Source of the DNA: Bacteroidales bacterium | GTDB taxonomy: Bacteria; Bacteroidota; Bacteroidia; Bacteroidales; F082 | DNA: 64,000 bases | NCBI GenBank assembly: GCA_017549805.1 | Contig: JAFYNJ010000008.1 | Location: 1-64,000 of the forward strand | Direction of reading: 5' to 3' | Shown here: in pieces, positions 1 to 64,000 of the stretch | Layout of the letters: each line of letters opens with the position of its first letter | Numbering within the stretch: the stretch's first letter is position 1 | The notes under the pieces: generated by a model | Seen by the model: only the letters and a program-made list of their open reading frames with translations | Database searches by the model: none | Told to the model about the DNA's origin: nothing | Position numbers and translations under genes: made by a program

Positions 1-178
1 CGCAGGCTTTAATGCCGTCAACGGCGATGTGATCAAATCCAAGACCGGCAATGCCAAATACAACGGCACCTCATGGAGAGCACAGGGGCTCAGCAAACTT
101 GAGCCTGGAAAGGGCTACCTCTTCAATTCGGCAGCAACAACGGAAAGAACTTTGACCTTCCCGACAAGTACTAAATAA
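1..178 (+). CDS. C-terminal end of a secreted repeat-module protein (partial)
   Basis: The reading frame is open from base 2 to a TAA at 176-178, giving the last 58 residues of a protein whose start lies outside the window. It ends in the same module as the next gene: motifs IKSKTGNAKYNG, SW and LEPGKGYLF, then a final LTFPTSTK. DNA identity with bases 5290-5457 is high, with only scattered substitutions, so the two genes are recent tandem paralogues or have exchanged sequence by conversion. The module is not the canonical T9SS Por-secretion domain. Its position at the extreme C-terminus of three adjacent proteins suggests a sorting or surface-attachment role, which is inference. Nothing can be said about the missing N-terminal part. 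Confidence 0.85.
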   Translation, partial: AGFNAVNGDVIKSKTGNAKYNGTSWRAQGLSKLEPGKGYLFNSAATTERTLTFPTSTK

Positions 179-210
179 CACATTGGATTCATCATTTTGA
201 ATCCTGAATA

Positions 211-244
211 AAAAAGTGGAGACTCGACAGTCTCCACTTTTTTT
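211..244 (+). terminator. Rho-independent terminator after the partial gene
   Basis: A perfect 14-base stem (211-224 with 229-242) closes a CGAC loop and is followed by T residues. The lower stem is A/T-rich, so it may also work on the minus strand. It separates the partial gene from the next one. Confidence 0.9.
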
Positions 245-337
245 ATGCCTAATTCCCCCGGTAGCACTTGTTTATTCCAAATAAAAACCGTAATATTGAA
301 CCCTCTATTTGAAACAAACAAAAAAAAAACTAATACC

Positions 338-3300
338 ATGAAAAGATCCATCCTCGCCAACAAATGTGTTTTCACCCTGCTTCTTGCCTTCTTCTTAGGC
401 ATGGGAACGGTGCACGCCTACGACTTCTCCACGGTTTATTCGGGGAATACCCTGTACTTCAACATCATTGATGCCACCAACCACTATGTGGAACTGACCT
501 CCGGCGATTACTATCCCTCGGGGAATCTTGTCTTGCCAAGTAGTGTCACCCATGATGGCATTGTTTATACGGTGACCGAGATACGGTCCTATGCTTATAA
601 TGGATACGATCAAATCACATCGTTGACCATACCGAATTCCGTGACCACCATAGGAAGTTATGCTTTTTTTAATTGTACCGGTATTACAGGTTCTCTGAAC
701 ATCCCGAATTCAGTGACAAAGATTGACGACCATGCTTTCTGTAATTGCACTGGTTTCACGGGAACACTGACCATCCCGACTTCCATGAATTGGATAGGCG
801 ATGCCGCCTTTGCGAATTGCAGCTTCTCGAAAGTGCAATATAACGCTGCCGATTGTTATGCGTTACACTCTGCTTATACCGCGCACCCTTTTGAGAATGT
901 TGGGGGCACGCTTGTCATTGGCAATACTGTTCAGCATATACGCAATTATATGTTTATGAACGCCAATTTCACAGGTACGTTGACCATTCCCAGTTCCGTG
1001 GAGTCAATTGGAAGCTATGCTTTCTATGAGTGTACAGGCTTTTATGGCGACTTGACCATCCCGAATTCAGTGACTACTATTGGGAGTTGTGCATTTAACA
1101 GTTGCACCGGCTTTCATGGCAATTTGACCATTACGAACGGCGTAACTACGATTCAGTCATACGCCTTTGGCAATTGTTCTGGTTTCACGGGCACGTTGAC
1201 CATCCCTTCGTCTGTGACCGACATCGGCAACGGTGCTTTCTATAATTGCAGTAGTTTTTATCAAGTACGATACGGCGCCCTCAATTGCGCAGATGTTACT
1301 GAAAGCGCCCATCCGTTTTACGGCTGCGGAGGGGCACTGGTCATCACCTTGAACACACAAAGAGTCCCCGCCAATATGTTTCGCAACGCCAATTTCACGG
1401 TAGTTACCATTCGAGAATATGTGACATCGATAGGAGCGCACGCTTTCAAGGATTGCAGCAACTTGACCAATGTGTATTACCTCGCCACCAATTGTGCGGA
1501 TGTTACTGCTGACGACCTTCCCTTTGAAGGTTGCGGAGGGACACTTGAGATTCAAGAGGACGTGGAGGAAGTCCCTGCCTGCCTATTCCGAGAGACAGCC
1601 TTTACACATGTGAATTACAATGTCACGAATAATACTGCGGCTTATATCGATGCTAATCATTCTCCTTTTTATGAGGCATCAGGCACGCTCACCATCGGCG
1701 AAAATGTTCAGATCATCCCTGATTATATGTTCAGCTATGCCGACTTTACAGGCACGCTGACTATCCCGAATTCAGTAACTTCGATAGGTGCTTTGGCTTT
1801 CTGTGGTTGCGATGGCTTCACGGGAACGCTAACACTTGGCAGTTCCGTGACGAATATAGGAAACTATGCTTTCTATCATTGCAGTGGCTTCACAGGCTCG
1901 CTGACCATCCCGAGTTTAGTGACTTCGATAGGTCAATATGCTTTCTGTGGTTGCACTGGCTTTAATGGCACGCTGACCATCCCAAATTCCGTGAAATGGA
2001 TTAATAATTTGGCTTTCTATGGCACTGGCTTCACCGGCACGCTGACCATTCCGAATTCCGTGATTAGGATTGGTGGCATGGCATTTGAAAATTGTATCGA
2101 CTTTACCAGTTTGTCTATCGGCAGTTCCGTAACCAATATTCAAACTAGAGCTTTCTATGGCTGTACCAATCTTGCTTCCATGACGGTCCTTCCCGAGAAC
2201 CCACCCACTTTGGGTGAAAATGCTTTCTATGATGTGCCCAAAACCATCCCTGTGATTGTGCCATGTGGCTCCATAGAGGACTATCAGGCGGCTTCGGGCT
2301 GGAACGAGTTCACCAATATAACATGTATGAGGACGGTGACCGTTAAGGCGGTGGCATTCTATAACAATATTTCAACAGGTGGAGGCACAGTAACTGGTGG
2401 GGGAACCTATCCTGATGGCACTACAGTCATTGTGACGGCAACACCCTACTCAAACTATCTGTTCTTGCATTGGAGCAAGAACGGAGAAGTAGTGAGTTGT
2501 AATCCTTCCTATTCCTTCAACGTATATGAGGACACCGACCTTGAAGCTGTTTTCATGGCCGAATCATACGCGGGCACCATCATCGGTGAGGGTACGGAGG
2601 AAAGCCCCCTTCTCCCCAGCTATTCATTGTATAATTATTCCTTGACAGAACAAATCTACACATCCGATGAATTGGGGGGAAGCACCACCATCACCAGCAT
2701 CTCCTTCTTCAACACAGGTGACACAAAGACCCGCACCTATGACATCTACATGAAGCACACTAGCAAGACGAGTTTCGACAGCACATCGGACTGGATCAGT
2801 GCGACGTCGTCAAACAAGGTGTACAACGGCAGCGTGACCATGAGAAAGGGCTTATGGACCACCATTGTTTTGGACACGCCTTTTGAATACGATGGCACCT
2901 CCAACCTCGTTCTTGTCGTGGATGACAACACGGGAAATTATTCTAGCGGACCCGACATGTCGTGTCGCACGTATGCTACCAGTGGCTACCAAGCCATCCG
3001 CATTTATAGCGACGACACCAACTACAACCCATCAAGTCCTTCCTCCTATGTAGGGTCGCGCTTGAGGAAAAAAAACCAAATAATGCTCAACAGATCGGTG
3101 TGTAGCATCACTGCCACTTCATCCAATACAACGGCTGGAACGGTGAGCGGAGGCGGTCAGTACGGCAAAGGCGACTATTGCAGGCTGACAGCCACACCCA
3201 ATACAGGCTATATGTTCATGGATTGGACCGACGATTCGGGCGTGGTGGTCTCGACGGATGCCAATTATTCCTTCACGGTGTTCAAAAACAGGACGCTGAC

Positions 3301-5467
3301 GGCGAATTTCCTGCCTATAGGCGACTATTGCAGCCTTACCTTCAATTTGCACGACTCCTATGGCGATGCCTGGAACGACAACTATCTGGAGGTGGACTTC
3401 GGCAATGGCTTTGTCCAACGGCTTGCGGTGTTGGTGGGATATGACGCCACCTTTACGCTGCCGGTGGAGAACGGGAGCTATGTTGAATTGCATTGGATTA
3501 CGGGTAGTTATACCGAGGAATGCTCTTTCGAGGTGAATTATTCGAACGGCAATGAGCTGTGCTCGAGTCAATGGTTCGACTTTGATGATGGCTTTGCGTT
3601 TGTCATGGATTGTGAAGGAATGCTTAACTCTATAGTCTATATTGGCGACCATGGCACTACGTCTAATGTATATATTCCAAGCCATTCTCATTACAATTAC
3701 TCGCTGACACAACAGATCTACACCGCCGATGAGATTGGCCAAGCAGGGATGATCTATAGCATCGCTTTCTATAACCAAGTAACGGAGACGAAGACCCGTA
3801 CATACGATATTTATCTGAAGCATACTACCAAGACGGCTTTCAGTAATTCTACGGATTGGATCAGTGCGTACGAGAGTGACAAGGTGTTCAGTGGAAGCGT
3901 GGAAATGGTTTTTGGCAAATGGACTTACATTACCTTCGATACCCCATTTGACTACGATGGCACGTCCAACCTCGCGCTGATTGTGGATGACAATACGGGG
4001 TCGTACACCAACCAGCCACACATGGCATGCCGTGTGTTTGATGCCGATGGCAATCAAGCACTCCGGATCTATAGCGATGGCACGAACTACAATCCCGCTA
4101 GCCCTTCAAGTTACAAAGGCACACTCCTGACAGTGAAGAACCAAATCATGCTTGGATTTGCGTCAACCTGTCCCGCTCCATCCGACCTGACTGTAGCCAA
4201 TGTCACTTCCAATTCAGCCTCCTTGCAATGGACAGGCTATTATGATTTCTATCATGTCAGATACAGGACGGCTCCTGATGGCACTTGGATTGAGACGAGT
4301 GCCGGTGCGGATGATTTCGAAGATGGTCTCGGCAATTGGACCCTGATCGACGCAGACGGCGACGGCAATAACTGGGTATTGTCCAATGGGAGCACCAACA
4401 CATCTCCTCATAGTGGAGGAGGTATGGTGTACTCTTATAGTTGGAAAAACAATGTCGTATTGTATCCCGACAATTATCTTGTCTCGCCGCAAGTTGTCTT
4501 GGGTAATTCTGTCACATTCTGGGCATGCGCCATGGATCCCGTATATCCAGCCGAACACTTTGGCATCGCGGTTTCAACAGACAGTAACACCAATGCGAGC
4601 GACTTCACCACCATCCAAGAATGGACGATGACCGCCAAGGGTGAACGTCACGGAGTCCCTCGCGGCACCCGAAGCCAAGGTTCATGGTATCAATACACGG
4701 TTGATCTGAGCGCATACGCCGGACAGGACGGCTACATCGCCCTCCGTCACTTTAATTGCAGCGACCAATACATTCTTTGTGTCGATGACTTCACATACGG
4801 CGAAACAGGGACCACCCCCAATTCCATCACCCTTGGAGGACTGGATGCCGGGACTACCTATCAGGTGCAGGTGCGTGGCATCTGTCCAAACGGCCTTACC
4901 CCATGGAGCGAAATGGCCACCTTTACCACTGAAGGACCCAGCACCACCACCCAGACGGTCACCTTGTCGGCAGGCACAAACTGGTTCTCATCCAACTTGG
5001 AGATTACTCTCGACGACCTCAAGGCCGCCCTTGTGGATGCTCTGCCAGGAACTACCAACATCGTCATCAAGTCAAAGACTCAAAATGTCAAATACAACGG
5101 CAGCTCTTGGAGAGGCAACTTGACTTGGGATCTGTCAAAGATGTATTTGATTACTGTTGAAAGCGCCTGCGAGATCACCTTGGAAGGCATGCCTATCAAC
5201 CCAGCAGATCACCCCGCCACCATCTTGGCCGGCCAATCCAACTGGATCGCGTTCCCGGTCAACGAGGAAATGACGCTCAGCGCGGCCTTCGCAGGCTTTA
5301 ATGCCGTCAACGGCGACGTGGTCAAATCCAAGACCGGCAATGCCAAATACAACGGCTCTACATGGAGAGCAACGGGGCTCAACAAACTTGAACCAGGAAA
5401 AGGCTACCTCTTCAATTCGGCGTCATCGCAGACAAGAACTTTGACCTTCCCGACAAGCTCGAAATAA
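338..5467 (+). CDS. Giant secreted BspA-like leucine-rich repeat protein with InlB-type, fibronectin and choice-of-anchor-like domains
   Basis: The 1709-aa protein starts at the ATG at 338, because a signal peptide (MKRSILANK, hydrophobic core, VHA) begins there. An upstream in-frame ATG at 245 would add 31 non-signal residues. Residues about 95-630 are BspA-type LRR_5 repeats with the recurring pattern LTIPNSVTxIGxxAFxxC. Two InlB B-repeat-like segments follow (about 667-741 and 923-993, with GGGT and DxxLxAxF). Two related copies of a beta domain of about 170 residues (746-920 and 1100-1273) share YNYSLTxQIYT, KTRTYDIY and FxYDGTSNL. A fibronectin III domain near 1277 appears interrupted by a cleaved-adhesin/MAM-like insert with DDFEDGLGNW. 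The last 170 residues are a doubled module shared with both neighbours. The family is usually cell-surface and adhesive. A role in binding host or substrate glycoproteins is inference. Confidence 0.9.
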   Translation: MKRSILANKCVFTLLLAFFLGMGTVHAYDFSTVYSGNTLYFNIIDATNHYVELTSGDYYPSGNLVLPSSVTHDGIVYTVTEIRSYAYNGYDQITSLTIPNSVTTIGSYAFFNCTGITGSLNIPNSVTKIDDHAFCNCTGFTGTLTIPTSMNWIGDAAFANCSFSKVQYNAADCYALHSAYTAHPFENVGGTLVIGNTVQHIRNYMFMNANFTGTLTIPSSVESIGSYAFYECTGFYGDLTIPNSVTTIGSCAFNSCTGFHGNLTITNGVTTIQSYAFGNCSGFTGTLTIPSSVTDIGNGAFYNCSSFYQVRYGALNCADVTESAHPFYGCGGALVITLNTQRVPANMFRNANFTVVTIREYVTSIGAHAFKDCSNLTNVYYLATNCADVTADDLPFEGCGGTLEIQEDVEEVPACLFRETAFTHVNYNVTNNTAAYIDANHSPFYEASGTLTIGENVQIIPDYMFSYADFTGTLTIPNSVTSIGALAFCGCDGFTGTLTLGSSVTNIGNYAFYHCSGFTGSLTIPSLVTSIGQYAFCGCTGFNGTLTIPNSVKWINNLAFYGTGFTGTLTIPNSVIRIGGMAFENCIDFTSLSIGSSVTNIQTRAFYGCTNLASMTVLPENPPTLGENAFYDVPKTIPVIVPCGSIEDYQAASGWNEFTNITCMRTVTVKAVAFYNNISTGGGTVTGGGTYPDGTTVIVTATPYSNYLFLHWSKNGEVVSCNPSYSFNVYEDTDLEAVFMAESYAGTIIGEGTEESPLLPSYSLYNYSLTEQIYTSDELGGSTTITSISFFNTGDTKTRTYDIYMKHTSKTSFDSTSDWISATSSNKVYNGSVTMRKGLWTTIVLDTPFEYDGTSNLVLVVDDNTGNYSSGPDMSCRTYATSGYQAIRIYSDDTNYNPSSPSSYVGSRLRKKNQIMLNRSVCSITATSSNTTAGTVSGGGQYGKGDYCRLTATPNTGYMFMDWTDDSGVVVSTDANYSFTVFKNRTLTANFLPIGDYCSLTFNLHDSYGDAWNDNYLEVDFGNGFVQRLAVLVGYDATFTLPVENGSYVELHWITGSYTEECSFEVNYSNGNELCSSQWFDFDDGFAFVMDCEGMLNSIVYIGDHGTTSNVYIPSHSHYNYSLTQQIYTADEIGQAGMIYSIAFYNQVTETKTRTYDIYLKHTTKTAFSNSTDWISAYESDKVFSGSVEMVFGKWTYITFDTPFDYDGTSNLALIVDDNTGSYTNQPHMACRVFDADGNQALRIYSDGTNYNPASPSSYKGTLLTVKNQIMLGFASTCPAPSDLTVANVTSNSASLQWTGYYDFYHVRYRTAPDGTWIETSAGADDFEDGLGNWTLIDADGDGNNWVLSNGSTNTSPHSGGGMVYSYSWKNNVVLYPDNYLVSPQVVLGNSVTFWACAMDPVYPAEHFGIAVSTDSNTNASDFTTIQEWTMTAKGERHGVPRGTRSQGSWYQYTVDLSAYAGQDGYIALRHFNCSDQYILCVDDFTYGETGTTPNSITLGGLDAGTTYQVQVRGICPNGLTPWSEMATFTTEGPSTTTQTVTLSAGTNWFSSNLEITLDDLKAALVDALPGTTNIVIKSKTQNVKYNGSSWRGNLTWDLSKMYLITVESACEITLEGMPINPADHPATILAGQSNWIAFPVNEEMTLSAAFAGFNAVNGDVVKSKTGNAKYNGSTWRATGLNKLEPGKGYLFNSASSQTRTLTFPTSSK

Positions 5468-5501
5468 TCAACTTAATAACCAAACTTCTTTTTTCATACA
5501 A

Positions 5502-8500
5502 ATGAAAAAACACCTATTCATCATTATTCTTCTGGCCTTCGCCAGCATCACTATTCAAGCCCAGATTCCTAACGGCTACTATAACAACGCCAATGGCAAA
5601 ACCGGCGATTCGCTGAAGGTGGCTTTGCATGATATCATCAAAGGACACAATGTTGTGAGTTACGGAGGGCTCCTCGATGCCTATGCCTACACCGACTGCA
5701 AACCCAACGGCAAGATCTGGGACATCTACTCCAATTACGAATACAATCTAAACCAAAACGGGAGTTCCTTCTCCCAAGAAGGTGATGGCTGGAACCGTGA
5801 GCACACCTGGCCGCAGAGCTGGTTCAACGAGAGCTCTACGCCCCGCAGCGACCTCTTCCATGTATATCCCACCGACGGCTTCGTCAACGGACAACGTAGC
5901 AACTACCCATACGGCGAGGTCAATAACCCGACCTACACTTCGGGCAACGGCTCCAAGCTGGGTCCTAGCGTCACATCAGGTTATTCAGGAAAAGTGTTCG
6001 AGCCCATCGACGAATACAAAGGCGACATCGCACGCAGCTATTTCTACATGAGTGTGCGTTACTACAGCGAAGATGAAAGCTGGGGCACCAGCGGCATGAC
6101 CAACAAGTCGGAGATCCTTCCCTGGGCCATGACCATGCTGCTCCGCTGGAGCGACGAGGATCCCGTCAGCGAGAAGGAAATCGCCCGAAACAACGCCGTT
6201 TACGGCTACCAGAACAACCGAAACCCTTTCATCGACCATCCCGAATACGCCCGCATGATCTGGGATGAGAACTGGAGCGGTGGAGTCAGCTACAACATCA
6301 CTTGTGCGACCGGGCTCTCACATGGCAGCGTATCGGCTCCAGAAAGTGCCATGGAAGGTAGCACCGTGGCCATCACCGCCACGCCCTCTCCGGGTTATAT
6401 GGTAAACTCCTATTCGGTATTTAAAACAGACGACGCCAACACCACGGTTGCTGTAAGCAGCAACGGTACCTTCACCATGCCAGGCTATGCCGTCACGGTG
6501 AGTGCGACCTTCGTTCAGAACAACACCCTCTACAGTATTGCTTTGGGGACTGTCAGCCACGGCAGCATCAATGCCAGCGCCAGTAGCGCCAAATCGGGAA
6601 CCACCATCACCCTGACGGCAACGCCAGCAAGTGGTTACGGCCTCTATTCGTGGTATGTGTTCAAAACAGGCGACATGAACACAACGGTTGCCGTATCGGG
6701 CGACAGCTTCGTCATGCCCGCCTTCAATGTCACGGTAATGGCCACCTTCGTACAAGGCAGTGCCAACGGCGACTTCGTGAAAGTGACCAGCGCACCAACG
6801 GACTGGAGCGGAGAATACATCCTGGTCTATGAGCCGAACACTACTACAGGTTACATTTGGACAGGCATTGACAACACAAATTGCTATGTTTCGAAATCCA
6901 TTTCCAACAACACCATTGAAGATGACGGCTTTGTCACTGTTACAATTGCCTCTATGACGGGCGGTTATTCTGTAAAGGTCAATGGCGGTACGAATAACGG
7001 GAAATACATCTCTGGCACATCTGGGAGTAACAAAATCAACTTTGTCACCAATCCTGCCTTGAACACATTCTCATACGAGTCCAATAGCGTGAAGATGGTT
7101 TCCAACACCTCGGTGATGCGGTACAACAACAACTCTGGACAAGACCGATTCCGCTATTTCCAATCAAGCACCTACAACAATCAGCAACCCATTCAGCTTT
7201 ATAAAAGAACATACGCCACGCAAACCCACACCATTCACTTCAATTCCAACGGCGGCGAAGGCTCAATGAACGACCAAACCGTGAACGAATTCGAAGCCAC
7301 AACCTTGGAGACAAGCACCTTCACAAGGCAAGGTTTTGTCTTCGAAGGATGGAACACAGAAGCCGACGGCACAGGCGACTATTATGCCGATGGTACCACC
7401 GTGAGGTTGCTCGACGATTTGGAGTTGTTTGCCCAATGGAACCAATTGTTCAATATCACCTTGGTTCAGGCGAACCACGGAAGTATCAGCGCCAGTGCCT
7501 CGCAAGCTTTCGAAGAAACCGAGATTGTGCTGACTGCCACGTCCGACCCTTGCTATGTCTTGGACCATTGGACGGTCACCGACACGCAAGGCAACTCCAT
7601 CAATGTTACTGAAAACCAATTTGAGATGCCCGCCAGCGACGTTACCGTAAGCGCCGTTTTCAGCTATTCGTCACAGAGTTTCGTACGAGAATACCAGCTG
7701 GTTACCTCCACCGACCAGCTGATGGCAGGACGCACCTATCTGATTGTCAACATGGCCAATGGCAAGGCCTTGGGAACGACCCAAAACAGCAACAACCGTT
7801 CTGCTGCTTCAGTTACAATTAGCGAAAACATCATTCCCGAAATCAGCGAAACGGTATGTGAGCTTACTTTGGGAGGCAGCGCTGGCCAATGGACATTCAA
7901 AGATGGCAACAAAGGATACCTCTATGCTGCTGGAGGAAACAGCAATAACTATCTCAGGACACAGTCCAACCTGACTGATGCAGGGAAATGGACCATCACG
8001 CTGGGCAACAATGCGAAAGCAACCATCAAAACCATAGCAAATTCCGTAACACGGAACACCATCATGTACAATAATAGCAACGACATTTTTTCGTGTTATG
8101 CATCAGGGCAATTGGATGTGTATCTTTTCCGTCGCACAGAGCTATCCGATTATCCCGCCGAGCAGACGTATGAACTCGCTGAGGGTTGGTCGTGGTGGTC
8201 GCCAAACATGGACATAGCCATTGAAGATTTGGAATCCGCTCTGGGCACAAACGGAATAAAGATCAAGTCCCAACAAGGTTCCCTCGCTTCATATTCCACC
8301 TATGGTTGGAGCGGAACCCTCACATCGTTAATGGTCGGCAGTATGTATATGATCCAGACTCAATCGGCCTGTTCAATCACCTTGATTGGGTCAGGTGTTG
8401 ATCCGGAACAATGTCCCATCACTTTGAAACCTGGTGCCAACTGGATTGGCTTTGTGGGCTATGAGAGCATGCCTCTCGATGAAGCATTGATAAACCTCAC

Positions 8501-8657
8501 CCCGTCCAATTTGGACAACATCAAGTCGAACCACGGATCGGCCACCTACTATCAAGGCAAAGGTTGGAAAGGAAACATCAGCACTCTTGAGCCTGGCAGG
8601 GGCTACATTTACAAATCGAGAGCGTCCGTAAACAAAACATTCACATTCCCGCAATAA
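5502..8657 (+). CDS. Secreted endonuclease I family nuclease with surface repeat modules
   Basis: The 1051-aa protein has a signal peptide (residues 1-20, ending IQA). Residues about 27-257 match the endonuclease I / Bsn family of extracellular DNases/RNases (beta-beta-alpha metal fold): NREHTWPQSW carries the catalytic His, followed by SDLFHVYPTDG, NGQRSNYPYG and GDIARSYFYM. After it come two InlB-like repeats (about 263-418) with TATPxxGY and MPxxxVTVxATF, a beta domain (about 423-568), a Listeria-Bacteroides Flg_new-type repeat (about 572-646, FNSNGGEGSM and GFVFEGWNT), a third InlB-like repeat, a second copy of the beta domain, and the doubled C-terminal module (about 890-1051, ending TFPQ). 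It lies 34 bases after the BspA-like gene and overlaps coaE tail to tail by 17 bases. The likely role is nucleic-acid scavenging or biofilm DNA degradation at the cell surface. Nuclease activity is well supported by motifs; attachment is inferred. Confidence 0.9.
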   Translation: MKKHLFIIILLAFASITIQAQIPNGYYNNANGKTGDSLKVALHDIIKGHNVVSYGGLLDAYAYTDCKPNGKIWDIYSNYEYNLNQNGSSFSQEGDGWNREHTWPQSWFNESSTPRSDLFHVYPTDGFVNGQRSNYPYGEVNNPTYTSGNGSKLGPSVTSGYSGKVFEPIDEYKGDIARSYFYMSVRYYSEDESWGTSGMTNKSEILPWAMTMLLRWSDEDPVSEKEIARNNAVYGYQNNRNPFIDHPEYARMIWDENWSGGVSYNITCATGLSHGSVSAPESAMEGSTVAITATPSPGYMVNSYSVFKTDDANTTVAVSSNGTFTMPGYAVTVSATFVQNNTLYSIALGTVSHGSINASASSAKSGTTITLTATPASGYGLYSWYVFKTGDMNTTVAVSGDSFVMPAFNVTVMATFVQGSANGDFVKVTSAPTDWSGEYILVYEPNTTTGYIWTGIDNTNCYVSKSISNNTIEDDGFVTVTIASMTGGYSVKVNGGTNNGKYISGTSGSNKINFVTNPALNTFSYESNSVKMVSNTSVMRYNNNSGQDRFRYFQSSTYNNQQPIQLYKRTYATQTHTIHFNSNGGEGSMNDQTVNEFEATTLETSTFTRQGFVFEGWNTEADGTGDYYADGTTVRLLDDLELFAQWNQLFNITLVQANHGSISASASQAFEETEIVLTATSDPCYVLDHWTVTDTQGNSINVTENQFEMPASDVTVSAVFSYSSQSFVREYQLVTSTDQLMAGRTYLIVNMANGKALGTTQNSNNRSAASVTISENIIPEISETVCELTLGGSAGQWTFKDGNKGYLYAAGGNSNNYLRTQSNLTDAGKWTITLGNNAKATIKTIANSVTRNTIMYNNSNDIFSCYASGQLDVYLFRRTELSDYPAEQTYELAEGWSWWSPNMDIAIEDLESALGTNGIKIKSQQGSLASYSTYGWSGTLTSLMVGSMYMIQTQSACSITLIGSGVDPEQCPITLKPGANWIGFVGYESMPLDEALINLTPSNLDNIKSNHGSATYYQGKGWKGNISTLEPGRGYIYKSRASVNKTFTFPQ

Positions 8658-9231
8658 CGGAATGAATCCGTAATATCTGCTCTTTCAAAGCCTCATCTTC
8701 GTCATCTTCCTCGTGAATGACAACGAAATCGGCTTTGTTGAGTTTTTCGGACTGAGGCCATTGCATGGCCATACGGGAACGCACCTGCTCCTCGGTGCAA
8801 TGGTCACGCGTCATCACCCGGCGGATACGGGTAGGCTCCGAGGCTGCCACCACAATGACGGCCTCGAACATCGACTCAAGATGCTTTTCAAAGATCAAAG
8901 CGGACTCATAGAGCACGTATGGTGCGTCCTGAAGCTCAGCCCACTCGGCAAACCATCCATTCAAGACAGGATAAAGCACCGACTCCACATAGCCCAAAGC
9001 ACAGGCATCGGAGAAGACACATCCTGCCAATCGGCTACGGTCGAGCGTGCCATCCTCATGATAGATTTCGGCACCAAAACGTTCCACAATCTTCTCCCTG
9101 ACCTCGGGCCGGTAATATAGCTGCTTGGCCTCATAGTCGGAATCGAACACGGGAATGCCCAGCTGCTTGAAAAGGCCACAAACGTAGCTCTTTCCGCTAC
9201 CAATATTACCCGTAATCGCAATAGTCCGCAT
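8641..9231 (-). CDS. coaE: Dephospho-CoA kinase
   Basis: The 196-aa cytoplasmic protein catalyses the last step of coenzyme A synthesis, ATP-dependent phosphorylation of the 3'-hydroxyl of dephospho-CoA. A P-loop GNIGSGKS occupies residues 8-15, and FDSDYEAKQL and the RxxxRD-type lid region (RIRRVMTRD) fit the family. The length is normal. It lies 9 bases downstream of the YbbR gene in a minus-strand run yajC-ybbR-coaE, an arrangement common in Bacteroidota. Its 3' end overlaps the convergent nuclease gene by 17 bases. coaD, the preceding enzyme of the pathway, is in the same window at 42441-42920 but not in the same operon. Confidence 0.95.
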   Translation of the reverse strand: MRTIAITGNIGSGKSYVCGLFKQLGIPVFDSDYEAKQLYYRPEVREKIVERFGAEIYHEDGTLDRSRLAGCVFSDACALGYVESVLYPVLNGWFAEWAELQDAPYVLYESALIFEKHLESMFEAVIVVAASEPTRIRRVMTRDHCTEEQVRSRMAMQWPQSEKLNKADFVVIHEEDDEDEALKEQILRIHSVIAGM

Positions 9232-9240
9232 TCCGAATTC

Positions 9241-10203
9241 TTAATTAATAATGAGGTATTCCACCTGTGCCGGCTCGGTTTTCAACACATGGACATGGTC
9301 GGGAACCTGAACGAGCTTGATATCAAGCAGAGGCTGAAGCCGATGCAGTTGGGCAGTATCAGCCAACACCAAGAACGAAGTCCCTGTAATGCCAGCGTAA
9401 TCCCTGATAGGCACCATGCATTTCACCTTCATCGTCTCAGGGAAAAAACGCAGGTGCAGCGAGTCGGGCACTTTCACGGGCACTTCGATATCAATCTCCG
9501 TGAACTGCTCCACCTCCACCAACACCTCTGCCGTCTTCTCCTCAGCGCGAACCGCGCCACCATAATAGTCGATTGCCAACGTCCGCACAATATCCTCGCT
9601 GACATTGGCGGCATGAAGCGTCTCGGTATAGACCGCCGTCATGGTGTCGAGCAGGTTCTTAGGGCCATACACCGTGACTGAAGCCGGTGTAACCTTGGGT
9701 TTGCCATATACATCATATTGGCGCTGGGTATAGACATCAAGAGGAACCAACACTGGAACTTCCTTCGACTGCAAGTCTTCCATGTTGAAATACTGCTTGT
9801 CGTCGTTCATGGTGATGTTGCTCGCCGAAATGCCCAGCCATCCTGCAATCTTTTCAGCGACATACTGTGTACTGTAGGAATAGGTAACACCGCCTTCAAG
9901 ACGATAGGGAACCTCATCCAACGGAATCTCGACAATACGCCGTTGTTTCCGCACCATTTTATAGCGCAAAGTGGCAAAGCCATCCGCAACAAACGAGCAC
10001 TTCACCTGTTGTTCAGGCGTGGAGACCCATTTGTTGACAGGCACTTCGGAATAAGTGACCGTAAAATCGGTTTGCGAGGAATAGTCCTTGGTGAGTTTGA
10101 TAAGAAACCATAAAGCGGCGGAAATCATCAAAAAGATCAAGAAGGTCAAGAGCTTAGTCTTGTCCTTCTTCTCAATCTCCTCCGTAATCTGGTCGGGTTT
10201 CAT
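9241..10203 (-). CDS. YbbR-like domain protein
   Basis: The 320-aa membrane-anchored protein has a short cytoplasmic N-terminus rich in charged residues, one transmembrane segment (LLTFLIFLMISAALWFLI) and an extracytoplasmic part built of YbbR-like beta repeats, seen as VPVLVPLDV, VTVYGPKNLLD and IDIEVPVKV. I chose the ATG at 10203 because it directly follows the stop of yajC (TGA, one base, ATG). The longer frame would start inside yajC. YbbR proteins are linked elsewhere to cyclic-di-AMP synthase regulation (CdaR); in Bacteroidota the gene typically sits between yajC and coaE as here, and its function is not established. No cdaA is present in the window. Confidence 0.85.
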   Translation of the reverse strand: MKPDQITEEIEKKDKTKLLTFLIFLMISAALWFLIKLTKDYSSQTDFTVTYSEVPVNKWVSTPEQQVKCSFVADGFATLRYKMVRKQRRIVEIPLDEVPYRLEGGVTYSYSTQYVAEKIAGWLGISASNITMNDDKQYFNMEDLQSKEVPVLVPLDVYTQRQYDVYGKPKVTPASVTVYGPKNLLDTMTAVYTETLHAANVSEDIVRTLAIDYYGGAVRAEEKTAEVLVEVEQFTEIDIEVPVKVPDSLHLRFFPETMKVKCMVPIRDYAGITGTSFLVLADTAQLHRLQPLLDIKLVQVPDHVHVLKTEPAQVEYLIIN

Positions 10204-10204
10204 G

Positions 10205-10525
10205 TCAACCTTGTCCGCCAACCTGGGATGCGTTCTGCACCAAAGCCGACTTCTCAAGCTCCACCTCTACATCAGGAGCCAGCGACACCATAACGGTGTG
10301 CTCCTTCACCTCAGTGATCTTGCCGTGGAATCCACCTATGGTGACAACCTTGTCGCCTTTCTTCAACTCATCGCGGAACTTTTGCTGTTCCTTGGCTTTC
10401 TTCGACTGCGGACGAATGAAAAACAGCCAAAACACAACGATCAACAATAAGATCCAAATCAGGCTGGACCACATACTTTTTGGCGCTTGCTGTACTTCTT
10501 GAAGCAAAATAATCAGTGTATTCAT
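10205..10525 (-). CDS. yajC: Preprotein translocase subunit YajC
   Basis: The 106-aa protein has one transmembrane helix (about residues 21-37, WILLLIVVFWLFFIRPQ) followed by the YajC signature RPQSKKAKEQQKF, a GDKVVTIGG turn and a small cytoplasmic beta domain (GKITEVKEHTVMVSLA). YajC associates with SecDF and SecYEG and assists Sec export. It begins the co-oriented group yajC-ybbR-coaE, with one base between its stop and the ybbR start. The 5' spacer toward the DUF1573 gene is filled by a 7-base-period repeat rather than a recognisable promoter, so it may be transcribed from the genes upstream. Confidence 0.95.
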   Translation of the reverse strand: MNTLIILLQEVQQAPKSMWSSLIWILLLIVVFWLFFIRPQSKKAKEQQKFRDELKKGDKVVTIGGFHGKITEVKEHTVMVSLAPDVEVELEKSALVQNASQVGGQG

Positions 10526-10532
10526 ATTATCT

Positions 10533-10563
10533 CTCTAAACTTTAAACACTAAACTCTAAACTC
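10533..10563. repeat. 7-base-period tandem repeat, yajC / DUF1573 junction
   Basis: Four and a half units occur: CTCTAAA, CTTTAAA, CACTAAA, CTCTAAA and CTC. The repeat fills the spacer between the DUF1573 stop codon (10562-10564, partly inside the repeat) and the yajC start. Confidence 0.9.
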
Positions 10564-11020
10564 ACAATTGATTCGGCGTCCTCACTTCGGCCTTGATGCG
10601 AAGTGCACTTTGCGACGGCAAGGTGTTCGAGTTCACAATCAGCACCTTGGATTGGAAGCCATGATGGCCCTTGCTGTCGTAGGTGATTTTAATTCCTCCT
10701 GATTCGCCCGGCTGGATGGGTTCGCGGGGATAATCGCTGGCCGTACAACCGCAACTCTTATCCACGCTGGTAATCAGCAGAGGGGCATTGCCAGTATTGG
10801 TGAAATGGAAAGTGTAGGATACCACCTCCCCTTGCAAGATCTTGCCAAAGTCGAATTCGTTCTTGTCGAACTTGATCACGGCTTTCTTATCGGAAGGAGC
10901 CTGTGCCGACTTAGGGTTGGTCACCAAATCACCGGAAAGTTGTTTTTGCCCATCGTTCTGGCATGAAACCAACATCAAGGACACAACCATCCATATCAAA
11001 AACAAAAATATTCTCTTCAT
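10562..11020 (-). CDS. DUF1573 lipoprotein
   Basis: The mature part is an Ig-like DUF1573 domain with the hallmarks FDFGKILQGEVVSYTFHFTN, ITSVDKSCGCT and YPREPIQPGESG. The ATG at 11020 gives MKRIFLFLIW and a lipobox LVSC with the lipidated Cys at residue 20 (152 aa). A frame opening 18 bases earlier (MKTENR) would come from repeat sequence in the spacer and is less likely. DUF1573 proteins are abundant in Bacteroidota and predicted to be periplasmic-facing lipoproteins; their function is unknown. It follows the gliding-type protein gene almost without a gap, so the two are probably co-transcribed. Confidence 0.88.
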   Translation of the reverse strand: MKRIFLFLIWMVVSLMLVSCQNDGQKQLSGDLVTNPKSAQAPSDKKAVIKFDKNEFDFGKILQGEVVSYTFHFTNTGNAPLLITSVDKSCGCTASDYPREPIQPGESGGIKITYDSKGHHGFQSKVLIVNSNTLPSQSALRIKAEVRTPNQL

Positions 11021-11021
11021 C

Positions 11022-11042
11022 CTATTTTCAGTTTTCAACTAC
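11022..11042. repeat. Short 7-base-period repeat between two minus-strand genes
   Basis: Three units (CTATTTT, CAGTTTT, CAACTAC) fill the gap between the DUF1573 start and the stop codon of the preceding gene (TAG, complementary to 11039-11041). The same CAGTTTT unit recurs at 35953-35966. Confidence 0.6.
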
Positions 11043-12025
11043 CTTGACTTCGTTAAAATCATCACCGCACCCTCATACTGAACTTCTTCCTTCAAGCCCC
11101 TGCATTTCAACACATAGAAATACGTTCCATCGGAAAGACCGCCACCGTCCCAGTCATTCTGGTAATCAGTGGAATGGTAAACGATGTGTCCCCAACGGTT
11201 CATTACCATCAGCTCGGCCGATTTATAATAATCGTTGAGCGGCTTCACATCGGGATTGCTTCCTTTGATGTGACGGGGAATGTCGCCGCCTCCCGGACTG
11301 TCGTTACCCGACGACAGGGTAATCTCAAAGACATCGTTGATACCGTCGCCATTGGGCGTAAACACGCTCGGAATCTTCAATTTGACAGGGTTGACAAAGA
11401 TATCCTTGATATACAACGTATCGCAACCGAAATCGTCGTAAATGGTCAAAGTGGGATGATAGGTACCCGATTCGATATAGGTGAAAACCGGGTGCTCCTG
11501 CGTGGAAGTCAAGTCGTGCTCGAAGGTCCAAAAGAAATGGTCAATGCCAATGGAGTCAGCCGAAAGGTTCTCAAAAGAGAAGGTGGCATCAGGATTCTGG
11601 AGGTAGACCGTATCGCCCGGATCGCAGTAAATCTCAATAACAGGTGTAGGATAGGCTCGGGTGTGGATGCTATCAAGCGCAACACAGCCGCGACCGTCTT
11701 CGATGGTGACACGATACCACTCGTATGCCTGCAACCCGATGGCAACCGAACGATCGGTGGGTGAGATGTGCATGGGACTAAGCTCGTTCCAATGACCCGG
11801 CATACCTTTTTCCCATGCATAAGTATAAGGCTCCACGCCATTGGATACGTTCACCTTTACCTGAGCGGTATTGCCATTGTCAGCGTTACCATTGTTACAG
11901 GTAAGCCTTAACTGAACCATCTCGGTGTGAAGCTGACAGGGTTCCTGAGCCCACATCAAGCCTGATACGGCCAGCAACGACACCAAAATGAAAAATGACA
12001 ATATGCTTGAATGTGTTTTTTTCAT
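11039..12025 (-). CDS. Secreted protein with PKD-like domain and gliding-motility-type (CHU_C) C-terminal sorting domain
   Basis: The 328-aa protein has a signal peptide (MKKTHSSILSFFILVSLLAV, then WAQ). Residues about 130-215 resemble a PKD domain (FTYIESGTYHPTLTIYDDFG). The C-terminal 110 residues carry the type B T9SS signature: IPSVFTPNGDGINDVFEI, then VMNRWGHIVYHS, DWDGGGLSDGTYFYVL and a final basic strand. T9SS exports such proteins across the outer membrane after Sec transport. It leads the minus-strand group toward coaE and has a TAnnTTTG box just upstream (12052-12059). The specific function is unknown. Confidence 0.9.
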   Translation of the reverse strand: MKKTHSSILSFFILVSLLAVSGLMWAQEPCQLHTEMVQLRLTCNNGNADNGNTAQVKVNVSNGVEPYTYAWEKGMPGHWNELSPMHISPTDRSVAIGLQAYEWYRVTIEDGRGCVALDSIHTRAYPTPVIEIYCDPGDTVYLQNPDATFSFENLSADSIGIDHFFWTFEHDLTSTQEHPVFTYIESGTYHPTLTIYDDFGCDTLYIKDIFVNPVKLKIPSVFTPNGDGINDVFEITLSSGNDSPGGGDIPRHIKGSNPDVKPLNDYYKSAELMVMNRWGHIVYHSTDYQNDWDGGGLSDGTYFYVLKCRGLKEEVQYEGAVMILTKSR

Positions 12026-12051
12026 GGACGATTCTTATTTCAATAAGATTG

Positions 12052-12059
12052 CAAAGATA
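12052..12059 (-). promoter_or_regulatory. Bacteroidota -7 element for the CHU_C-domain gene
   Basis: TATCTTTG on the minus strand lies 27 bases upstream of the start at 12025. No -33 box with the usual 19-base spacing is evident. It lies in the divergent region shared with hutU. Confidence 0.6.
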
Positions 12060-12092
12060 ACACTTTTTTGTCAGTCCAATGAACAAAAATCG

Positions 12093-12100
12093 TAAATTTG
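12093..12100 (+). promoter_or_regulatory. Bacteroidota -7 element for hutU
   Basis: TAAATTTG matches TAnnTTTG. A TTTG at 12067-12070 is a possible -33 box but the spacer is 22 rather than 19 bases. The expected transcript would start near 12105 and carry the heptamer repeat as its whole leader. Confidence 0.6.
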
Positions 12101-12110
12101 CCATTTCAAA

Positions 12111-12133
12111 CTCTAAATTCTAAATTCTAAATT
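12111..12133. repeat. 7-base-period repeat forming the hutU leader
   Basis: CTCTAAA, TTCTAAA, TTCTAAA and TT abut the hutU start codon directly, so no purine-rich ribosome binding site is present. Confidence 0.85.
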
Positions 12134-14134
12134 ATGATAGAGTACAACGATTTCCAGAAAGAGATCCTCGCTGGCATCCCCGATGAGCTGCCCGAGGTGA
12201 AACCCTACGATCCGAATATCAACCATGCACCCAAGCGCAAGGACATCTTGACCAAGGCAGAGAAAAAACTCGCCATCCGCAACGCGCTGCGTTACTTCCC
12301 CGAGAAGTGGCATGCCACGCTGGCTCCCGAGTTTGCCGAAGAACTGGAGAAATACGGCCGCATCTACATGTACCGTTTCCGTCCTTCCTATAAGATGTAC
12401 GCCCGTCCGATCGAGGAATATCCTGCTTTGTGTCCGCAGGCTGCAGCCATTATGCTGATGATCCAAAACAACCTCGACCCCGCCGTGGCACAGCATCCCC
12501 ATGAGCTGATCATCTACGGCGGCAACGGTGCCATCTTCCAGAACTGGGCTCAGTACCGCCTGGTGATGCAATACCTCGCCAACATGACCGACGAGCAGAC
12601 CCTGGCCATGTACAGCGGCCACCCGATGGGACTGTTCCCCTCGCACAAGGACGCCCCGCGCGTGGTGGTCACCAACGGCATGATGATCCCGAACTATAGC
12701 AAACCTGATGACTGGGAGCGTTATAACGCCCTCGGCGTGACACAATACGGCCAGATGACCGCCGGTTCTTATATGTACATTGGACCCCAAGGTATCGTTC
12801 ACGGCACTACCATCACCGTGCTGAATGCCGCCCGCAAGCAAGGCGGCGGCACGGCAGGTAAGCTGTTCATCACCGCCGGTTTGGGAGGTATGAGCGGCGC
12901 CCAACCCAAGGCTGGCAACATCGCCGGTGTGGTGAGCATCACCGCCGAAATCAACCCTGCCGCCACGCAGAAGCGCTATCAACAAGGCTGGGTGGATGAG
13001 GTCTATGACAACATCGAAGAGCTGTTCAAGCATGTCAATGAAAGCCTCTCCAAGAAGGAAGCCCGTTCGTATGCCTACCAAGGCAATGTTGTCGATCTCT
13101 GGGAATACGCCGCCGAGCATGACATCCACGTGGACCTCGGCTCCGACCAGACCTCGCTCCACAACCCCTGGGCAGGTGGCTACTATCCTGTTGGACAGAC
13201 CTTTGAGGAGTCCAAGACCATGATGGCCGAGAACCCAGAGCTCTTCAAGGAGAAAGTGCAGGCTTCGTTACGCCGTCATGTGGCTGCCATCAACAAGCTC
13301 ACCGCCAAGGGCATGTACTTCTTCGATTATGGCAACGCTTTCTTGTTGCAGTCATCACGCGCTGGTGCCGACATCATGAAGGAAGACGGAACCTTCCGTT
13401 ATCCTTCGTATGTGCAGGACATCATGGGTCCGATGTGCTTCGACTATGGCTTCGGTCCCTTCCGTTGGGTTTGCGCCTCCGGCAAGCCTGAAGACCTCGC
13501 CGTCACCGACGACATCGCCTGCCAGGTGCTCGAGGACATCGCCCGCACAGCGCCCCATCAGATCCGCCAGCAAATGCACGACAATATTCAGTGGATCCGC
13601 GGTGCCCAAGCCAACCACCTCGTGGTGGGTTCCCAAGCCCGTATCCTTTATGCCGACTGCGAAGGCCGCACCAAGATCGCTGCCGAGTTCAACAAGGCCA
13701 TCGCCGACGGCCGCCTGAGCGGCCCGGTGGTCTTGGGACGAGACCACCATGACGTTTCGGGTACCGACTCGCCGTTCCGCGAGACCTCCAACATCTACGA
13801 CGGCTCGTCGTTCACCGCCGACATGGCCATCCAAAACGTCATCGGCGACGGCTTCCGTGGTGCTACCTGGGTCTCCATCCACAACGGTGGTGGCGTAGGC
13901 TGGGGCGAAGTCATCAATGGTGGTTTCGGCATGGTGCTCGACGGCACGGCCGAGGCTGACCGTCGTCTGCACTGCATGTTGCATTGGGATGTCAACAACG
14001 GCATCGCCCGCCGCAACTGGGCCCGCAACGAAGGCGCCATGTTCGCCATCGAGCGCGCCATGGAACGTGAACCCAAACTGAGGGTCACCATGCCGAATCT
14101 GGTGAAGGACGAAATCTTGGAAAACCTGTTTTGA
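12134..14134 (+). CDS. hutU: Urocanate hydratase
   Basis: The 666-aa cytoplasmic enzyme adds water to urocanate to give imidazolonepropionate, the second step of histidine degradation. It uses tightly bound NAD as electrophile. Recognisable segments are YGGNGAIFQNWAQY, the NAD-binding region around GLGGMSGAQPKAG, FDYGFGPFRWVC with the catalytic Cys at residue 447, and GATWVSIHNGGGVGWGE. The length is that of the longer Bacteroidota form rather than the roughly 560-aa proteobacterial form. The start follows a heptamer-repeat leader. No hutH, hutI or ftcD lies beside it in this window, although these are often clustered in Bacteroidota, so its pathway partners must be elsewhere or absent. Confidence 0.96.
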   Translation: MIEYNDFQKEILAGIPDELPEVKPYDPNINHAPKRKDILTKAEKKLAIRNALRYFPEKWHATLAPEFAEELEKYGRIYMYRFRPSYKMYARPIEEYPALCPQAAAIMLMIQNNLDPAVAQHPHELIIYGGNGAIFQNWAQYRLVMQYLANMTDEQTLAMYSGHPMGLFPSHKDAPRVVVTNGMMIPNYSKPDDWERYNALGVTQYGQMTAGSYMYIGPQGIVHGTTITVLNAARKQGGGTAGKLFITAGLGGMSGAQPKAGNIAGVVSITAEINPAATQKRYQQGWVDEVYDNIEELFKHVNESLSKKEARSYAYQGNVVDLWEYAAEHDIHVDLGSDQTSLHNPWAGGYYPVGQTFEESKTMMAENPELFKEKVQASLRRHVAAINKLTAKGMYFFDYGNAFLLQSSRAGADIMKEDGTFRYPSYVQDIMGPMCFDYGFGPFRWVCASGKPEDLAVTDDIACQVLEDIARTAPHQIRQQMHDNIQWIRGAQANHLVVGSQARILYADCEGRTKIAAEFNKAIADGRLSGPVVLGRDHHDVSGTDSPFRETSNIYDGSSFTADMAIQNVIGDGFRGATWVSIHNGGGVGWGEVINGGFGMVLDGTAEADRRLHCMLHWDVNNGIARRNWARNEGAMFAIERAMEREPKLRVTMPNLVKDEILENLF

Positions 14135-14162
14135 ACATTATAAACCTTAAATTTAAATACCC

Positions 14163-14522
14163 ATGAAAAAAGTTATTTTATCTGCAATTGCAGTGGTCAT
14201 TATGGCCTTAACCTTTGTTTCCTGCGGCAATAGCGGCAACAACGGTGACAACAAAGGTGGTAAAGAACAAGGTCTCGTTGGCGAATGGTACTACAACGAC
14301 AACACCTTCTACACCTTCAACGCTGACGGCACAGGCTCCTACACGGCTTTTGGAGCTTTGGTCGGCGACTTCACCTACACTGAAAAAGATGGCAAACTCA
14401 CCCTCAACTACGAAGGATTCTCCATGCCCACCGTGTTTAACTACAAGGTGGAAGGCAAGACCCTGACCATCCTTTCCGGTGAAGGCAACATCGGTAGCGA
14501 CACGGAATACAAAAAGAAATAA
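14163..14522 (+). CDS. Small secreted lipoprotein, lipocalin-like
   Basis: The 119-aa precursor has a clear lipoprotein signal: hydrophobic segment, then FVSC with Cys at residue 21. A Gly/Asn/Lys-rich linker follows, then a short beta-rich domain (LVGEWYYNDNTFYTFNADG, LTLNYEG, KVEGKTLTILSG). This layout is typical of the small lipocalin-like or DUF5640-type lipoproteins of gut Bacteroidales. It is 28 bases after hutU and ends just before a strong terminator, so it is probably co-transcribed with hutU. No specific ligand or function can be named. Confidence 0.8.
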   Translation: MKKVILSAIAVVIMALTFVSCGNSGNNGDNKGGKEQGLVGEWYYNDNTFYTFNADGTGSYTAFGALVGDFTYTEKDGKLTLNYEGFSMPTVFNYKVEGKTLTILSGEGNIGSDTEYKKK

Positions 14523-14563
14523 ACGGTATTCTGCAACTTTTATTAACTTTAAAAAGAGATTAT

Positions 14564-14592
14564 AAGGCAACCTTTCGGGGTTGCCTTTTTTT
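14564..14592 (+). terminator. Rho-independent terminator ending the hutU unit
   Basis: A 9-base perfect stem (14564-14572 with 14579-14587) encloses TTTCGG and is followed by a run of T. It also rules out the first ten codons of the longest mfd frame as coding. Confidence 0.93.
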
Positions 14593-14594
14593 AT

Positions 14595-14602
14595 TACCTT
14601 TG
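14595..14602 (+). promoter_or_regulatory. -7 element for mfd, immediately before the start codon
   Basis: TACCTTTG matches TAnnTTTG, directly behind the preceding terminator. Only eight bases separate it from the mfd ATG at 14611, so the transcript would be leaderless or nearly so. Confidence 0.65.
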
Positions 14603-14610
14603 CGCCTCGA

Positions 14611-17933
<3,323 letters not shown>

Positions 17934-17949
<16 letters not shown>

Positions 17950-18233
17950 TCCCAAAAATAATTCGACAACAAGATCAAAGCCACCAACCAAATCACCGTC
18001 CAAAGCGGCACAACGATCTTGAACTTGGTATGTTTGGTCTTGTGATGGAATAACATGATGCCCATCCAGCTGCCAACTCCTCCACCAATTCTTGCCATCC
18101 ATAGCAGCGTTTTTTCAGGAATCCTGAAAGACTTTTTCTTGGCTTTTCTCTTATCAAAGCCATAGAGGGCGAAGGCCAAGATATTGACCAGCAAGAGGTA
18201 TAAGGCGATAATTATTGGCGTTTGAAGCATCAT
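17934..18233 (-). CDS. DUF1294 family membrane protein
   Basis: The small integral membrane protein (99 aa from the first of two adjacent ATGs at 18233 and 18230) shows the DUF1294 hallmarks YGFDKRKAKKKSFRIPE, LLWMARIGGGVGSWMGIML and HHKTKHTKF, with hydrophobic helices at both ends. A longer frame up to 18329 passes through a hairpin-plus-T-run and is unlikely to be the main product. The function of the family is unknown. Its 3' end overlaps mfd tail to tail by 16 bases. Upstream it faces the left edge of the AT-rich island, so its original promoter region may have been altered by the insertion. Confidence 0.85.
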
Positions 18234-18261
18234 GAAATAAAAAAAGGAACTATAGTTCCTT
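18234..18261 (-). terminator. Hairpin with T-run directly before the DUF1294 start
   Basis: A perfect 18-base palindrome (18244-18261) is followed on the minus strand by seven T and then the DUF1294 ATG. It has the form of a factor-independent terminator, but in leader position. It may protect the gene from element transcription or act as an attenuator. Confidence 0.6.
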
Positions 18262-18375
18262 GATTTTGTGGAATGTCCTGCCCAATTATCGAACTTCTTC
18301 GAGGATTTTAATAAGGTTGTGTGTTTCATCGAAAAACACTATGCGGTTAATAAGTGGGTATAATATAAATAGTGG

Positions 18376-19245
18376 GTGTTTGAGGATTGTAGAATTGTAA
18401 TTGATAAGTTGAAGTTATGTTATAAAAGAGATAATGAGAGCCAGTTTTGGCAGATGATGGCAGAGCAACCCGACCATCTTCAAGTGGGTGATTTTGATTT
18501 GGTCAGAGGTCAAGCCGATGGAATGTTTGAAGGTATCTATGGGGTGTTCTATGCTCAACATGAATTTGGCACATTGCTATTTGATAGGTTTTCGGATAAG
18601 GAGAAAAGATATTGTTGGTTGAGCATAAGAAATCAAGTGTTTTATTCCGATGTGATGAGCATTGCCATGCTCAACGAGTTTCAAGATGCAGTTGGATTTG
18701 AGTGTATCAATAACATCACCCAATTGGAATTGGCTTGCGATTTGCCATTTAACCCAGTGCCGAGGATTAAGAAGTTGCTGAAACGAGACGATGTTTCAGT
18801 TGTACGATGCGGAACGAAGATTGAGGATAAGAAACAGGTGATTGATGGCTTGTTTTTTCTCCATCCCACCAGCGGACTGAAAGAACTTGCACCGACCATG
18901 TATTTCAGCGATAACGACAAACGAAAATCTTTTGTGGTCTATGATAAGAAGAAGGAAATTCAGCGAAGCAATAAGACTTATATTGCCGACTACTATGGCA
19001 AGCCAAAGCACCTGTATAGGATGGAAATAAGGTTGACCTCCGATGAACTATTCCGTTACTTCAAGAAAAATGATATATCACCTTCAGTTGATTTGCTTAT
19101 CGACCAGTCGTTTTTGAAATCCATGTACGATGAATTTCTGTTTCGATTGCTCCATTTCAGTTACAGGCGAAAATCCATTGGCTTATTGGATGCGGTGTTG
19201 GCGATGAAAGAAGGGTATGATTTAGATGTGAAGATGCACCATTAG
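18376..19245 (+). CDS. Putative Rep_trans-like replication initiator / relaxase
   Basis: This 289-aa protein resembles the Rep_trans (NicK-like) rolling-circle initiator group by pattern, not by clear identity. It has an N-terminal VIDKLKLCY strand, ITQLELACDLPF (compare the family's TRLDLAxD), KSFVVYDKKKEI (compare RxYdKxxE) and LYRMEIRLTSDELFRYF (compare RxExxL). The start is GTG at 18376, because a stop lies in frame at 18370-18372 and no ATG occurs before codon 27. The alternative is that the 5' end was lost at the element boundary. It would nick an element origin for replication or mobilisation, but the catalytic Tyr cannot be assigned with confidence. It is the first gene of the AT-rich island. 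Confidence 0.5.
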   Translation: MFEDCRIVIDKLKLCYKRDNESQFWQMMAEQPDHLQVGDFDLVRGQADGMFEGIYGVFYAQHEFGTLLFDRFSDKEKRYCWLSIRNQVFYSDVMSIAMLNEFQDAVGFECINNITQLELACDLPFNPVPRIKKLLKRDDVSVVRCGTKIEDKKQVIDGLFFLHPTSGLKELAPTMYFSDNDKRKSFVVYDKKKEIQRSNKTYIADYYGKPKHLYRMEIRLTSDELFRYFKKNDISPSVDLLIDQSFLKSMYDEFLFRLLHFSYRRKSIGLLDAVLAMKEGYDLDVKMHH

Positions 19246-19402
19246 GGATATAACCATAGTCCCCACCGATACACCAATCATATCCCTGTGGATGCAAGGT
19301 TATGTATCAAAACCAAGTGTGTATCAGTATAATCTTATTTTGGTATTTCAAAACTATCAATTTTTCATACCTTATAATCATTTAGATTTGATTGATTTCT
19401 TG

Positions 19403-19431
19403 TTGGACTATTTTCCATTTTTGTATCTTTG
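19403..19431 (+). promoter_or_regulatory. Promoter of the small membrane protein gene
   Basis: TTG at 19403-19405, an 18-base spacer, then TATCTTTG at 19424-19431, close to the Bacteroidota consensus. The ATG follows 27 bases later. The 157 bases between the Rep-like gene and this promoter show nothing I can name. Confidence 0.75.
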
Positions 19432-19458
19432 CATCAAATAAACCTAAAGAATAAAACT

Positions 19459-20007
19459 ATGAAAACAACAGCAATTATTATTCTAAGCACTTGTTTATTG
19501 GCCTTAATTGTTTGCTATCTTGTGTTCAAGTTAAAAGGGAAAGCGAAAGATGCTCTGTTAGACCAGCCATTATTTGCAATCTCAAAGAATGGTTTTCTTG
19601 GTTTTGTTATTGGCGACCAGTTCGATTTCGTATGGGCAAGAATTACGCATCTTGGTTTAGCGACCCAAAAAGAAATGCTTGATTATAAAAAGGACATGGA
19701 AGCAAAGCAAATGTTTGGGATAGGCTCGAACACCATTAAAGTTGCAACAAATAAGTTTGAAGAGATAGACTATATCTCCTTAGGCTTTGATGCAGGAAAC
19801 AATCTCAATAGTATTATGGTTTATGTAAACAACAAACCAAACACAATGATTAAAGACTACTTGATGGAAATCCGTGATAAATATGCGAAGATATTAGGTG
19901 AACCAAATATGGTTAATAGTGACATTACATGCCAATGGATGTTCAAGGGAGTAATGATTGTGTTGTTCTATGCAAACAACCAGATAACACTTCACATTCA
20001 TAATTAA
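19459..20007 (+). CDS. Hypothetical protein with one N-terminal membrane helix
   Basis: The 182-aa protein starts at the ATG at 19459. A frame opening 30 bases earlier overlaps the promoter. Residues about 4-24 form a single transmembrane segment or uncleaved signal (IIILSTCLLALIVCYLVF), followed by KLKGKAK, so the remainder probably faces the outside or sits at the membrane. The rest is mixed alpha/beta with no motif I recognise. It has its own promoter, is AT-rich like the rest of the element, and is likely element cargo. Confidence 0.65.
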   Translation: MKTTAIIILSTCLLALIVCYLVFKLKGKAKDALLDQPLFAISKNGFLGFVIGDQFDFVWARITHLGLATQKEMLDYKKDMEAKQMFGIGSNTIKVATNKFEEIDYISLGFDAGNNLNSIMVYVNNKPNTMIKDYLMEIRDKYAKILGEPNMVNSDITCQWMFKGVMIVLFYANNQITLHIHN

Positions 20008-20017
20008 GATAGTCTTA

Positions 20018-20296
20018 TCATTTTATATCTATCAATTGTTCCCTTTTTAATCCAAGATAATTCTTAGACTTGTTTTCAGTTTCTTTCAAGATGATTTCGC
20101 CTTTACGAATGATGTAGCCAGTTTTGGTGACATATTCCAATGGCTTGTTTTCTTTCCGTAACTTGCAGAAGGCATTGTTTAGTGAATGAATGTTGATGCC
20201 GAGTTCTTCATCCGAGTGTTTGTCATACATGGATGCAGGTGAACCGAAAAACTCAAAGCCAGTTTTCCATTCAAGATAGATTACATTTCGTGCCAT
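20018..20296 (-). CDS. Small hypothetical protein of the element
   Basis: The 92-aa protein starts at the ATG at 20296 (MARNVIYLEW). A TATCTTTG box lies 20 bases upstream on the minus strand, which excludes the longer frame from 20389. It contains WKTGFEFFGSPASMYDKHSD and ends in a Lys/Glu-rich tail. No family is recognised. It is convergent with the membrane protein gene (10 bases apart) and divergent from the resolvase gene, a position often used by small regulators, but no helix-turn-helix can be shown. Confidence 0.55.
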   Translation of the reverse strand: MARNVIYLEWKTGFEFFGSPASMYDKHSDEELGINIHSLNNAFCKLRKENKPLEYVTKTGYIIRKGEIILKETENKSKNYLGLKREQLIDIK

Positions 20297-20315
20297 ACAT
20301 GGTTTAGATTTGGTG

Positions 20316-20323
20316 CAAAGATA
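20316..20323 (-). promoter_or_regulatory. -7 element for the small minus-strand gene
   Basis: TATCTTTG on the minus strand, 20 bases before the start at 20296. No clear -33 box. Confidence 0.6.
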
Positions 20324-20376
20324 ACCTATGTAATCGGAAAAAATTATTATTTGTATCAAAAAATCTTTCAAAATTA

Positions 20377-20407
20377 TTTGGTGTATCATATAATAATCGT
20401 ATCTTTG
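20377..20407 (+). promoter_or_regulatory. Promoter of the resolvase gene
   Basis: TTTG at 20377-20380, exactly 19 bases, then TATCTTTG at 20400-20407. This is one of the best matches to the Bacteroidota consensus in the window. Confidence 0.85.
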
Positions 20408-20435
20408 TGTTGTAATTCAATAAACACGCATCACT

Positions 20436-21056
20436 ATGGAAAACGCAGTCATTTACGCAAGAGTTTCAACGCAAGGTCAAGACTATGACAGACAGGTCGA
20501 AGAATTAAGAGCCTATGCTCAACGCAATGATTATCAAATTGTTGCAGAGTTTACCGAGAAAATCAGCGGAGCGAAGAAGGTGGATGAGCGCAACGCCATG
20601 ACCGAAATGCTTGATTTCGTGGTCGCCAACGATGTGAAACGAGTTCTTGTTTACGAGTGCAGCCGTATCAGCCGCCGTGCCGCCGATTTCTTGAACATCA
20701 TAGACTTTCTGACCGAACATAAGATTTCGCTTTACATTCACCAAAATGGACTTGAAACACTGCAAAGAGACGGCAGCATCAATCCCATTGCTCAACTTGT
20801 TTTGGGTATCATCGGCCAGTTCAACCAAATGGAGCGTGGTCTAATCCGTAGCCGTATGGAAAGCGGCTATAACCATTATCGTAGCAACGGAGGCAAAGTG
20901 GGTCGCAAGGTGGGTTATAAGAAATCCGATGAGCAGATGAAGGAAGAGTACGCCGAGGAAATCCGCTTGTTGAAGAAGGGAATTTCGTTGCGCAATGTGC
21001 AGAAAATCAGCGGAACATCCATAAACACCCTTCGAAAACTGAAGGAAATGCTCTGA
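20436..21056 (+). CDS. Serine recombinase of the resolvase/invertase type
   Basis: The 206-aa protein has an N-terminal catalytic domain with nucleophile Ser11 in YARVSTQGQD, the conserved RVLVYECSRISRRAADFL segment and GQFNQMERGLIRSRMESG. A C-terminal helix-turn-helix (about residues 178-203, LLKKGISLRNVQKISGTS) binds DNA. Such enzymes resolve cointegrates or invert DNA, making a 2-base staggered cut through a phosphoserine link. It has its own strong promoter. It may resolve element multimers or act together with the large recombinase. No duplicated res sites were identified. Confidence 0.92.
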   Translation: MENAVIYARVSTQGQDYDRQVEELRAYAQRNDYQIVAEFTEKISGAKKVDERNAMTEMLDFVVANDVKRVLVYECSRISRRAADFLNIIDFLTEHKISLYIHQNGLETLQRDGSINPIAQLVLGIIGQFNQMERGLIRSRMESGYNHYRSNGGKVGRKVGYKKSDEQMKEEYAEEIRLLKKGISLRNVQKISGTSINTLRKLKEML

Positions 21057-21375
21057 AAATGAGCATTTTATCTATGTTCGTTTTGATTTTAATGTGACGG
21101 AGAAATTACCCACAGAATAGAATATGTAATTATTTTATAATCAATGAATTACAACCAAAATAAAGATGCTTTTATTGCCGTTATCCGCCTCCCGAAAAGG
21201 GGGGTATATGGTAAGCACAATAGGGGGCGAACAATTAGCCATGAAAATTTTTCTCCAGTTCCGACCTGTTTTTTATTGACTTTCTACCCTTTCCATACTA
21301 TTTATTTTTTGGTAATGAAAACTACCAAAAACTATAACTCAAAAAAGTGAAACGATTGAGATTGTAAAAAGTGAA
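21057..21375. other. Intergenic stretch with a GC-rich hairpin, possible transfer or replication origin
   Basis: This 319-base AT-rich gap holds a 6-base stem CCTCCC / GGGGGG with loop GAAAA at 21188-21204, and shortly after it a G-run near 21223. A 68-codon frame at 21144-21350 passes through it, but its composition is not convincingly coding. GC-rich hairpins in AT-rich gaps of mobilizable elements can be nick sites; that is a guess here. Confidence 0.3.
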
Positions 21376-21597
21376 ATGGAAATAATTGGAAAAATTGAAA
21401 TGACTATGGAAAAGAACTACAAAAGGCAGTACAGGGAGTGCCCTGTGGAAGTAAGAAAGAAAATCAGCGACAAGATGAAAGGCAGGAAGAAATCAGACAT
21501 GACCAAGCAACGAATTTCGATGGGAATGAAAAACTATTGGCGTGATGTGCCATCAATGAGTGGCAGCGATTTCACCAGCACAGGAAGGATAGTGTGA
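21376..21597 (+). CDS. Small NUMOD3-like basic protein
   Basis: The 73-aa protein is strongly basic. Its centre, VRKKISDKMKGRKKSDMTKQ followed by RISMGMKNYW, resembles the NUMOD3 module, a short DNA-binding motif normally attached to homing nucleases. Here it stands alone, without a GIY-YIG or HNH domain. Internal starts at 21400 and 21406 are also possible. It is followed by a weak hairpin terminator. It may be a DNA-binding accessory factor of the element, which is inference. Confidence 0.5.
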   Translation: MEIIGKIEMTMEKNYKRQYRECPVEVRKKISDKMKGRKKSDMTKQRISMGMKNYWRDVPSMSGSDFTSTGRIV

Positions 21598-21620
21598 CTT
21601 GTTTTTTTCAAGTTTTTTCT
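21597..21620 (+). terminator. Weak terminator after the NUMOD3-like gene
   Basis: A 5-base stem ACTTG / CAAGT with a T7 loop is followed by TTTTTC. Confidence 0.5.
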
Positions 21621-21662
21621 ATATATTATCTTCTAATAATAAAGGGTATCATTTAGTTATGG

Positions 21663-21845
21663 ATGCTTAATTATCAAGATTATGACGAAGATTTTAGAAG
21701 ATTAGGAATTGACGAAAACGAACAGAAGGTGGTATTAGACTTTTTCCACCAGTTGGGAGAAATCCTGTTGTATAATAACATTGAAAAACCTATAAACGAT
21801 GGCTTGGAAACGGAAACAGAAGAGGAAAGAAGCAAAGCAAGTTGA
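21663..21845 (+). CDS. Small acidic protein overlapping the large recombinase gene
   Basis: The 60-aa acidic protein (MLNYQDYDEDFRRLGIDENE) has a predicted helical core (VVLDFFHQLGEILLY) and overlaps the recombinase start by 47 bases in another frame. Small acidic genes translationally coupled to large serine recombinases are plausible partners, such as directionality or regulatory factors. No homology is claimed. It could also be a chance frame. Confidence 0.45.
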   Translation: MLNYQDYDEDFRRLGIDENEQKVVLDFFHQLGEILLYNNIEKPINDGLETETEEERSKAS

Positions 21846-23388
21846 ATTTGCGAAGTTAGAGCATAAGGTTGCTGCCTTATGGACAAGGGTATCAAGTGGC
21901 GAACAAGAGCAGAACAATTGCAGTTTGGAAAGCCAAGAAAAGATATGCCGTGAGTATGCGGAGCGTAACGGAATAACCATTAAGAAACACTATGGAGATA
22001 CACATGAGAGTGCGAAAACAATGGGTAAATTATTTAATCAGATGATTTCAGAAGTCACACGAGACAAAGAGATAAACATCATTTTGGTTAGTTCTTATGG
22101 ACGATTTAGCCGTACAGGGTCGGAGGCATCAGTGTTGAAAGCATTATTGAAATCGAAAGGCATTTATGTTGTCAGTGCCACACAGCCAGTTGACCCAGAT
22201 AGTGCAACAGGTGAGTTTATGCAAGACATTCTTTTGCTTTTCTCCAAGTTTGACAATACGATTAGAAAAGACAAGTGCGTGGGCGGCGTTAGAGATTGTT
22301 TGCTCCGTGGAGAATGGGCTTTTCGTGCGCCATTCGGGTACGACCATTATAAAACGGATAAGACACACCATTTGAAAGTGAATGAAAAGGGAGAGATATT
22401 GAGAAAGGCATTTTATTGGAAGGCTTACGAGGGGTTGAGCAATCCCGAAATATGTGACAGATTGAAAGCCCTCGGAATAACCATGAACAGAAAGAGATTG
22501 TCCGAAATTTTCTTGAACCCAGTTTATTGTGGCTACATTAAAAACACACTACTTGATGAAGGTGTGTTGATAAAAGGCAATTTTGAACCCTTGGTGGATG
22601 AAGAAACCTTCAAGATAATCAACGGCAAGTCAAGGGCAGGGTATGACCAAAAAGAGGAAACGGACAAGTTCCCACTAAAACGCCATGTCAGATGTGCCGA
22701 TTGTGGTGGGTATCTAACAGGATATACGGTAAAAGCCAAAGGTAAAGACTATTACAAGTGCAACAAGATTGGTTGTAAGCATAACCAGTCCGTAGTAAAG
22801 ATGCACAATAAGTATATCGGTCTGTTGGAAAGTTATGGCATCCCAAAAGAGTTTCACCCCATATTGAAGAAGGTGCTAACGAAATTGTTTGACCAAAGCA
22901 ACAAGACCAGAGTTGAAACAACGAACCTGCTCAACAAGCAGAAATCCGAAGTGGAGAATAAAATCAAGACTGCGAAGTATAGACTTGGAATTGGTGAAAT
23001 CAGTAAAGATGTGTATGAAGTCACCATTTCAACATTGGAGGATAAACTTTCTGAAATCAAGGTGCAGTTGGGAAGTTTGTCGGAAGATTTATCGAACCAA
23101 ATGAAGTATATTGACAAGGTAATCGTAATGTGTTGTAAATTAGGAGATTTATGGAAAAACAGTGACTTTCGTTTAAGGCAAAATCTTCAATCTTTGGTGT
23201 TTCCCGATGGAGTTTTGTATGACAAGAAAATGGATGGTTATCGAACCGAAAATGAGAACGAAGTTTTTGATATATTTCGCAGATTTTCAGATGCTTATAA
23301 AAACAACAAGGGGGCAGCAGTTGACCTGTTGTCCCCTAAAGTGGAGATTACCGGACTCGAACCGGCCACCTTCAGATTGCGAACCTGA
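21799..23388 (+). CDS. Large serine recombinase (site-specific integrase)
   Basis: The 529-aa protein has the full architecture of the family: a catalytic domain with Ser32 in WTRVSSGEQEQ, SSYGRFSRTG and the ATGEFMQDILLLFSKFD helix; a Recombinase domain with APFGYDHY and LNPVYCGYI; a zinc ribbon with Cys299, Cys302, Cys321 and Cys326 (CADCGG, YYKCNKIGC); and a coiled coil (about 365-430). It integrates and excises the element without long homology. The last 25 or so codons run over the terminator and then antisense through the tRNA-Ala gene, ending at a TGA at 23386-23388 within it. This C-terminal tail is therefore dictated by tRNA sequence and is probably a by-product of the integration site. 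Confidence 0.92.
   Translation: MAWKRKQKRKEAKQVEFAKLEHKVAALWTRVSSGEQEQNNCSLESQEKICREYAERNGITIKKHYGDTHESAKTMGKLFNQMISEVTRDKEINIILVSSYGRFSRTGSEASVLKALLKSKGIYVVSATQPVDPDSATGEFMQDILLLFSKFDNTIRKDKCVGGVRDCLLRGEWAFRAPFGYDHYKTDKTHHLKVNEKGEILRKAFYWKAYEGLSNPEICDRLKALGITMNRKRLSEIFLNPVYCGYIKNTLLDEGVLIKGNFEPLVDEETFKIINGKSRAGYDQKEETDKFPLKRHVRCADCGGYLTGYTVKAKGKDYYKCNKIGCKHNQSVVKMHNKYIGLLESYGIPKEFHPILKKVLTKLFDQSNKTRVETTNLLNKQKSEVENKIKTAKYRLGIGEISKDVYEVTISTLEDKLSEIKVQLGSLSEDLSNQMKYIDKVIVMCCKLGDLWKNSDFRLRQNLQSLVFPDGVLYDKKMDGYRTENENEVFDIFRRFSDAYKNNKGAAVDLLSPKVEITGLEPATFRLRT
23297..23336 (-). terminator. Terminator of the tRNA-Ala gene, lying inside the recombinase frame
   Basis: On the minus strand an 11-base stem (23310-23320 with 23326-23336, two G-T pairs, loop of five) is followed by TTGTTGTTTTT, just past the tRNA 3' end. 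Confidence 0.75.
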
Positions 23389-23414
23389 CGTTCTACCAGA
23401 TGAACTAAATCCCC
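23342..23414 (-). tRNA. tRNA-Ala (anticodon CGC)
   Basis: The 73-base cloverleaf is complete. The acceptor GGGGATT pairs with AATCTCC and has the G3-U70 pair that identifies alanine tRNAs. The D-arm stem is GTTC/GAAC, the anticodon stem TCAGG/TCTGA with loop TTCGCAA, and the T-arm GCCGG TTCGAGT CCGGT. The discriminator is A and CCA is not encoded. Anticodon CGC reads GCG. It has its own promoter and terminator and marks the right side of the AT-rich island. The large recombinase frame runs into it antisense. Confidence 0.96.
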
Positions 23415-23427
23415 TTGTTTTGCGCTG

Positions 23428-23435
23428 CAAAAGTA
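23428..23435 (-). promoter_or_regulatory. -7 element of the tRNA gene
   Basis: TACTTTTG on the minus strand, 13 bases upstream of the tRNA 5' end. Confidence 0.75.
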
Positions 23436-23477
23436 AGAAATTATTTAGAATAATGGATTCAGAACTAAGAATAATCG

Positions 23478-23485
23478 TACTTTTG
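23478..23485 (+). promoter_or_regulatory. -7 element of the patatin gene
   Basis: TACTTTTG matches TAnnTTTG and lies 19 bases before the ATG at 23505. It faces away from the tRNA promoter, so the tRNA and patatin genes are divergently transcribed. Confidence 0.75.
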
Positions 23486-23504
23486 CGTATTAAAATCCAT
23501 TCAA

Positions 23505-25769
23505 ATGAAACGCATCGCACTTCTTATCCTCTTAGCCTTGTTTACTATAAACTTACAAGCACAACGACCTATAACCATAAAATTAAAAGGAGCCGATGGC
23601 AATCCGCCTTCACGGCCCAAGGTAGGCGTAGTACTCGGCGGAGGCGGTGCAAGAGGTGCCGCGCATATCGGCGTTCTGAAATACATTGAGGAACTGGGGA
23701 TCCCAGTGGACTATGTTGCAGGTACCAGCATGGGTTCCATCATTGGTGGCCTTTATGCCATGGGCTATGATCCCGACGAGATGACCCAACTCATCTCCAA
23801 CATCCCTTGGAATGAATATATTGGCAACAAAATCGACCGCACCACCATGTCGGCAGAAAACCGTAAGCGTAGCAGCACTACGATGCTCGACATCCCCTTC
23901 AGCTTGGAGAGTCTCAAGAATCCCCAACAGAACACATCTGTCCTCAGCAGCCTGCCAGGCGCATACGTCAACAACAGCGGACTCATCAACCTGTTCAACG
24001 ACCTGTGCGTTGGCTATCAAGAAGAAATGGACTTCAACGACATGCCCATCCCCTTCGCTTGTGTAGCCACCGACCTTATCACAGGCGAGGAAGTGATCAT
24101 GCGAGAGGGCATCGTGCCCCAAGCGATGCGAGCCAGCATGGCCATCCCAGGTGTATTCTCTCCAGTGGTCATTGGAGACCACGTCATGGTGGACGGAGGC
24201 TTGGTCAACAACTTCCCAGCCGATGTGCTCCGTGAAATGGGTGCCGACTATATCATCGGCGTAGAGGTAACCTCGGAAAAAACCTGGACTCCCGAAACGC
24301 TCAGGTCACTGCCTCAAGTGATGGCGCGGCTGATCACCAATATCACCAATGCCAAACGCAAGACAAACAGGGAATTGTGCGACATCCATCTCGTTCCCAA
24401 CACCACTGGTTTCGGCATGCTCAGCTTCACGCCAAACGCCATTGAGACTCTTGTCAACAGGGGCTACAATATAGCCCATGAAAACCACGACCAATTGATG
24501 GTCGTGAAGCAAGCCGTGGATAAGGCGGCAGGACATCCTGTCAGCAAGGAGCTCCACGCCCCGAGGTCGCTTAACTTGATGGAATTCCCCGTGCGTATCG
24601 ACGACATCCACATCAATGGCATCGACACAAAATACCACAGCTGGATGATTCGCAAAAGCGGACTGAAGCTGGGTGGCAAGTATTCGAAAGAGAAGATTGA
24701 AAGGGCCATCAACATCTTCCGCGGCACAAACTGTTTCGATGACATCACCTACAACATCATCGAGGCTGATACTGCATACGCGTTGGACATCAATATGAGT
24801 CCAGCCACCCCAAATGTAGTTGGCCTTGCTGCGAGATACGACACCGAGGAAGGCGCCGCCTTGCTGTTCAATGTCGGGTTCAATGAGAAGGCGTTCGAAG
24901 GCCACAAGTTCAATCTGACAGCCAAACTCAGCTACAATCCCCACATCAGCGCCAAATACACCTACTCCCGTCATTCCCTTGCCAACTTCAACCTCTTTTA
25001 CGACTTGAGAAACGAGCATTACAAGGACAGATACAACTATGTTGATTTCATCAATTTCCACTATTATCAACAAAGAATCGGAGCCTCCATCTCCCAGTTC
25101 CATTTGCTCAACCTGAATGCATCGGCAGGTGCTTATCTCATGTCAACCACCTATGATAAACTAGGCATTTCGGGAGAAGATTTCGAAGTCTATCTCGCAA
25201 ACAACAAGGAATTCGTCCCCTTCCTTGAATTCCAATATGACAACCTTGACGACGCTTATTTCGCCAAACATGGCATTAGTGGCAAGGTGAGAGGAGAATT
25301 GCTGTTCGACATCGACTCAAGCCAATACAACACCAAAAGTGTCAGCATGGCTTTCCAAGGTTACATTACGCCGATGAACGGAAGGATCACCCTGATTCCT
25401 CAAGCTTACGGAAGATACATATTTGGAGATCCGCAATACTATAACCTAACCAACTACTTTGGAGGTGAAGTGGCAGGACGCCATTACGAACAACAATTGC
25501 CTTTCATTGGCATCAACTACGCACAAGACGGCGCTCCCGTGATGGGCATCCTACGTTGCGATGTAAGGTACAACTTCTATGGGAGCCATTATCTCACGGC
25601 GATGTACAACGTATTATTCGAGCAATACTCCTCTTTTAACTACTACACCCACGGCGCAGGCATCAAGTATTCCTACAACAGCGCATTGGGTCCTATCTCG
25701 CTCACTGGACAATGGGAAAGCCAAACCAAAAAATTCAGTGGCTATTTCTCATTCGGATACACATTTTAA
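23505..25769 (+). CDS. Patatin-like phospholipase fused to an outer-membrane beta-barrel
   Basis: The 754-aa protein has a signal peptide (ending LQAQ, residue 20). The patatin domain (about 38-330) has the oxyanion motif GGGGARG at 45-51, nucleophile Ser75 in GTSMGS and the dyad Asp230 in DGG. A POTRA-like segment (about 360-435, VRIDDIHINGIDTKY, KIERAINIFRGTNCFDDITY) leads into a C-terminal barrel of the BamA/surface-antigen type that ends in an aromatic residue (FGYTF). The layout resembles type Vd (PlpD-like) proteins and the RssA/NTE family of Bacteroidota, so lipid or lysophospholipid hydrolysis at the outer membrane is likely. The physiological substrate is not known. Confidence 0.9.
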   Translation: MKRIALLILLALFTINLQAQRPITIKLKGADGNPPSRPKVGVVLGGGGARGAAHIGVLKYIEELGIPVDYVAGTSMGSIIGGLYAMGYDPDEMTQLISNIPWNEYIGNKIDRTTMSAENRKRSSTTMLDIPFSLESLKNPQQNTSVLSSLPGAYVNNSGLINLFNDLCVGYQEEMDFNDMPIPFACVATDLITGEEVIMREGIVPQAMRASMAIPGVFSPVVIGDHVMVDGGLVNNFPADVLREMGADYIIGVEVTSEKTWTPETLRSLPQVMARLITNITNAKRKTNRELCDIHLVPNTTGFGMLSFTPNAIETLVNRGYNIAHENHDQLMVVKQAVDKAAGHPVSKELHAPRSLNLMEFPVRIDDIHINGIDTKYHSWMIRKSGLKLGGKYSKEKIERAINIFRGTNCFDDITYNIIEADTAYALDINMSPATPNVVGLAARYDTEEGAALLFNVGFNEKAFEGHKFNLTAKLSYNPHISAKYTYSRHSLANFNLFYDLRNEHYKDRYNYVDFINFHYYQQRIGASISQFHLLNLNASAGAYLMSTTYDKLGISGEDFEVYLANNKEFVPFLEFQYDNLDDAYFAKHGISGKVRGELLFDIDSSQYNTKSVSMAFQGYITPMNGRITLIPQAYGRYIFGDPQYYNLTNYFGGEVAGRHYEQQLPFIGINYAQDGAPVMGILRCDVRYNFYGSHYLTAMYNVLFEQYSSFNYYTHGAGIKYSYNSALGPISLTGQWESQTKKFSGYFSFGYTF

Positions 25770-25772
25770 TGT

Positions 25773-25780
25773 TATCTTTG
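25773..25780 (+). promoter_or_regulatory. -7 element of the phosphotransferase gene
   Basis: TATCTTTG, four bases after the patatin stop codon and 25 bases before the next ATG. Confidence 0.7.
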
Positions 25781-25805
25781 CGGCCTTGTAAAAACGCATA
25801 AAACC

Positions 25806-26663
25806 ATGAACGTCGAAGAATACATCATCGCAAGAGTAAATGCACTATTACACACCCAAGATGCCAAGATTGTCATGCGCCTTGAAGGCGGCATGAGCAA
25901 CTATACCTACGTAGTGGAAGCCCTCGGCAAAAAATACACCTACCGTGTTCCCGGTAAGTTCGCCGAAAAGTTTGTGGACCGCGTGGACGAATGGCACAAC
26001 ATCCAGGAAGTGGACAAACTGGGTCTCAACAATGTGACCACCTACGTGGAGATCCTCTCGGGCGAAAAACTGGCCGAATATGTAGAAGGCACCATCATGA
26101 GCACCACCGACATCGTTTCCTACAACGAGATGTCAGTGAAAGCCCTCAAAAAAATCCACGGCAGCGACCTAAAATTCAAGGACTACAACGCTTTCGGCCG
26201 TCTCGATGACGACGAGCGTTACTGCCGCGAAACAGGCTTCACCCATCCACAGGAATACCTCGACCTCCGCGCCAAACTGGAGGAGCTGCGCAAACAATAC
26301 GTGAGCGTGACCTTGGTGCCTTGCCACTGCGACTACCAGCCCACCAACCTCGTCATCAGCGGCAACAAACTCTATGTATTGGATTGGGAATTCGCCGGTA
26401 TGAACGATCCCTTCTACGATATTGCCTGCTATGGCAATGCTGGATTCGACAAGGCACTGGCACTGCTGGAATGCTATGTGGGACACAAACCCACCGAAGA
26501 CGAACTGCATCGTCTTTACTTCCACCGCGCCTTCCAATGCCTGCAGTGGTACAATGTGGCCATCTTTAAAGACCGCGTGGGACTGAGCAAAGACCTTAAC
26601 ATGGACTTCAACGCAGTCGCACTGATGTTCCTCGGAATGGCAAAAGATTTATTGGAGCGTTAA
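25806..26663 (+). CDS. Choline/ethanolamine kinase-like phosphotransferase
   Basis: The 285-aa protein has the protein-kinase-like fold of the APH/choline kinase superfamily: a glycine-rich EGGMSNYTY loop, catalytic H174xD176 in PCHCDYQPTN with Asn181, and the metal-binding Asp193 in LDWEFAGMNDPFYDIA. This Brenner-type motif and length are typical of LicA-like choline kinases. The substrate could instead be another small alcohol or sugar. It has its own promoter and its stop codon overlaps the convergent MIP18-like gene by four bases (TTAA). Confidence 0.85.
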   Translation: MNVEEYIIARVNALLHTQDAKIVMRLEGGMSNYTYVVEALGKKYTYRVPGKFAEKFVDRVDEWHNIQEVDKLGLNNVTTYVEILSGEKLAEYVEGTIMSTTDIVSYNEMSVKALKKIHGSDLKFKDYNAFGRLDDDERYCRETGFTHPQEYLDLRAKLEELRKQYVSVTLVPCHCDYQPTNLVISGNKLYVLDWEFAGMNDPFYDIACYGNAGFDKALALLECYVGHKPTEDELHRLYFHRAFQCLQWYNVAIFKDRVGLSKDLNMDFNAVALMFLGMAKDLLER

Positions 26664-27019
26664 TAAAGAAAGTCGGTAGCGGAAAAGTTGCCGTAATCAC
26701 CGTCAAGACCCAACTCGGCCTTGGCTTCGTCAGATAACATGCTGATATCCCAAACGGGGTCGAACGTCAGTTCGACCTCGACTTTATTTACTCCCATGAT
26801 GGCTTGAACGCGCTGCTGAACCTCTCCAGGCAGCACCTCGGCCACGGGACAGTTGGGTGCCGTCACCGTCATCACGATCTTTACATTACCTTCCTCGTCC
26901 ACATCAATGCCATAAATGAGATGCAAGGTCCAGATATCGACAGGTATTTCCGGATCATAGATGGTCTTCAACACGCTGATGACCGTCTCTTTCAACTGGG
27001 TTCTTTCTTCTTCATTCAT
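26660..27019 (-). CDS. MIP18/SufT-like (DUF59) Fe-S assembly protein
   Basis: The 119-aa protein has a single MIP18 domain: VLKTIYDPEIPVDIWTLHLI, VKIVMTVTAPNCPVAEVLP with the conserved Cys, and VEVELTFDPVWDISMLS. Proteins of this group help mature Fe-S enzymes. The ATG at 27019 is preferred over an upstream TTG that would be repeat-derived. It is the last gene of the suf operon, 12 bases after sufE, with a 7-base-period repeat in between. The C-terminus is extended by about 20 residues ending DFLY. Confidence 0.9.
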   Translation of the reverse strand: MNEEERTQLKETVISVLKTIYDPEIPVDIWTLHLIYGIDVDEEGNVKIVMTVTAPNCPVAEVLPGEVQQRVQAIMGVNKVEVELTFDPVWDISMLSDEAKAELGLDGDYGNFSATDFLY

Positions 27020-27054
27020 AACTGCCAACTGTTAACTGTCAACTTCCAACTGTT
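27020..27054. repeat. 7-base-period repeat at the sufE / MIP18 junction
   Basis: Five units: AACTGCC, AACTGTT, AACTGTC, AACTTCC, AACTGTT. It abuts the MIP18-like start codon and encodes the sufE stop and last residues. Confidence 0.95.
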
Positions 27055-27460
27055 TAAAGGCTTCGGCGTAAAGCATCATTTGTTTTACCATCGAGACCAA
27101 ACCATTTGAACGAGTGGGGCTCAAATGTTCTTTCAATCCAATTTCATCCAAGAAAGAGAGGTCGGCTGACAAAATGTCCTCTGGTGTCTGTCCCGAAAAC
27201 ACCTTGATCAACAGATAAATGATGCCCTTGGTGATGACCGCATCGCTATCGGCGGTATAATACACCTTGCCGTCCTTGAGCTCGGCATGGAGCCACACCC
27301 GCGACTGGCATCCGTTGATTAGGTATTGGTCGTTGCGGTATTGGTCATCGATGATCGGGCACTCCTTCCCCATCTCGATCAGCATGGCATAGCGGTCCAT
27401 CCAATCGTCGAACATCGAGAAGTCCTCGATGATGTTTTGCTGTATTTCTTTTATGGTCAT
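27032..27460 (-). CDS. sufE: Cysteine desulfuration protein SufE
   Basis: The 142-aa protein accepts sulfur from SufS on Cys51 (NGCQSRVW) and passes it to the SufBCD scaffold. The N-terminal helices (EDFSMFDDWMDRYAMLIEMG) and the LIKVFSGQTPEDI segment fit the family. The length is normal. The last few residues, QLEVDS, are encoded by the tandem repeat that fills the spacer to the next gene, suggesting the original 3' end was reshaped by repeat growth. It lies 29 bases after sufS. Confidence 0.95.
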   Translation of the reverse strand: MTIKEIQQNIIEDFSMFDDWMDRYAMLIEMGKECPIIDDQYRNDQYLINGCQSRVWLHAELKDGKVYYTADSDAVITKGIIYLLIKVFSGQTPEDILSADLSFLDEIGLKEHLSPTRSNGLVSMVKQMMLYAEAFKQLEVDS

Positions 27461-27465
27461 TTCAA

Positions 27466-27496
27466 CTTTTATCTTTTATCTCTTATCTTTTATCTC
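27466..27496. repeat. 7-base-period repeat at the sufS / sufE junction
   Basis: CTTTTAT, CTTTTAT, CTCTTAT, CTTTTAT and CTC. It contains the sufS stop codon (complement of 27490-27492). Confidence 0.9.
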
Positions 27497-28704
27497 AACA
27501 TGGTCGCCGCTCGATTCACCGCCTTCACCAACACATCCACCTCCTCCAAGGTGTTATACATCGCGAAAGAGGCACGCACCGTGCCGGGGATGCCGAAACG
27601 GGTCATCACGGGCTCGGCGCAATGGTGACCAGTGCGTACGGCCACGCCCATCTTGTCAATAATCGTACCAAGGTCGTATGGATGGATGCCATCGATAATG
27701 AAACTCACCAAGCCACTGCGCTCGGGAGCCTCTCCGATGAAACGCATCCCTTCAATCTTTGACAAGCCTTCTATCGTAGCAGCTACCAAAGCATCTTCGT
27801 GTTTGGTCACTTCTTGACGGTCAAAACTCTCAATGAACTGAATGGCTGTTTCCAACCCCAAGGCAGCACCAACATTGGGCGTACCCGCCTCGAATTTGAA
27901 GGGCAACTTGTTAAAGGTGGTCTTCTCAAAACTCACCGTGTCAACCATCTCACCACCAAACTGGTAAGGCGGCATTTTTTCGAGCAACTCGGTCTTGCCA
28001 TACAAGCCGCCGATACCCATGGGGGCGTACATCTTATGGCCAGAGAACACAAAGAAGTCGCAGTCCAAGTCCTGCACATCAATCGGCAAATGGGCCATCG
28101 ACTGGGCACCATCCACCACGACCAATGCACCATGCTGATGCGCCAGGCGGATCATCTCCTTAATGGGATTTACCGTACCCAAGGTGTTCGAGACATGGGT
28201 CATGGCCACAATCTGCGGACCTTGTTTCAGTTGCGCTTCGTAGGCATGAAGATCCAGCACACCGTTGTCGTCCATGGGAGCCACCAGCAGTTCGCCTCCT
28301 TGACGCTGAACCATCTGCTGCCAAGGCACGAGGTTGGAATGGTGTTCCATGGCGGTCACAAGGACCTTAGTTGAGAGTTGAGAGTTGAGAGTTGAGAGCG
28401 AAGTGGCAAGAAGATTCAGCGATTCCGTGGTGCCTCTCGTGAAGACAATCTCATGGGCTTCGGGGGCGTTGATGAAACGTGCCACGGTCTGCCTGGCATG
28501 CTCGTAAGCCTCAGTGGCCATCTGGCTGAGATAATGCACCCCACGGTGAATGTTGCAGTTCTCGTGTAAGTAATAGTCACGTTCACGCTCAATCACACAA
28601 AGGGGTTTCTGGGTAGTCGCGGCATTGTCGAGATACACCAATGGCTTGCCATAGACCAGCTGGTCAAGGACGGGGAACTGCTTCCTTATTTCGTTGACAT
28701 CCAT
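27490..28704 (-). CDS. sufS: Cysteine desulfurase SufS
   Basis: This 404-aa PLP enzyme mobilises sulfur from L-cysteine. The Schiff-base lysine is Lys224 in FSGHKMYAP, and the persulfide-forming Cys362 lies in RTGHHCAEP. YLDNAATTQKP, TRGTTESLNLLA, TAMEHHSN and VVVDGAQS are conserved. Residues about 102-112 (LSTLNSQLST) are encoded by a 7-base-period repeat inserted between NLLA and the VTAMEHHSN strand, where relatives have a similarly placed loop. The active site is intact. The start overlaps the sufD stop as TAATG. Confidence 0.96.
   Translation of the reverse strand: MDVNEIRKQFPVLDQLVYGKPLVYLDNAATTQKPLCVIERERDYYLHENCNIHRGVHYLSQMATEAYEHARQTVARFINAPEAHEIVFTRGTTESLNLLATSLSTLNSQLSTKVLVTAMEHHSNLVPWQQMVQRQGGELLVAPMDDNGVLDLHAYEAQLKQGPQIVAMTHVSNTLGTVNPIKEMIRLAHQHGALVVVDGAQSMAHLPIDVQDLDCDFFVFSGHKMYAPMGIGGLYGKTELLEKMPPYQFGGEMVDTVSFEKTTFNKLPFKFEAGTPNVGAALGLETAIQFIESFDRQEVTKHEDALVAATIEGLSKIEGMRFIGEAPERSGLVSFIIDGIHPYDLGTIIDKMGVAVRTGHHCAEPVMTRFGIPGTVRASFAMYNTLEEVDVLVKAVNRAATMLR
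28369..28396. repeat. 7-base-period repeat inside sufS
   Basis: Four exact units of AGTTGAG (28 bases), reverse complement of the mfd second repeat and matching the rluD downstream repeat. Confidence 0.95.
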
Positions 28705-29540
28705 TATTTTAGTGTTTTATGATGTCCTACAGGATTTTTGCATTGCAGCACACAATGGTCACAAGCCGAAAGTTCGCCACGCAAACGACGTTTGATCATG
28801 TCGTCGATGGTCACATGGAGACTATCGATCTTGATGTGATTGCTGATTTCCGCCGCAAAAGCATACATCAGCAGCATGCGGGCATTGGCCTGGCTGATGC
28901 CGCGCTGACGCATATAGAACATGGCTTCCTGGTCGAGTTGGCCGGTGGAGGTACCGTGCGAGCATTTCACGTCGTCGGCATAAATCTCCAAAAACGGCTT
29001 GGTGTCAATCTTAGCCGTGGAGGTCAAGATGATGTTGGCGTTGTTTTGCTGGGCATCAGTCTTTTGGGCACCCGGAGCCACATACACATGACCGTTAAAC
29101 ACCGCCGATGCCTCGTCATCGATAATCCCCTTGAAACGGGTATCGCTCGAGCAATGCGGCACGTTGTGGTTGATCTTCAGGTAGTTCTCCACATGCTGTT
29201 TTTTGTCCACCAGATAGAGGCCATATACCTGCGTCTCACAACCCTCACCGTCGATATCGACCACAATGTTGTTGCGCAACTCACCAGCATTGAAACTGAT
29301 GACCACGAAATGCACCTTGCTATCGCGTTGCTGATGGATGTGGATGTTGGTCACCAGGTTGGCATCATTGTCGAGATTCTGGATGCGATACATCTCCAAA
29401 CTGGCATTCTCACCCACCACGATGTCGCAATGCTCCTCGTGCGCCTGCAGATGCTCCGTATCGTCGATCACGACCAGTTGACGATACTGGTTGCGTTCCA
29501 CTACGATATTGTTCTCGAGATATTCCATCGTCGTGTCCAT
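28704..29540 (-). CDS. sufD: Fe-S assembly protein SufD, short form
   Basis: The 278-aa protein is the partner of SufB in the SufBCD scaffold. The beta-helix core and C-terminus are well conserved: VAPGAQKTDAQQNNANIILT, DTKPFLEIYADDVKCSHG, GQLDQEAMFYMRQRGI. The N-terminal part of ordinary SufD (420-450 aa) is missing, with sufC ending directly in front. The ATG at 29540 overlaps the sufC stop as TAATG, so the short form is the natural reading. An extra 24 bases of frame (from 29564) add nothing recognisable. The tail contains a cysteine group, CDHCVLQCKN. Confidence 0.9.
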   Translation of the reverse strand: MDTTMEYLENNIVVERNQYRQLVVIDDTEHLQAHEEHCDIVVGENASLEMYRIQNLDNDANLVTNIHIHQQRDSKVHFVVISFNAGELRNNIVVDIDGEGCETQVYGLYLVDKKQHVENYLKINHNVPHCSSDTRFKGIIDDEASAVFNGHVYVAPGAQKTDAQQNNANIILTSTAKIDTKPFLEIYADDVKCSHGTSTGQLDQEAMFYMRQRGISQANARMLLMYAFAAEISNHIKIDSLHVTIDDMIKRRLRGELSACDHCVLQCKNPVGHHKTLK

Positions 29541-30292
29541 TACAGGTTCATTTCCTTGATCCATTCGTAACCCTTCTCCTCCAGTTCGATGGCGAGGTGT
29601 TTGCCACCGCTCTTGACGATGCGGCCATCGTACATCACATGCACAAAGTCCGGCACGATGTAGTCGAGCAAACGCTGGTAGTGGGTGATGACCACGAAGG
29701 CGTTCTCCTTGTTATGAAGTTGGTTGACACCGTTGGCCACGATGCGCAAGGCGTCGATGTCGAGGCCAGAATCGGTCTCGTCGAGAATGGCGAGGCTCGG
29801 CTCCAACATGGCCATCTGGAAGATCTCGTTTTTCTTTTTCTCACCGCCGGAGTAGCCTACGTTGACGAAGCGATTCTGCAACTTTTCAGTGATCTCTACC
29901 ATGGCTTGCTTCTCCTTCATTTGCTTCATGAACTCGATGGTGGTCAAGGCAGGAAGTCCTTGATATTCACGCTTCGCGTTGACGGCGGTGCGCATGAAGT
30001 TCTGGATGCTCACGCCCGGAATCTCCACGGGATACTGGAAACTCAGGAAGATGCCTTCGTTGGCACGGTCCTCAGGGGACATCCCCACGATGTTCTTGCC
30101 TTTGTACCAGATTTCACCTTCAGTAATCTCATAGCCCTCACGGCCAGTGATGGCTGCGGCCAAAGTGCTCTTGCCCGTTCCGTTGGGACCCATGATGGCA
30201 TGAACCTCACCTTCGTTGACACCCAAGTTGAGGCCTTTTAGGATTTCCTTGCCTCCGACGGAGACATGCAAATTCTTAATATTCAGTAACAT
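29540..30292 (-). CDS. sufC: Fe-S assembly ATPase SufC
   Basis: The 250-aa ABC-type ATPase drives conformational change of the SufBCD complex. Walker A is GPNGTGKST (35-43), the signature is YSGGEKKKNE, and Walker B is LAILDETDSGLD with the family-typical DET. The H-loop is VVITHYQRLL. It is co-transcribed with sufB (35-base gap filled by a tandem repeat) and coupled to sufD by a TAATG overlap. Confidence 0.97.
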   Translation of the reverse strand: MLLNIKNLHVSVGGKEILKGLNLGVNEGEVHAIMGPNGTGKSTLAAAITGREGYEITEGEIWYKGKNIVGMSPEDRANEGIFLSFQYPVEIPGVSIQNFMRTAVNAKREYQGLPALTTIEFMKQMKEKQAMVEITEKLQNRFVNVGYSGGEKKKNEIFQMAMLEPSLAILDETDSGLDIDALRIVANGVNQLHNKENAFVVITHYQRLLDYIVPDFVHVMYDGRIVKSGGKHLAIELEEKGYEWIKEMNL

Positions 30293-30300
30293 ATCTTATC

Positions 30301-30328
30301 TCTAAATTCTTAATTCTTAATTCTAAAT
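30301..30328. repeat. 7-base-period repeat at the sufB / sufC junction
   Basis: TCTAAAT, TCTTAAT, TCTTAAT, TCTAAAT, abutting the sufB stop codon (complement of 30328-30330). Confidence 0.9.
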
Positions 30329-31779
30329 TATCCAACGCTTCCCTCCAAAGTAATTGACAATAGTTTCTGGGCTTCAACGGCAAATTCCATCGGCAGACGA
30401 TTCAACACGTCTTTGGCGTAGCCGTTGACGATGAGGCCGATGGCCTTCTCGGTAGGGATGCCACGCTGCTGGCAGTAAAAGAGCTGATCTTCGGAGATCT
30501 TAGAGGTGGTGGCTTCGTGTTCGAGGATGCTCGACTCGTTGCCACACTGGACGTATGGCCAAGTGTGCGCGCCGCATTTGTCGCCCATCAGCAGGGAGTC
30601 GCATTGTGAGTAGTTGCGTGAGTTGACGGCCTTGGGAGCCACCTTCACCAGACCACGATAGCTATTCTGGCTATGGCCCGCCGAAATACCCTTCGAGATA
30701 ATGGTGCTCTTGGTGTTCTTGCCCAGATGGATCATCTTGGTACCCGTGTCAGCCTGCTGGTAGTTGTTGGTGACGGCCACGGAGTAGAACTCACCCACCG
30801 AATTGTCGCCCAACAGCACACAACCCGGGTATTTCCAAGTGATGGCGGAACCCGTCTCCACTTGAGTCCAAGAGATTTTGGAACGGTCACCGCGGCAAAG
30901 GCCACGTTTCGTCACCAGATTGTACACACCGCCTCTACCCTCTTTGTCGCCGGGATACCAGTTCTGTACCGTGCTGTACTTCACTTCGGCATCAGTCTCG
31001 GCAATGATCTCCACAATGGCGGCATGGAGTTGGTTCTCGTCACGCATCGGAGCAGTACAGCCTTCCATATAGCTCACGTAAGCGCCTTCATCGGCCACAA
31101 TCAGCGTTCGCTCAAACTGTCCTGTGTTGGCCGCATTGATACGGAAATAGGTGGATAGTTCCAATGGGCAATGCACCCCCTTAGGGATGTAGCAGAAAGA
31201 TCCGTCGCTAAACACTGCCGAATTCAGGGCTGCAAAGAAGTTGTCGGTGTAAGGCACCACCTTGCCGAGATATTTCTGAACCAATTCGGGGTGCTGCTTT
31301 ACGGCTTCGCTGAACGACATGAAAATGACGCCATGTTTCGACAGCGTTTCTTGGAAGGTGGTCTTCACCGAAGTGGAGTCCATCACAGCATCCACAGCCA
31401 CACCGGAGAGCTTCTTCTGCTCGTCGAGCGAAATGCCCAATTTATCGAAAGTGGCCAGCAGCTCAGGATCCACCTCGTCCAAGCTCTGTTTTTCTTGACG
31501 TTTGCGCGGAGCAGCGTAATAAATGATATCCTGATAGTCGATCTCAGGCAAGTCAAGATGCCCCCAGTTAGGCTGCTTCAGCGTGAGCCAATGGCGAAAA
31601 GCCTTCAGGCGGAACTCCAACAGCCATTCAGGCTCCTCCTTTTTCTTGGAAATCAACCGGATGATGTCCTCGTTCAAACCCTTCGGCACAAAATCGGTCT
31701 CAATGTTAGTCACAAAACCAAACTCATAGTCTTTGCTGGTGACCTCATCGATGATATTTTCCTTTGGATTGGAATCCAT
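30328..31779 (-). CDS. sufB: Fe-S assembly scaffold SufB
   Basis: The 483-aa protein is the cluster-building scaffold. It carries the family segments [80 protein letters not shown] and SHGT-region equivalents in [20 protein letters not shown]. The length is normal. It is the first gene of the operon sufB-C-D-S-E-MIP18 and has a well-spaced promoter upstream. Confidence 0.97.
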
Positions 31780-31816
31780 TTTTCTTTCCTAATTAAGAAT
31801 AATTTTAAATAGCGTG

Positions 31817-31846
31817 CAAAAATAACCATAAATTGGCAATTGGCAA
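31817..31846 (-). promoter_or_regulatory. Promoter of the suf operon
   Basis: Minus strand: TTG (31844-31846), exactly 19 bases, TATTTTTG (31817-31824). No obvious binding palindrome for an Fe-S or iron regulator was seen around it. Confidence 0.8.
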
Positions 31847-31868
31847 TCAAAAGAAAGCATTACATTTG
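31840..31868 (+). promoter_or_regulatory. Promoter of the PHP phosphoesterase gene
   Basis: Plus strand: TTG (31840-31842), 18 bases, TACATTTG (31861-31868). Its -33 box sits beside that of the divergent suf promoter in a TTGGCAATTGGCAAT tract. Confidence 0.75.
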
Positions 31869-31887
31869 CAATTAATTTACATGAAAC

Positions 31888-33126
31888 ATGTATAGGAGGA
31901 TCAAAAACAAGCTATTGAGAGGCATCCTGATTGCGCTGACTTGTTTGCTGGCGCCGTTCATAGCCTATTGGCTGTTGCTTTATCTGATAGCACCGCGCTA
32001 CCAATTCAAAGTGGGCCAACCCTTTCATGGCGAATACCTGTACAATCCTTATCAGAACATGGATCCCAACCAGTGGAAGCAATATAACTTCCACTGCCAT
32101 TCGCGCAAATACTTCGGCCTCACCAACGGCAGGATGAGCAAAGAAACGGACATCGACAGCATCTACCATGCCTTTGGCTATGACCACTACGGCATCTCTG
32201 ACTACATGCGGATCAACACCTACGGCAGCAACCGTCCCGATTACATTCCCGCTTACGAGCATGGATATGGCTTTTTCAAAAAGACCCACCAGCTTTGCAT
32301 TGGGGCGGAGAAAGTGATTTGGATGGACTTCCCCTTCGTGCAGAGTCTCGACATGAAGCAACACACACTCAATGTCTTGCATCAGCATACACATTTTGCC
32401 GTACCAGCCCATGCCTCTTTCACGAACGGCTACAAAGTCAGTGACATGCGGTATCTCAGTGGTTACCGATTATTGGAAGTCGGCAATCCATACGGTTGTG
32501 CCTTTGAGCATTGGGATGCTGCACTCTCCACAGGTCACCGTGTGTATGGCATCGGTGATGACGACACCCATAATGTATTGAGTCCCAATGAAGTCGGGAA
32601 GTTCTTTACTATAATCAACACTTCGGATCTAAAAGCTGAACATGTGTATGACGCCTTGGACCGCGGCTGCGCCTACACCGTGGAATTCCATCCTCACTAC
32701 AATGAACCTATGGAGGATAAGGTGGAGAAAATGCATACCGAGTTGTATCATCTGACTCGATGTGAGCTGATTGGCGACAGTCTGGTCATCGAGACCGATG
32801 CCCCTAGCATCCAGACCGCCGACTTCATCGGGCAGGACGGCAAGGTACTGAAACATCAAGACAGAAGTCAACAAGCTTATTACGTGATCCAACCTGAAGA
32901 CAGCTATGTGAGGGTGAAACTGCGGGTGCACAACATGACCTATTTCTACCTCAACCCCATTACGCGACATGTCACTCCCACCCCAATGGACCAAGAGACT
33001 GCAGTCATCAACACCGCGCAAACCATTCTTTACTATTTCATCTACATCCTTGTTATCATCGCCTGTATATGGCGAGTCGTTAAACAAATCAAAGCAAAAC
33101 GCGAATGTCGTCACGAAAAGCCATAA
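31888..33126 (+). CDS. Membrane-anchored PHP-family phosphoesterase-like protein
   Basis: The 412-aa protein has transmembrane helices at both ends (about 11-35 and 381-400) that flank a PHP-type metal-binding domain. Visible metal-ligand motifs are FHCHSRKYFG (His69, His71), YGISDYM (Asp105), GAEKVIW, FAVPAHASF and GDDDTHN. PHP domains hydrolyse phosphoesters. In this membrane-bound type the substrate is unknown and catalytic activity is inferred from the motifs only. The gene overlaps the following glycosyltransferase by 22 bases, so the two are translationally coupled, which hints at a role in envelope glycan or lipid metabolism. Confidence 0.8.
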   Translation: MYRRIKNKLLRGILIALTCLLAPFIAYWLLLYLIAPRYQFKVGQPFHGEYLYNPYQNMDPNQWKQYNFHCHSRKYFGLTNGRMSKETDIDSIYHAFGYDHYGISDYMRINTYGSNRPDYIPAYEHGYGFFKKTHQLCIGAEKVIWMDFPFVQSLDMKQHTLNVLHQHTHFAVPAHASFTNGYKVSDMRYLSGYRLLEVGNPYGCAFEHWDAALSTGHRVYGIGDDDTHNVLSPNEVGKFFTIINTSDLKAEHVYDALDRGCAYTVEFHPHYNEPMEDKVEKMHTELYHLTRCELIGDSLVIETDAPSIQTADFIGQDGKVLKHQDRSQQAYYVIQPEDSYVRVKLRVHNMTYFYLNPITRHVTPTPMDQETAVINTAQTILYYFIYILVIIACIWRVVKQIKAKRECRHEKP

Positions 33127-34706
33127 AACCCATCTTTCTGTTGCTGGTCATTAGCATCCTAATCCGCGCTTTTCTGGCGGGTTGGATTGAATTGGGCACC
33201 GACGAGGCTTACTATTGGACATTCGCCAAATATCCCGATTGGAGCCATTTCGACCATCCCGGAATGGTAGGCTGGATGATACAACTGTTCAGCCTCAACC
33301 TCATGTTCGATAGCGAGTTTTTCCTGCGTCTTACCTCCATCGTCTGCATGACGCTGGGCACTTGGATCATGTACTGCATCGGGAAAGAACTCAAGGATGA
33401 AACCACCGGCCTTTGTGCCGCCCTGTTTTACACGGCATCGATTTATGCTTTCGTCATCACGGGCATCTTTATCCTTCCCGACGCCCCGCTCAATCTTTTC
33501 TGGCTTTTGGCTTTCTGGATGTTCATCAGATTCCTGAGGCGACAAAGCAACTGGAGCCTTCTTTTGGCGGGTCTCTCCATCGGTTTGGCCATCCTCTCGA
33601 AATATACTGGCATCTTCCTCTGGGCGGGATTTCTGCTTTACATCCTAATATTCGATCGTAAACACCTCAAAAATCCTTTCCTTTACCTTTCCCTGCTCAT
33701 CACGGCGGCATGCTGCTTTCCCATCGTTTTCTGGAACCTCCAAAACGACTTCATCAGCTTTAGATTCCACGGCGATAGGGTTAGTTTGTTTGGCAAGCCC
33801 AATTTCACCAGCTTCTTCACGGAGCTATCGGGAGAGTTCTTCTACAATAACCCCATGAACTTCGCCATCGGCATCTTGGCCGTCATCGCCGCCTTCCGCA
33901 AGAAGATACCTATTGACAAACAGATACAACGGCTGACGCTGCTCACCGCCTTGCCCATGATTGCTCTGTTCCTGCTGTTCTCCTTGAACCGCAACACCCT
34001 TCCCCATTGGTCGGCACCCGCTTTCGTGTTGCTCATCCCGCTCATGGCCTGCTGGACCACTTCTTTTAGCCAGCGACGCAGAGGCATCATCCTTTCCGTT
34101 TCGATGACCTTTTTGGTTTTGACCTTAACGGCAGGCGTCTTGGAGATCAAAACCGGATTTGTCTCCTTGGACCAAAACACCGAAGCAACGCAAATCGGGC
34201 GCAACGACATTACCTTGGACCTGTACGGATGGGAGCAAGCCTGCAACAAGTTCAGCACATTGCGCGACCAAGCCATTGCTGATGGCGAGATGACGGAAGA
34301 AGCGGGTATCATAGGCAACAACTGGTTCCCCACCGCCAGCATCGACTATTACATCGCCCGACCCCTTGGCATGAAAGTCAAAGGATACGGACATCTTGAA
34401 AAGATACACAAATACCAATGGATCAACGAGATAGAAGGCGGTTTCAATAAAGGGGAAGATTATTGGTATATTGCTGACAGCCACTACTACATTGATCCAG
34501 ACGAAGCATACGCCTACACCAATTTTAAAGAGATCTGCCTGGCCGACACCATCCCTATCAAACGAAACGGAAAGACCGTACGCAACCTATTTGTGTACGA
34601 GTGTAAGTCGCTCGTTTACGGGCCGCTCACACTGGAACAAGTATTGGAAAACAACAAAGAGAAAAGAGAATCATATAAACATAAAAGACCATGGAAAAAC
34701 TATTAG
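33105..34706 (+). CDS. Polytopic GT39/ArnT-like glycosyltransferase
   Basis: The 533-aa protein has about ten or more hydrophobic helices and the PMT/ArnT signature in the first periplasmic loop: ELGTDEAYYWTF with the catalytic acidic pair Asp33-Glu34, then DHPGMVGWMI. The AILSKYTG segment and a soluble C-terminal domain follow. Such enzymes transfer a sugar from a lipid-linked donor to lipid or protein acceptors at the periplasmic face. Donor and acceptor cannot be told from sequence. It overlaps the PHP gene upstream and pepT downstream (16 bases). Confidence 0.87.
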   Translation: MSSRKAIKPIFLLLVISILIRAFLAGWIELGTDEAYYWTFAKYPDWSHFDHPGMVGWMIQLFSLNLMFDSEFFLRLTSIVCMTLGTWIMYCIGKELKDETTGLCAALFYTASIYAFVITGIFILPDAPLNLFWLLAFWMFIRFLRRQSNWSLLLAGLSIGLAILSKYTGIFLWAGFLLYILIFDRKHLKNPFLYLSLLITAACCFPIVFWNLQNDFISFRFHGDRVSLFGKPNFTSFFTELSGEFFYNNPMNFAIGILAVIAAFRKKIPIDKQIQRLTLLTALPMIALFLLFSLNRNTLPHWSAPAFVLLIPLMACWTTSFSQRRRGIILSVSMTFLVLTLTAGVLEIKTGFVSLDQNTEATQIGRNDITLDLYGWEQACNKFSTLRDQAIADGEMTEEAGIIGNNWFPTASIDYYIARPLGMKVKGYGHLEKIHKYQWINEIEGGFNKGEDYWYIADSHYYIDPDEAYAYTNFKEICLADTIPIKRNGKTVRNLFVYECKSLVYGPLTLEQVLENNKEKRESYKHKRPWKNY

Positions 34707-35908
34707 ACAAGTTCTTGAGGTATGTCGCCATTGAGACGACCTCGAACGAAGAATCTGAAACACAACCCTCGTCGGCAAAGGAACTCGACCTGCTGCGCCT
34801 GTTGCGCGATGAGCTGCAACAAATGGGCATCAAGGCCGAGTTAGACGAATACGGCTATGTGATGGCCACCATCCCTGCCAACACCCGAAAAAAGATTCCA
34901 GCTATCGGTTTCATCGCCCATGTCGATACCGCTCCCGATGCCTCGGGAAAAAACATCAAGCCCCAAATCATTAAGAAATGGAATGGCGAGGATATCGTCC
35001 TGAACAAGAAGAAAAACATCGTGCTACGCACGGCTGAATTCCCCGAGATGCTACAGTATAAAGGCCAGACAATGATCACCACCGACGGCACCACGCTGCT
35101 TGGCGCCGACGACAAGGCTGGCGTGGCCGAGATCATGTATGCCGCACAATACATTATGGAACATCCCGAGTTCAAGCACGGTGAGATCAAAATTGGCTTC
35201 ACCCCGGACGAAGAAATCGGTCGCGGCGTGGTAAAATTCGATGTTGGGAAATTTGGTGCCCGCTATGCCTACACCATGGACGGTGGCGAGATCGGCGAGC
35301 TGGAGTATGAAAACTTCAACGCCGCCGGAGCCAAGATCCATATCCAGGGCAGCAACATCCACCCTGGTTATGGTAAGGATAAGATGGTCAACTCCATGCT
35401 CATCGCCATGGAACTCGATGCCATGCTCCCTGTGGAACAACGTCCACGCTACACCCAAGGCTACGAAGGCTTCTTCCATTTGACCAGCATCAACGGCACC
35501 GTCGAGGAGACTAACATGAGCTATATCATCCGCGACCACGACCGCGCCAAGTTCGAGGAGAAGAAGGCTTTGATGACTTCCATCGTGAAGTTCCTCAACC
35601 AGAAATACGGCAAGGTGGTGAAGCTGGAGCTGAAGCATCAATATTACAATATGCGCCAAGAAGTGGAACCGCACTTCTTCATCGTGGAGAAGGCCATCAA
35701 GGCCATGGAGATGGCAGGCGTGAAGCCCAAGGTCCAGCCCATCCGTGGCGGCACCGACGGCGCCAACCTGTCGTTCATGGGCCTGCCCTGCCCCAACATC
35801 TTCGCCGGCGGGCACAACTTCCATGGCAAACTGGAATATGTGCCGCTCGAGAGCATGGAGAAAGCGGCAGAGGTGATACTTAATATCATTAAGTTGTTCG
35901 CAGAATAA
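34691..35908 (+). CDS. pepT: Peptidase T (tripeptidase)
   Basis: This 405-aa cytoplasmic M20 zinc aminopeptidase removes N-terminal residues from tripeptides. Metal ligands and catalytic residues are visible: HVDTAPD (His77, catalytic Asp79), LGADDKAG (bridging Asp140), TPDEEIGRG (Glu174 base, Glu175 ligand), TMDGGE (Asp197) and GGHNFHGKLEY. The length is standard. It overlaps the end of the glycosyltransferase gene by 16 bases and is followed by an inverted-repeat terminator shared with convergent secA. Confidence 0.96.
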   Translation: MEKLLDKFLRYVAIETTSNEESETQPSSAKELDLLRLLRDELQQMGIKAELDEYGYVMATIPANTRKKIPAIGFIAHVDTAPDASGKNIKPQIIKKWNGEDIVLNKKKNIVLRTAEFPEMLQYKGQTMITTDGTTLLGADDKAGVAEIMYAAQYIMEHPEFKHGEIKIGFTPDEEIGRGVVKFDVGKFGARYAYTMDGGEIGELEYENFNAAGAKIHIQGSNIHPGYGKDKMVNSMLIAMELDAMLPVEQRPRYTQGYEGFFHLTSINGTVEETNMSYIIRDHDRAKFEEKKALMTSIVKFLNQKYGKVVKLELKHQYYNMRQEVEPHFFIVEKAIKAMEMAGVKPKVQPIRGGTDGANLSFMGLPCPNIFAGGHNFHGKLEYVPLESMEKAAEVILNIIKLFAE

Positions 35909-35910
35909 AC

Positions 35911-35980
35911 GGAAAACTGAAAACGGAGAACGGAAAGTTAGTTTTCCGTTTTCAGTTTTCAGTTTTCAGCTTCCAGCTTA
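35911..35980. terminator. Bidirectional hairpin built from 7-base-period repeats, pepT / secA
   Basis: Ten consecutive heptamers start as GGAAAAC and TGAAAAC and switch to CAGTTTT type, so the tract is both a tandem repeat and a palindrome. A perfect 16-base stem (35912-35927 with 35945-35960) has a 17-base loop, and an alternative inner stem is 35929-35936 with 35943-35950. It lies between convergent genes. The secA stop codon (complement of 35959-35961) and last residues fall within it. Confidence 0.8.
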
Positions 35981-38900
35981 CCGTGGCAGTTCTTGTACTT
36001 CTTGCCTGAACCGCAGGGGCACGGGTCATTGCGGCCCACCTTCTTCTCCACACGGATCGGCTGGGTGACCTCACGCTGCTGTGTGTTGCTGTGCGACTGC
36101 GTGAGCAGGTCGTTGCGCTGCTCCTTGATCTTGGAACGGTCGATGCCCCTGGCACGATGCTCACGAACATTGTCGGCATCTTGCACCGGAATATCCGCAC
36201 GCATCAAGAAGGAAATGACCTCCTCGTTGATCTTCTCGATCATGGCGCTAAACAGGTTGAACGACTCGAGTTTGTAAATCACCAACGGGTCTTTCTGCTC
36301 GTAAGTGGCGTTCTGCACCGACTCCTTCAGGTCGTCGAGCTCGCGGAGATGCTCTTTCCATGCATCGTCAATCAAACCTAATGTGATGCTCTTTTCGATG
36401 CAAAGGCTCACCTCGCGAGCGCCGTTCTCCACGGCTTTCTTGAGGTTGACGATGACATTCATGCCATGCTTGCCGTCGGTGATCGGGATGGCGATGTTCT
36501 CGAAGTGGGTCTCGCGCTCATATACGTTCTTGATGACCGGCATGGTCTTCTCGCCGATGATACGCGACTTCTCACGGTAATGTTCCAGAGCGGCGTCGAA
36601 GATCTTTTGCGACAAGTCGTCGGTTCTCGATCTGTCGAATTCCTCCTCGGTGAAAGGCACATCGATACCCATGGTGGCAAGCAAGTCCATCTTCAGGCCT
36701 TCGTAATCCTTGGCATCGCGGGCATCGTTCAAGATCTTTTCACCCAAATCGAACATCATGTTGTTGATGTCGATGGAGAGGCGTTCGCCGAAGAGGGCAT
36801 GGTGACGCTTGCTGTAGATTACAGTACGCTGCGAGTTCATCACGTCGTCATATTCGAGCAAGTGCTTACGCACGCCAAAGTGGTTCTCTTCAACCTTCTT
36901 CTGAGCCTTCTCAATCTGTTTGGTAATCATCGGGTGCTGGATGACCTCGCCTTCCTTCAGACCCAAACGGTCCATGAGAGGAGCGATACGCTCTGAACCG
37001 AACATACGCATCAGGTCGTCTTCCAACGAGACATAGAACTGGGAGCTACCCGGGTCGCCTTGACGACCGGAACGGCCTCTCAACTGTCTATCCACACGAC
37101 GGCTCTCATGACGCTCGGTGCCGATGATGGCGAGACCTCCTGCTTCCTTCACACCAGGTCCCAGTTTGATATCGGTACCACGGCCTGCCATGTTGGTGGC
37201 AATGGTCACGGTGCCTGCCTGACCGGCCTCGCGGACGATTTGTGCCTCCTTGAAGTGCAACTTGGCGTTCAACACATTATGCGGGATACCCTTGCGGGTC
37301 AACATACGGCTCAGCAACTCGGAGATCTCCACCGAGGTAGTACCCACCAGCACGGGACGGCCTGCCTTAATCAGGCTCTGGATCTCTTCAATGACGGCAT
37401 TGTATTTCTCACGCTTGGTCTTGTAGATCATGTCCTCCTGGTCGATACGGGCAATCGGCTTGTTGGTCGGGATGACCACCACGTCGAGCTTGTAGATATC
37501 CCAGAACTCGCCTGCTTCCGTCTCAGCGGTACCGGTCATACCGGCCAGCTTGTGATACATACGGAAGTAATTCTGCAAAGTGATGGTGGCGTAGGTCTGC
37601 GTGGCAGCTTCCACCTTCACGTTTTCCTTGGCTTCCACGGCTTGGTGCAAACCATCCGACCAACGGCGGCCTTCCATCACACGACCCGTCTGCTCATCCA
37701 CAATCTTGACCTTATTTTCCTGGATGATATAGTCTTTGTCTTTCTCAAACAAAGTATATGCCTTGAGCAACTGGCGAACGGTATGCAGACGCTCCGACTT
37801 TTCGGAGAAGTTACGCATCAGTTCAGCCTTGCGCAGCACCTTCTCGTCATTGGGAAGGTCCATGTGCTCCAACTCGGCAATCTCAGCGCCCACGTCGGGC
37901 ATCACGAAGAAGTCGGGGTTGTTGTAGGCAGCGCAAAGGGAATCGATACCCTTCTCAGTAAGATCGACGGTGTTGAGTTTCTCGTCGATGACAAAATACA
38001 ACTCATCATCAATGATATGCATGTTCTCACCGCGATTCTGCATGTAAAAGCCTTCGGTTTTTTGCAGCAAGGTCTTCATGCCTTCCTCGCTGAGGAACTT
38101 GATCAAGGCATTGTTTTTGGGCAGACCGCGATAGGCACGGAAGAGCAGGTCGGCACCATGGCTCTTCTGCTCGTCGGAAGAAGCCGGATTCGTCAGAATC
38201 GACTTGGCTTCAGCCAAGATGGTGGTGACCAGGCGCTTCTGACTGTCGTAGAGACGGACCACGTCGGGCTTCAGCTGGTCGAACTCCTGAAGGTCGCCAC
38301 GCGGTGTGGGACCGCTGATAATCAACGGCGTACGGGCATCGTCGATCAACACGGAGTCCACCTCGTCAACGATGGCGTAGTGATGCTTGCGCTGCACCAG
38401 CTCGTTGGGGTCGCCTGTCATGTTGTCACGCAGGTAGTCGAAACCAAACTCGTTGTTGGTACCATAGGTGATGTCGCACAGATAGGCGCGACGGCGTGCG
38501 GCGGAGTTGGGTTCGTGTTTGTCAATGCAATCCACGGTAAGGCCGAGGAACTCATACATGGCACCCATCCACTCGGAGTCACGCTTGGCCAGGTAGTCGT
38601 TCACGGTGACCACATGGACGCCTTTGCCTGCGAGGGCATTCAGATAAACCGGCAAGGTAGCCACGAGGGTCTTACCTTCACCAGTGGCCATCTCAGCGAT
38701 CTTACCTTGGTGCAATACAATACCGCCGATGATCTGGCAGTCGTAGTGGACCATATCCCAAGTGACCATGTTGCCGCCAGCCATCCATGAGTTCTTGTAG
38801 TAGGCTTTGTCGCCCTCAATGGTGATGTGCTCGTATTTGGCGGCCAGTTCACGGTCGAGGTCAGTTGCCATCACCTCCACGGTCTCATGCTCGCAGAAAT

Positions 38901-39258
38901 ATTTGGCAGCAGCTTTCACCACGGCAAAGGCCTGCGGTAGAATGTCGTTCAAGGCCTCCTCAATCTTGTCGAGCTCGCGTTTTTCGATCTTATCGACTTC
39001 GGTATAGATCTTTTCCTTTTCGTCGGGATCCATATCGGGATTGGCATCGACACGAGCCTTCAGCTCAGCGATTTCAGCCACCTCGGCAGCCGTCTTGTTT
39101 TTGATGTATTCTTGGAATTCCACCGTCTTGTGACGGATGGCGTCGATATCGAGTTTCACGATCTCGTCGTATGCGGCGAGTGTCTTTTGAAGTATAGGCT
39201 GCAGGGCCTTGTTATCGCGCGAGGCCTTGTCGCCGAAGAGCTTCTGAAAAAATCCCAT
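35959..39258 (-). CDS. secA: Preprotein translocase ATPase SecA
   Basis: The 1099-aa motor drives proteins through SecYEG. The ATG at 39258 ([10 protein letters not shown]) is the real start; a frame opening 87 bases earlier passes through repeat and promoter DNA. Walker A GEGKT is at 193-197, followed by the DEAD segment [19 protein letters not shown], the [13 protein letters not shown] motif and the C-terminal zinc motif [14 protein letters not shown]. An extra charged segment near residues 55-110 is typical of Bacteroidota SecA. The final residues EAEN come from the tandem repeat. The many T9SS substrates in this window depend on this Sec step. Confidence 0.97.
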
Positions 39259-39263
39259 TGTAT

Positions 39264-39298
39264 CAGTTTGTAGTTTGAAGTTTGTAGTTTGCAGTAAA
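39264..39298. repeat. 7-base-period repeat in the secA leader
   Basis: CAGTTTG, TAGTTTG, AAGTTTG, TAGTTTG, CAGTAAA, between the -7 element and the start codon. Confidence 0.9.
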
Positions 39299-39325
39299 AT
39301 GGTTTGCCTATTGGCAAATTTCGTG

Positions 39326-39333
39326 CAAAGGTA
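39326..39333 (-). promoter_or_regulatory. -7 element of secA
   Basis: TACCTTTG on the minus strand, 67 bases before the secA start. No clear -33 box. Confidence 0.65.
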
Positions 39334-39387
39334 CGGTTTTTCCATTAAATATGGAAATATAGGACAAAAAGTCAGAAAAGAGGAATC

Positions 39388-41019
39388 TTATTTCGTTAAC
39401 ACCACTCGTTTGGTGGCAACACCATTTGTGGTTTCAATTCGAATCAGATAAATACCTGAATCATATCCGTCAAAGTCAAACGTGAATTCGTCGCCGTTGA
39501 CTGGACTATCATAAACGCCCTGACCTAACATGTTGCTGACAACAATGTGGCTTAGGCCTTCCGACACGATAACAATCTTGTCTGAGGTGGGATTTGGATA
39601 AATAGACGTTTCAGTAAAATCTTGACCCTCGTTGACGGAGACACAATCTTGTTCAATATAATTGAAGTAATTCGCCCAATCGGAAGCTTCGTATGCCTCT
39701 TTGGCACCGCAACTCACTTCAAGCTGTGGCATACCATGATGAAAAGAATTATTGATCGTAGGGGGATTGGGATTATTACTAAAAACAATATCTAATCCGA
39801 CACAACCCATAAAGGCGCCAACCCCAATGGATTGGATGGATTCAGGGATGACAAACAATCCCGGAAACTCAACGCCGTAAAACGCAACATCACCGATTGC
39901 AGTAACAGATTCGGGAATGACTGTTCCCTTGCATCCAAAAACAATAGTGTTTGTATAACTGTCCACAATGGCATTGCAATCATCTCTCGAATCATATAAA
40001 GGATTGTCCTCGTCAACAACGATTCGTTCAAAGTTGTTATTCTTAAAAGCCTCATCAAAAAGTGATAACAAAGAGCTTCCAACAGTCAATGAGCTGAATC
40101 CACTACAATTCGCAAAAGCCAATGGCCAAATTTCGACAACCGAGTTGGGAATGACCAAATCACCTACAAAACCGAGGCATCCATAGAAGGCTTCGTCCTT
40201 TATCGTCTCAACAGAATTACTAATGGTTAAAGAATTGAACCCTCTGCAATTCTCAAAAGCGTTAGAACCCAATTCTATTACTGAATCGGGAATGACCAAA
40301 TCACCCGTGAGACCTTCACATCCAGAAAAAGCGCCATCACCTATTTCAGTTACTGTATTTGGAATGACCAAATTACCTATGAGATTACGACAATTGGAAA
40401 AAGCGCCACTTCCTATTATTTCAACTGCGTTTCCAATGGATAAGATTCCATCAAAGCCTTCACAATCACCGAAAGCACCTTCACCTATTTCTGTAATTGA
40501 ACTCGGAATAATCAAATCACCCGTAAGGCTACTGCAAAAAGCAAACGCACCATTTCCTAGTGTTGTCACAGAATTGGGAATCACCAATCCACCAACAAGG
40601 TTGACGCATTCATCAAACGCCGCGTCCCCAATTCTTTCAACAGAATTCCCTAAGACTAACGAGCCGTTGAAACCCGTACAAAACTTAAATGCGCTTTGGC
40701 CTATTTCAATCACAGAGTTGGGGATCACCAAATCACCTATTAAATGATAGCACCCCACGAAAGCATCTTCCCCAATTGCAGTGACCGTATAATTATGCCC
40801 TTCATGCGAAACCGATTCAGGAATGGTCAAAACCCCATAAGCATTTTGGCCATTCACATGACCCATAACGGTTACTTTGTATCCACTACGGATAGCGTAG
40901 ATTAAATTGCCTTCTTCGAAAGTGTTTTGCGAATACCCAGTTTCAATCCCTAACATGCTCAGTGCCAAAACAATCAAAACGGTACGCATCACCATTTTAG
41001 AACGTAAAGATTGTTTCAT
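39388..41019 (-). CDS. BspA-type leucine-rich repeat protein with T9SS sorting domain
   Basis: The 543-aa protein has an N-terminal signal region starting at the ATG at 41019 (MKQSLRSKM, hydrophobic core, GYSQ). Residues about 60-440 are LRR_5 units of the pattern GDLVIPNSVxEIGxxAFxxC. The last 80 residues are a type A T9SS domain: SIYPNPTSDKIVI, SNMLGQGVY, YDSGIYLIRIETTNG, KRVVLTK. It is therefore exported to the surface by Sec then T9SS. It shares the LRR type with the protein at 338-5467, but the C-terminal signal differs. Adhesion is the usual role of BspA proteins; the ligand is unknown. Confidence 0.92.
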   Translation of the reverse strand: MKQSLRSKMVMRTVLIVLALSMLGIETGYSQNTFEEGNLIYAIRSGYKVTVMGHVNGQNAYGVLTIPESVSHEGHNYTVTAIGEDAFVGCYHLIGDLVIPNSVIEIGQSAFKFCTGFNGSLVLGNSVERIGDAAFDECVNLVGGLVIPNSVTTLGNGAFAFCSSLTGDLIIPSSITEIGEGAFGDCEGFDGILSIGNAVEIIGSGAFSNCRNLIGNLVIPNTVTEIGDGAFSGCEGLTGDLVIPDSVIELGSNAFENCRGFNSLTISNSVETIKDEAFYGCLGFVGDLVIPNSVVEIWPLAFANCSGFSSLTVGSSLLSLFDEAFKNNNFERIVVDEDNPLYDSRDDCNAIVDSYTNTIVFGCKGTVIPESVTAIGDVAFYGVEFPGLFVIPESIQSIGVGAFMGCVGLDIVFSNNPNPPTINNSFHHGMPQLEVSCGAKEAYEASDWANYFNYIEQDCVSVNEGQDFTETSIYPNPTSDKIVIVSEGLSHIVVSNMLGQGVYDSPVNGDEFTFDFDGYDSGIYLIRIETTNGVATKRVVLTK

Positions 41020-41044
41020 GATGACAATATTTAATAATGGATTG

Positions 41045-41075
41045 CAAATATAAGAAATAGCAAGCAATCCAGCAA
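41045..41075 (-). promoter_or_regulatory. Promoter of the BspA/T9SS gene
   Basis: Minus strand: TTG (41073-41075), 20 bases, TATATTTG (41045-41052), 25 bases before the start at 41019. Confidence 0.65.
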
Positions 41076-41097
41076 TATTAATCGGTCTTTTTTGAAA

Positions 41098-42396
41098 TCA
41101 AAAAGTGCTTTCCAGAATGCCTTGAACATACTCACCGAGGGTCTGGTCGGGCGAAGGTGCCGGGGCTATGCCAATCTTGGTGCCTTTGTTGATGATGAAA
41201 TACTCTGGGAAGGTGCGCACCTCGTATTGCTCGAGCAAGAGGATGTCATTGCCGAGATTGAGCAACGGCCAGTCGTAATGATGTTCCTCAAAGCGTTTGC
41301 GGTGGCTCGAGAGCTGGTCCTTGGTGGTGATGGTAATGAGCTGTACCTGGTCCTGCCATTGGTGATGAAGGTCGGCCAACACCTCAAACTGATGTTCCAC
41401 CGTACGAGAAGTGCCCTCGACGAATTGCAGCACCACCACCTTATCCTTGAAATCGGATAGTTTCACGGTATTGCCAGCAAGGTTCTTCAACGCAAAATCC
41501 AAAGCAGGAGCTCCTGGGGCGAGCTTATCGAAACGAGCCAGCATATTCGTCACCATCTTTTTGGTTTCCGCATAACTGCTCTTGTCCTTCACGACTTGAA
41601 GCTGCTTCTTGATGCCGCCCCTAAGTCGGGGAATCTCGCTGTAATAAGCACTCCTCAGATGATAAATCTTAATCAGTTCGGCAAGGCGGGGATTACGTGC
41701 CTTGAACTCCTCCGTCACTTCATAGTTCTTGAAAAGATCCTTGAGCAGATCCATGTATGCCTGGCAGTTGTATAGCACCGGCTTGCCATCATAGTATTCC
41801 TTGATAACTTTCTGACCGCCATCGGCATTCACCGCCATTTGGATGGATGCAATCTTATATGTGTTCTGCTGGATGACATATTCGTTCTTGATGTCCATCT
41901 CCGAATCGATGGTCGCCCTGATGGAGTCGAGATAACGCAACTGACGGCGACGGAACAACTCGTCGAAATAGTTCAGCACATAGCCGTTGATGATCTCCTC
42001 CGACAAGATCAGCTGCCTGTAAACGCCCTTGTCGGTAGCGGTCTTCACACGCAACGTCGGTGATTCGCGGTCGAAATAGGAAGCTCGAGGATCTGGATCA
42101 GGAACGGTGATGCTTACCTCGTAAGAAGCGCCCGGACACACCACTATATCGACACCTTCGAGGCCAACGACGATGCTGGCCGACATGATCTTGTTCACCT
42201 CGCCTTCAAGAAGGAAGAACCCCTTGTCGTCGGAAGAAGTCTCGGCGATACAAGTTTCATGCATGTTCAGCAAATCGTCATAGACCATCAAGCGCACCAA
42301 GGTCTGCGGCTTGTTGACACGGCCGGAAACGGTGACATTCTGAGCCATGACGAACAAGGCTGGGAATAGGAAAAACAATACTATTATACGTTTCAT
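41098..42396 (-). CDS. Secreted thioredoxin-fold (TlpA/AhpC-like) protein lacking the redox cysteines
   Basis: The 432-aa protein has a signal peptide (ending VMAQ). The N-terminal DUF4369-like beta domain (VTVSGRVNKPQTLVRLMVYD) and helical middle are typical of Bacteroidota TlpA-type proteins. The C-terminal domain (from about residue 295, APALDFALKNLAGNTVKLSDF) has the thioredoxin fold order, with VVVLQFVEGTSRTVEHQFE where active enzymes have WxxWCxxC, and a cis-proline-like FPEYFIINKG. Both catalytic cysteines are absent, so a thiol-disulfide reaction is not expected. A binding or structural role is inferred. Confidence 0.82.
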   Translation of the reverse strand: MKRIIVLFFLFPALFVMAQNVTVSGRVNKPQTLVRLMVYDDLLNMHETCIAETSSDDKGFFLLEGEVNKIMSASIVVGLEGVDIVVCPGASYEVSITVPDPDPRASYFDRESPTLRVKTATDKGVYRQLILSEEIINGYVLNYFDELFRRRQLRYLDSIRATIDSEMDIKNEYVIQQNTYKIASIQMAVNADGGQKVIKEYYDGKPVLYNCQAYMDLLKDLFKNYEVTEEFKARNPRLAELIKIYHLRSAYYSEIPRLRGGIKKQLQVVKDKSSYAETKKMVTNMLARFDKLAPGAPALDFALKNLAGNTVKLSDFKDKVVVLQFVEGTSRTVEHQFEVLADLHHQWQDQVQLITITTKDQLSSHRKRFEEHHYDWPLLNLGNDILLLEQYEVRTFPEYFIINKGTKIGIAPAPSPDQTLGEYVQGILESTF

Positions 42397-42411
42397 CTAT
42401 CTATAGAGCTA

Positions 42412-42429
42412 GCATCCCTGACGGGATGC
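42412..42429. repeat. Short inverted repeat downstream of the thioredoxin-like gene
   Basis: GCATCCC, TGAC, GGGATGC: a 7-base stem with tetraloop between coaD and the thioredoxin-like gene, directly next to a heptamer tract. It may be a dispersed palindrome or weak terminator on the plus strand. Confidence 0.5.
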
Positions 42430-42464
42430 CTTCTGTTTTCTTACTTCTGTCTCCTGACTTCTTC
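42430..42464. repeat. 7-base-period repeat at the coaD 3' end
   Basis: CTTCTGT, TTTCTTA, CTTCTGT, CTCCTGA, CTTCTTC. It contains the coaD stop (complement of 42441-42443) and encodes its last residues. Confidence 0.75.
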
Positions 42465-42920
42465 CAAATCCACCTCTTCTGGGACGAACTTGGAAGTGTC
42501 CCCTCCGTTCTTGTAGATGTCACGAACCACGCTGGAACTCACGCCCACCAACTCGCTCTCGGTCAGCAAAAACACCGTTTCCAGCTCGGGATGGAGTCGT
42601 TTGTTGGCATGACAGATCATGTTCTCATACTCGAAGTCGCTGCCGCTGCGGAGGCCACGGATGATGAACCGTGCACCCACCTTTTTGCAGAAGTCGGCGG
42701 TGAGACCGTCGTAACTCTCCACAATGATATTAGGATAGTCGGCAAAGACGGCTTTAGCCCATTTGATGCGGTTCTCCAAAGGGAAGGTGGAACGTTTCTC
42801 CATGTTGACGCCGACGGCGACATAGATGATGTCGAACATCGGAAGGGCCCTCAAAACGATGGAGCGGTGTCCAAGGGTGATGGGGTCGAAGGATCCAGGA
42901 AATACGGCAATTCTTTTCAT
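42441..42920 (-). CDS. coaD: Phosphopantetheine adenylyltransferase
   Basis: The 159-aa hexameric nucleotidyltransferase joins AMP to 4'-phosphopantetheine, the step before CoaE. The signature PGSFDPITLGH (8-18, with His18 contacting ATP), FIIRGLRSGSDFEYE and the C-terminal SELVGVSSSVVRD are all present. The length is normal. The C-terminus EEVRRQK is encoded within a 7-base-period repeat. It lies between the thioredoxin-like gene and the Nudix gene on the same strand. A dispersed hairpin element lies just upstream. Confidence 0.96.
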   Translation of the reverse strand: MKRIAVFPGSFDPITLGHRSIVLRALPMFDIIYVAVGVNMEKRSTFPLENRIKWAKAVFADYPNIIVESYDGLTADFCKKVGARFIIRGLRSGSDFEYENMICHANKRLHPELETVFLLTESELVGVSSSVVRDIYKNGGDTSKFVPEEVDLEEVRRQK

Positions 42921-42947
42921 AATATAGTTCGTTTGTCAATTTATTCC

Positions 42948-42975
42948 GTAGGGGCGGACCTATGTGTCCGCCCTA
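42948..42975. repeat. Dispersed hairpin element, copy 1
   Basis: GTAGGGGCGGAC, CTAT, GTGTCCGCCC: an 8-base perfect stem (42952-42959 with 42966-42973). It supplies the Nudix stop codon. A second copy at 44748-44773 differs by paired changes that keep the stem. Confidence 0.85.
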
Positions 42976-43599
42976 TTCGTTCAATGTTTGTTTTAATTCA
43001 TCCCCCAATGTTTCGGCAATGGAACGATAGGTGTTTTTCAAAAACCATTCCAAATCGAAGGCGCCAAGGAAAGTCACCTCGGTAATGTCCTCGTCGAGTT
43101 GGGGCGCGACATGGCTATCATCGGAGGCAGACATCAGAAACCATGAGGTTTGCTTCAGCCGCCATTCATCGTTATAGAGATAGCAATGCCAAGAAGAAGG
43201 CAACTGGCGAAGGATTTCCAACCCTGCCAAGCCCGTCTCCTCCTCCACTTCACGCAAGGCGGCATCGGCGACTTCCTCGCCGTCCTTGACATGCCCCTTG
43301 GGCAAGTCGGGGATGCCGTGGCGCTGGATGGCGGCAAACTGGCCGTCGGCCAGCACCACGCCACCTGCCGCAGGCGCCATAACAAAGGTACGGCACAGGG
43401 CAGCCGACAAGACTTCTGGACTGACATGGTCGATGACCACATCCTCATTGAGGTTCACAATGAGCCACTGACGAAGAAAATTATGGATTTTTTCAACTTC
43501 GTATGTCTCTAATTGTTGGGAAGTTGCGTCCAAATTCAGATCTTTTTCCTCGATATTCGGAAAAACCAATGCCCGATGTTCGTAGAATATTTTGTACAT
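42973..43599 (-). CDS. Nudix hydrolase
   Basis: The 208-aa protein starts at the ATG at 43599 (MYKIFYEHRALVF). An N-terminal extension of about 80 residues precedes the Nudix domain. The Nudix box is complete: GHVKDGEEVADAALREVEEE and TGL, fitting GX5EX7REUXEEXGU. PAAGGVVLADGQFAAIQRHG is the strand before it. Nudix enzymes hydrolyse nucleoside diphosphate derivatives; the exact substrate cannot be read from sequence. The stop codon lies inside a dispersed hairpin, so the original C-terminus may have been altered. It is divergent from pyrE. Confidence 0.9.
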   Translation of the reverse strand: MYKIFYEHRALVFPNIEEKDLNLDATSQQLETYEVEKIHNFLRQWLIVNLNEDVVIDHVSPEVLSAALCRTFVMAPAAGGVVLADGQFAAIQRHGIPDLPKGHVKDGEEVADAALREVEEETGLAGLEILRQLPSSWHCYLYNDEWRLKQTSWFLMSASDDSHVAPQLDEDITEVTFLGAFDLEWFLKNTYRSIAETLGDELKQTLNE

Positions 43600-43602
43600 T
43601 TG
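43595..43602 (+). promoter_or_regulatory. -7 element for pyrE
   Basis: TACATTTG lies 44 bases before the pyrE start and overlaps the Nudix start codon, so transcription in one direction may hinder the other. Confidence 0.55.
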
Positions 43603-43630
43603 TAACCTGAATAAAACGTATTTCAAACCG

Positions 43631-43638
43631 CAAAATTA
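43631..43638 (-). promoter_or_regulatory. -7 element for the Nudix gene
   Basis: TAATTTTG on the minus strand, 31 bases before the start at 43599. It lies inside the pyrE leader. Confidence 0.55.
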
Positions 43639-43646
43639 TACAATTT

Positions 43647-44291
43647 ATGAAATATGACGACTCCGCGCTGATGTTAGCAACGCATCTTTTGCAAATCAAA
43701 GCCGTAAAACTCAGTCCCAAACAACCCTTTACTTGGGCCTCGGGTTTGCATAGCCCCATTTATTGCGACAACCGCGTCACCTTGTCGTATCCCATGGTTA
43801 GGACCTTCATCCGCCAGCAGTTTGTGGAGCAGCTGATGCAGCGTTACGGCAAACCAGACGTCATCGCAGGCGTGGCCACAGGCGGCATCGCCCAAGGTGC
43901 ATTGGTGGCACAGGAACTGGGACTTCCCTTTGCATACGTTCGTTCCGAGAAAAAATCGCATGGCATGCAAAACCAAATCGAAGGCGTCATCGAATCGGGC
44001 CAGTCGGTGATCGTCATCGAGGACCTCGTCTCCACGGGCAAGTCGAGCTTGCTGGCCGTTGACGCACTCCGCGAGGCAGGCGCCAACGTCAAGGGCATGC
44101 TCGCCATCTTCACCTACCAGCTACAGTCGGCGGCCGACAACTTCCTTGCAAAGGATTGCCCGTTGTTCACCTTGACCAACTATGAGACGTTGATTTACAA
44201 GGCTATCGAAGAGAAATACATCACCGAGGAAGACCAAGCCTCCCTGCTTGAATGGCGCAAGGATCCGCAAGCTTGGTCGGACAAGCATTAA
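43647..44291 (+). CDS. pyrE: Orotate phosphoribosyltransferase
   Basis: The 214-aa enzyme makes orotidine 5'-phosphate from orotate and PRPP in pyrimidine synthesis. The PRPP-binding motif VIVIEDLVSTGKS occupies residues 121-133. GVATGGIAQGALVAQELGLP and YVRSEKKSHG form the catalytic loop region. FTWASGLHSPIYCDNR is the N-terminal orotate site. The length is normal. It stands alone in plus orientation, its stop overlapping convergent birA by four bases. Confidence 0.97.
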   Translation: MKYDDSALMLATHLLQIKAVKLSPKQPFTWASGLHSPIYCDNRVTLSYPMVRTFIRQQFVEQLMQRYGKPDVIAGVATGGIAQGALVAQELGLPFAYVRSEKKSHGMQNQIEGVIESGQSVIVIEDLVSTGKSSLLAVDALREAGANVKGMLAIFTYQLQSAADNFLAKDCPLFTLTNYETLIYKAIEEKYITEEDQASLLEWRKDPQAWSDKH

Positions 44292-45049
44292 AGAAACTTG
44301 ATTTCTTTGACATCGTAAACACGGCTTTTCCCGTCTTCGTTCACGACTTTCAACCTTCCAAATTCATCGATTCCGTCAACATAACGTTTGACGGTTCCTT
44401 CGTCGGTCTCAAAAAGCCCCCACTGGTGGTAGCGATACAAACGACTTAGATAGTCTTCCTTGATTTTGGCTACGCCTTCAGCCGTTCGCAACAACTGAAT
44501 CCGTTGATCCACGGACGCCACCAGCTGATGCAATAGGGGCTCCAATTCCACCTCTTCTCCCAAGATCATCTTCATCGAGATCGGATGTGTAGGCCAGTCT
44601 TTGAATTGCATCTGATTGACATTCAAACCAATGCCAATCACCGAAACACCCATATCAACACCATGAATCGTGCTATTGATCAAAATGCCGCATAGTTTCC
44701 GATTTTCAAACAACAAATCATTGGGCCATTTCACCGTCAACATCCCTGTAGGGGCAGACCCATGTGTCTGCCCAACAATGATTGCATCCAGCACATCGAG
44801 AATGCCCAAAGGCACCGCTTGCGACAACAAGAACTGGTCGGCTGCTTTCATGAACGACAAGTCAGCGCCCATGCTAAAAGTCAAGTTTTCACCCGGTTTA
44901 CTCTCCCAAACATTGGAAGCCATGCCCTTGCCAGCGGTCTGCTCTCGAGCACAAACCACCAAGCCCACCCTTTCCTTTTCAGGCTTTTCTAGCAGGTGGG
45001 CATTCGTTGAGTCGACACTATCAAGATAGAGGATTCGGTATGGCATCAT
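44288..45049 (-). CDS. birA: Biotin--[acetyl-CoA-carboxylase] ligase (short BirA without HTH)
   Basis: The enzyme (about 253 aa) activates biotin and attaches it to carboxylase carrier domains. YLDSVDSTNAHL, the nucleotide loop TAGKGMASNVW, LTVKWPNDLLF, KLCGILI and VIGIGLNVN are all present. There is no N-terminal helix-turn-helix, so it does not act as a repressor. The ATG at 45049 overlaps the stop of the upstream gene (ATGA), with a second ATG at 45046. Residues about 93-102 (GQTHGSAPTG), just before the KWPNDLL strand, are encoded by a dispersed hairpin inserted in frame. The nearby active-site segments remain intact. Confidence 0.93.
   Translation of the reverse strand: MMPYRILYLDSVDSTNAHLLEKPEKERVGLVVCAREQTAGKGMASNVWESKPGENLTFSMGADLSFMKAADQFLLSQAVPLGILDVLDAIIVGQTHGSAPTGMLTVKWPNDLLFENRKLCGILINSTIHGVDMGVSVIGIGLNVNQMQFKDWPTHPISMKMILGEEVELEPLLHQLVASVDQRIQLLRTAEGVAKIKEDYLSRLYRYHQWGLFETDEGTVKRYVDGIDEFGRLKVVNEDGKSRVYDVKEIKFL
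44748..44773. repeat. Dispersed hairpin element, copy 2, inside birA
   Basis: GTAGGGGCAGAC, CCAT, GTGTCTGCCC: stem 44752-44759 with 44766-44773. It differs from copy 1 at one stem pair (G-C replaced by A-T) and in the loop. Confidence 0.9.
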
Positions 45050-46677
45050 TGCACGACGGCTCTCCACACTTGGTCGCCAGCCTTGATGGCATAAACCCCG
45101 CTACCGAACGGCTTGAGATCCAATTGGAGCGTTCCTGAGCAAAAGCCCTCAAACACGCACTGTCCAGCCATGTTATATACGGCGATCTTCTGTTGCCCAG
45201 TCGTTGACACATTGACAATACCCGTTGAAGGATTGGGATATACGCCAATGTTCAGGTCTTCTTGTTCATGGACGTTGGCAACAACTTCATAGTAGAATTC
45301 ATTGCTCTCGCTGCCACCAAAATCACTACCGGCAAAGAGTGTCTGACCAGCAGCTTTCATGATATAGTAGCCATTCCCGGTAATGCCGTCACCACCAGCG
45401 TCATAGACGGTGAAATCGTAACAGCCGTCTTCAGTGAGTTCAACAACCTCCTCATACTTATGGTTGCCCTGATCGTAAGGACCGCCTTCCAAAACAACGG
45501 CACCCGTCTCCAAATTGATCAAACGCCAAGTAGTTTCCCCAGGATTTTCATCGGTCTTGATGGTCAGCTTGAGCGCCTTTCCTGCAATGTCGCCAGTGCC
45601 AACAAATGTTGTAGAGGCATAGTTGTTTGTGGCTCCTTGGTCATTGGTCCCGTTCACCCCCACCACTCTCACTTCCATGGTGTTTTGGGCTTCAACGGCA
45701 AAACCCACTTCGCCCAAGTCGACCTCTGTGGTCTCGTAGGTGGAGAGGTTGCCGTTCCAGGTCATAGTCGCAACCGATTCGCCGTTGACGAAAATCTCAA
45801 AGTCTGCAGTAGTGATTGGATTGTTTCCGAAATTGGTCATCTCCACTTTGGGTTGAGCAAGTCCGCTGCAATTCATGCTCTTCACGTTGCTGACATTATC
45901 CAAGGCTACATCGTTGTCGAAATAAGGCTCAAACGTCTCGCTTGAGCGGCAAGCTTGATAAACCTCCTTGGTACTGCTGTTCTGCACCCATGCAATGGCA
46001 TCGAGCTGACTCATGTCATAAATGTTGGCCATTTCCCAAGTGAATGTGTAAGCAAAGTAGTCGCCCTCTTCCAATTCGTCTCCGAGAACGGTACCGGCGG
46101 CTTTGGGCAGGAGCTTCTTCATGACGCTATAGAAATCACGTTCGCCGTTAGAACCTGGAGCGGAAGAATAATGCACTTCACGCTCAATCACACCCACATA
46201 AAGACGGACGGGGCCACTGACTGCAGTTGAGGCAATGCCCATCACATGCACCGTGATAGTGTTGGCGGCAGCGTCCACTTCGTACCCCAAACGCATTTCA
46301 AAAGGCGATTCAACGGCGAGGTAATTGTTCACCATACTTTGGGTCAAATAGGTAGGCATATCGCTAAAACGGATGCCATCAACAACGGTATGAGGAACAG
46401 CGTTGATACTATACACACCCCTGCGGGCATTGTTGTCAACGGTGTTATGGAGATACATCGGATCGTTGGATGCAGGCCAACTCATGTGATACTTGATAGC
46501 GGCAATACGGTCACCGTTGTTACTGATCAGCGCATCCAAGGCGGGATTCTGCTGTGCACATGGCCCACAGCCAGTGTTGGTGAAGCATTCAAACAAAAGC
46601 ACGCGCTCATTCTGAGCATTAAGTTTTAACGAGAGCAGCATCATCATGGATGCTAACACAATGGTAATTTTCTTCAT
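45046..46677 (-). CDS. Omp28-like secreted protein with CxxC thioredoxin motif and T9SS domain
   Basis: The 543-aa protein has a signal peptide (ending LNAQ). Directly after it come LLFECFTNTGCGPCAQQNPA with Cys37-x-x-Cys40, then IAAIKYHMSWP and SINAVPHTVVDG, as in the Omp28 family. The middle is beta-rich. The C-terminal 75 residues are a type A T9SS domain (NIGVYPNPSTGIVNVS, AVYNMAGQCVFEG, GSGVYAIK). Surface export through T9SS is expected; redox activity is possible because the CxxC is intact. The stop overlaps the birA start. Confidence 0.9.
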   Translation of the reverse strand: MKKITIVLASMMMLLSLKLNAQNERVLLFECFTNTGCGPCAQQNPALDALISNNGDRIAAIKYHMSWPASNDPMYLHNTVDNNARRGVYSINAVPHTVVDGIRFSDMPTYLTQSMVNNYLAVESPFEMRLGYEVDAAANTITVHVMGIASTAVSGPVRLYVGVIEREVHYSSAPGSNGERDFYSVMKKLLPKAAGTVLGDELEEGDYFAYTFTWEMANIYDMSQLDAIAWVQNSSTKEVYQACRSSETFEPYFDNDVALDNVSNVKSMNCSGLAQPKVEMTNFGNNPITTADFEIFVNGESVATMTWNGNLSTYETTEVDLGEVGFAVEAQNTMEVRVVGVNGTNDQGATNNYASTTFVGTGDIAGKALKLTIKTDENPGETTWRLINLETGAVVLEGGPYDQGNHKYEEVVELTEDGCYDFTVYDAGGDGITGNGYYIMKAAGQTLFAGSDFGGSESNEFYYEVVANVHEQEDLNIGVYPNPSTGIVNVSTTGQQKIAVYNMAGQCVFEGFCSGTLQLDLKPFGSGVYAIKAGDQVWRAVVQ

Positions 46678-46704
46678 ACGATTCGATTATTTGATAATTT
46701 GATG

Positions 46705-46712
46705 CAAAAGTA
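46705..46712 (-). promoter_or_regulatory. -7 element of the Omp28-like gene
   Basis: TACTTTTG on the minus strand, 27 bases before the start at 46677. Confidence 0.7.
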
Positions 46713-46724
46713 GCATTATTTTTG

Positions 46725-46732
46725 TATTTTTG
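46725..46732 (+). promoter_or_regulatory. -7 element of the divergent T9SS protein gene
   Basis: TATTTTTG, 32 bases before the ATG at 46765. Both divergent leaders contain AATCGAATC in sense orientation. Confidence 0.7.
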
Positions 46733-46764
46733 CAGATTGAATCGAATCATAAATACACATCATA

Positions 46765-47487
46765 ATGAAAAAGTTATTCTTTACCTTAATGCTCTTGGCC
46801 GTCGTGTCGTTCATGTCGGCCCAAACACTACAGTTCGAATGGCAAGGCACTGTTTACGAAAATGGACAAACCATCATCAGTCCATTCGACAATGAGATCT
46901 TTATGGAATATGTCCAGGAAATGCAAATCAGGAATCTCACCGACCAGGAGCTGAATGTGGTTGTGGAACAAGATGTCCTTGAACCTGTTGAAGGAGCCAT
47001 GGTGTCATTGTGCTGGGGCCTCTGCCTTGCTCCCGCCAACCATCTCGTCAGCATGCCACTGCCAGTCGCCGCCCAATCCCTTTCAGATGCAGCTCTTTCC
47101 TTTCATTGCAATTTCACGGAAGGTGAAACGGGTGTCGTGAAGGCCGTCTATTATGCCTATGACGAAAACGACCCGGATAACAAAATCAGCATCAATGTGC
47201 TGTTTGGCCAAACCGCTGGTGTCGCCGAAAACACTGTCACCTTGGGTGGCGCTTATCCGAATCCCGCCTCCTCACAGGTGCACTTCAACTTCAGGGCTAA
47301 CAACAACTCCGACATACACGTGGTGGTTTACAACCTCCTTGGCCAAGAAGTGAAGTCGCAAGTTGTCAATGGCACCCAGGGCAGAATCGACATTGCCGTC
47401 GATGATTTCCAACCCGGCATCTATTTCTGCCGCTTCCAAGTCAACAACGAGGTGGTGAAAACCGAGAAGTTCATCGTCAAGAGATAA
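46765..47487 (+). CDS. Small secreted T9SS protein
   Basis: The 240-aa protein has a signal peptide (MKKLFFTLMLLAVVSFMSAQ). A short beta-sandwich (about residues 20-150) of unknown type with paired cysteines (CWGLC) comes before a type A T9SS domain: GGAYPNPASSQVHFNF, VVYNLLGQEVKSQ, FQPGIYFCRFQ and EKFIVKR. It is divergent from the Omp28-like gene and just one base from folE, so probably in one transcript with it. The function is unknown. Confidence 0.88.
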   Translation: MKKLFFTLMLLAVVSFMSAQTLQFEWQGTVYENGQTIISPFDNEIFMEYVQEMQIRNLTDQELNVVVEQDVLEPVEGAMVSLCWGLCLAPANHLVSMPLPVAAQSLSDAALSFHCNFTEGETGVVKAVYYAYDENDPDNKISINVLFGQTAGVAENTVTLGGAYPNPASSQVHFNFRANNNSDIHVVVYNLLGQEVKSQVVNGTQGRIDIAVDDFQPGIYFCRFQVNNEVVKTEKFIVKR

Positions 47488-47488
47488 C

Positions 47489-48079
47489 ATGATCACTGAA
47501 GAACAAGCCAAACAGAATATCCGCGAGCTGATCGAATACATTGGAGACGACCCCAACCGCGTCGGTCTCCAGGCAACCCCCGACCGGATGCTGAGGATGT
47601 TCAAGGAGATGTTTCGCGGCTATGACCCAACTCAGATGCCGGTCATCACTACTTTCCCTAACGGACAGGACGGTATCATCTACGATAATATGGTCATCGA
47701 CAACGGCCCATTCTATTCCGTCTGCGAACACCATTGTCGTACCTTTTTCGGAGAGTATTGGTTTGCCTACATTCCCAACAAGAAAGGCCGCATCCTCGGC
47801 CTCTCCAAGATAGGTCGCGTCATCGACTATTGCTCCTCCAAGCTACAAGTCCAGGAACGCTTGGTTCAGGAAGTAGTAGAAGTGCTTACTGAAGCTCTCG
47901 GCGACGAGAATCCGCCTCGCGGCATGGCCCTTATGATGAAAGGCCGCCACATGTGCAAGGAAAGCCGTGGCGTTCACAAGGAAGGCTACATGATCTCCAC
48001 TTACCTCACCGGCGTCTTCAAATCGGACCTCCGCGTGCGGAACGAGTTCATGTCGTACATCAAAGAATGGAAACCCTAA
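47489..48079 (+). CDS. folE: GTP cyclohydrolase I
   Basis: The 196-aa enzyme converts GTP to 7,8-dihydroneopterin triphosphate, the entry to folate and pterin synthesis. Zinc ligands are visible: Cys79 and His82 in SVCEHHC, and Cys156 in KGRHMCKESRG. LGLSKIGRVIDYCSSKLQVQERL is the conserved helix with substrate contacts. The last block reads ALMMKGRHMCKESRG, a variant of the more usual VVIEAEHMCMxxRG. It follows the T9SS gene after one base and its stop overlaps the convergent 5'-nucleotidase by four bases. Confidence 0.94.
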   Translation: MITEEQAKQNIRELIEYIGDDPNRVGLQATPDRMLRMFKEMFRGYDPTQMPVITTFPNGQDGIIYDNMVIDNGPFYSVCEHHCRTFFGEYWFAYIPNKKGRILGLSKIGRVIDYCSSKLQVQERLVQEVVEVLTEALGDENPPRGMALMMKGRHMCKESRGVHKEGYMISTYLTGVFKSDLRVRNEFMSYIKEWKP

Positions 48080-49647
48080 TTCCCAACTTTCCAATTGCCC
48101 AAAGGTTCCGAGTCGAGCGTTCCTTTGGCTTTTGCCCATTCGATGAACAGGGAGCGAAGATCTTCCTCGCTGTTCCATAGTACATGATCGCGGATTTCAT
48201 CCTGCTGCCAACCCATGCCGTTCACGAAATGGTTGCCGCCACCCATGGAACGATAGGAATTTAACACCACCCGATACGTGCTGTCAAGATCAAAAGGCGA
48301 GCCGTCTTCCATGCCCAGAATGGCAACCCGCTCACCGTATGGCTTGTTGGAATCAATCACATAACGGATACCCGCCGCGCAATCGTAGTTATAGATCGTG
48401 TTGCGTATCTCGTAGGAATACTCGAGATGCGCCTTCACATCGCGACCCGTCATCTCCATCAAGGCCAAGGAGTTCTCGAAAGGATACCACTTGAAGAAAT
48501 CCTCCACCTTCAACTTGCCCGGTCCCAACTCATACCTGCCTGATAGTGGTGCTGCAAAAGAGATGTCGGCATGCATGCCGTTCTTTTCAATCACATCGAA
48601 CTGGCAACGGTGTATCTCATCCACCCACAAACAGGAACCCCTGAACATCTCATTGGGAGAAATCCTCACCGGAAGCACCGCGACCTCCTGTTCTTGGTAC
48701 TGAAACGCACGATCCTGATAGGGCTTCAACATGGCCAAAAAAGCAGAATCCATTTCTTGACCGTCAGTTGGCAACAGCTCGACGCTGATCTTCGGACGGC
48801 TTTTCTTGGAGAGCTGCACCTCCGCCATGGCAAGATTGGTTCCCCTTGCTCCCGAATTAAGCACAAAAACCGTATCGCCTGCAATGTTGACAACCTGGTC
48901 CGCCTTGGCGCGATGATCATGTCCAAAAAAGATCAAATCAAATCCAGGAACATGTTCTGCGATCCATTTCGTTGAGTTTTCGCGGCCCAAAGGCGCATCC
49001 TCCGGCAGGTTCTGTTCTTGGGGTTCCCATCCTGAATGGAAAAGACCCACCATCAAGTCGGGATGCTCCTTTTCCTTGATGAGCTTCACCCAATGCTCCG
49101 CAGCGTCTTCAGCTTTGTCGAAACGCAAACCAGGACGCAGTCGTTCAGGCACCCAAGTCACCACATATGGCGTAAGCAATCCCAGCACCGCAATCTTGAA
49201 ACCGTCGCGTTCCAACACGAGGTAGGGCTGCCAATACGGCTTACCTGTGTTCTCGTCAATGACATTGGCACAAACCACCGGCATTGATGCCTCTGAATAC
49301 AGCCTATCGAACACCACCCTGCCAGCTTCAATGTCGTGATTGCCCACCCCAATAACATCGTAGGGGAAATAATTCAGCACTGCCGCCGCCACATTGGGAT
49401 GCGCTGCATCATGGTTTGAACAATACTGGTAGGGCGAGCCCTGCAAATTATCACCATTGTCCAATAAAATCAAATGATCGCCCAAGGTTTCTTTCAGATG
49501 GCGGATCACCATGGCGTCGTTTGCCATTTCATGATAGGTTCCATGCGTATCGCTGGTCTCAACAAAGGTCAAAGTGGTTGTTTTTTTGGAGGAGCAGGCG
49601 CCAAATAAAAAAGGGATAATCAACATAAATATGGAAATATGTCTCAT
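48076..49647 (-). CDS. 5'-nucleotidase / UshA-type metallophosphoesterase lipoprotein
   Basis: The 523-aa precursor has a lipobox FGAC (Cys18). The N-terminal calcineurin-like domain carries the metal ligands: ETSDTHG, LLDNGDNLQG, GVGNHDIE, GLFHSGWE and FGHDHRA. The C-terminal 5'-nucleotidase domain (from about 340) holds the substrate-binding segments, including GRYELGPGKLKVEDFFKWYP, NYDCAAGIRYVID and the final YRSMGGGNHF. It probably hydrolyses nucleotides or related phosphoesters at the cell surface or in the periplasm. 2',3'-cyclic nucleotides are an alternative substrate. Confidence 0.92.
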   Translation of the reverse strand: MRHISIFMLIIPFLFGACSSKKTTTLTFVETSDTHGTYHEMANDAMVIRHLKETLGDHLILLDNGDNLQGSPYQYCSNHDAAHPNVAAAVLNYFPYDVIGVGNHDIEAGRVVFDRLYSEASMPVVCANVIDENTGKPYWQPYLVLERDGFKIAVLGLLTPYVVTWVPERLRPGLRFDKAEDAAEHWVKLIKEKEHPDLMVGLFHSGWEPQEQNLPEDAPLGRENSTKWIAEHVPGFDLIFFGHDHRAKADQVVNIAGDTVFVLNSGARGTNLAMAEVQLSKKSRPKISVELLPTDGQEMDSAFLAMLKPYQDRAFQYQEQEVAVLPVRISPNEMFRGSCLWVDEIHRCQFDVIEKNGMHADISFAAPLSGRYELGPGKLKVEDFFKWYPFENSLALMEMTGRDVKAHLEYSYEIRNTIYNYDCAAGIRYVIDSNKPYGERVAILGMEDGSPFDLDSTYRVVLNSYRSMGGGNHFVNGMGWQQDEIRDHVLWNSEEDLRSLFIEWAKAKGTLDSEPLGNWKVGN

Positions 49648-49729
49648 TATTAATTGTATTTGAATCGGTAAAAGTAAGCAATTTCAGAAAAAATCTCATC
49701 AATATGAAGCGGATTTATGAAAAAAGGCG

Positions 49730-49737
49730 TATCTTTG
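49730..49737 (+). promoter_or_regulatory. -7 element of the zapA operon
   Basis: TATCTTTG, 26 bases before the ATG at 49764. Confidence 0.7.
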
Positions 49738-49763
49738 CCGTACAATTCCAAGTCTGAAGAACA

Positions 49764-50060
49764 ATGGCTGAAATGAGCATCATATTGTCCGAGATTGAGG
49801 TCAAGGTGAGGAAACTCATTGATGCCCAGCATCAGCTCGTTGAAGAAAACAGGCGGTTGGCGAGCGAAAACAAAGCGCTTCGTGAGGAGAACGAGACGTT
49901 AGTGAATGCAAGCCGGGAGTTGCATGATAAACTAAATAAAACAACAATTGTTAACGCACTCGGTAACAACGAGGAAGAGATTAAAGAAGGAAGAAAGCTC
50001 ATCAAGGAGTTGATTAAGGAGATCGATCAGTGCGTTTCGATTTTGAACACAAAAGAGTAA
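49764..50060 (+). CDS. Small coiled-coil protein upstream of zapA
   Basis: The 98-aa protein is nearly all coiled coil (about residues 6-60, IEVKVRKLIDAQHQLVEENR, heptads rich in Leu, Glu and Asn), followed by a second helix (EEIKEGRKLIKELIKEIDQC). No named domain is recognised. A gene of this kind commonly precedes zapA in Bacteroidota. The coupling and coiled coil suggest a structural partner in cell division, by analogy with ZapB, which is inference. Confidence 0.8.
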   Translation: MAEMSIILSEIEVKVRKLIDAQHQLVEENRRLASENKALREENETLVNASRELHDKLNKTTIVNALGNNEEEIKEGRKLIKELIKEIDQCVSILNTKE

Positions 50061-50081
50061 GTCAGATAAAACGTCAGTGAC

Positions 50082-50363
50082 ATGGATGAGATCACAATCA
50101 ATATTGTCATCGCCGACAAGTCGTACAAGTTGACTGTGGCCAGAGCTGACGAAGAGAAGGTGAGAAAGGCCGCCGCCTTGATCAATGACAGAATCAAGTC
50201 GTACTCGGCGCATTACGCATTCAAAGACATGCAGGATCTGTTGTCAATGACCGCGTTGCAGTTTGCCACCTCCACCGTGAAGTATGAATCGGAACTTGCC
50301 TACAGGGATCAAAATCTGGGACAAAAGCTCAACGAAATCAACGCCTTATTGAGCGAGCAATGA
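50082..50363 (+). CDS. zapA: Cell division protein ZapA
   Basis: The 93-aa protein matches the ZapA family: an N-terminal beta-hairpin (ITINIVIADKSYKLTVARAD), the EEKVRKAAALINDRI helix and a long C-terminal coiled coil (DLLSMTALQFATSTVKYESE). ZapA tetramers bundle FtsZ filaments at mid-cell. It is 21 bases after the coiled-coil gene and immediately upstream of a structured RNA, an arrangement that recalls zapA-ssrS in Gammaproteobacteria. Confidence 0.93.
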   Translation: MDEITINIVIADKSYKLTVARADEEKVRKAAALINDRIKSYSAHYAFKDMQDLLSMTALQFATSTVKYESELAYRDQNLGQKLNEINALLSEQ

Positions 50364-50383
50364 TAAGTGTTCTTTGAAAATAT

Positions 50384-50580
50384 AGATCTGTCTGTCCGAA
50401 CGCATCAGGTAAACTCAACATTAAAATCAAATCAATCGGTTTACTCGTGTACTGTAAAAACAGGCCTCATCCTCTTCGGAGGAGCACTTTGGTGCCGGTG
50501 GACGTTTGCGCATCGCGGTGACCACAAGCGTGTCTTTTAGGGTTTATTCTTTTCCCTTTAGGACAGACAGATTCTTTTTT
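50384..50580 (+). ncRNA. Structured RNA between zapA and rny, 6S-RNA-like candidate
   Basis: A perfect 12-base closing stem (50386-50397 with 50561-50572) joins the two ends of a region of about 190 bases and is followed by TCTTTTTT, a terminator tail. Inside are GTAAAC / GTTTAC (50409-50414 with 50439-50444), a UUCG-capped stem CCTC/GGAG and a GCAC/GTGC hairpin. There is no coding frame. The rod-like layout, length and place next to zapA fit 6S RNA, which binds RNA polymerase. Exact family membership was not tested. The upstream TTCTTTG is only a partial -7 match. Confidence 0.6.
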
Positions 50581-50616
50581 CTCTCACTCCCTGAACCCGA
50601 GTAAAACAGAGGTAAA

Positions 50617-52179
50617 ATGTTATTACTCACAATCAAATTAATCGTTATCCTACCTATTGCCGCCCTTATTGTGGGTCTGGCCATAGGATATTTTCTCACG
50701 GCCACCCTGTTGAGGAAGGCGGTGACCAAGGAGGCCAATGCCTACCTTGAAGAGGCTAAGGAAAAAGCCGAAGTCATCAAGAAAGAGCGTATCCTTCAAG
50801 CCAAGGAGAAGTTCCTCCAACTGAAGGACGAGCACGAGAAAGCCTGCAACGAACGCAAGCGCGAGCTGCAAAAGACAGAGAACAAGGTCAACCAGATGCA
50901 GCAACAGGCCAACCAGAAGATGGAGGAAATCCAGCGCAAGAGCAAGGATATCCAGAACGTCCAAGAAAAACTGAATGCACAGCAAGAGGCCATGACGAAG
51001 CGCAAGGCCGAACTTGACCGCATCTACGAAGAAGAATCCAAGAAACTCGAGACCATCTCTGGCTTGTCGGTCAAAGACGCCAAGGAACAGCTCATCGAGC
51101 TCATCAAGGACGACGCCAAGGCCGAGGCCATGGTGTATGTGAAAGAAATCACCGAAGATGCCAAGATGACCGCTCAGCAAGAGGCCAAGAAAGTGGTGTT
51201 GGAAACCATCCAGCGCACTGCCGCCGATACCGCCATCGAAAACACGGTGAGCGTGTTCAACATTGAGAACGACGAGATCAAGGGGCGTATCATCGGTCGC
51301 GAAGGCCGCAACATCCGCGCCCTCGAAGCCCTCACCGGTGTTGAAATCATCATCGACGACAGCCCCGACGCCATCCTGCTCTCCGGTTTCGACCCGATCC
51401 GCCGTGAGATTGCCCGTCTGTCACTCCAGAAACTCGTCACCGACGGCCGCATCCACCCCGCACGCATCGAGGAAGTCGTCCATAAAGTGGAGAAACAAGT
51501 GGAACAGGAGATCATCGAGACAGGTAAACGCACCGTCATCGACCTCGGCATCCACAACATGGCCAGCGACCTAATCAAGATGATCGGACGCATGAAATAC
51601 CGCTCGTCATACGGACAAAACCTGCTCCAACACTCCATCGAGGTCGCCAAGCTCAGTGCCACCATGGCCGCAGAACTCGGTCTGAATCCCAAGACTGCCA
51701 AGCGCGCCGGATTGCTCCACGACCTTGGCAAGGTGGCTGAAAACGAGGAAGAGCTGCCACACGCCATCTTGGGTATGAAGGTCGCCGAGCGGTTTAAGGA
51801 AAAACCCGACGTATGCAACGCCATCGGTGCCCACCACGATGAAATCGAGATGGAAAGCCTCATCGCCCCCATCGTGCAGGTATGCGACGCTATTTCTGGA
51901 GCCCGTCCGGGTGCCCGCCGCGAAGTCGTCGAAGCCTACATTCAACGTCTGAACAAGCTCGAAGAGATGGCCATGAGCTATCCTGGCGTGGTGAAGACCT
52001 ACGCCATCCAAGCCGGTCGTGAGCTCCGCGTCATTGTGGGAGCCGACAAGGTGACCGACCAGGATGCCGATCGCATCGCCTACGATTTGTCGAAGCAGAT
52101 CCAGAACGAGATGACCTACCCAGGCCAAATCAAGATTACCGTGATCCGCGAGACCCGTGCTGTGAGCTTCGCCAAGTAA
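50617..52179 (+). CDS. rny: Ribonuclease Y
   Basis: This 520-aa membrane-anchored endoribonuclease starts mRNA decay. An N-terminal transmembrane helix (about 5-30) is followed by a long coiled coil (about 40-200, Lys/Glu/Gln-rich), a KH domain ([19 protein letters not shown]) and an HD domain with [10 protein letters not shown] and [10 protein letters not shown]. The C-terminal segment is [12 protein letters not shown]. The length and all motifs are standard. It follows the structured RNA and ends at a palindromic terminator. Confidence 0.97.
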
Positions 52180-52204
52180 AGATTACAAACGAGAGAGTTT
52201 TATG

Positions 52205-52238
52205 ATGGATGGGGCCGCCATGGCGGCACCATTTTTTC
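52205..52238 (+). terminator. Terminator of rny
   Basis: The GC-rich palindrome GCCGCCATGGCGGC with flanking GG/CC pairs is followed by ATTTTTTC. Confidence 0.85.
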
Positions 52239-52303
52239 TTTTTAAGATGTAACATTTTTATGTTTATTTTTACATCGTTATTGAAAAGGAAACAAAACCC
52301 ATC

Positions 52304-53566
52304 ATGAAAGAATCTTTCTTATATTATCTTTGGGAAAACCGGCTCCTTACCGGGACACTGCAAACGCAAGCAAACCAACCCATTGGCATCCTCAACACCG
52401 GCTATAGGAACACCGACTCCGGACCCGATTACTTAGAAGCTAAAATCACGATTGGAGACCAACTCTGGGCGGGCCATGTAGAGATTCATGTGAAAGCCTC
52501 CGACTGGAACCGACATGGCCATCAAAACGATAAGGCTTACCAGAACGTCATACTGCATGTGGTGTACGAAAACGACACGAAAGTCAACGACATCCCAACC
52601 TTGGAGTTGAAAGGCCATTTCGACGAGTCGCTGTACACACATTATGAAAGGCTTGTCGATTCAAAGCATTGGATTCCATGCGAACGCAGCATGAAGAGCG
52701 TATCGTCATTCACGAAGCTAAACTGCCTCGATCGGATGGCCATCGAACGATTGGAAGAAAAAGCAAAAACCGTCTCCAAACTATTGAACACCAACAAGTT
52801 CGATTGGGAAGACACACTATATCGATTGCTATTGCGCTATTTCGGCCTGAAGGTCAACAACGAGCCATTCGAGTACTTGGCCAACATCTTACCCTTCAAG
52901 ACTTTATTGAAACATGCCGATCAACTGATACAGGTTGAGGCAATGCTATTGGGATGCGCTGGCTTTTTGGAGGCCGACTTCACGGAAGACTATCCTTTGC
53001 TGCTCAAACGTGAATTCACCGTAATGAAGTCCAAGTTCAACCTTTTGGTCATGCCCGTTGAACGTTGGCGCTTCATGCGCATGCGACCCGTAAGCTTCGC
53101 CAACATACGTTTGGCACAACTGGCCCAAATGATCCACCGAAACGGATGCCTGTTTTCCAAAATCAAAGAGTCGCAAAATGCAACCGAGGCAAAACGTCTG
53201 TTCAACGTGAAAGCATCAGAATACTGGGACACGCATTATCGGTTTGAGGTTCCCTCGAAACCCCAACCGAAACACTTGGGTGAAGGCACCGCCGAAGTAC
53301 TCATAATCAATGCCGTGGCACCCTTGCTGTTCTGCTATGGCAAGTTCCACAAGGATGAGAGTTATTGCGAAAAAGCACTGCGATTTTTGGAAGAGCTTGC
53401 CGCCGAAGACAACACCATCGTACGACATTTCAACGCCATCGGCATGAACGCTCACAACGCCATGCAAACACAGGCATTGCTGCACCTCTACAACCAATAC
53501 TGCCAACGGAAACGGTGTCTCGAATGCAGCATCGGGATTTTTTTATTGCAAAGCAATAAAGATTAG
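52304..53566 (+). CDS. DUF2851 family protein
   Basis: The 420-aa soluble protein matches DUF2851, nearly confined to Bacteroidota. Conserved segments are MKESFLYYLWENRLL, the catalytic-looking NTDSGPDYLEAKI and WAGHVEIHVKASDW, and WRFMRMRPVSFANIRLAQLA. The GPDxxxAxI and HVEIH pattern recalls a restriction-nuclease-like core, which is my reading and not an established function. A C-terminal cysteine cluster (CQRKRCLEC) is present. A hairpin overlapping its 3' end probably terminates transcription before the OPT gene. Confidence 0.9.
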   Translation: MKESFLYYLWENRLLTGTLQTQANQPIGILNTGYRNTDSGPDYLEAKITIGDQLWAGHVEIHVKASDWNRHGHQNDKAYQNVILHVVYENDTKVNDIPTLELKGHFDESLYTHYERLVDSKHWIPCERSMKSVSSFTKLNCLDRMAIERLEEKAKTVSKLLNTNKFDWEDTLYRLLLRYFGLKVNNEPFEYLANILPFKTLLKHADQLIQVEAMLLGCAGFLEADFTEDYPLLLKREFTVMKSKFNLLVMPVERWRFMRMRPVSFANIRLAQLAQMIHRNGCLFSKIKESQNATEAKRLFNVKASEYWDTHYRFEVPSKPQPKHLGEGTAEVLIINAVAPLLFCYGKFHKDESYCEKALRFLEELAAEDNTIVRHFNAIGMNAHNAMQTQALLHLYNQYCQRKRCLECSIGIFLLQSNKD

Positions 53567-53576
53567 GTTTTTTTCC
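53542..53576 (+). terminator. Hairpin terminator overlapping the DUF2851 stop
   Basis: Stem TTTATTGC / GCAATAAA (53542-53549 with 53553-53560), then a T-run at 53568-53574. Confidence 0.7.
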
Positions 53577-53606
53577 TATTTTTGTTGGCATTCAAAAAGC
53601 CAACAA
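53577..53606 (+). promoter_or_regulatory. Promoter and inverted repeat before the OPT transporter
   Basis: A -7 box TATTTTTG (53577-53584) overlaps a perfect 8-base inverted repeat TTGTTGGC / GCCAACAA (53582-53589 with 53599-53606), which would span the transcription start. This is a suitable place for an operator or leader hairpin. Confidence 0.55.
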
Positions 53607-53613
53607 AACAGCT

Positions 53614-55617
53614 ATGGAAAACGATCAATTCAAACTGCCCGAGAACGCACAGCGAGAACTGAAACCGGGCGAGGAGTACGAACCCATTTTATCGAAAAAC
53701 AAGAAGTATCAAGAGGTAACAGTTTGGTCGGTATGCATCGGCTTACTGATGACCATTCTTTTCTCAGCTGCTGCCGCTTACCTCGGCCTGAAGGTCGGAC
53801 AAGTGTTCGAAGCTGCCATCCCGATTGCCATCATCGCCATCGGCCTCACGGGTTTAGCACGCAAGAATGACGCGCTTTCCCAGAACGTCATCATCCAGTC
53901 CATCGGCGGCTGCTCGGGTGGTGTGGTGGCAGGTGCCATCTTCACCTTGCCAGCCCTTTACATCCTCCAAGGCAAAGGCTACCAAATTGAAATCAACTTC
54001 TGGCAGGTGTTCATCGCCTCGCTGCTGGGCGGCATCTTGGGCATCCTGTTCCTCATCCCCTTCCGCAAATATTTCGTGAAAGAACAGCATGGCAAGTTCC
54101 CCTTCCCCGAAGCCACTGCCACTACACAGGTGTTGGTTAGCGGACAGAAGAAAGGCAAAGACTCTTTGCTATTGGTAGTTAGCGGACTTATCGGCGGTTT
54201 GTACGACTTCATCGTCTCGACCTTCGGTTGGTGGTCGGAAACCATCACCACCCGTATGATGGGATGGGGCGCTGCAATGGCCGACAAAGCCAAGTTGATG
54301 TTTAAGGTAAACACAGGCGCCGCCGTCCTAGGCTTGGGTTATATCATCGGATTGAAATACGCCTTCATCATCTGCTGCGGTTCCCTATTGGTTTGGTTCA
54401 TCATCATCCCAGGCATGAACCTCATCTGGGGAGACCAAATCATCGACTTGATGAACACTGGCGTCAACCTTACTATCGGCGAGATGGCTCCCGAACAAAT
54501 CTTCAAGGACTACGCACGCCATATCGGCATCGGCGGTATTGCCATGGCGGGTATCATCAGTATCATCAAGTCATGGAAGGTCATCAAGTCGTCAGTAAGC
54601 CTCGCCGCCAACGAATTCAAGGGCAAAAAAGGCGTTCAGCAAGTGGTGGAACGAACCCAGCAGGACATCCCCATGAAAATGGTGGTCATCGGCATTGTGG
54701 CCGTGCTCATTGTCACTTTCCTGTTTTTCTGGTTCTTCGTCGTCCATAACGTATGGCACGCTCTAATCGGCATCCTCGTCGTAGCTGTCATCGCCTTCCT
54801 GTTCACCACCGTGGCTGCCAATGCCATTGCCATTGTGGGCAGCAATCCTGTGAGTGGCATGACGCTGATGACCCTAATCCTGGCCTCCATCGTGATGGTG
54901 GCGGCAGGTCTCACGGGTCCGCAAGGCATGAGCGCTACGCTGATCATCGGCGGCGTGGTATGCACAGCATTGGCTGTGGCAGGAGCTTTCATCACCGACT
55001 TGAAGGTCGGCTACTGGATTGGCACAACACCTAAAAAACAAGAGATCTGGAAGTTCGTTGGTGTGGCCGTTGCCGCTGCCACTGTGGCCGGTGTCATCAT
55101 GATCCTTAACAAAGCTTACGGTTTTGTGGGTGATCGCGCTTTGGTAGCTCCCCAAGCCAACGCTATGTCGGCTGTCATCGAACCCATGATGTCGGGCGGC
55201 AACGCTCCTTGGTTGCTTTACGGCATCGGAGCTGCCATCGCCTTGATCCTCAACTTCTGCAAAGTGCCCGCACTGCCCTTCGCCTTGGGTATGTTCATCC
55301 CCATCGACTTGAACATCCCGCTGCTCATCGGTGGTGCCGTCTCTTGGTTTGTGAGCTCGCGCAGCAAAGACAAGCAACTCAACGATGCACGCTACAACCG
55401 TGGCACCCTCATTGCCTCAGGCTTCATCGCCGGTGGTGCCTTGATGGGTGTGGTGAGCGCCATCATGAAATTTGCCAATGTCGATTTGATGGCCCGCACT
55501 GCCGACGGTGGCTTCTTCAACGAAATGCCGCTCGCAGGTCTCATTGCACTGGCAATGTACATCATTATCATAGTTTACATGATCTGGGATTCAAAACGAG
55601 CAAAAGTCGAGGAATAA
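53614..55617 (+). CDS. OPT family oligopeptide transporter
   Basis: The 667-aa polytopic protein (about 14-16 hydrophobic helices) of the OPT superfamily imports peptides or metal chelates, driven by the proton gradient. Characteristic parts are VGLMTILFSAAAAYLGLKVG-like first helix (here GLLMTILFSAAAAYLGLKVG), NVIIQSIGGCSGGVVAG, PFPEATATTQVLVSG, and KVPALPFALGMFIPIDLN near the C-terminus. The length is typical of prokaryotic OPT proteins. Substrate is unknown, with peptides likely. It has its own promoter and possible operator, and may read into pyrH 29 bases downstream. Confidence 0.93.
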   Translation: MENDQFKLPENAQRELKPGEEYEPILSKNKKYQEVTVWSVCIGLLMTILFSAAAAYLGLKVGQVFEAAIPIAIIAIGLTGLARKNDALSQNVIIQSIGGCSGGVVAGAIFTLPALYILQGKGYQIEINFWQVFIASLLGGILGILFLIPFRKYFVKEQHGKFPFPEATATTQVLVSGQKKGKDSLLLVVSGLIGGLYDFIVSTFGWWSETITTRMMGWGAAMADKAKLMFKVNTGAAVLGLGYIIGLKYAFIICCGSLLVWFIIIPGMNLIWGDQIIDLMNTGVNLTIGEMAPEQIFKDYARHIGIGGIAMAGIISIIKSWKVIKSSVSLAANEFKGKKGVQQVVERTQQDIPMKMVVIGIVAVLIVTFLFFWFFVVHNVWHALIGILVVAVIAFLFTTVAANAIAIVGSNPVSGMTLMTLILASIVMVAAGLTGPQGMSATLIIGGVVCTALAVAGAFITDLKVGYWIGTTPKKQEIWKFVGVAVAAATVAGVIMILNKAYGFVGDRALVAPQANAMSAVIEPMMSGGNAPWLLYGIGAAIALILNFCKVPALPFALGMFIPIDLNIPLLIGGAVSWFVSSRSKDKQLNDARYNRGTLIASGFIAGGALMGVVSAIMKFANVDLMARTADGGFFNEMPLAGLIALAMYIIIIVYMIWDSKRAKVEE

Positions 55618-55646
55618 CAACTGAACAACTAAACAACTGAACAACC
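55616..55646. repeat. 8-base-period repeat before pyrH
   Basis: AACAACTG, AACAACTA, AACAACTG, AACAACC, ending at the pyrH ATG. It is the one clear member of the group with period 8 instead of 7. Confidence 0.9.
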
Positions 55647-56354
55647 ATGAAATACAAAAGAGTTTTATTGAAGCTTAGCGGCGAAGCCCTTATGGGCAGC
55701 CAACAATACGGCATCGACCCGCAACGTCTGAATGACTACGCCGACGAAATCATCGAGGCTGCCAAGACTGGCGTACAGATTGGCATCGTCATTGGCGGTG
55801 GCAACATCTTCCGTGGCCTTCAAGGCGCCTCACAAGGCATGGACCGCATCCAAGGCGACTACATGGGCATGCTCGCCACCGTCATCAACTCGATGGCCAT
55901 GCAATCGACCCTACAAGGCAAAGGCCAAAAGGCCACCCTGCTCTCCGGTCTCTACATCGACCGCATCGCCGACACTATGAGCTCCGCCAAGGCCATCCGC
56001 CTGCTCGAAGAAGGCCATATCGTCATCATGGGCGCCGGCACGGGCAACCCCTTCTTCACCACCGACACCGGCAGCGCCCTCCGCGCCGTTGAAATCAAGG
56101 CCGACATCATCCTGAAAGGCACCCGCGTCGATGGCATCTATACCGCCGACCCCGAGAAGGACCCCACTGCGACCAAATTCAGCCAACTGACCTACGACGA
56201 GGCCTATAGCCGCAACCTCAAGGTGATGGACATGACCGCCTTCACGATGTGCAAGGAAAACAACATGCCTATGTACGTGTTCGACATGAACACAAGAGGA
56301 AATCTTCTGAAGGTGCTCCAAGGAGAACACATCGGTACGCTGGTGACAAGATAG
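55647..56354 (+). CDS. pyrH: Uridylate kinase
   Basis: The 235-aa hexameric UMP kinase belongs to the amino-acid-kinase fold. LLKLSGEALMG, VIGGGNIFRG, DYMGMLATVINSMAMQ, MGAGTGNPFFTTDT and GTRVDGIYTADPEK are all present. It makes UDP for RNA, DNA and nucleotide-sugar synthesis. Length is normal. Its start codon abuts an AACAACTG-type repeat and its stop codon begins the next tandem repeat, so both edges of the gene are framed by such tracts. pyrE of the same pathway is 11 kb away. Confidence 0.97.
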   Translation: MKYKRVLLKLSGEALMGSQQYGIDPQRLNDYADEIIEAAKTGVQIGIVIGGGNIFRGLQGASQGMDRIQGDYMGMLATVINSMAMQSTLQGKGQKATLLSGLYIDRIADTMSSAKAIRLLEEGHIVIMGAGTGNPFFTTDTGSALRAVEIKADIILKGTRVDGIYTADPEKDPTATKFSQLTYDEAYSRNLKVMDMTAFTMCKENNMPMYVFDMNTRGNLLKVLQGEHIGTLVTR

Positions 56355-56394
56355 TTAGGAGTTGGGAGTGAGGAGTTAGGAGTGAGGAGTTGGG
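56353..56394. repeat. 7-base-period repeat between pyrH and the glycosyltransferase
   Basis: Six units: AGTTAGG, AGTTGGG, AGTGAGG, AGTTAGG, AGTGAGG, AGTTGGG. It ends six bases before the next ATG and offers a GA-rich ribosome-binding-like context. Confidence 0.95.
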
Positions 56395-56399
56395 AAAAG

Positions 56400-58292
56400 A
56401 TGCGGAATAGGAAACATCATTTAAGAAAGATAAGGAACAAAACCAGCCGCAAGTTGGATTATATCCTGTTGGGAGTCATCCTGCTGGTAGCTGCGGTGTT
56501 GCGACTATGGAAACTCGGTCAGGTGCCTTTCATGCACGACGAGTTCAGCGCTTTGTTCCGGCTTAAGTTCGATAGTTTCCATGACCTTGTCCAATATGGC
56601 ATCAAGATTGACGGTCACCCTGCCGGGGTGCAATCCTTTCTCTATTATTGGACCAAGATCGTTGGCTGGAACGAGTTTTGGCTGAAGCTGCCTTTCGCTC
56701 TGATGGGCATCGGCTCCATCTATCTCATCTTCCTCATTGGAAAACAATGGTTTAACCGCAAAGTCGGTTTACTGACTGCCGCTTTTTTCGCAGTCAGCCA
56801 ACTCACTGTGTTCTACAGCCAGATCATCCGACCCTATTCAGCTGGGTTGTTTTTCGTGCTATTCTTTACCTATTACTGGAACAAATTCCTATTCGACCAG
56901 AAAAAGCCATCCATCGGCGTTTGCATCGGTTTCGCCCTTACGGCTTGCTTAGCGGCTTTGGCACACAACTTCTCAGCGGCACAGGCAGGATTGATTTTCC
57001 TCACTGGATTGTTTTTCCTTACCAAGGAGCGCAGGAAGGCCTATTGGCTCAGCGGCGCCGGGGCATTGCTGCTATATTCCCCCAACATCCCCATCTTCTA
57101 CCACCAGACTTTCGTCAACGGCGGCATCGGAGGGTGGCTTGCCAAGCCGGGAGCCACGTTCTTTACCGATTTCCTACAATATACGATGAACTATGCCCCA
57201 CTGTTCATGTTTGCCGTGGGCTTTATTATCATCCTCCCCTTTATCTTTCGAAACCACGAGAAACGCAACTGTCCCATCAGATGGGCTGCTATTGCATGGT
57301 TCATTGTGATTTTCGCCCTTGCTTTCGTTTATTCACTACTCCGCGAGCCCATCATCCAATACAGCACACTTATCTTCTGCTATCCTTTCTTGGTTATTGC
57401 GGCATTCTCGCTCCACAAGAACAATACGATGAGCATGACCCAAACGGTGATTACCGTATTGGCCATTCTGTTCATAGGCTCCATGTCCCTGATCCTGCAA
57501 CGACAACACTACGATTTGATGTACCATCAAGGTTACGACCAGATTGCGAATAGGATGCAGGAAGACAACGAACAGTGGCAGGACATCTGTTTTGCCACCT
57601 CCACCCTGAACGGCAACTTCCCTGAGTTCTACCAAGCCCAGACCGAAGTGGAGAATCGTCGCATATTCAATTATTACGACCATCACCATCCTGGCGACTT
57701 CCGACAATGGCTCAACGAAGAAAACACCAGCAAGCTGGGCTTCGGCTGGACCGACTATGTCGATCCCACCTGGGAAGCACAAGCCGTGGCCTATTATCCC
57801 TGGTTGATTCAGTCCAACACTTGGTTTACTTCCAAGTACCTTACACTATCGAAGGACTCTATCGTAGGGGCTGAATACCAGCTTCATCCCTTGTCGAGAG
57901 AACCCATCGCCTTTGACCATTCGGAATGGGGCTCCGCACGATACCTTCATGGCGACTCACTTGACGGCAACACCGATTTATTGGGCGTAGTAGCTACGAT
58001 CCAAGCCGTGGACACAATAAAGAACTGCGTGCTCGTCATGGAAGTCCATGATGCCGCCACCGACTCCATTCTGTTGTGGCATGGCAACGACAACGAAAGC
58101 GGAACCCTTATGCCTGGCAACAATATCATGGCAGTTGCGGTACGTTTCGATCCAAAGAAATTCCCAGTAACAGGAAAAATCATCAAAATCCACTTGTGGG
58201 ATAAGGAGAAAGGCACGATGATTGTAACAGGTCTCGACTACTACTTTACGAAATTCAACACACGACTCACTGGATTGTATGAGCCATTGTAA
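56400..58292 (+). CDS. Polytopic GT39-like glycosyltransferase
   Basis: The 630-aa protein starts at the ATG at 56400. A GTG at 56382 lies in repeat DNA. A basic N-terminus is followed by 10-12 transmembrane helices, with the acidic pair Asp47-Glu48 in FMHDEFSALF in the first periplasmic loop, as in ArnT/PMT enzymes, then IDGHPAGVQSFLYYW and QLTVFYSQIIRPYSAGLF. The last 150 residues form an extracytoplasmic beta-rich domain. It is likely to use a polyprenyl-phosphate sugar. It differs from the transferase at 33105 and is not a duplicate of it. Confidence 0.85.
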   Translation: MRNRKHHLRKIRNKTSRKLDYILLGVILLVAAVLRLWKLGQVPFMHDEFSALFRLKFDSFHDLVQYGIKIDGHPAGVQSFLYYWTKIVGWNEFWLKLPFALMGIGSIYLIFLIGKQWFNRKVGLLTAAFFAVSQLTVFYSQIIRPYSAGLFFVLFFTYYWNKFLFDQKKPSIGVCIGFALTACLAALAHNFSAAQAGLIFLTGLFFLTKERRKAYWLSGAGALLLYSPNIPIFYHQTFVNGGIGGWLAKPGATFFTDFLQYTMNYAPLFMFAVGFIIILPFIFRNHEKRNCPIRWAAIAWFIVIFALAFVYSLLREPIIQYSTLIFCYPFLVIAAFSLHKNNTMSMTQTVITVLAILFIGSMSLILQRQHYDLMYHQGYDQIANRMQEDNEQWQDICFATSTLNGNFPEFYQAQTEVENRRIFNYYDHHHPGDFRQWLNEENTSKLGFGWTDYVDPTWEAQAVAYYPWLIQSNTWFTSKYLTLSKDSIVGAEYQLHPLSREPIAFDHSEWGSARYLHGDSLDGNTDLLGVVATIQAVDTIKNCVLVMEVHDAATDSILLWHGNDNESGTLMPGNNIMAVAVRFDPKKFPVTGKIIKIHLWDKEKGTMIVTGLDYYFTKFNTRLTGLYEPL

Positions 58293-58303
58293 AAAACTTT
58301 GTT

Positions 58304-58311
58304 TATATTTG
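58304..58311 (+). promoter_or_regulatory. -7 element of frr
   Basis: TATATTTG, 22 bases before the ATG at 58334. Confidence 0.65.
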
Positions 58312-58333
58312 CATTTTCAAAAACTGATACGAT

Positions 58334-58897
58334 ATGACAGATGAATCCCAATTTGTATTAGACGAAGCCACTGAGAGCATGGACAACACCATCAAGCACT
58401 TGGAGCATGAGTTCCAGGGAATCAGGGCAGGCAAAGCCAGTCCGGCCATGCTGAACGGCGTCATGGTTGAATACTACGGCACCACCGTGCCCATTGAGCA
58501 GACGGCCAACATTGGCTGCCCCGACGCCCGCATGATTGTCGTCGTTCCTTTCGATAAGAGCGCACTCAACAACATCGCCAAAGCCATCTTGAATGCCAAC
58601 CTGGGATTCAATCCGATGAACAACGGCGAGTTGCTCCGCATCAGCGTGCCCCCGTTGACTGAGGAACGCCGTCGCGAACTTGTCAAACGCACCAAGACCG
58701 CCGCTGAAGACGCCAAGGTCGGCATCCGCAACATCCGTCGCGGTGCCAATGACGAAGCCAAGAAACTGGAGAAGGACACCATCTCTGAAGATGAGTCCAA
58801 ACTGCTTCAGGAAGAAATCCAAAAGCTCACCGACAAGTACATCAAGAAGATTGATGACTTGACGGAAATGAAATCAAAGGATATTCTAACGGTTTAA
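58334..58897 (+). CDS. frr: Ribosome recycling factor
   Basis: The 187-aa protein, together with EF-G, splits post-termination ribosomes. Conserved segments are LEHEFQGIRAGKASPAMLNG, VEYYGTTVPIEQTANI, RMIVVVPFDKSALNNIAKAI and LTEERRRELVKRTKTAAEDA, followed by the helical bundle IRNIRRGANDEAKKL. Length is normal. It overlaps convergent ddl by 12 bases at the 3' end. pyrH lies upstream with one glycosyltransferase in between; pyrH-frr adjacency is frequent in bacteria. Confidence 0.97.
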   Translation: MTDESQFVLDEATESMDNTIKHLEHEFQGIRAGKASPAMLNGVMVEYYGTTVPIEQTANIGCPDARMIVVVPFDKSALNNIAKAILNANLGFNPMNNGELLRISVPPLTEERRRELVKRTKTAAEDAKVGIRNIRRGANDEAKKLEKDTISEDESKLLQEEIQKLTDKYIKKIDDLTEMKSKDILTV

Positions 58898-59863
58898 GGC
58901 CTCCTCTATCGCCATTCCAAACAATTGCTCCAAAGTCAAGCCAAAGCATCGTGCCTGTGCGGGAATGATGCTTGCTTCCGACATGCCTGGCACAATGTTG
59001 GCCTCAATAAAGAACACACCTTCTTCGCTGACGATGTAGTCCATTCGAACGAAGCCCTTGCATTCCAGCTTCTCATACAGCATTGCCGTGGTCGCCTTGA
59101 TCTCTATTTCAATATCCTCATCCACCTGTGCAGGGGTGATCTCTTCACATTTACCGGCAGTGTACTTGGCCTCATAGTCGAAAAACTCATTCTTGCTACA
59201 AATCTCGGTAAGAGGAAACACCATCATCTTGCCTTTGAAATTCATGGCTCCGCAACCGAACTCACGACCGTCAACGAACTTCTCACACATGATCTGACGT
59301 CCAGCGGCTCTCGCCGTAAAAATGGCAGGGACAAGCTCTTCCGCTGTCTTCACCTTGGATACGCCCACGCTGGAACCATTACAAGTCGGCTTGACGAACA
59401 ACGGCAATCCCAATTGCTCGATGATATCGTTGGCATCATATTTCTCACCCTCATTAATGAGTACGGAAGGCGCCACCTTCACACCATAAGACGCCACCAA
59501 ACGTTTGCAGAAGTCCTTATGGAAGGTGAGGGCGCATGTAGTCAAAGGGGAAGACGTACAAGGGATGCCCAACAGATCCAGATATCCAGACAGTGGCCCG
59601 TTCTCTCCTGGTTCGCCGTGAACGGCATTGAACACCACATCGAATTTCGTCCTATGTCCGCCTACCGAAATAGAAAAATCGTTTTTGTCAACATCCACTC
59701 GGGTGCCGTCTTTCAAGAGTCCATACCACCCTTTTTTCGAGACTACAATGATCTTTGAGTTATATAATTCAGGATTCAGGTTGTTCTTCACCACCTGGGC
59801 GCTCTTGACGGAAACCTCAAATTCACCGGAATCTCCGCCACAAACTATCGCTACATTCTTCAT
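58886..59863 (-). CDS. ddl: D-alanine--D-alanine ligase
   Basis: This 325-aa ATP-grasp enzyme makes the D-Ala-D-Ala dipeptide of peptidoglycan. The N-terminal CGGDSGEFEVS, VFNAVHGEPGENG, GLPLFVKPTCNGSSVGVSKV and the metal site FFIEANIVPGMSEASIIP fit Ddl. EANIVPG is a variant of the usual EINTxPG. It is divergent from the PASTA gene with only 41 bases between them, so the two share a promoter region. The cluster ddl / PASTA / T9SS / rluD is a conserved Bacteroidota group. Confidence 0.94.
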   Translation of the reverse strand: MKNVAIVCGGDSGEFEVSVKSAQVVKNNLNPELYNSKIIVVSKKGWYGLLKDGTRVDVDKNDFSISVGGHRTKFDVVFNAVHGEPGENGPLSGYLDLLGIPCTSSPLTTCALTFHKDFCKRLVASYGVKVAPSVLINEGEKYDANDIIEQLGLPLFVKPTCNGSSVGVSKVKTAEELVPAIFTARAAGRQIMCEKFVDGREFGCGAMNFKGKMMVFPLTEICSKNEFFDYEAKYTAGKCEEITPAQVDEDIEIEIKATTAMLYEKLECKGFVRMDYIVSEEGVFFIEANIVPGMSEASIIPAQARCFGLTLEQLFGMAIEEALNR

Positions 59864-59879
59864 GTTCGAAATATTTTAT

Positions 59880-59887
59880 TAAATTTG
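59880..59887 (+). promoter_or_regulatory. -7 element of the PASTA gene
   Basis: TAAATTTG, 17 bases before the ATG at 59905. No -7 match is obvious for the divergent ddl. Confidence 0.65.
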
Positions 59888-59904
59888 CCGCTAAATTACT
59901 AAAT

Positions 59905-60822
59905 ATGGGTAAACTATCGTTTCTAAAACAAAAGAAATTCTATATTCATCTTTTGATAATCATCCTTTTGAGTTTCATACTCTTATGGTTGACCATCAAG
60001 ATGTTGAACCTTTATACCAGACACGACAAGGTTTATGAATTGCCCGATTTCACCGGTATGACCACCAGTGAAGTCGAAAAAACATACGGCAAGGACTATC
60101 ATTTTATCCTCATCGACAGTATCTATTCCAAGACCCAAACCCCTGGAAGCATTGTTCAGCAGGACCCGTTGCCGAATTCCAAGGTCAAACGCGGACGTAA
60201 TGTTTATTATATCATCGTTGCCAAGACCCCTGAAAGGACGACCATGCCCAACCTGAACAACCTGTCGTTGCGTCAAGCCCTCGTCCTGCTGGAATCGAGC
60301 GGGCTGCAAGTGAAAGAGCTACAATATGTGAAGCATTTTGCAAGAAACGCCATCCGAGAACAAAGATTCAACGATGCCGTCATCAAACCAGGGACAGAGC
60401 TTAACAAAGGTAGCAAAATCACGCTCTATGTCGGATTGGGAACCGAAGAGAGAAACATGCAGTTGCCTTCGTTGTATGGCATTCCTGCCAGCGAAGTCCA
60501 GCATGTGCTCAACATGGCTGGATTGAATCTTGGCAACGAGACTTACGAGGACCGCGACAGCATCCAATACATGAAAGTGCATAAGATGGATCCGCCTTTC
60601 AGCAAGAAATCGGTCAGGCCAGGCACTTTCGTAAATGTTTGGTACCGCTCCAGCAGGTCATTCAATTTCGACAAAGAACGTAACAATGCCGAGAAGGAAG
60701 ACTCCTTAACGTATGCCATCGAACAACAACCCATCATCGATTCAATGGCAATTTCGCAAGACACCTTGAAAAAAACAGACATCGAAGAAACAGACGAAGA
60801 AGACTATGAAGACGATTTTTAA
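59905..60822 (+). CDS. Membrane-anchored PASTA-domain protein
   Basis: The 305-aa protein has a basic N-terminus, one transmembrane helix (about 13-34) and three PASTA domains (about 43-110, 112-180, 183-250). Repeated marks are LPDFTGMTTSEVE, VQQDPLPNSKVKRG, MPNLNNLSLRQALVLLESSG and LPSLYGIPASEVQHVL. The acidic C-terminal tail ends in DEEDYEDDF. PASTA modules bind peptidoglycan or beta-lactams in other bacteria, but no kinase domain is attached here. A link with wall synthesis fits its neighbour ddl. It overlaps the next gene by 17 bases. Confidence 0.92.
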   Translation: MGKLSFLKQKKFYIHLLIIILLSFILLWLTIKMLNLYTRHDKVYELPDFTGMTTSEVEKTYGKDYHFILIDSIYSKTQTPGSIVQQDPLPNSKVKRGRNVYYIIVAKTPERTTMPNLNNLSLRQALVLLESSGLQVKELQYVKHFARNAIREQRFNDAVIKPGTELNKGSKITLYVGLGTEERNMQLPSLYGIPASEVQHVLNMAGLNLGNETYEDRDSIQYMKVHKMDPPFSKKSVRPGTFVNVWYRSSRSFNFDKERNNAEKEDSLTYAIEQQPIIDSMAISQDTLKKTDIEETDEEDYEDDF

Positions 60823-62674
60823 ACAAACGGGATTGGCAATATTGATCTGCCTGATTCCAAACTTGTTTTCGGCTCAGGAAATCCTTACTGGATTCAACCA
60901 TAGGACCACTCACAATATGCTGACACGCACACAAGAAGCGTTGACGCTACCATTCTATGACGATTTTTCCAATTCCTGCGTCTATCCCGACAGCACAAAA
61001 TGGACGGATCGCGATGTTTTTGTCAATCAAGGGTTCCCTCTGAATCCCGTCACCCGAAACGCCGCCACCCTCGATGTCCTTGACGCCAGCGGATGCGTTT
61101 ATCCCTACGCCATCAGCAATCCGTTCATTGCAGAACACCTTACTTCGGCACCCATTCGTCTTGATTCAGTCTTCAACCCCGAACCCAGAGCGCTCTCCCC
61201 CATCGATTCCCTGTACTTCAGTTTCTTTTACCAGCCACAAGGCAATGGCAATCCTCCCGAGTCACAGGATTCATTGGTTTTGGAATTCGGCGTGCCTAGT
61301 GAAATCGACACCAGTTGGTATCATGTATGGAGTACGCCCGGACAGACTCTCGCCCAGTTTCTTCAGGAAAACGACAGCAACTATTTCAAGCAGGTCATGA
61401 TACCCATCACTGACTCGAGATTCTTCATTCCCAATTTCCTGTTCCGTTTTTACAACTATGCCAGCATTGCCAATCAATCCCAACCCACTAACCGTGGTAA
61501 CGAGGACAACTGGAACATTGACGTGGTGTACCTCAACCAAGGCAGAAGCTACAACGACGGATCTTATCCTAAAATCAGCTTCACGGGACCCATTCCATCT
61601 TTCCTGAAACGTTACCAATCCATGCCATACAAGCACTACCGCGCCAATCCGAATGCAAGCATCACCGAGGAATACGAACTGCAACTGTCCAATCTTGACA
61701 ACCAAACGCATACGATTAGGCATCGCTATACCGTCGATCAAGTCAACGGCAACCAGTCCTACAGCTATCCAAGCACTTTCCCCTCCACCCTGGAACCCCA
61801 AACCTACAACCAAACCAAAAACGCCTTTGTTTCGCAACTCTTCTCAATGGATTACGACCGCGACTCCACTTCATACATCATTCGTCACTACATCAGCGAC
61901 TCCACATGCAATCCTCCCATGGTTGACTCCATGGTTTACCGCCAAGGATTCTACAACTATTTCGCATACGACGACGGGATTCCCGAGATGGGCTATGGTG
62001 TAGAGCCCTCGTCAGGAGCCTTTGCCGTACAGTTTGAGCTGGCAGAGATGGATACGCTACGCGGCGTTCAGATTCTTTTCAACCACACTCTCAAGGATGC
62101 CAACAACAAGTACTTCGACATTGTTGTCTGGAAAGACAACAACGGCAAACCAGGAGATGAGGTTTACCGTTTGTCGGGCAGAAAGCCCAAATGGGACGAA
62201 CAACTGTATAAATTTGCCTATTACCAATTCGATCAGCGCATCCGTCTCAACGGAGTCTTTTATGTAGGTATCGTACAACAAAACTCAGGTCTCATCAACG
62301 TGGGCTTCGACACCTCAAACGACAACTCACAATACAACTACTTCAATGTTACAGGTTCATGGCAGAATAGCACCAAACCGGGATCCATCATGATCCGTCC
62401 CGTGGTCGGGGCAGGCTATTACATTGGGGTATCCGAAGACCAAGTGGACAATCAAATCTCCATCTATCCCAATCCCGCCACCTCCACCATCCACATTGAA
62501 GGGATTGTCCATGGTTCCTCCATCACAATGTATGACCTCACCGGAAGAGTCGTCGTGCAGCGTCCCTATTCGAACGAAATCTCCATCGAGCACCTCCATA
62601 ACGGTCTTTACTTCTTGAATGTCACCACTGCCGACGGCGTTGTCATCGGCAAAAAAATCATGGTTAACCGATGA
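60806..62674 (+). CDS. Secreted T9SS protein linked to PASTA and rluD
   Basis: The 622-aa protein has a signal peptide (ending LFSAQ). The N-terminal half resembles an adhesin-like or choice-of-anchor beta-sandwich (LPFYDDFSNSCVYPDSTKW), with no enzymatic motif seen. The last 85 residues are a type A T9SS domain (QISIYPNPATSTIHIE, MYDLTGRVVVQR, LHNGLYFLNVTTADG, KKIMVNR). The gene overlaps the PASTA gene upstream and rluD downstream (four bases), so all three are expressed together. The reason for linking an exported protein to rluD is not known. Confidence 0.9.
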   Translation: MKTIFKQTGLAILICLIPNLFSAQEILTGFNHRTTHNMLTRTQEALTLPFYDDFSNSCVYPDSTKWTDRDVFVNQGFPLNPVTRNAATLDVLDASGCVYPYAISNPFIAEHLTSAPIRLDSVFNPEPRALSPIDSLYFSFFYQPQGNGNPPESQDSLVLEFGVPSEIDTSWYHVWSTPGQTLAQFLQENDSNYFKQVMIPITDSRFFIPNFLFRFYNYASIANQSQPTNRGNEDNWNIDVVYLNQGRSYNDGSYPKISFTGPIPSFLKRYQSMPYKHYRANPNASITEEYELQLSNLDNQTHTIRHRYTVDQVNGNQSYSYPSTFPSTLEPQTYNQTKNAFVSQLFSMDYDRDSTSYIIRHYISDSTCNPPMVDSMVYRQGFYNYFAYDDGIPEMGYGVEPSSGAFAVQFELAEMDTLRGVQILFNHTLKDANNKYFDIVVWKDNNGKPGDEVYRLSGRKPKWDEQLYKFAYYQFDQRIRLNGVFYVGIVQQNSGLINVGFDTSNDNSQYNYFNVTGSWQNSTKPGSIMIRPVVGAGYYIGVSEDQVDNQISIYPNPATSTIHIEGIVHGSSITMYDLTGRVVVQRPYSNEISIEHLHNGLYFLNVTTADGVVIGKKIMVNR

Positions 62675-63723
62675 GTGAGGAGCTTCTTGACGACATCTTG
62701 GAAAACGATAACACCGACGAGGAAAACGGTGAACTTTACGAGCATATCCGCATCGTAGTCGATAAAGGCCAGGCACAGGAACGCATCGACACCTTCCTGA
62801 CCAACCACATCCAGAACATTTCACGCAACCGCGTGCAGAATGCCGCCAAGGCAGGTAACATCCTTGTCAACGACAAGGTGGTGAAACAAAACTACAAGGT
62901 GAAGCCGAACGATGTCATCTCCATCGTGTTCAGCTATCCTCCACGGGAAATCAACATCACGCCGCAGGAGATTCCGTTGAACATCGTCTATGAAGACGAT
63001 GACATCATCGTGATCAACAAGCAGGCGGGACTGGTGGTGCATCCTGGCCACGGCAACTTCGAAGGCACGCTGCTGCACGGCTTGGCATGGCATTTCCAAC
63101 AAACCCATCAAAATGTAGAAAACAAGTTCGGATATTTAGTACACCGCATCGACAAGGACACTACCGGCTTGATGATCGTGGCCAAGAACGAAACCGCCCA
63201 AGCCATCCTGGCGCACCAGTTTTTCGAGCACACCATTCACCGCAGATACCATGCCTTGGTTTGGGGCGACTTCAACGAGGACGAAGGAACCATTGAGGGC
63301 AACATCGGGCGAAGCCCCAACGACCGCCGCAAGATGACGGTCTATCCCAACGGAGACCATGGCAAGGAGGCCATCACCCACTGGCATGTCATTGAACGCT
63401 TCGGTTATGTCACACTCAACGAGTACCGCCTGGAGACTGGACGCACCCACCAAATCCGTGTCCACTCGCAATACATAGGCCATCCATTGTTTAATGACGC
63501 AGTGTATGGTGGCAACATCATCCTCAAAGGAACCACCTTCTCAAAATACCGTCAGTTTATCGACAACTGCTTCAAACTCCTACCTCGACATGCACTGCAC
63601 GCCAAGGAACTGGGATTCATTCATCCCACGACCAAGAAAGAAATGCTGTTCACCTCCGAACTCCCCGACGACATGACTGCCGTCTTAGAGAAATGGCGGA
63701 GATATGTTAAAGTTGAGAGTTGA
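62671..63723 (+). CDS. Large-subunit rRNA pseudouridine synthase, RluD family
   Basis: The 350-aa protein has an acidic N-terminal extension, an S4 RNA-binding domain (about 36-100, ERIDTFLTNH and AGNILVNDKVVKQNYKVKPN) and the RluA-type catalytic domain with Asp161 in HRIDKDTTGLMIVAK, then RRYHALVWG and RLETGRTHQIRVH. It isomerises uridines in 23S rRNA; the exact positions cannot be set, and RluC- or RluA-type specificity is possible. The last residues, KVES, and the stop codon lie in a 7-base-period repeat. Confidence 0.94.
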   Translation: MSEELLDDILENDNTDEENGELYEHIRIVVDKGQAQERIDTFLTNHIQNISRNRVQNAAKAGNILVNDKVVKQNYKVKPNDVISIVFSYPPREINITPQEIPLNIVYEDDDIIVINKQAGLVVHPGHGNFEGTLLHGLAWHFQQTHQNVENKFGYLVHRIDKDTTGLMIVAKNETAQAILAHQFFEHTIHRRYHALVWGDFNEDEGTIEGNIGRSPNDRRKMTVYPNGDHGKEAITHWHVIERFGYVTLNEYRLETGRTHQIRVHSQYIGHPLFNDAVYGGNIILKGTTFSKYRQFIDNCFKLLPRHALHAKELGFIHPTTKKEMLFTSELPDDMTAVLEKWRRYVKVES

Positions 63724-63745
63724 GGGTTTAGAGTTGAGAGTATAG
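63711..63745. repeat. 7-base-period repeat between rluD and hldD
   Basis: AGTTGAG, AGTTGAG, GGTTTAG, AGTTGAG, AGTATAG. It contains the stop codons of both convergent genes (63721-63723 and the complement of 63728-63730). Confidence 0.92.
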
Positions 63746-64000
63746 GAAATCAATATATTCCTTCACGCCATTTTCGAGGCTGGTGAACGGCTCCGAGTAT
63801 CCTACACCACGCAACTTGGCCATATTGGCCTCTGTGAAGTATTGGTATTTGTCACGGATTTCCAAAGGCGTGTCGATAAACTCAACATTCGTCTCTATAC
63901 CCATGGCCTTAAAGGTGTTGTCCGCCAAGTCATAAAACGAGCGGGCATGTCCGGTTCCGACATTATAGAGACCACTTTCAGGCCGATGCTCCATCAGCCA
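63728..64000 (-). CDS. hldD: ADP-L-glycero-D-manno-heptose-6-epimerase, C-terminal part (partial)
   Basis: The 90 or so visible C-terminal residues match the HldD branch of extended short-chain dehydrogenases: GLYNVGTGHARSFYDLADN, then FIDTPLEIRDKYQYFTEANM, KLRGVGY and a final helix. The enzyme makes the heptose precursor of LPS inner core. The frame stays open to the window edge (W-L-M before the first ATG), so the N-terminal Rossmann part lies beyond 64000. Its stop codon sits in the shared repeat with rluD. Confidence 0.88.
   Translation of the reverse strand, partial: WLMEHRPESGLYNVGTGHARSFYDLADNTFKAMGIETNVEFIDTPLEIRDKYQYFTEANMAKLRGVGYSEPFTSLENGVKEYIDFLYSQL

Follow-up and report, generated by a model that had tools for sequence, protein, structure and literature searches.

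Short sequences with some features of the arrays described here are known from several bacterial groups. Rickettsia palindromic elements insert in frame into conserved genes; they are palindromic, longer, and without heptamer structure, and the in-frame arrays in conserved genes reported below resemble them in behaviour only. The STRR repeats of heterocystous cyanobacteria have a heptanucleotide period in common with the Bacteroidales arrays and are set side by side with them on that period alone. For Xanthomonas and Nostoc, the sections of Rehm et al. (2015; PMC4692102) on which we draw, which also mention Calothrix heptanucleotides, describe GGGAATC and GGGGA(C/T)T heptamers mostly arranged as four units in co-oriented spacers, on the sense strand close to stop codons, seldom between divergent genes and with many inverted pairs. 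According to the authors, most of these repeats are flanked by the same genes in two species and differ there in length and sequence; the repeats can form G-quadruplexes, to which the authors tie the four units. TAACTGA repeats were reported from Beggiatoaceae, Cyanobacteria, and five Bacteroidetes, and their mobility was raised as a possibility (MacGregor, 2015; PMC4679880, in excerpt). The Bacteroidales arrays resemble them as gene-edge heptamer direct repeats with stop codons in all frames of one strand, and mostly on the opposite strand when deep inside open reading frames; thus, a Bacteroidota counterpart, of which the preliminary description knew none, was already published. Both papers, in the parts used here, cite a 2007 survey, since which the bacterial preference for seven-letter repeats has stood as a question. 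Finally, REP elements associated with RAYT transposases are dispersed units of 20–40 bp near 3' ends, single or in inverted pairs and sometimes within genes (PMC3733652, in excerpt), as are the Bacteroidales arrays; the single Bacteroidales arrays, however, are direct repeats and not palindromes.

The window, a 64-kb stretch of a genome (G000) from a group of uncultured Bacteroidales, was scanned with Tandem Repeats Finder and with a stricter score of our own (threshold at least 9). About fifteen tracts had been proposed, and Tandem Repeats Finder returned 13 of the 14 listed period-7 places as well as the period-8 place at 55616; at the remaining place, 11022, only about two copies are present and no array was returned. 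Two of the returned arrays were weak (42430, 65% matches; 27020, 76%). The stricter score gave 11 tracts, with 27020, 42430, and 63711 dropping out and a short tract at 31831 joining. The window contains five exact period-7 match runs of at least 12, whereas periods 2–6, 8–13, and 15 have no such run. A de-duplicated 799-kb sample of the same genome, at a tract score of at least 12, contained 72 tracts of period 7, seven of period 8, three of period 15, one of period 3, and none of periods 2, 4–6, or 9–13; period 14, a multiple of 7, was outside the count. One order-1 Markov control yielded no period-7 segments against 76 real ones in a sample that still included a duplicated stretch. The heptamer tracts are therefore real, and period 7 exceeds both chance and the other periods, as in the heptanucleotide long simple sequence repeats of the class described by Mrazek. 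The period is as fixed as first claimed, and far sharper than ordinary slippage would give.

The duplicated stretch belongs to contig C30, which is 99.99–100% identical to positions 1–30774 of the window and was therefore taken as bin redundancy; its use as a second strain copy for a comparison within the genome was rejected on the same ground. C30 was excluded from the main counts, although part of it was still included in the Markov control and in the first word tally. Contigs C13 and C14 also have one locus in common, and further bin redundancy may remain. The AT-rich island at 18.3–23.3 kb (GC 0.38) is free of period-7 tracts, as the preliminary description had pointed out; given some 9 tracts per 100 kb, an island of this size should hold less than one, and its lack of tracts is uninformative.

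Most arrays of the window lie at gene ends or in short spacers. A CTCTAAA/TTTAGAG array of 4.4 copies (10533–10563, minus strand) is located on the 3' side of a predicted gene (10562–10975, minus strand), as judged from Tandem Repeats Finder and the gene calls, and a TCTAAAT array returned by the same program (12108–12133, minus) abuts the ATG (12134) of the urocanase gene. The degenerate AACTGNN array at 27020–27052 (no strand assigned) and the weak AGAAGNN array at 42430–42462 (minus) are both found at gene ends. The gene sufS terminates (stop at 27490) within the first unit of the exact 32-bp array AGATAAAAGATAAGAGATAAAAGATAAAAGTT (27464–27495, minus), and an AAGAATT/TTAGAAT array (30301–30329, minus) fills the spacer after sufB, beside the gene at 29540–30292, presumably sufC. 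Two AACGGAR/AACTGAR arrays in inverted orientation (35907–35979, no strand assigned; returned at 35907 and 35940) separate convergent genes, with secA on the right, and are predicted to form a strong hairpin (-34 kcal/mol, z -5.9). An AGTTTGT/AGTTTGA array (39265–39295, plus) stands immediately upstream of secA (minus strand), which is called from 39258, although a longer open reading frame extends past the array to 39345. The period-8 array AACAACTG (55616–55645, plus; 3.8 copies) directly precedes pyrH, an AGTTAGG/AGTGAGG array (56353–56395, plus) begins at the pyrH stop codon, and an AGTTGAG/GGTTTAG array (63711–63741, plus) spans the stop codon of a pseudouridylate synthase gene. Three further arrays are located within genes. 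An AGGTGAG array with one AGTTAGA-type unit (15391–15425, plus) lies inside mfd (14611–17949, plus); read from the sequence, a third unit matching the rest would create an in-frame stop codon. The same gene contains, in frame, an exact 32-bp AGTT(GAGAGTT)4 (15530–15561, minus), which on the gene strand reads QLSTLNSQLST. In sufS, a 30-bp AGTTGAG array (28369–28398, plus) is in frame and antisense to the gene, in a loop that carries other inserts in several related species.

The crowding at gene edges, that is, in short spacers and at stop codons, held beyond the window. In G000 (n=72), 39 tracts were located in co-oriented spacers, 7 in convergent and 3 in divergent ones, 22 inside genes, and 1 at a stretch end; the corresponding numbers in a second species, G022 (n=66), were 31, 20, 3, and 12 inside genes. 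The per-spacer contrast between convergent and divergent spacers was significant in G022 (P 0.002) and not in G000 (P 0.21). Distances of at most 10 nt from a stop codon were recorded for 29/46 tracts in G000 and 34/51 in G022. Inverted pairs accounted for 28 of 77 tracts in G022 and only 5 of 88 in G000; such pairs do fold, whereas the one single array folded, that of sufS, had no structure.

This crowding, together with the strong hairpins of inverted pairs and the presence of at least two purine-strand stop codons in 44/50 (G000) and 36/54 (G022) gene-edge tracts, would suit a selected signal: a stop block in all frames, a hairpin terminator at the 3' end, or the binding site of a repeat-reading protein. 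We consider this improbable. Units bearing purine-strand stops exceeded the shuffled value in G000 (58/72 vs. 48.9) but fell below it in G022 (38/66 vs. 46.8), and stop-codon-bearing units were rejected as a general rule. Moreover, a signal of this kind fits poorly with the in-gene tracts of both species (22/72 and 12/66) and with the 20 of 30 occupied G000/G022 spacers that are filled in one species only. The in-gene tracts of G000, an aspect little stressed in the preliminary description, included 6/22 with at least two stop codons in some sense-strand frame (0/12 in G022); therefore, whether a stop is avoided within genes depends on the frame, and the avoidance is not absolute. Essential genes are not spared: in-frame arrays were found inside sufS, mfd, ileS, murE, and nqrA. 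In the sample of G040, whose stretches were selected around arrays, 21 of 32 arrays were in-gene, and the pyrimidine-rich strand was the sense strand in all 21.

Comparison of relatives demonstrated turnover at orthologous sites. Among 108 spacers that G000 and G022 have in common, 10 carried tracts in both species (expected 3.25), and in 5 of these 10 the words differed at two or more of the seven letters, as the preliminary description had anticipated. Thus, an array is sometimes kept in place between sister species while its word changes: the word at the 3' site of pyrH is AACGGAA in G022 and AGGTGAA in genome G010, and that at the pseudouridylate synthase gene is AGATAAA in G022. The mean word distance at common orthologous sites was 1.8 vs. 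2.76 for random pairs (P 0.003). Since some memory of the word is retained, persistence with drift accounts for part of what re-insertion would otherwise explain. Between the close relatives G018 and G040, 14 of 26 sites were conserved, and a 152-kb alignment contained 63 clean indels, of which 9 were of exactly 7 nt; eight of these nine lay in arrays or nascent arrays, and a script flagged five as exact tandem duplicates. Arrays in place thus change by 7-nt steps between close relatives.

These steps are what replication slippage acting separately at each locus would produce. In the version put forward by Mrazek et al. (2007), cited in the consulted parts of PMC4679880 and PMC4692102, heptamers are favoured by the polymerase footprint, which spans about 7 nt. 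The very sharp period agrees with this explanation, as do some long arrays in other Bacteroidota (16/56 of at least 50 nt). In G000 and G022, exact mismatch-free period-7 runs also become fewer as they get longer, and only G040, whose sampled stretches were chosen around arrays, has a second hump of such runs. Slippage likewise better suits the AGGTGAR arrays, which are less uniform than the AGATAAR arrays, with many mosaics and with long runs in G010, and the AGTT-closed runs of G000, where three-unit runs (24; reversed control 11) outnumber four-unit ones (20; control 2). Nevertheless, as the source of the tracts slippage appears rather unlikely to us, because the extents peak near 32 nt, the words are drawn repeatedly from a small set, and the same order of internal variants is found at different loci. 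With mismatches allowed and a score of at least 10, and hence a minimum of 17 nt, extents of 28–38 nt were found in 59/88 (G000), 39/77 (G022), 18/31 (G018), and 22/34 (G040) tracts; shorter ones of 17–27 nt numbered 14, 9, 6, and 2, and those of at least 39 nt 15, 29, 7, and 10, respectively.

The recurrence of words contradicts the earlier statement that each locus has a different unit: AGTTGAG alone occurs at 15529, 28369, and 63711, and 62 of 72 G000 tracts had an exact unit in common with another locus, against a mean of 19.4 and a maximum of 28 in 40 shuffles. The proposed AACT/AGTT core applies in part, in that AGTT closes many four-unit arrays across several word families, whereas AGATAAA and AACGGAA have no such core inside. 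Whole arrays recur as well. The 32-bp sequence AGATAAAAGATAAGAGATAAAAGATAAAAGTT, with the same odd unit, was found at 18 places in G000 and G022, in 17 distinct spacers. A hand tally of AGATAAR arrays that stand alone, have four units, and carry just one G variant, made once two duplicate places and every overlapping match had been removed, put the variant in the second unit in 18 of 22 (G000 11/14, G022 7/8; binomial vs. 1/4, 3.6e-8); without one of two arrays sharing an orthologous spacer the count was 17/21 (1.2e-7). All 18 arrays with the variant in unit 2 were followed by TT. AGTT(GAGAGTT)4 also recurs in the genus; among the 25 AGTTGA-type arrays in the G040 sample, 12 match it exactly. 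The flanks of recurring arrays had no similarity except for partner arrays. Since words recur, and entire 32-bp arrays of one family recur at different places with an identical internal variant, the heptamers there look copied and not freshly made. This qualifies the earlier interpretation, a mechanism that makes or keeps heptamers, of which the sharp period, the gene-edge crowding, and the turnover of words are supported.

We therefore propose, with a probability of roughly 0.55, that many of the tracts arose by copying of a dispersed, REP-like short element of about 32 bp and were later altered by slippage. In this element four heptamers of the pattern A-R-N-N-R-R-R (R, purine) would be closed off by a tetranucleotide, in many cases AGTT, so that the seven-letter period of such tracts would be a property of the element, not made anew at each place. 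It may spread by copying and land widely, persisting only where it does little harm, such as after stop codons, in short spacers, and in coding loops with an open frame. Inverted pairs would form hairpins and might serve as terminators. Later drift of the words by slippage and mutation would let some sites outlast their words. At a guess, copying could be ectopic, with an existing array as the source and template switching during replication or repair in place of a dedicated transposase; the arrays showed neither a target duplication nor a terminal inverted repeat, and no dedicated enzyme turned up. Seeding of words by the local sequence at the stop codon gave a weak signal, though not a null one: the summed match over 61 loci was 258 vs. 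244.6, and 43 of 1000 permutations were at least as high.

Enzymes that might write or move the arrays were searched for in 30 genomes of the genus. The presence of Y1 transposase genes in 24 of them (77 matches) fits transposition by Y1/RAYT enzymes loosely; we rejected this candidate, as 19 of the 20 flanks examined (about 1 kb each) were without a period-7 array and one had a weak array. In this the arrays also differ from REP/RAYT systems, in which the transposase gene is flanked by repeat copies. Arrays written from an internal template, in the style of telomerase or a reverse transcriptase, would have the fixed period, the preferred length, and the frequent AGTT end with exchangeable words. 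RVT_1, however, was present in only 17/30 genomes and was not found in the array-carrying G010 and G013 (84 and 82% complete) or in G011 (100% complete, with some arrays); a reverse-transcriptase writer was rejected accordingly, and with no apparent route of integration an internal-template enzyme in general seems very improbable.

The arrays can also be compared with the Xanthomonas and Nostoc repeats. Both sets consist of heptamers in arrays of about four units near stop codons and are rare between divergent genes (here 3/72 in G000 and 3/66 in G022), and in our own comparison GGGAATC fits the RRR-AR-NN pattern of the Bacteroidales words (PMC4692102, in excerpt). The differences are that four GGG runs occur in 0/138 Bacteroidales tracts (72 from G000, 66 from G022), that several words coexist in one genome here, and that in-gene arrays are more common here (22/72 and 12/66, against 11% and 7% in the cited part of PMC4692102). 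In the Bacteroidales layout an array has about four and a half units and sits at a stop codon, one species has inverted pairs, and some common sites carry changed words. As this is much the layout of Xanthomonas but with words free of G-runs, it needs another cause, and the scarcity of G in the words speaks against G-quadruplexes as its general explanation. The excerpted TAACTGA study concerned a single word, whereas the Bacteroidales arrays use many; exact TAACTGA repeats were found as one set in G010, with none in the 799-kb G000 sample or in the stretches of the other genomes (nine besides G010).

More speculatively, and in our view doubtfully, these repeats could represent a distinct class of mobile mini-elements in which the form is conserved (four A-R-N-N-R-R-R heptamers and a closing tetranucleotide) while the word is free to change; a common cellular activity would write or copy them in Bacteroidales, Xanthomonas, and Cyanobacteria alike. 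Such a class would explain four-unit heptamer arrays with unrelated words at gene ends across phyla. With copies that have internal variants in common, the issue is no longer the reason for a seven-letter stutter but what it is that copies a 32-bp element. In addition, the arrays insert short, variable peptides into conserved enzymes of the genus, which is relevant to annotation and to apparent frameshifts in metagenome genomes. With regard to phage carriage, the AGATAAR 32-mer occurred in none of the viral stretches and the AGTTGAG 32-mer in eight.

The window is a 64-kb part of contig C8 of an uncultured Bacteroidales genome of 2.73 Mb (G000), whose close named relatives in a sufB search were metagenome-assembled genomes such as RUG13092. 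Tandem Repeats Finder recovered the period-8 tract and 13 of the 14 period-7 tracts listed in the preliminary description. The G000 sample, comprising the window and further stretches (799 kb in total, part of a duplicated contig removed), contained 72 tracts of period 7, seven of period 8, three of period 15, and one of period 3, with none of periods 2, 4–6, or 9–13; this density is not an unbiased estimate, since several contigs were picked for already known AGTTGAG arrays. In G022, a genome of the same genus sampled over 460 kb (80 kb of C3 and the initial 20 kb from each of 19 contigs), there were 66 period-7 tracts and at most three of every other counted period. At least one period-7 tract, mostly with other words, was present in 18 of 80 Bacteroidota loci around sufB (1.33 Mb); in 79 loci (L046 excluded), 22 of the 56 tracts extended over 28–38 nt and 16 over at least 50 nt. 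Positions 43460–74233 of C30 in G000 (L042, L138) duplicate window positions 1–30774 at 99.99–100% identity, and an identical locus is common to C13 and C14; these duplicate stretches are bin redundancy, which inflates counts.

The words, written on the purine-rich strand, were AGTTGAG, AGATAAR, AGGTGAR, AACGGAR, AGCTGAR, AGTGGAR, AGAAGNN, AGAATTN, and a few more (R, A or G). The proposal that each locus has a different unit was contradicted, as one word set is reused: the exact unit was also found at another locus for 62 of the 72 G000 tracts (40 shuffles: mean 19.4, maximum 28) and for 57 of the 66 G022 tracts (25.1 when shuffled). The related genomes G018 and G040 were excluded from this claim because their samples were selected around AGTTGAG arrays.

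Local slippage at each locus, the main rival explanation, is in our estimation unlikely for the arrays as a whole, and may well explain those word families that are less uniform. Slippage alone would be expected to produce a falling series of lengths. With a detector minimum of 17 nt, the tracts showed a preferred length, with extents clustering at 28–38 nt (59/88 tracts in G000, 39/77 in G022, 18/31 in G018, and 22/34 in G040). Exact-match runs, which are broken by each variant letter, became fewer with increasing length in G000 and G022; a second hump, at 25–27 matches, was seen in G040 only. The AGTTGA-type arrays of G040 were phase-locked, with exact AGTT(GAGAGTT)4 (32 bp) in 12 of 25. Four-unit A-R-N-N-R-R-R runs closed by AGTT numbered 20 in G000 and 21 in G022 (reversed sequence, 2 and 0), and three-unit runs 24 and 5 (reversed, 11 and 1). 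For G040, the reversed-sequence control is not clean, because AGTTGAG read backwards still scores as an AGTT-closed array.

We favor, with a probability of roughly 0.55, the reading that the arrays are a short dispersed element, which would be copied to new sites, persist where its copies are harmless, and then drift through slippage and mutation. It is chiefly the AGATAAR family that speaks for dispersal of a discrete element. The pattern AGATAARAGATAARAGATAARAGATAARAG, sought across 30 genus genomes, was matched in three. Among isolated matches with a single G variant, the G was in unit 2 in 18 of 22 (11/14 in G000, 7/8 in G022; C13:27369 and C30:70925, which are duplicates, and every overlapping match omitted), compared with the quarter expected under independent unit variation (3.6e-8). 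Isolated matches with zero or multiple G made up 4/18 in G000 and 4/12 in G022. In a BLAST comparison of 110-bp flanks, two of the 18 arrays (L250 in G000 and L163 in G022) represented one orthologous spacer, and the remaining similarities were, judged by position, inverted partner arrays; with one of the orthologous pair removed, the count was 17/21 (1.2e-7). TT directly followed the array in 18/18 unit-2-G copies. Among the matches listed, possible duplicates included, the last-purine order A-G-A-A across successive units was also commonest for AACGGAR in G000 (7 of 17 isolated matches, hand count) and in the related genome G008; it was not commonest in AGGTGAR arrays. AACGGAR and AGATAAR arrays share this order as if the word had been swapped on a single scaffold. 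Tests of Y1 transposases and of reverse transcriptases as the copying agent gave no support, and a test for local seeding of words gave a weak signal.

The G000 tracts were distributed among co-oriented (39), convergent (7), and divergent (3) spacers, predicted genes (22), and one stretch end; the corresponding G022 numbers were 31, 20, and 3 in spacers and 12 within predicted genes. A stop codon lay within 10 nt of 29/46 tracts in G000 and 34/51 in G022, the latter with a peak at -2 (11/51); gene ends are approximate, as the calls come from a custom hexamer model, and the proximity is partly built in because a stop-bearing word terminates any frame entering it. AACGGAR words contain no stop, yet often start at the stop codon. 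Arrays within genes are read in frame as added peptides, for example QLSTLNSQLST; NCBIfam-confirmed hosts encode SufS, Mfd (two arrays), isoleucyl-tRNA synthetase (two), NqrA, MurE, and a succinate dehydrogenase/fumarate reductase flavoprotein. Set against a solved SufS, the array takes the place of a loop or lengthens it. At this site, G022 and G010 have inverted heptamer arrays with other words, G020 and G040 have AGTTGAG arrays, G004, G013, G018, and G023 have inserts that lack heptamer arrays, and G011 and the loci L047 and L048 have zero added length. In sister species (the sufS site of G013, G004, G023, and G018; L186:14331 versus L233; L140 near 12661), the corresponding positions at gene junctions and within genes are filled by further small repeats that resemble GTCATTGCGAGG..., CCTTCGACAGGCTCAGG and CCCCATCGGGGTGCC, as if small repeats and heptamer arrays were interchangeable at shared sites.

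Alignment of orthologous spacers, suggested in the preliminary description as a way to see unit turnover, revealed changed words at 8 of the 10 sites with tracts in both G000 and G022 (two units the same, three one letter apart, five two or more apart). The mean unit distance there was 1.8, versus 2.76 for random pairs (P 0.003); therefore, sites retain partial memory of the word. The 10 shared sites, versus 3.25 by chance, came from 108 spacers, with tracts in G000 only in three, in G022 only in 17, and in neither in 78. The remaining genome pairs with enough spacers mostly lean likewise with small numbers (for example, G022/G010, 6/23 vs 2.4; G000/G013, 0/20 vs 0.2 expected). In the close species G018 and G040, compared over stretches selected around arrays, 26 aligned sites (score 10) had arrays in both (14), in G040 only (8), or in G018 only (4), and arrays had changed by single letters within units, by steps of 7 or 14 nt, or by complete replacement. 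Their 63 clean indels included nine of 7 nt, 32 of 1 nt, and none of 8 or 10 nt. Two arrays in one multi-domain gene with adenylation domains (L177:5378 and 10247, versus L217) differ by exactly one unit, and the two 7-nt steps shift the gene out of frame in G018 relative to G040; phase variation is not claimed, because the G018 copy has other damage.

An inverted partner within about 75 bp accompanied 28/77 tracts in G022 and just 5/88 in G000. In folding tests, three inverted pairs formed much stronger structures than shuffled sequences did (z -5.9 to -8.7); the one single array tested did not. Four GGG runs were found in 0/138 tracts, a result that speaks against G-quadruplex formation as the general reason for the layout.

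This kind of repeat is already known. Heptamer arrays sharing most of the layout found here, including a preferred count of four units, inverted pairs, and a 3'-end position, are described from Xanthomonas and Nostoc (Rehm et al. 2015; PMC4692102), and TAACTGA heptamers from Beggiatoaceae, Cyanobacteria, and five Bacteroidetes (MacGregor 2015; PMC4679880); both papers relay a previous proposal equating 7 nt with the footprint of a polymerase. Among the titles and abstract openings that searches of open-licence PMC papers listed, we found no further accounts of such arrays in Bacteroidales. We did not find described interchangeable words in one genome, 32-bp copies whose interiors match, arrays often inserted in frame in conserved genes, or the absence of G-runs. 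Three units of the Beggiatoaceae word TAACTGA occur near a start codon in G010 (L146:7128).

Two other features of the window were noticed. The AT-rich island at 18300–23414 (GC 0.38) carries two serine recombinase genes, adjoins a tRNA-Ala gene, and is probably an integrated mobile element. Positions 245–5467 code for a large BspA-type protein that has leucine-rich repeats and a cleaved-adhesin domain; long tandem repeats of 72 and 144 nt occur there. Lastly, the exact AGTTGAG 32-mer is present in eight IMG/VR contig stretches (L267–L274), which could be prophages of the array-bearing genus or misassigned host DNA.
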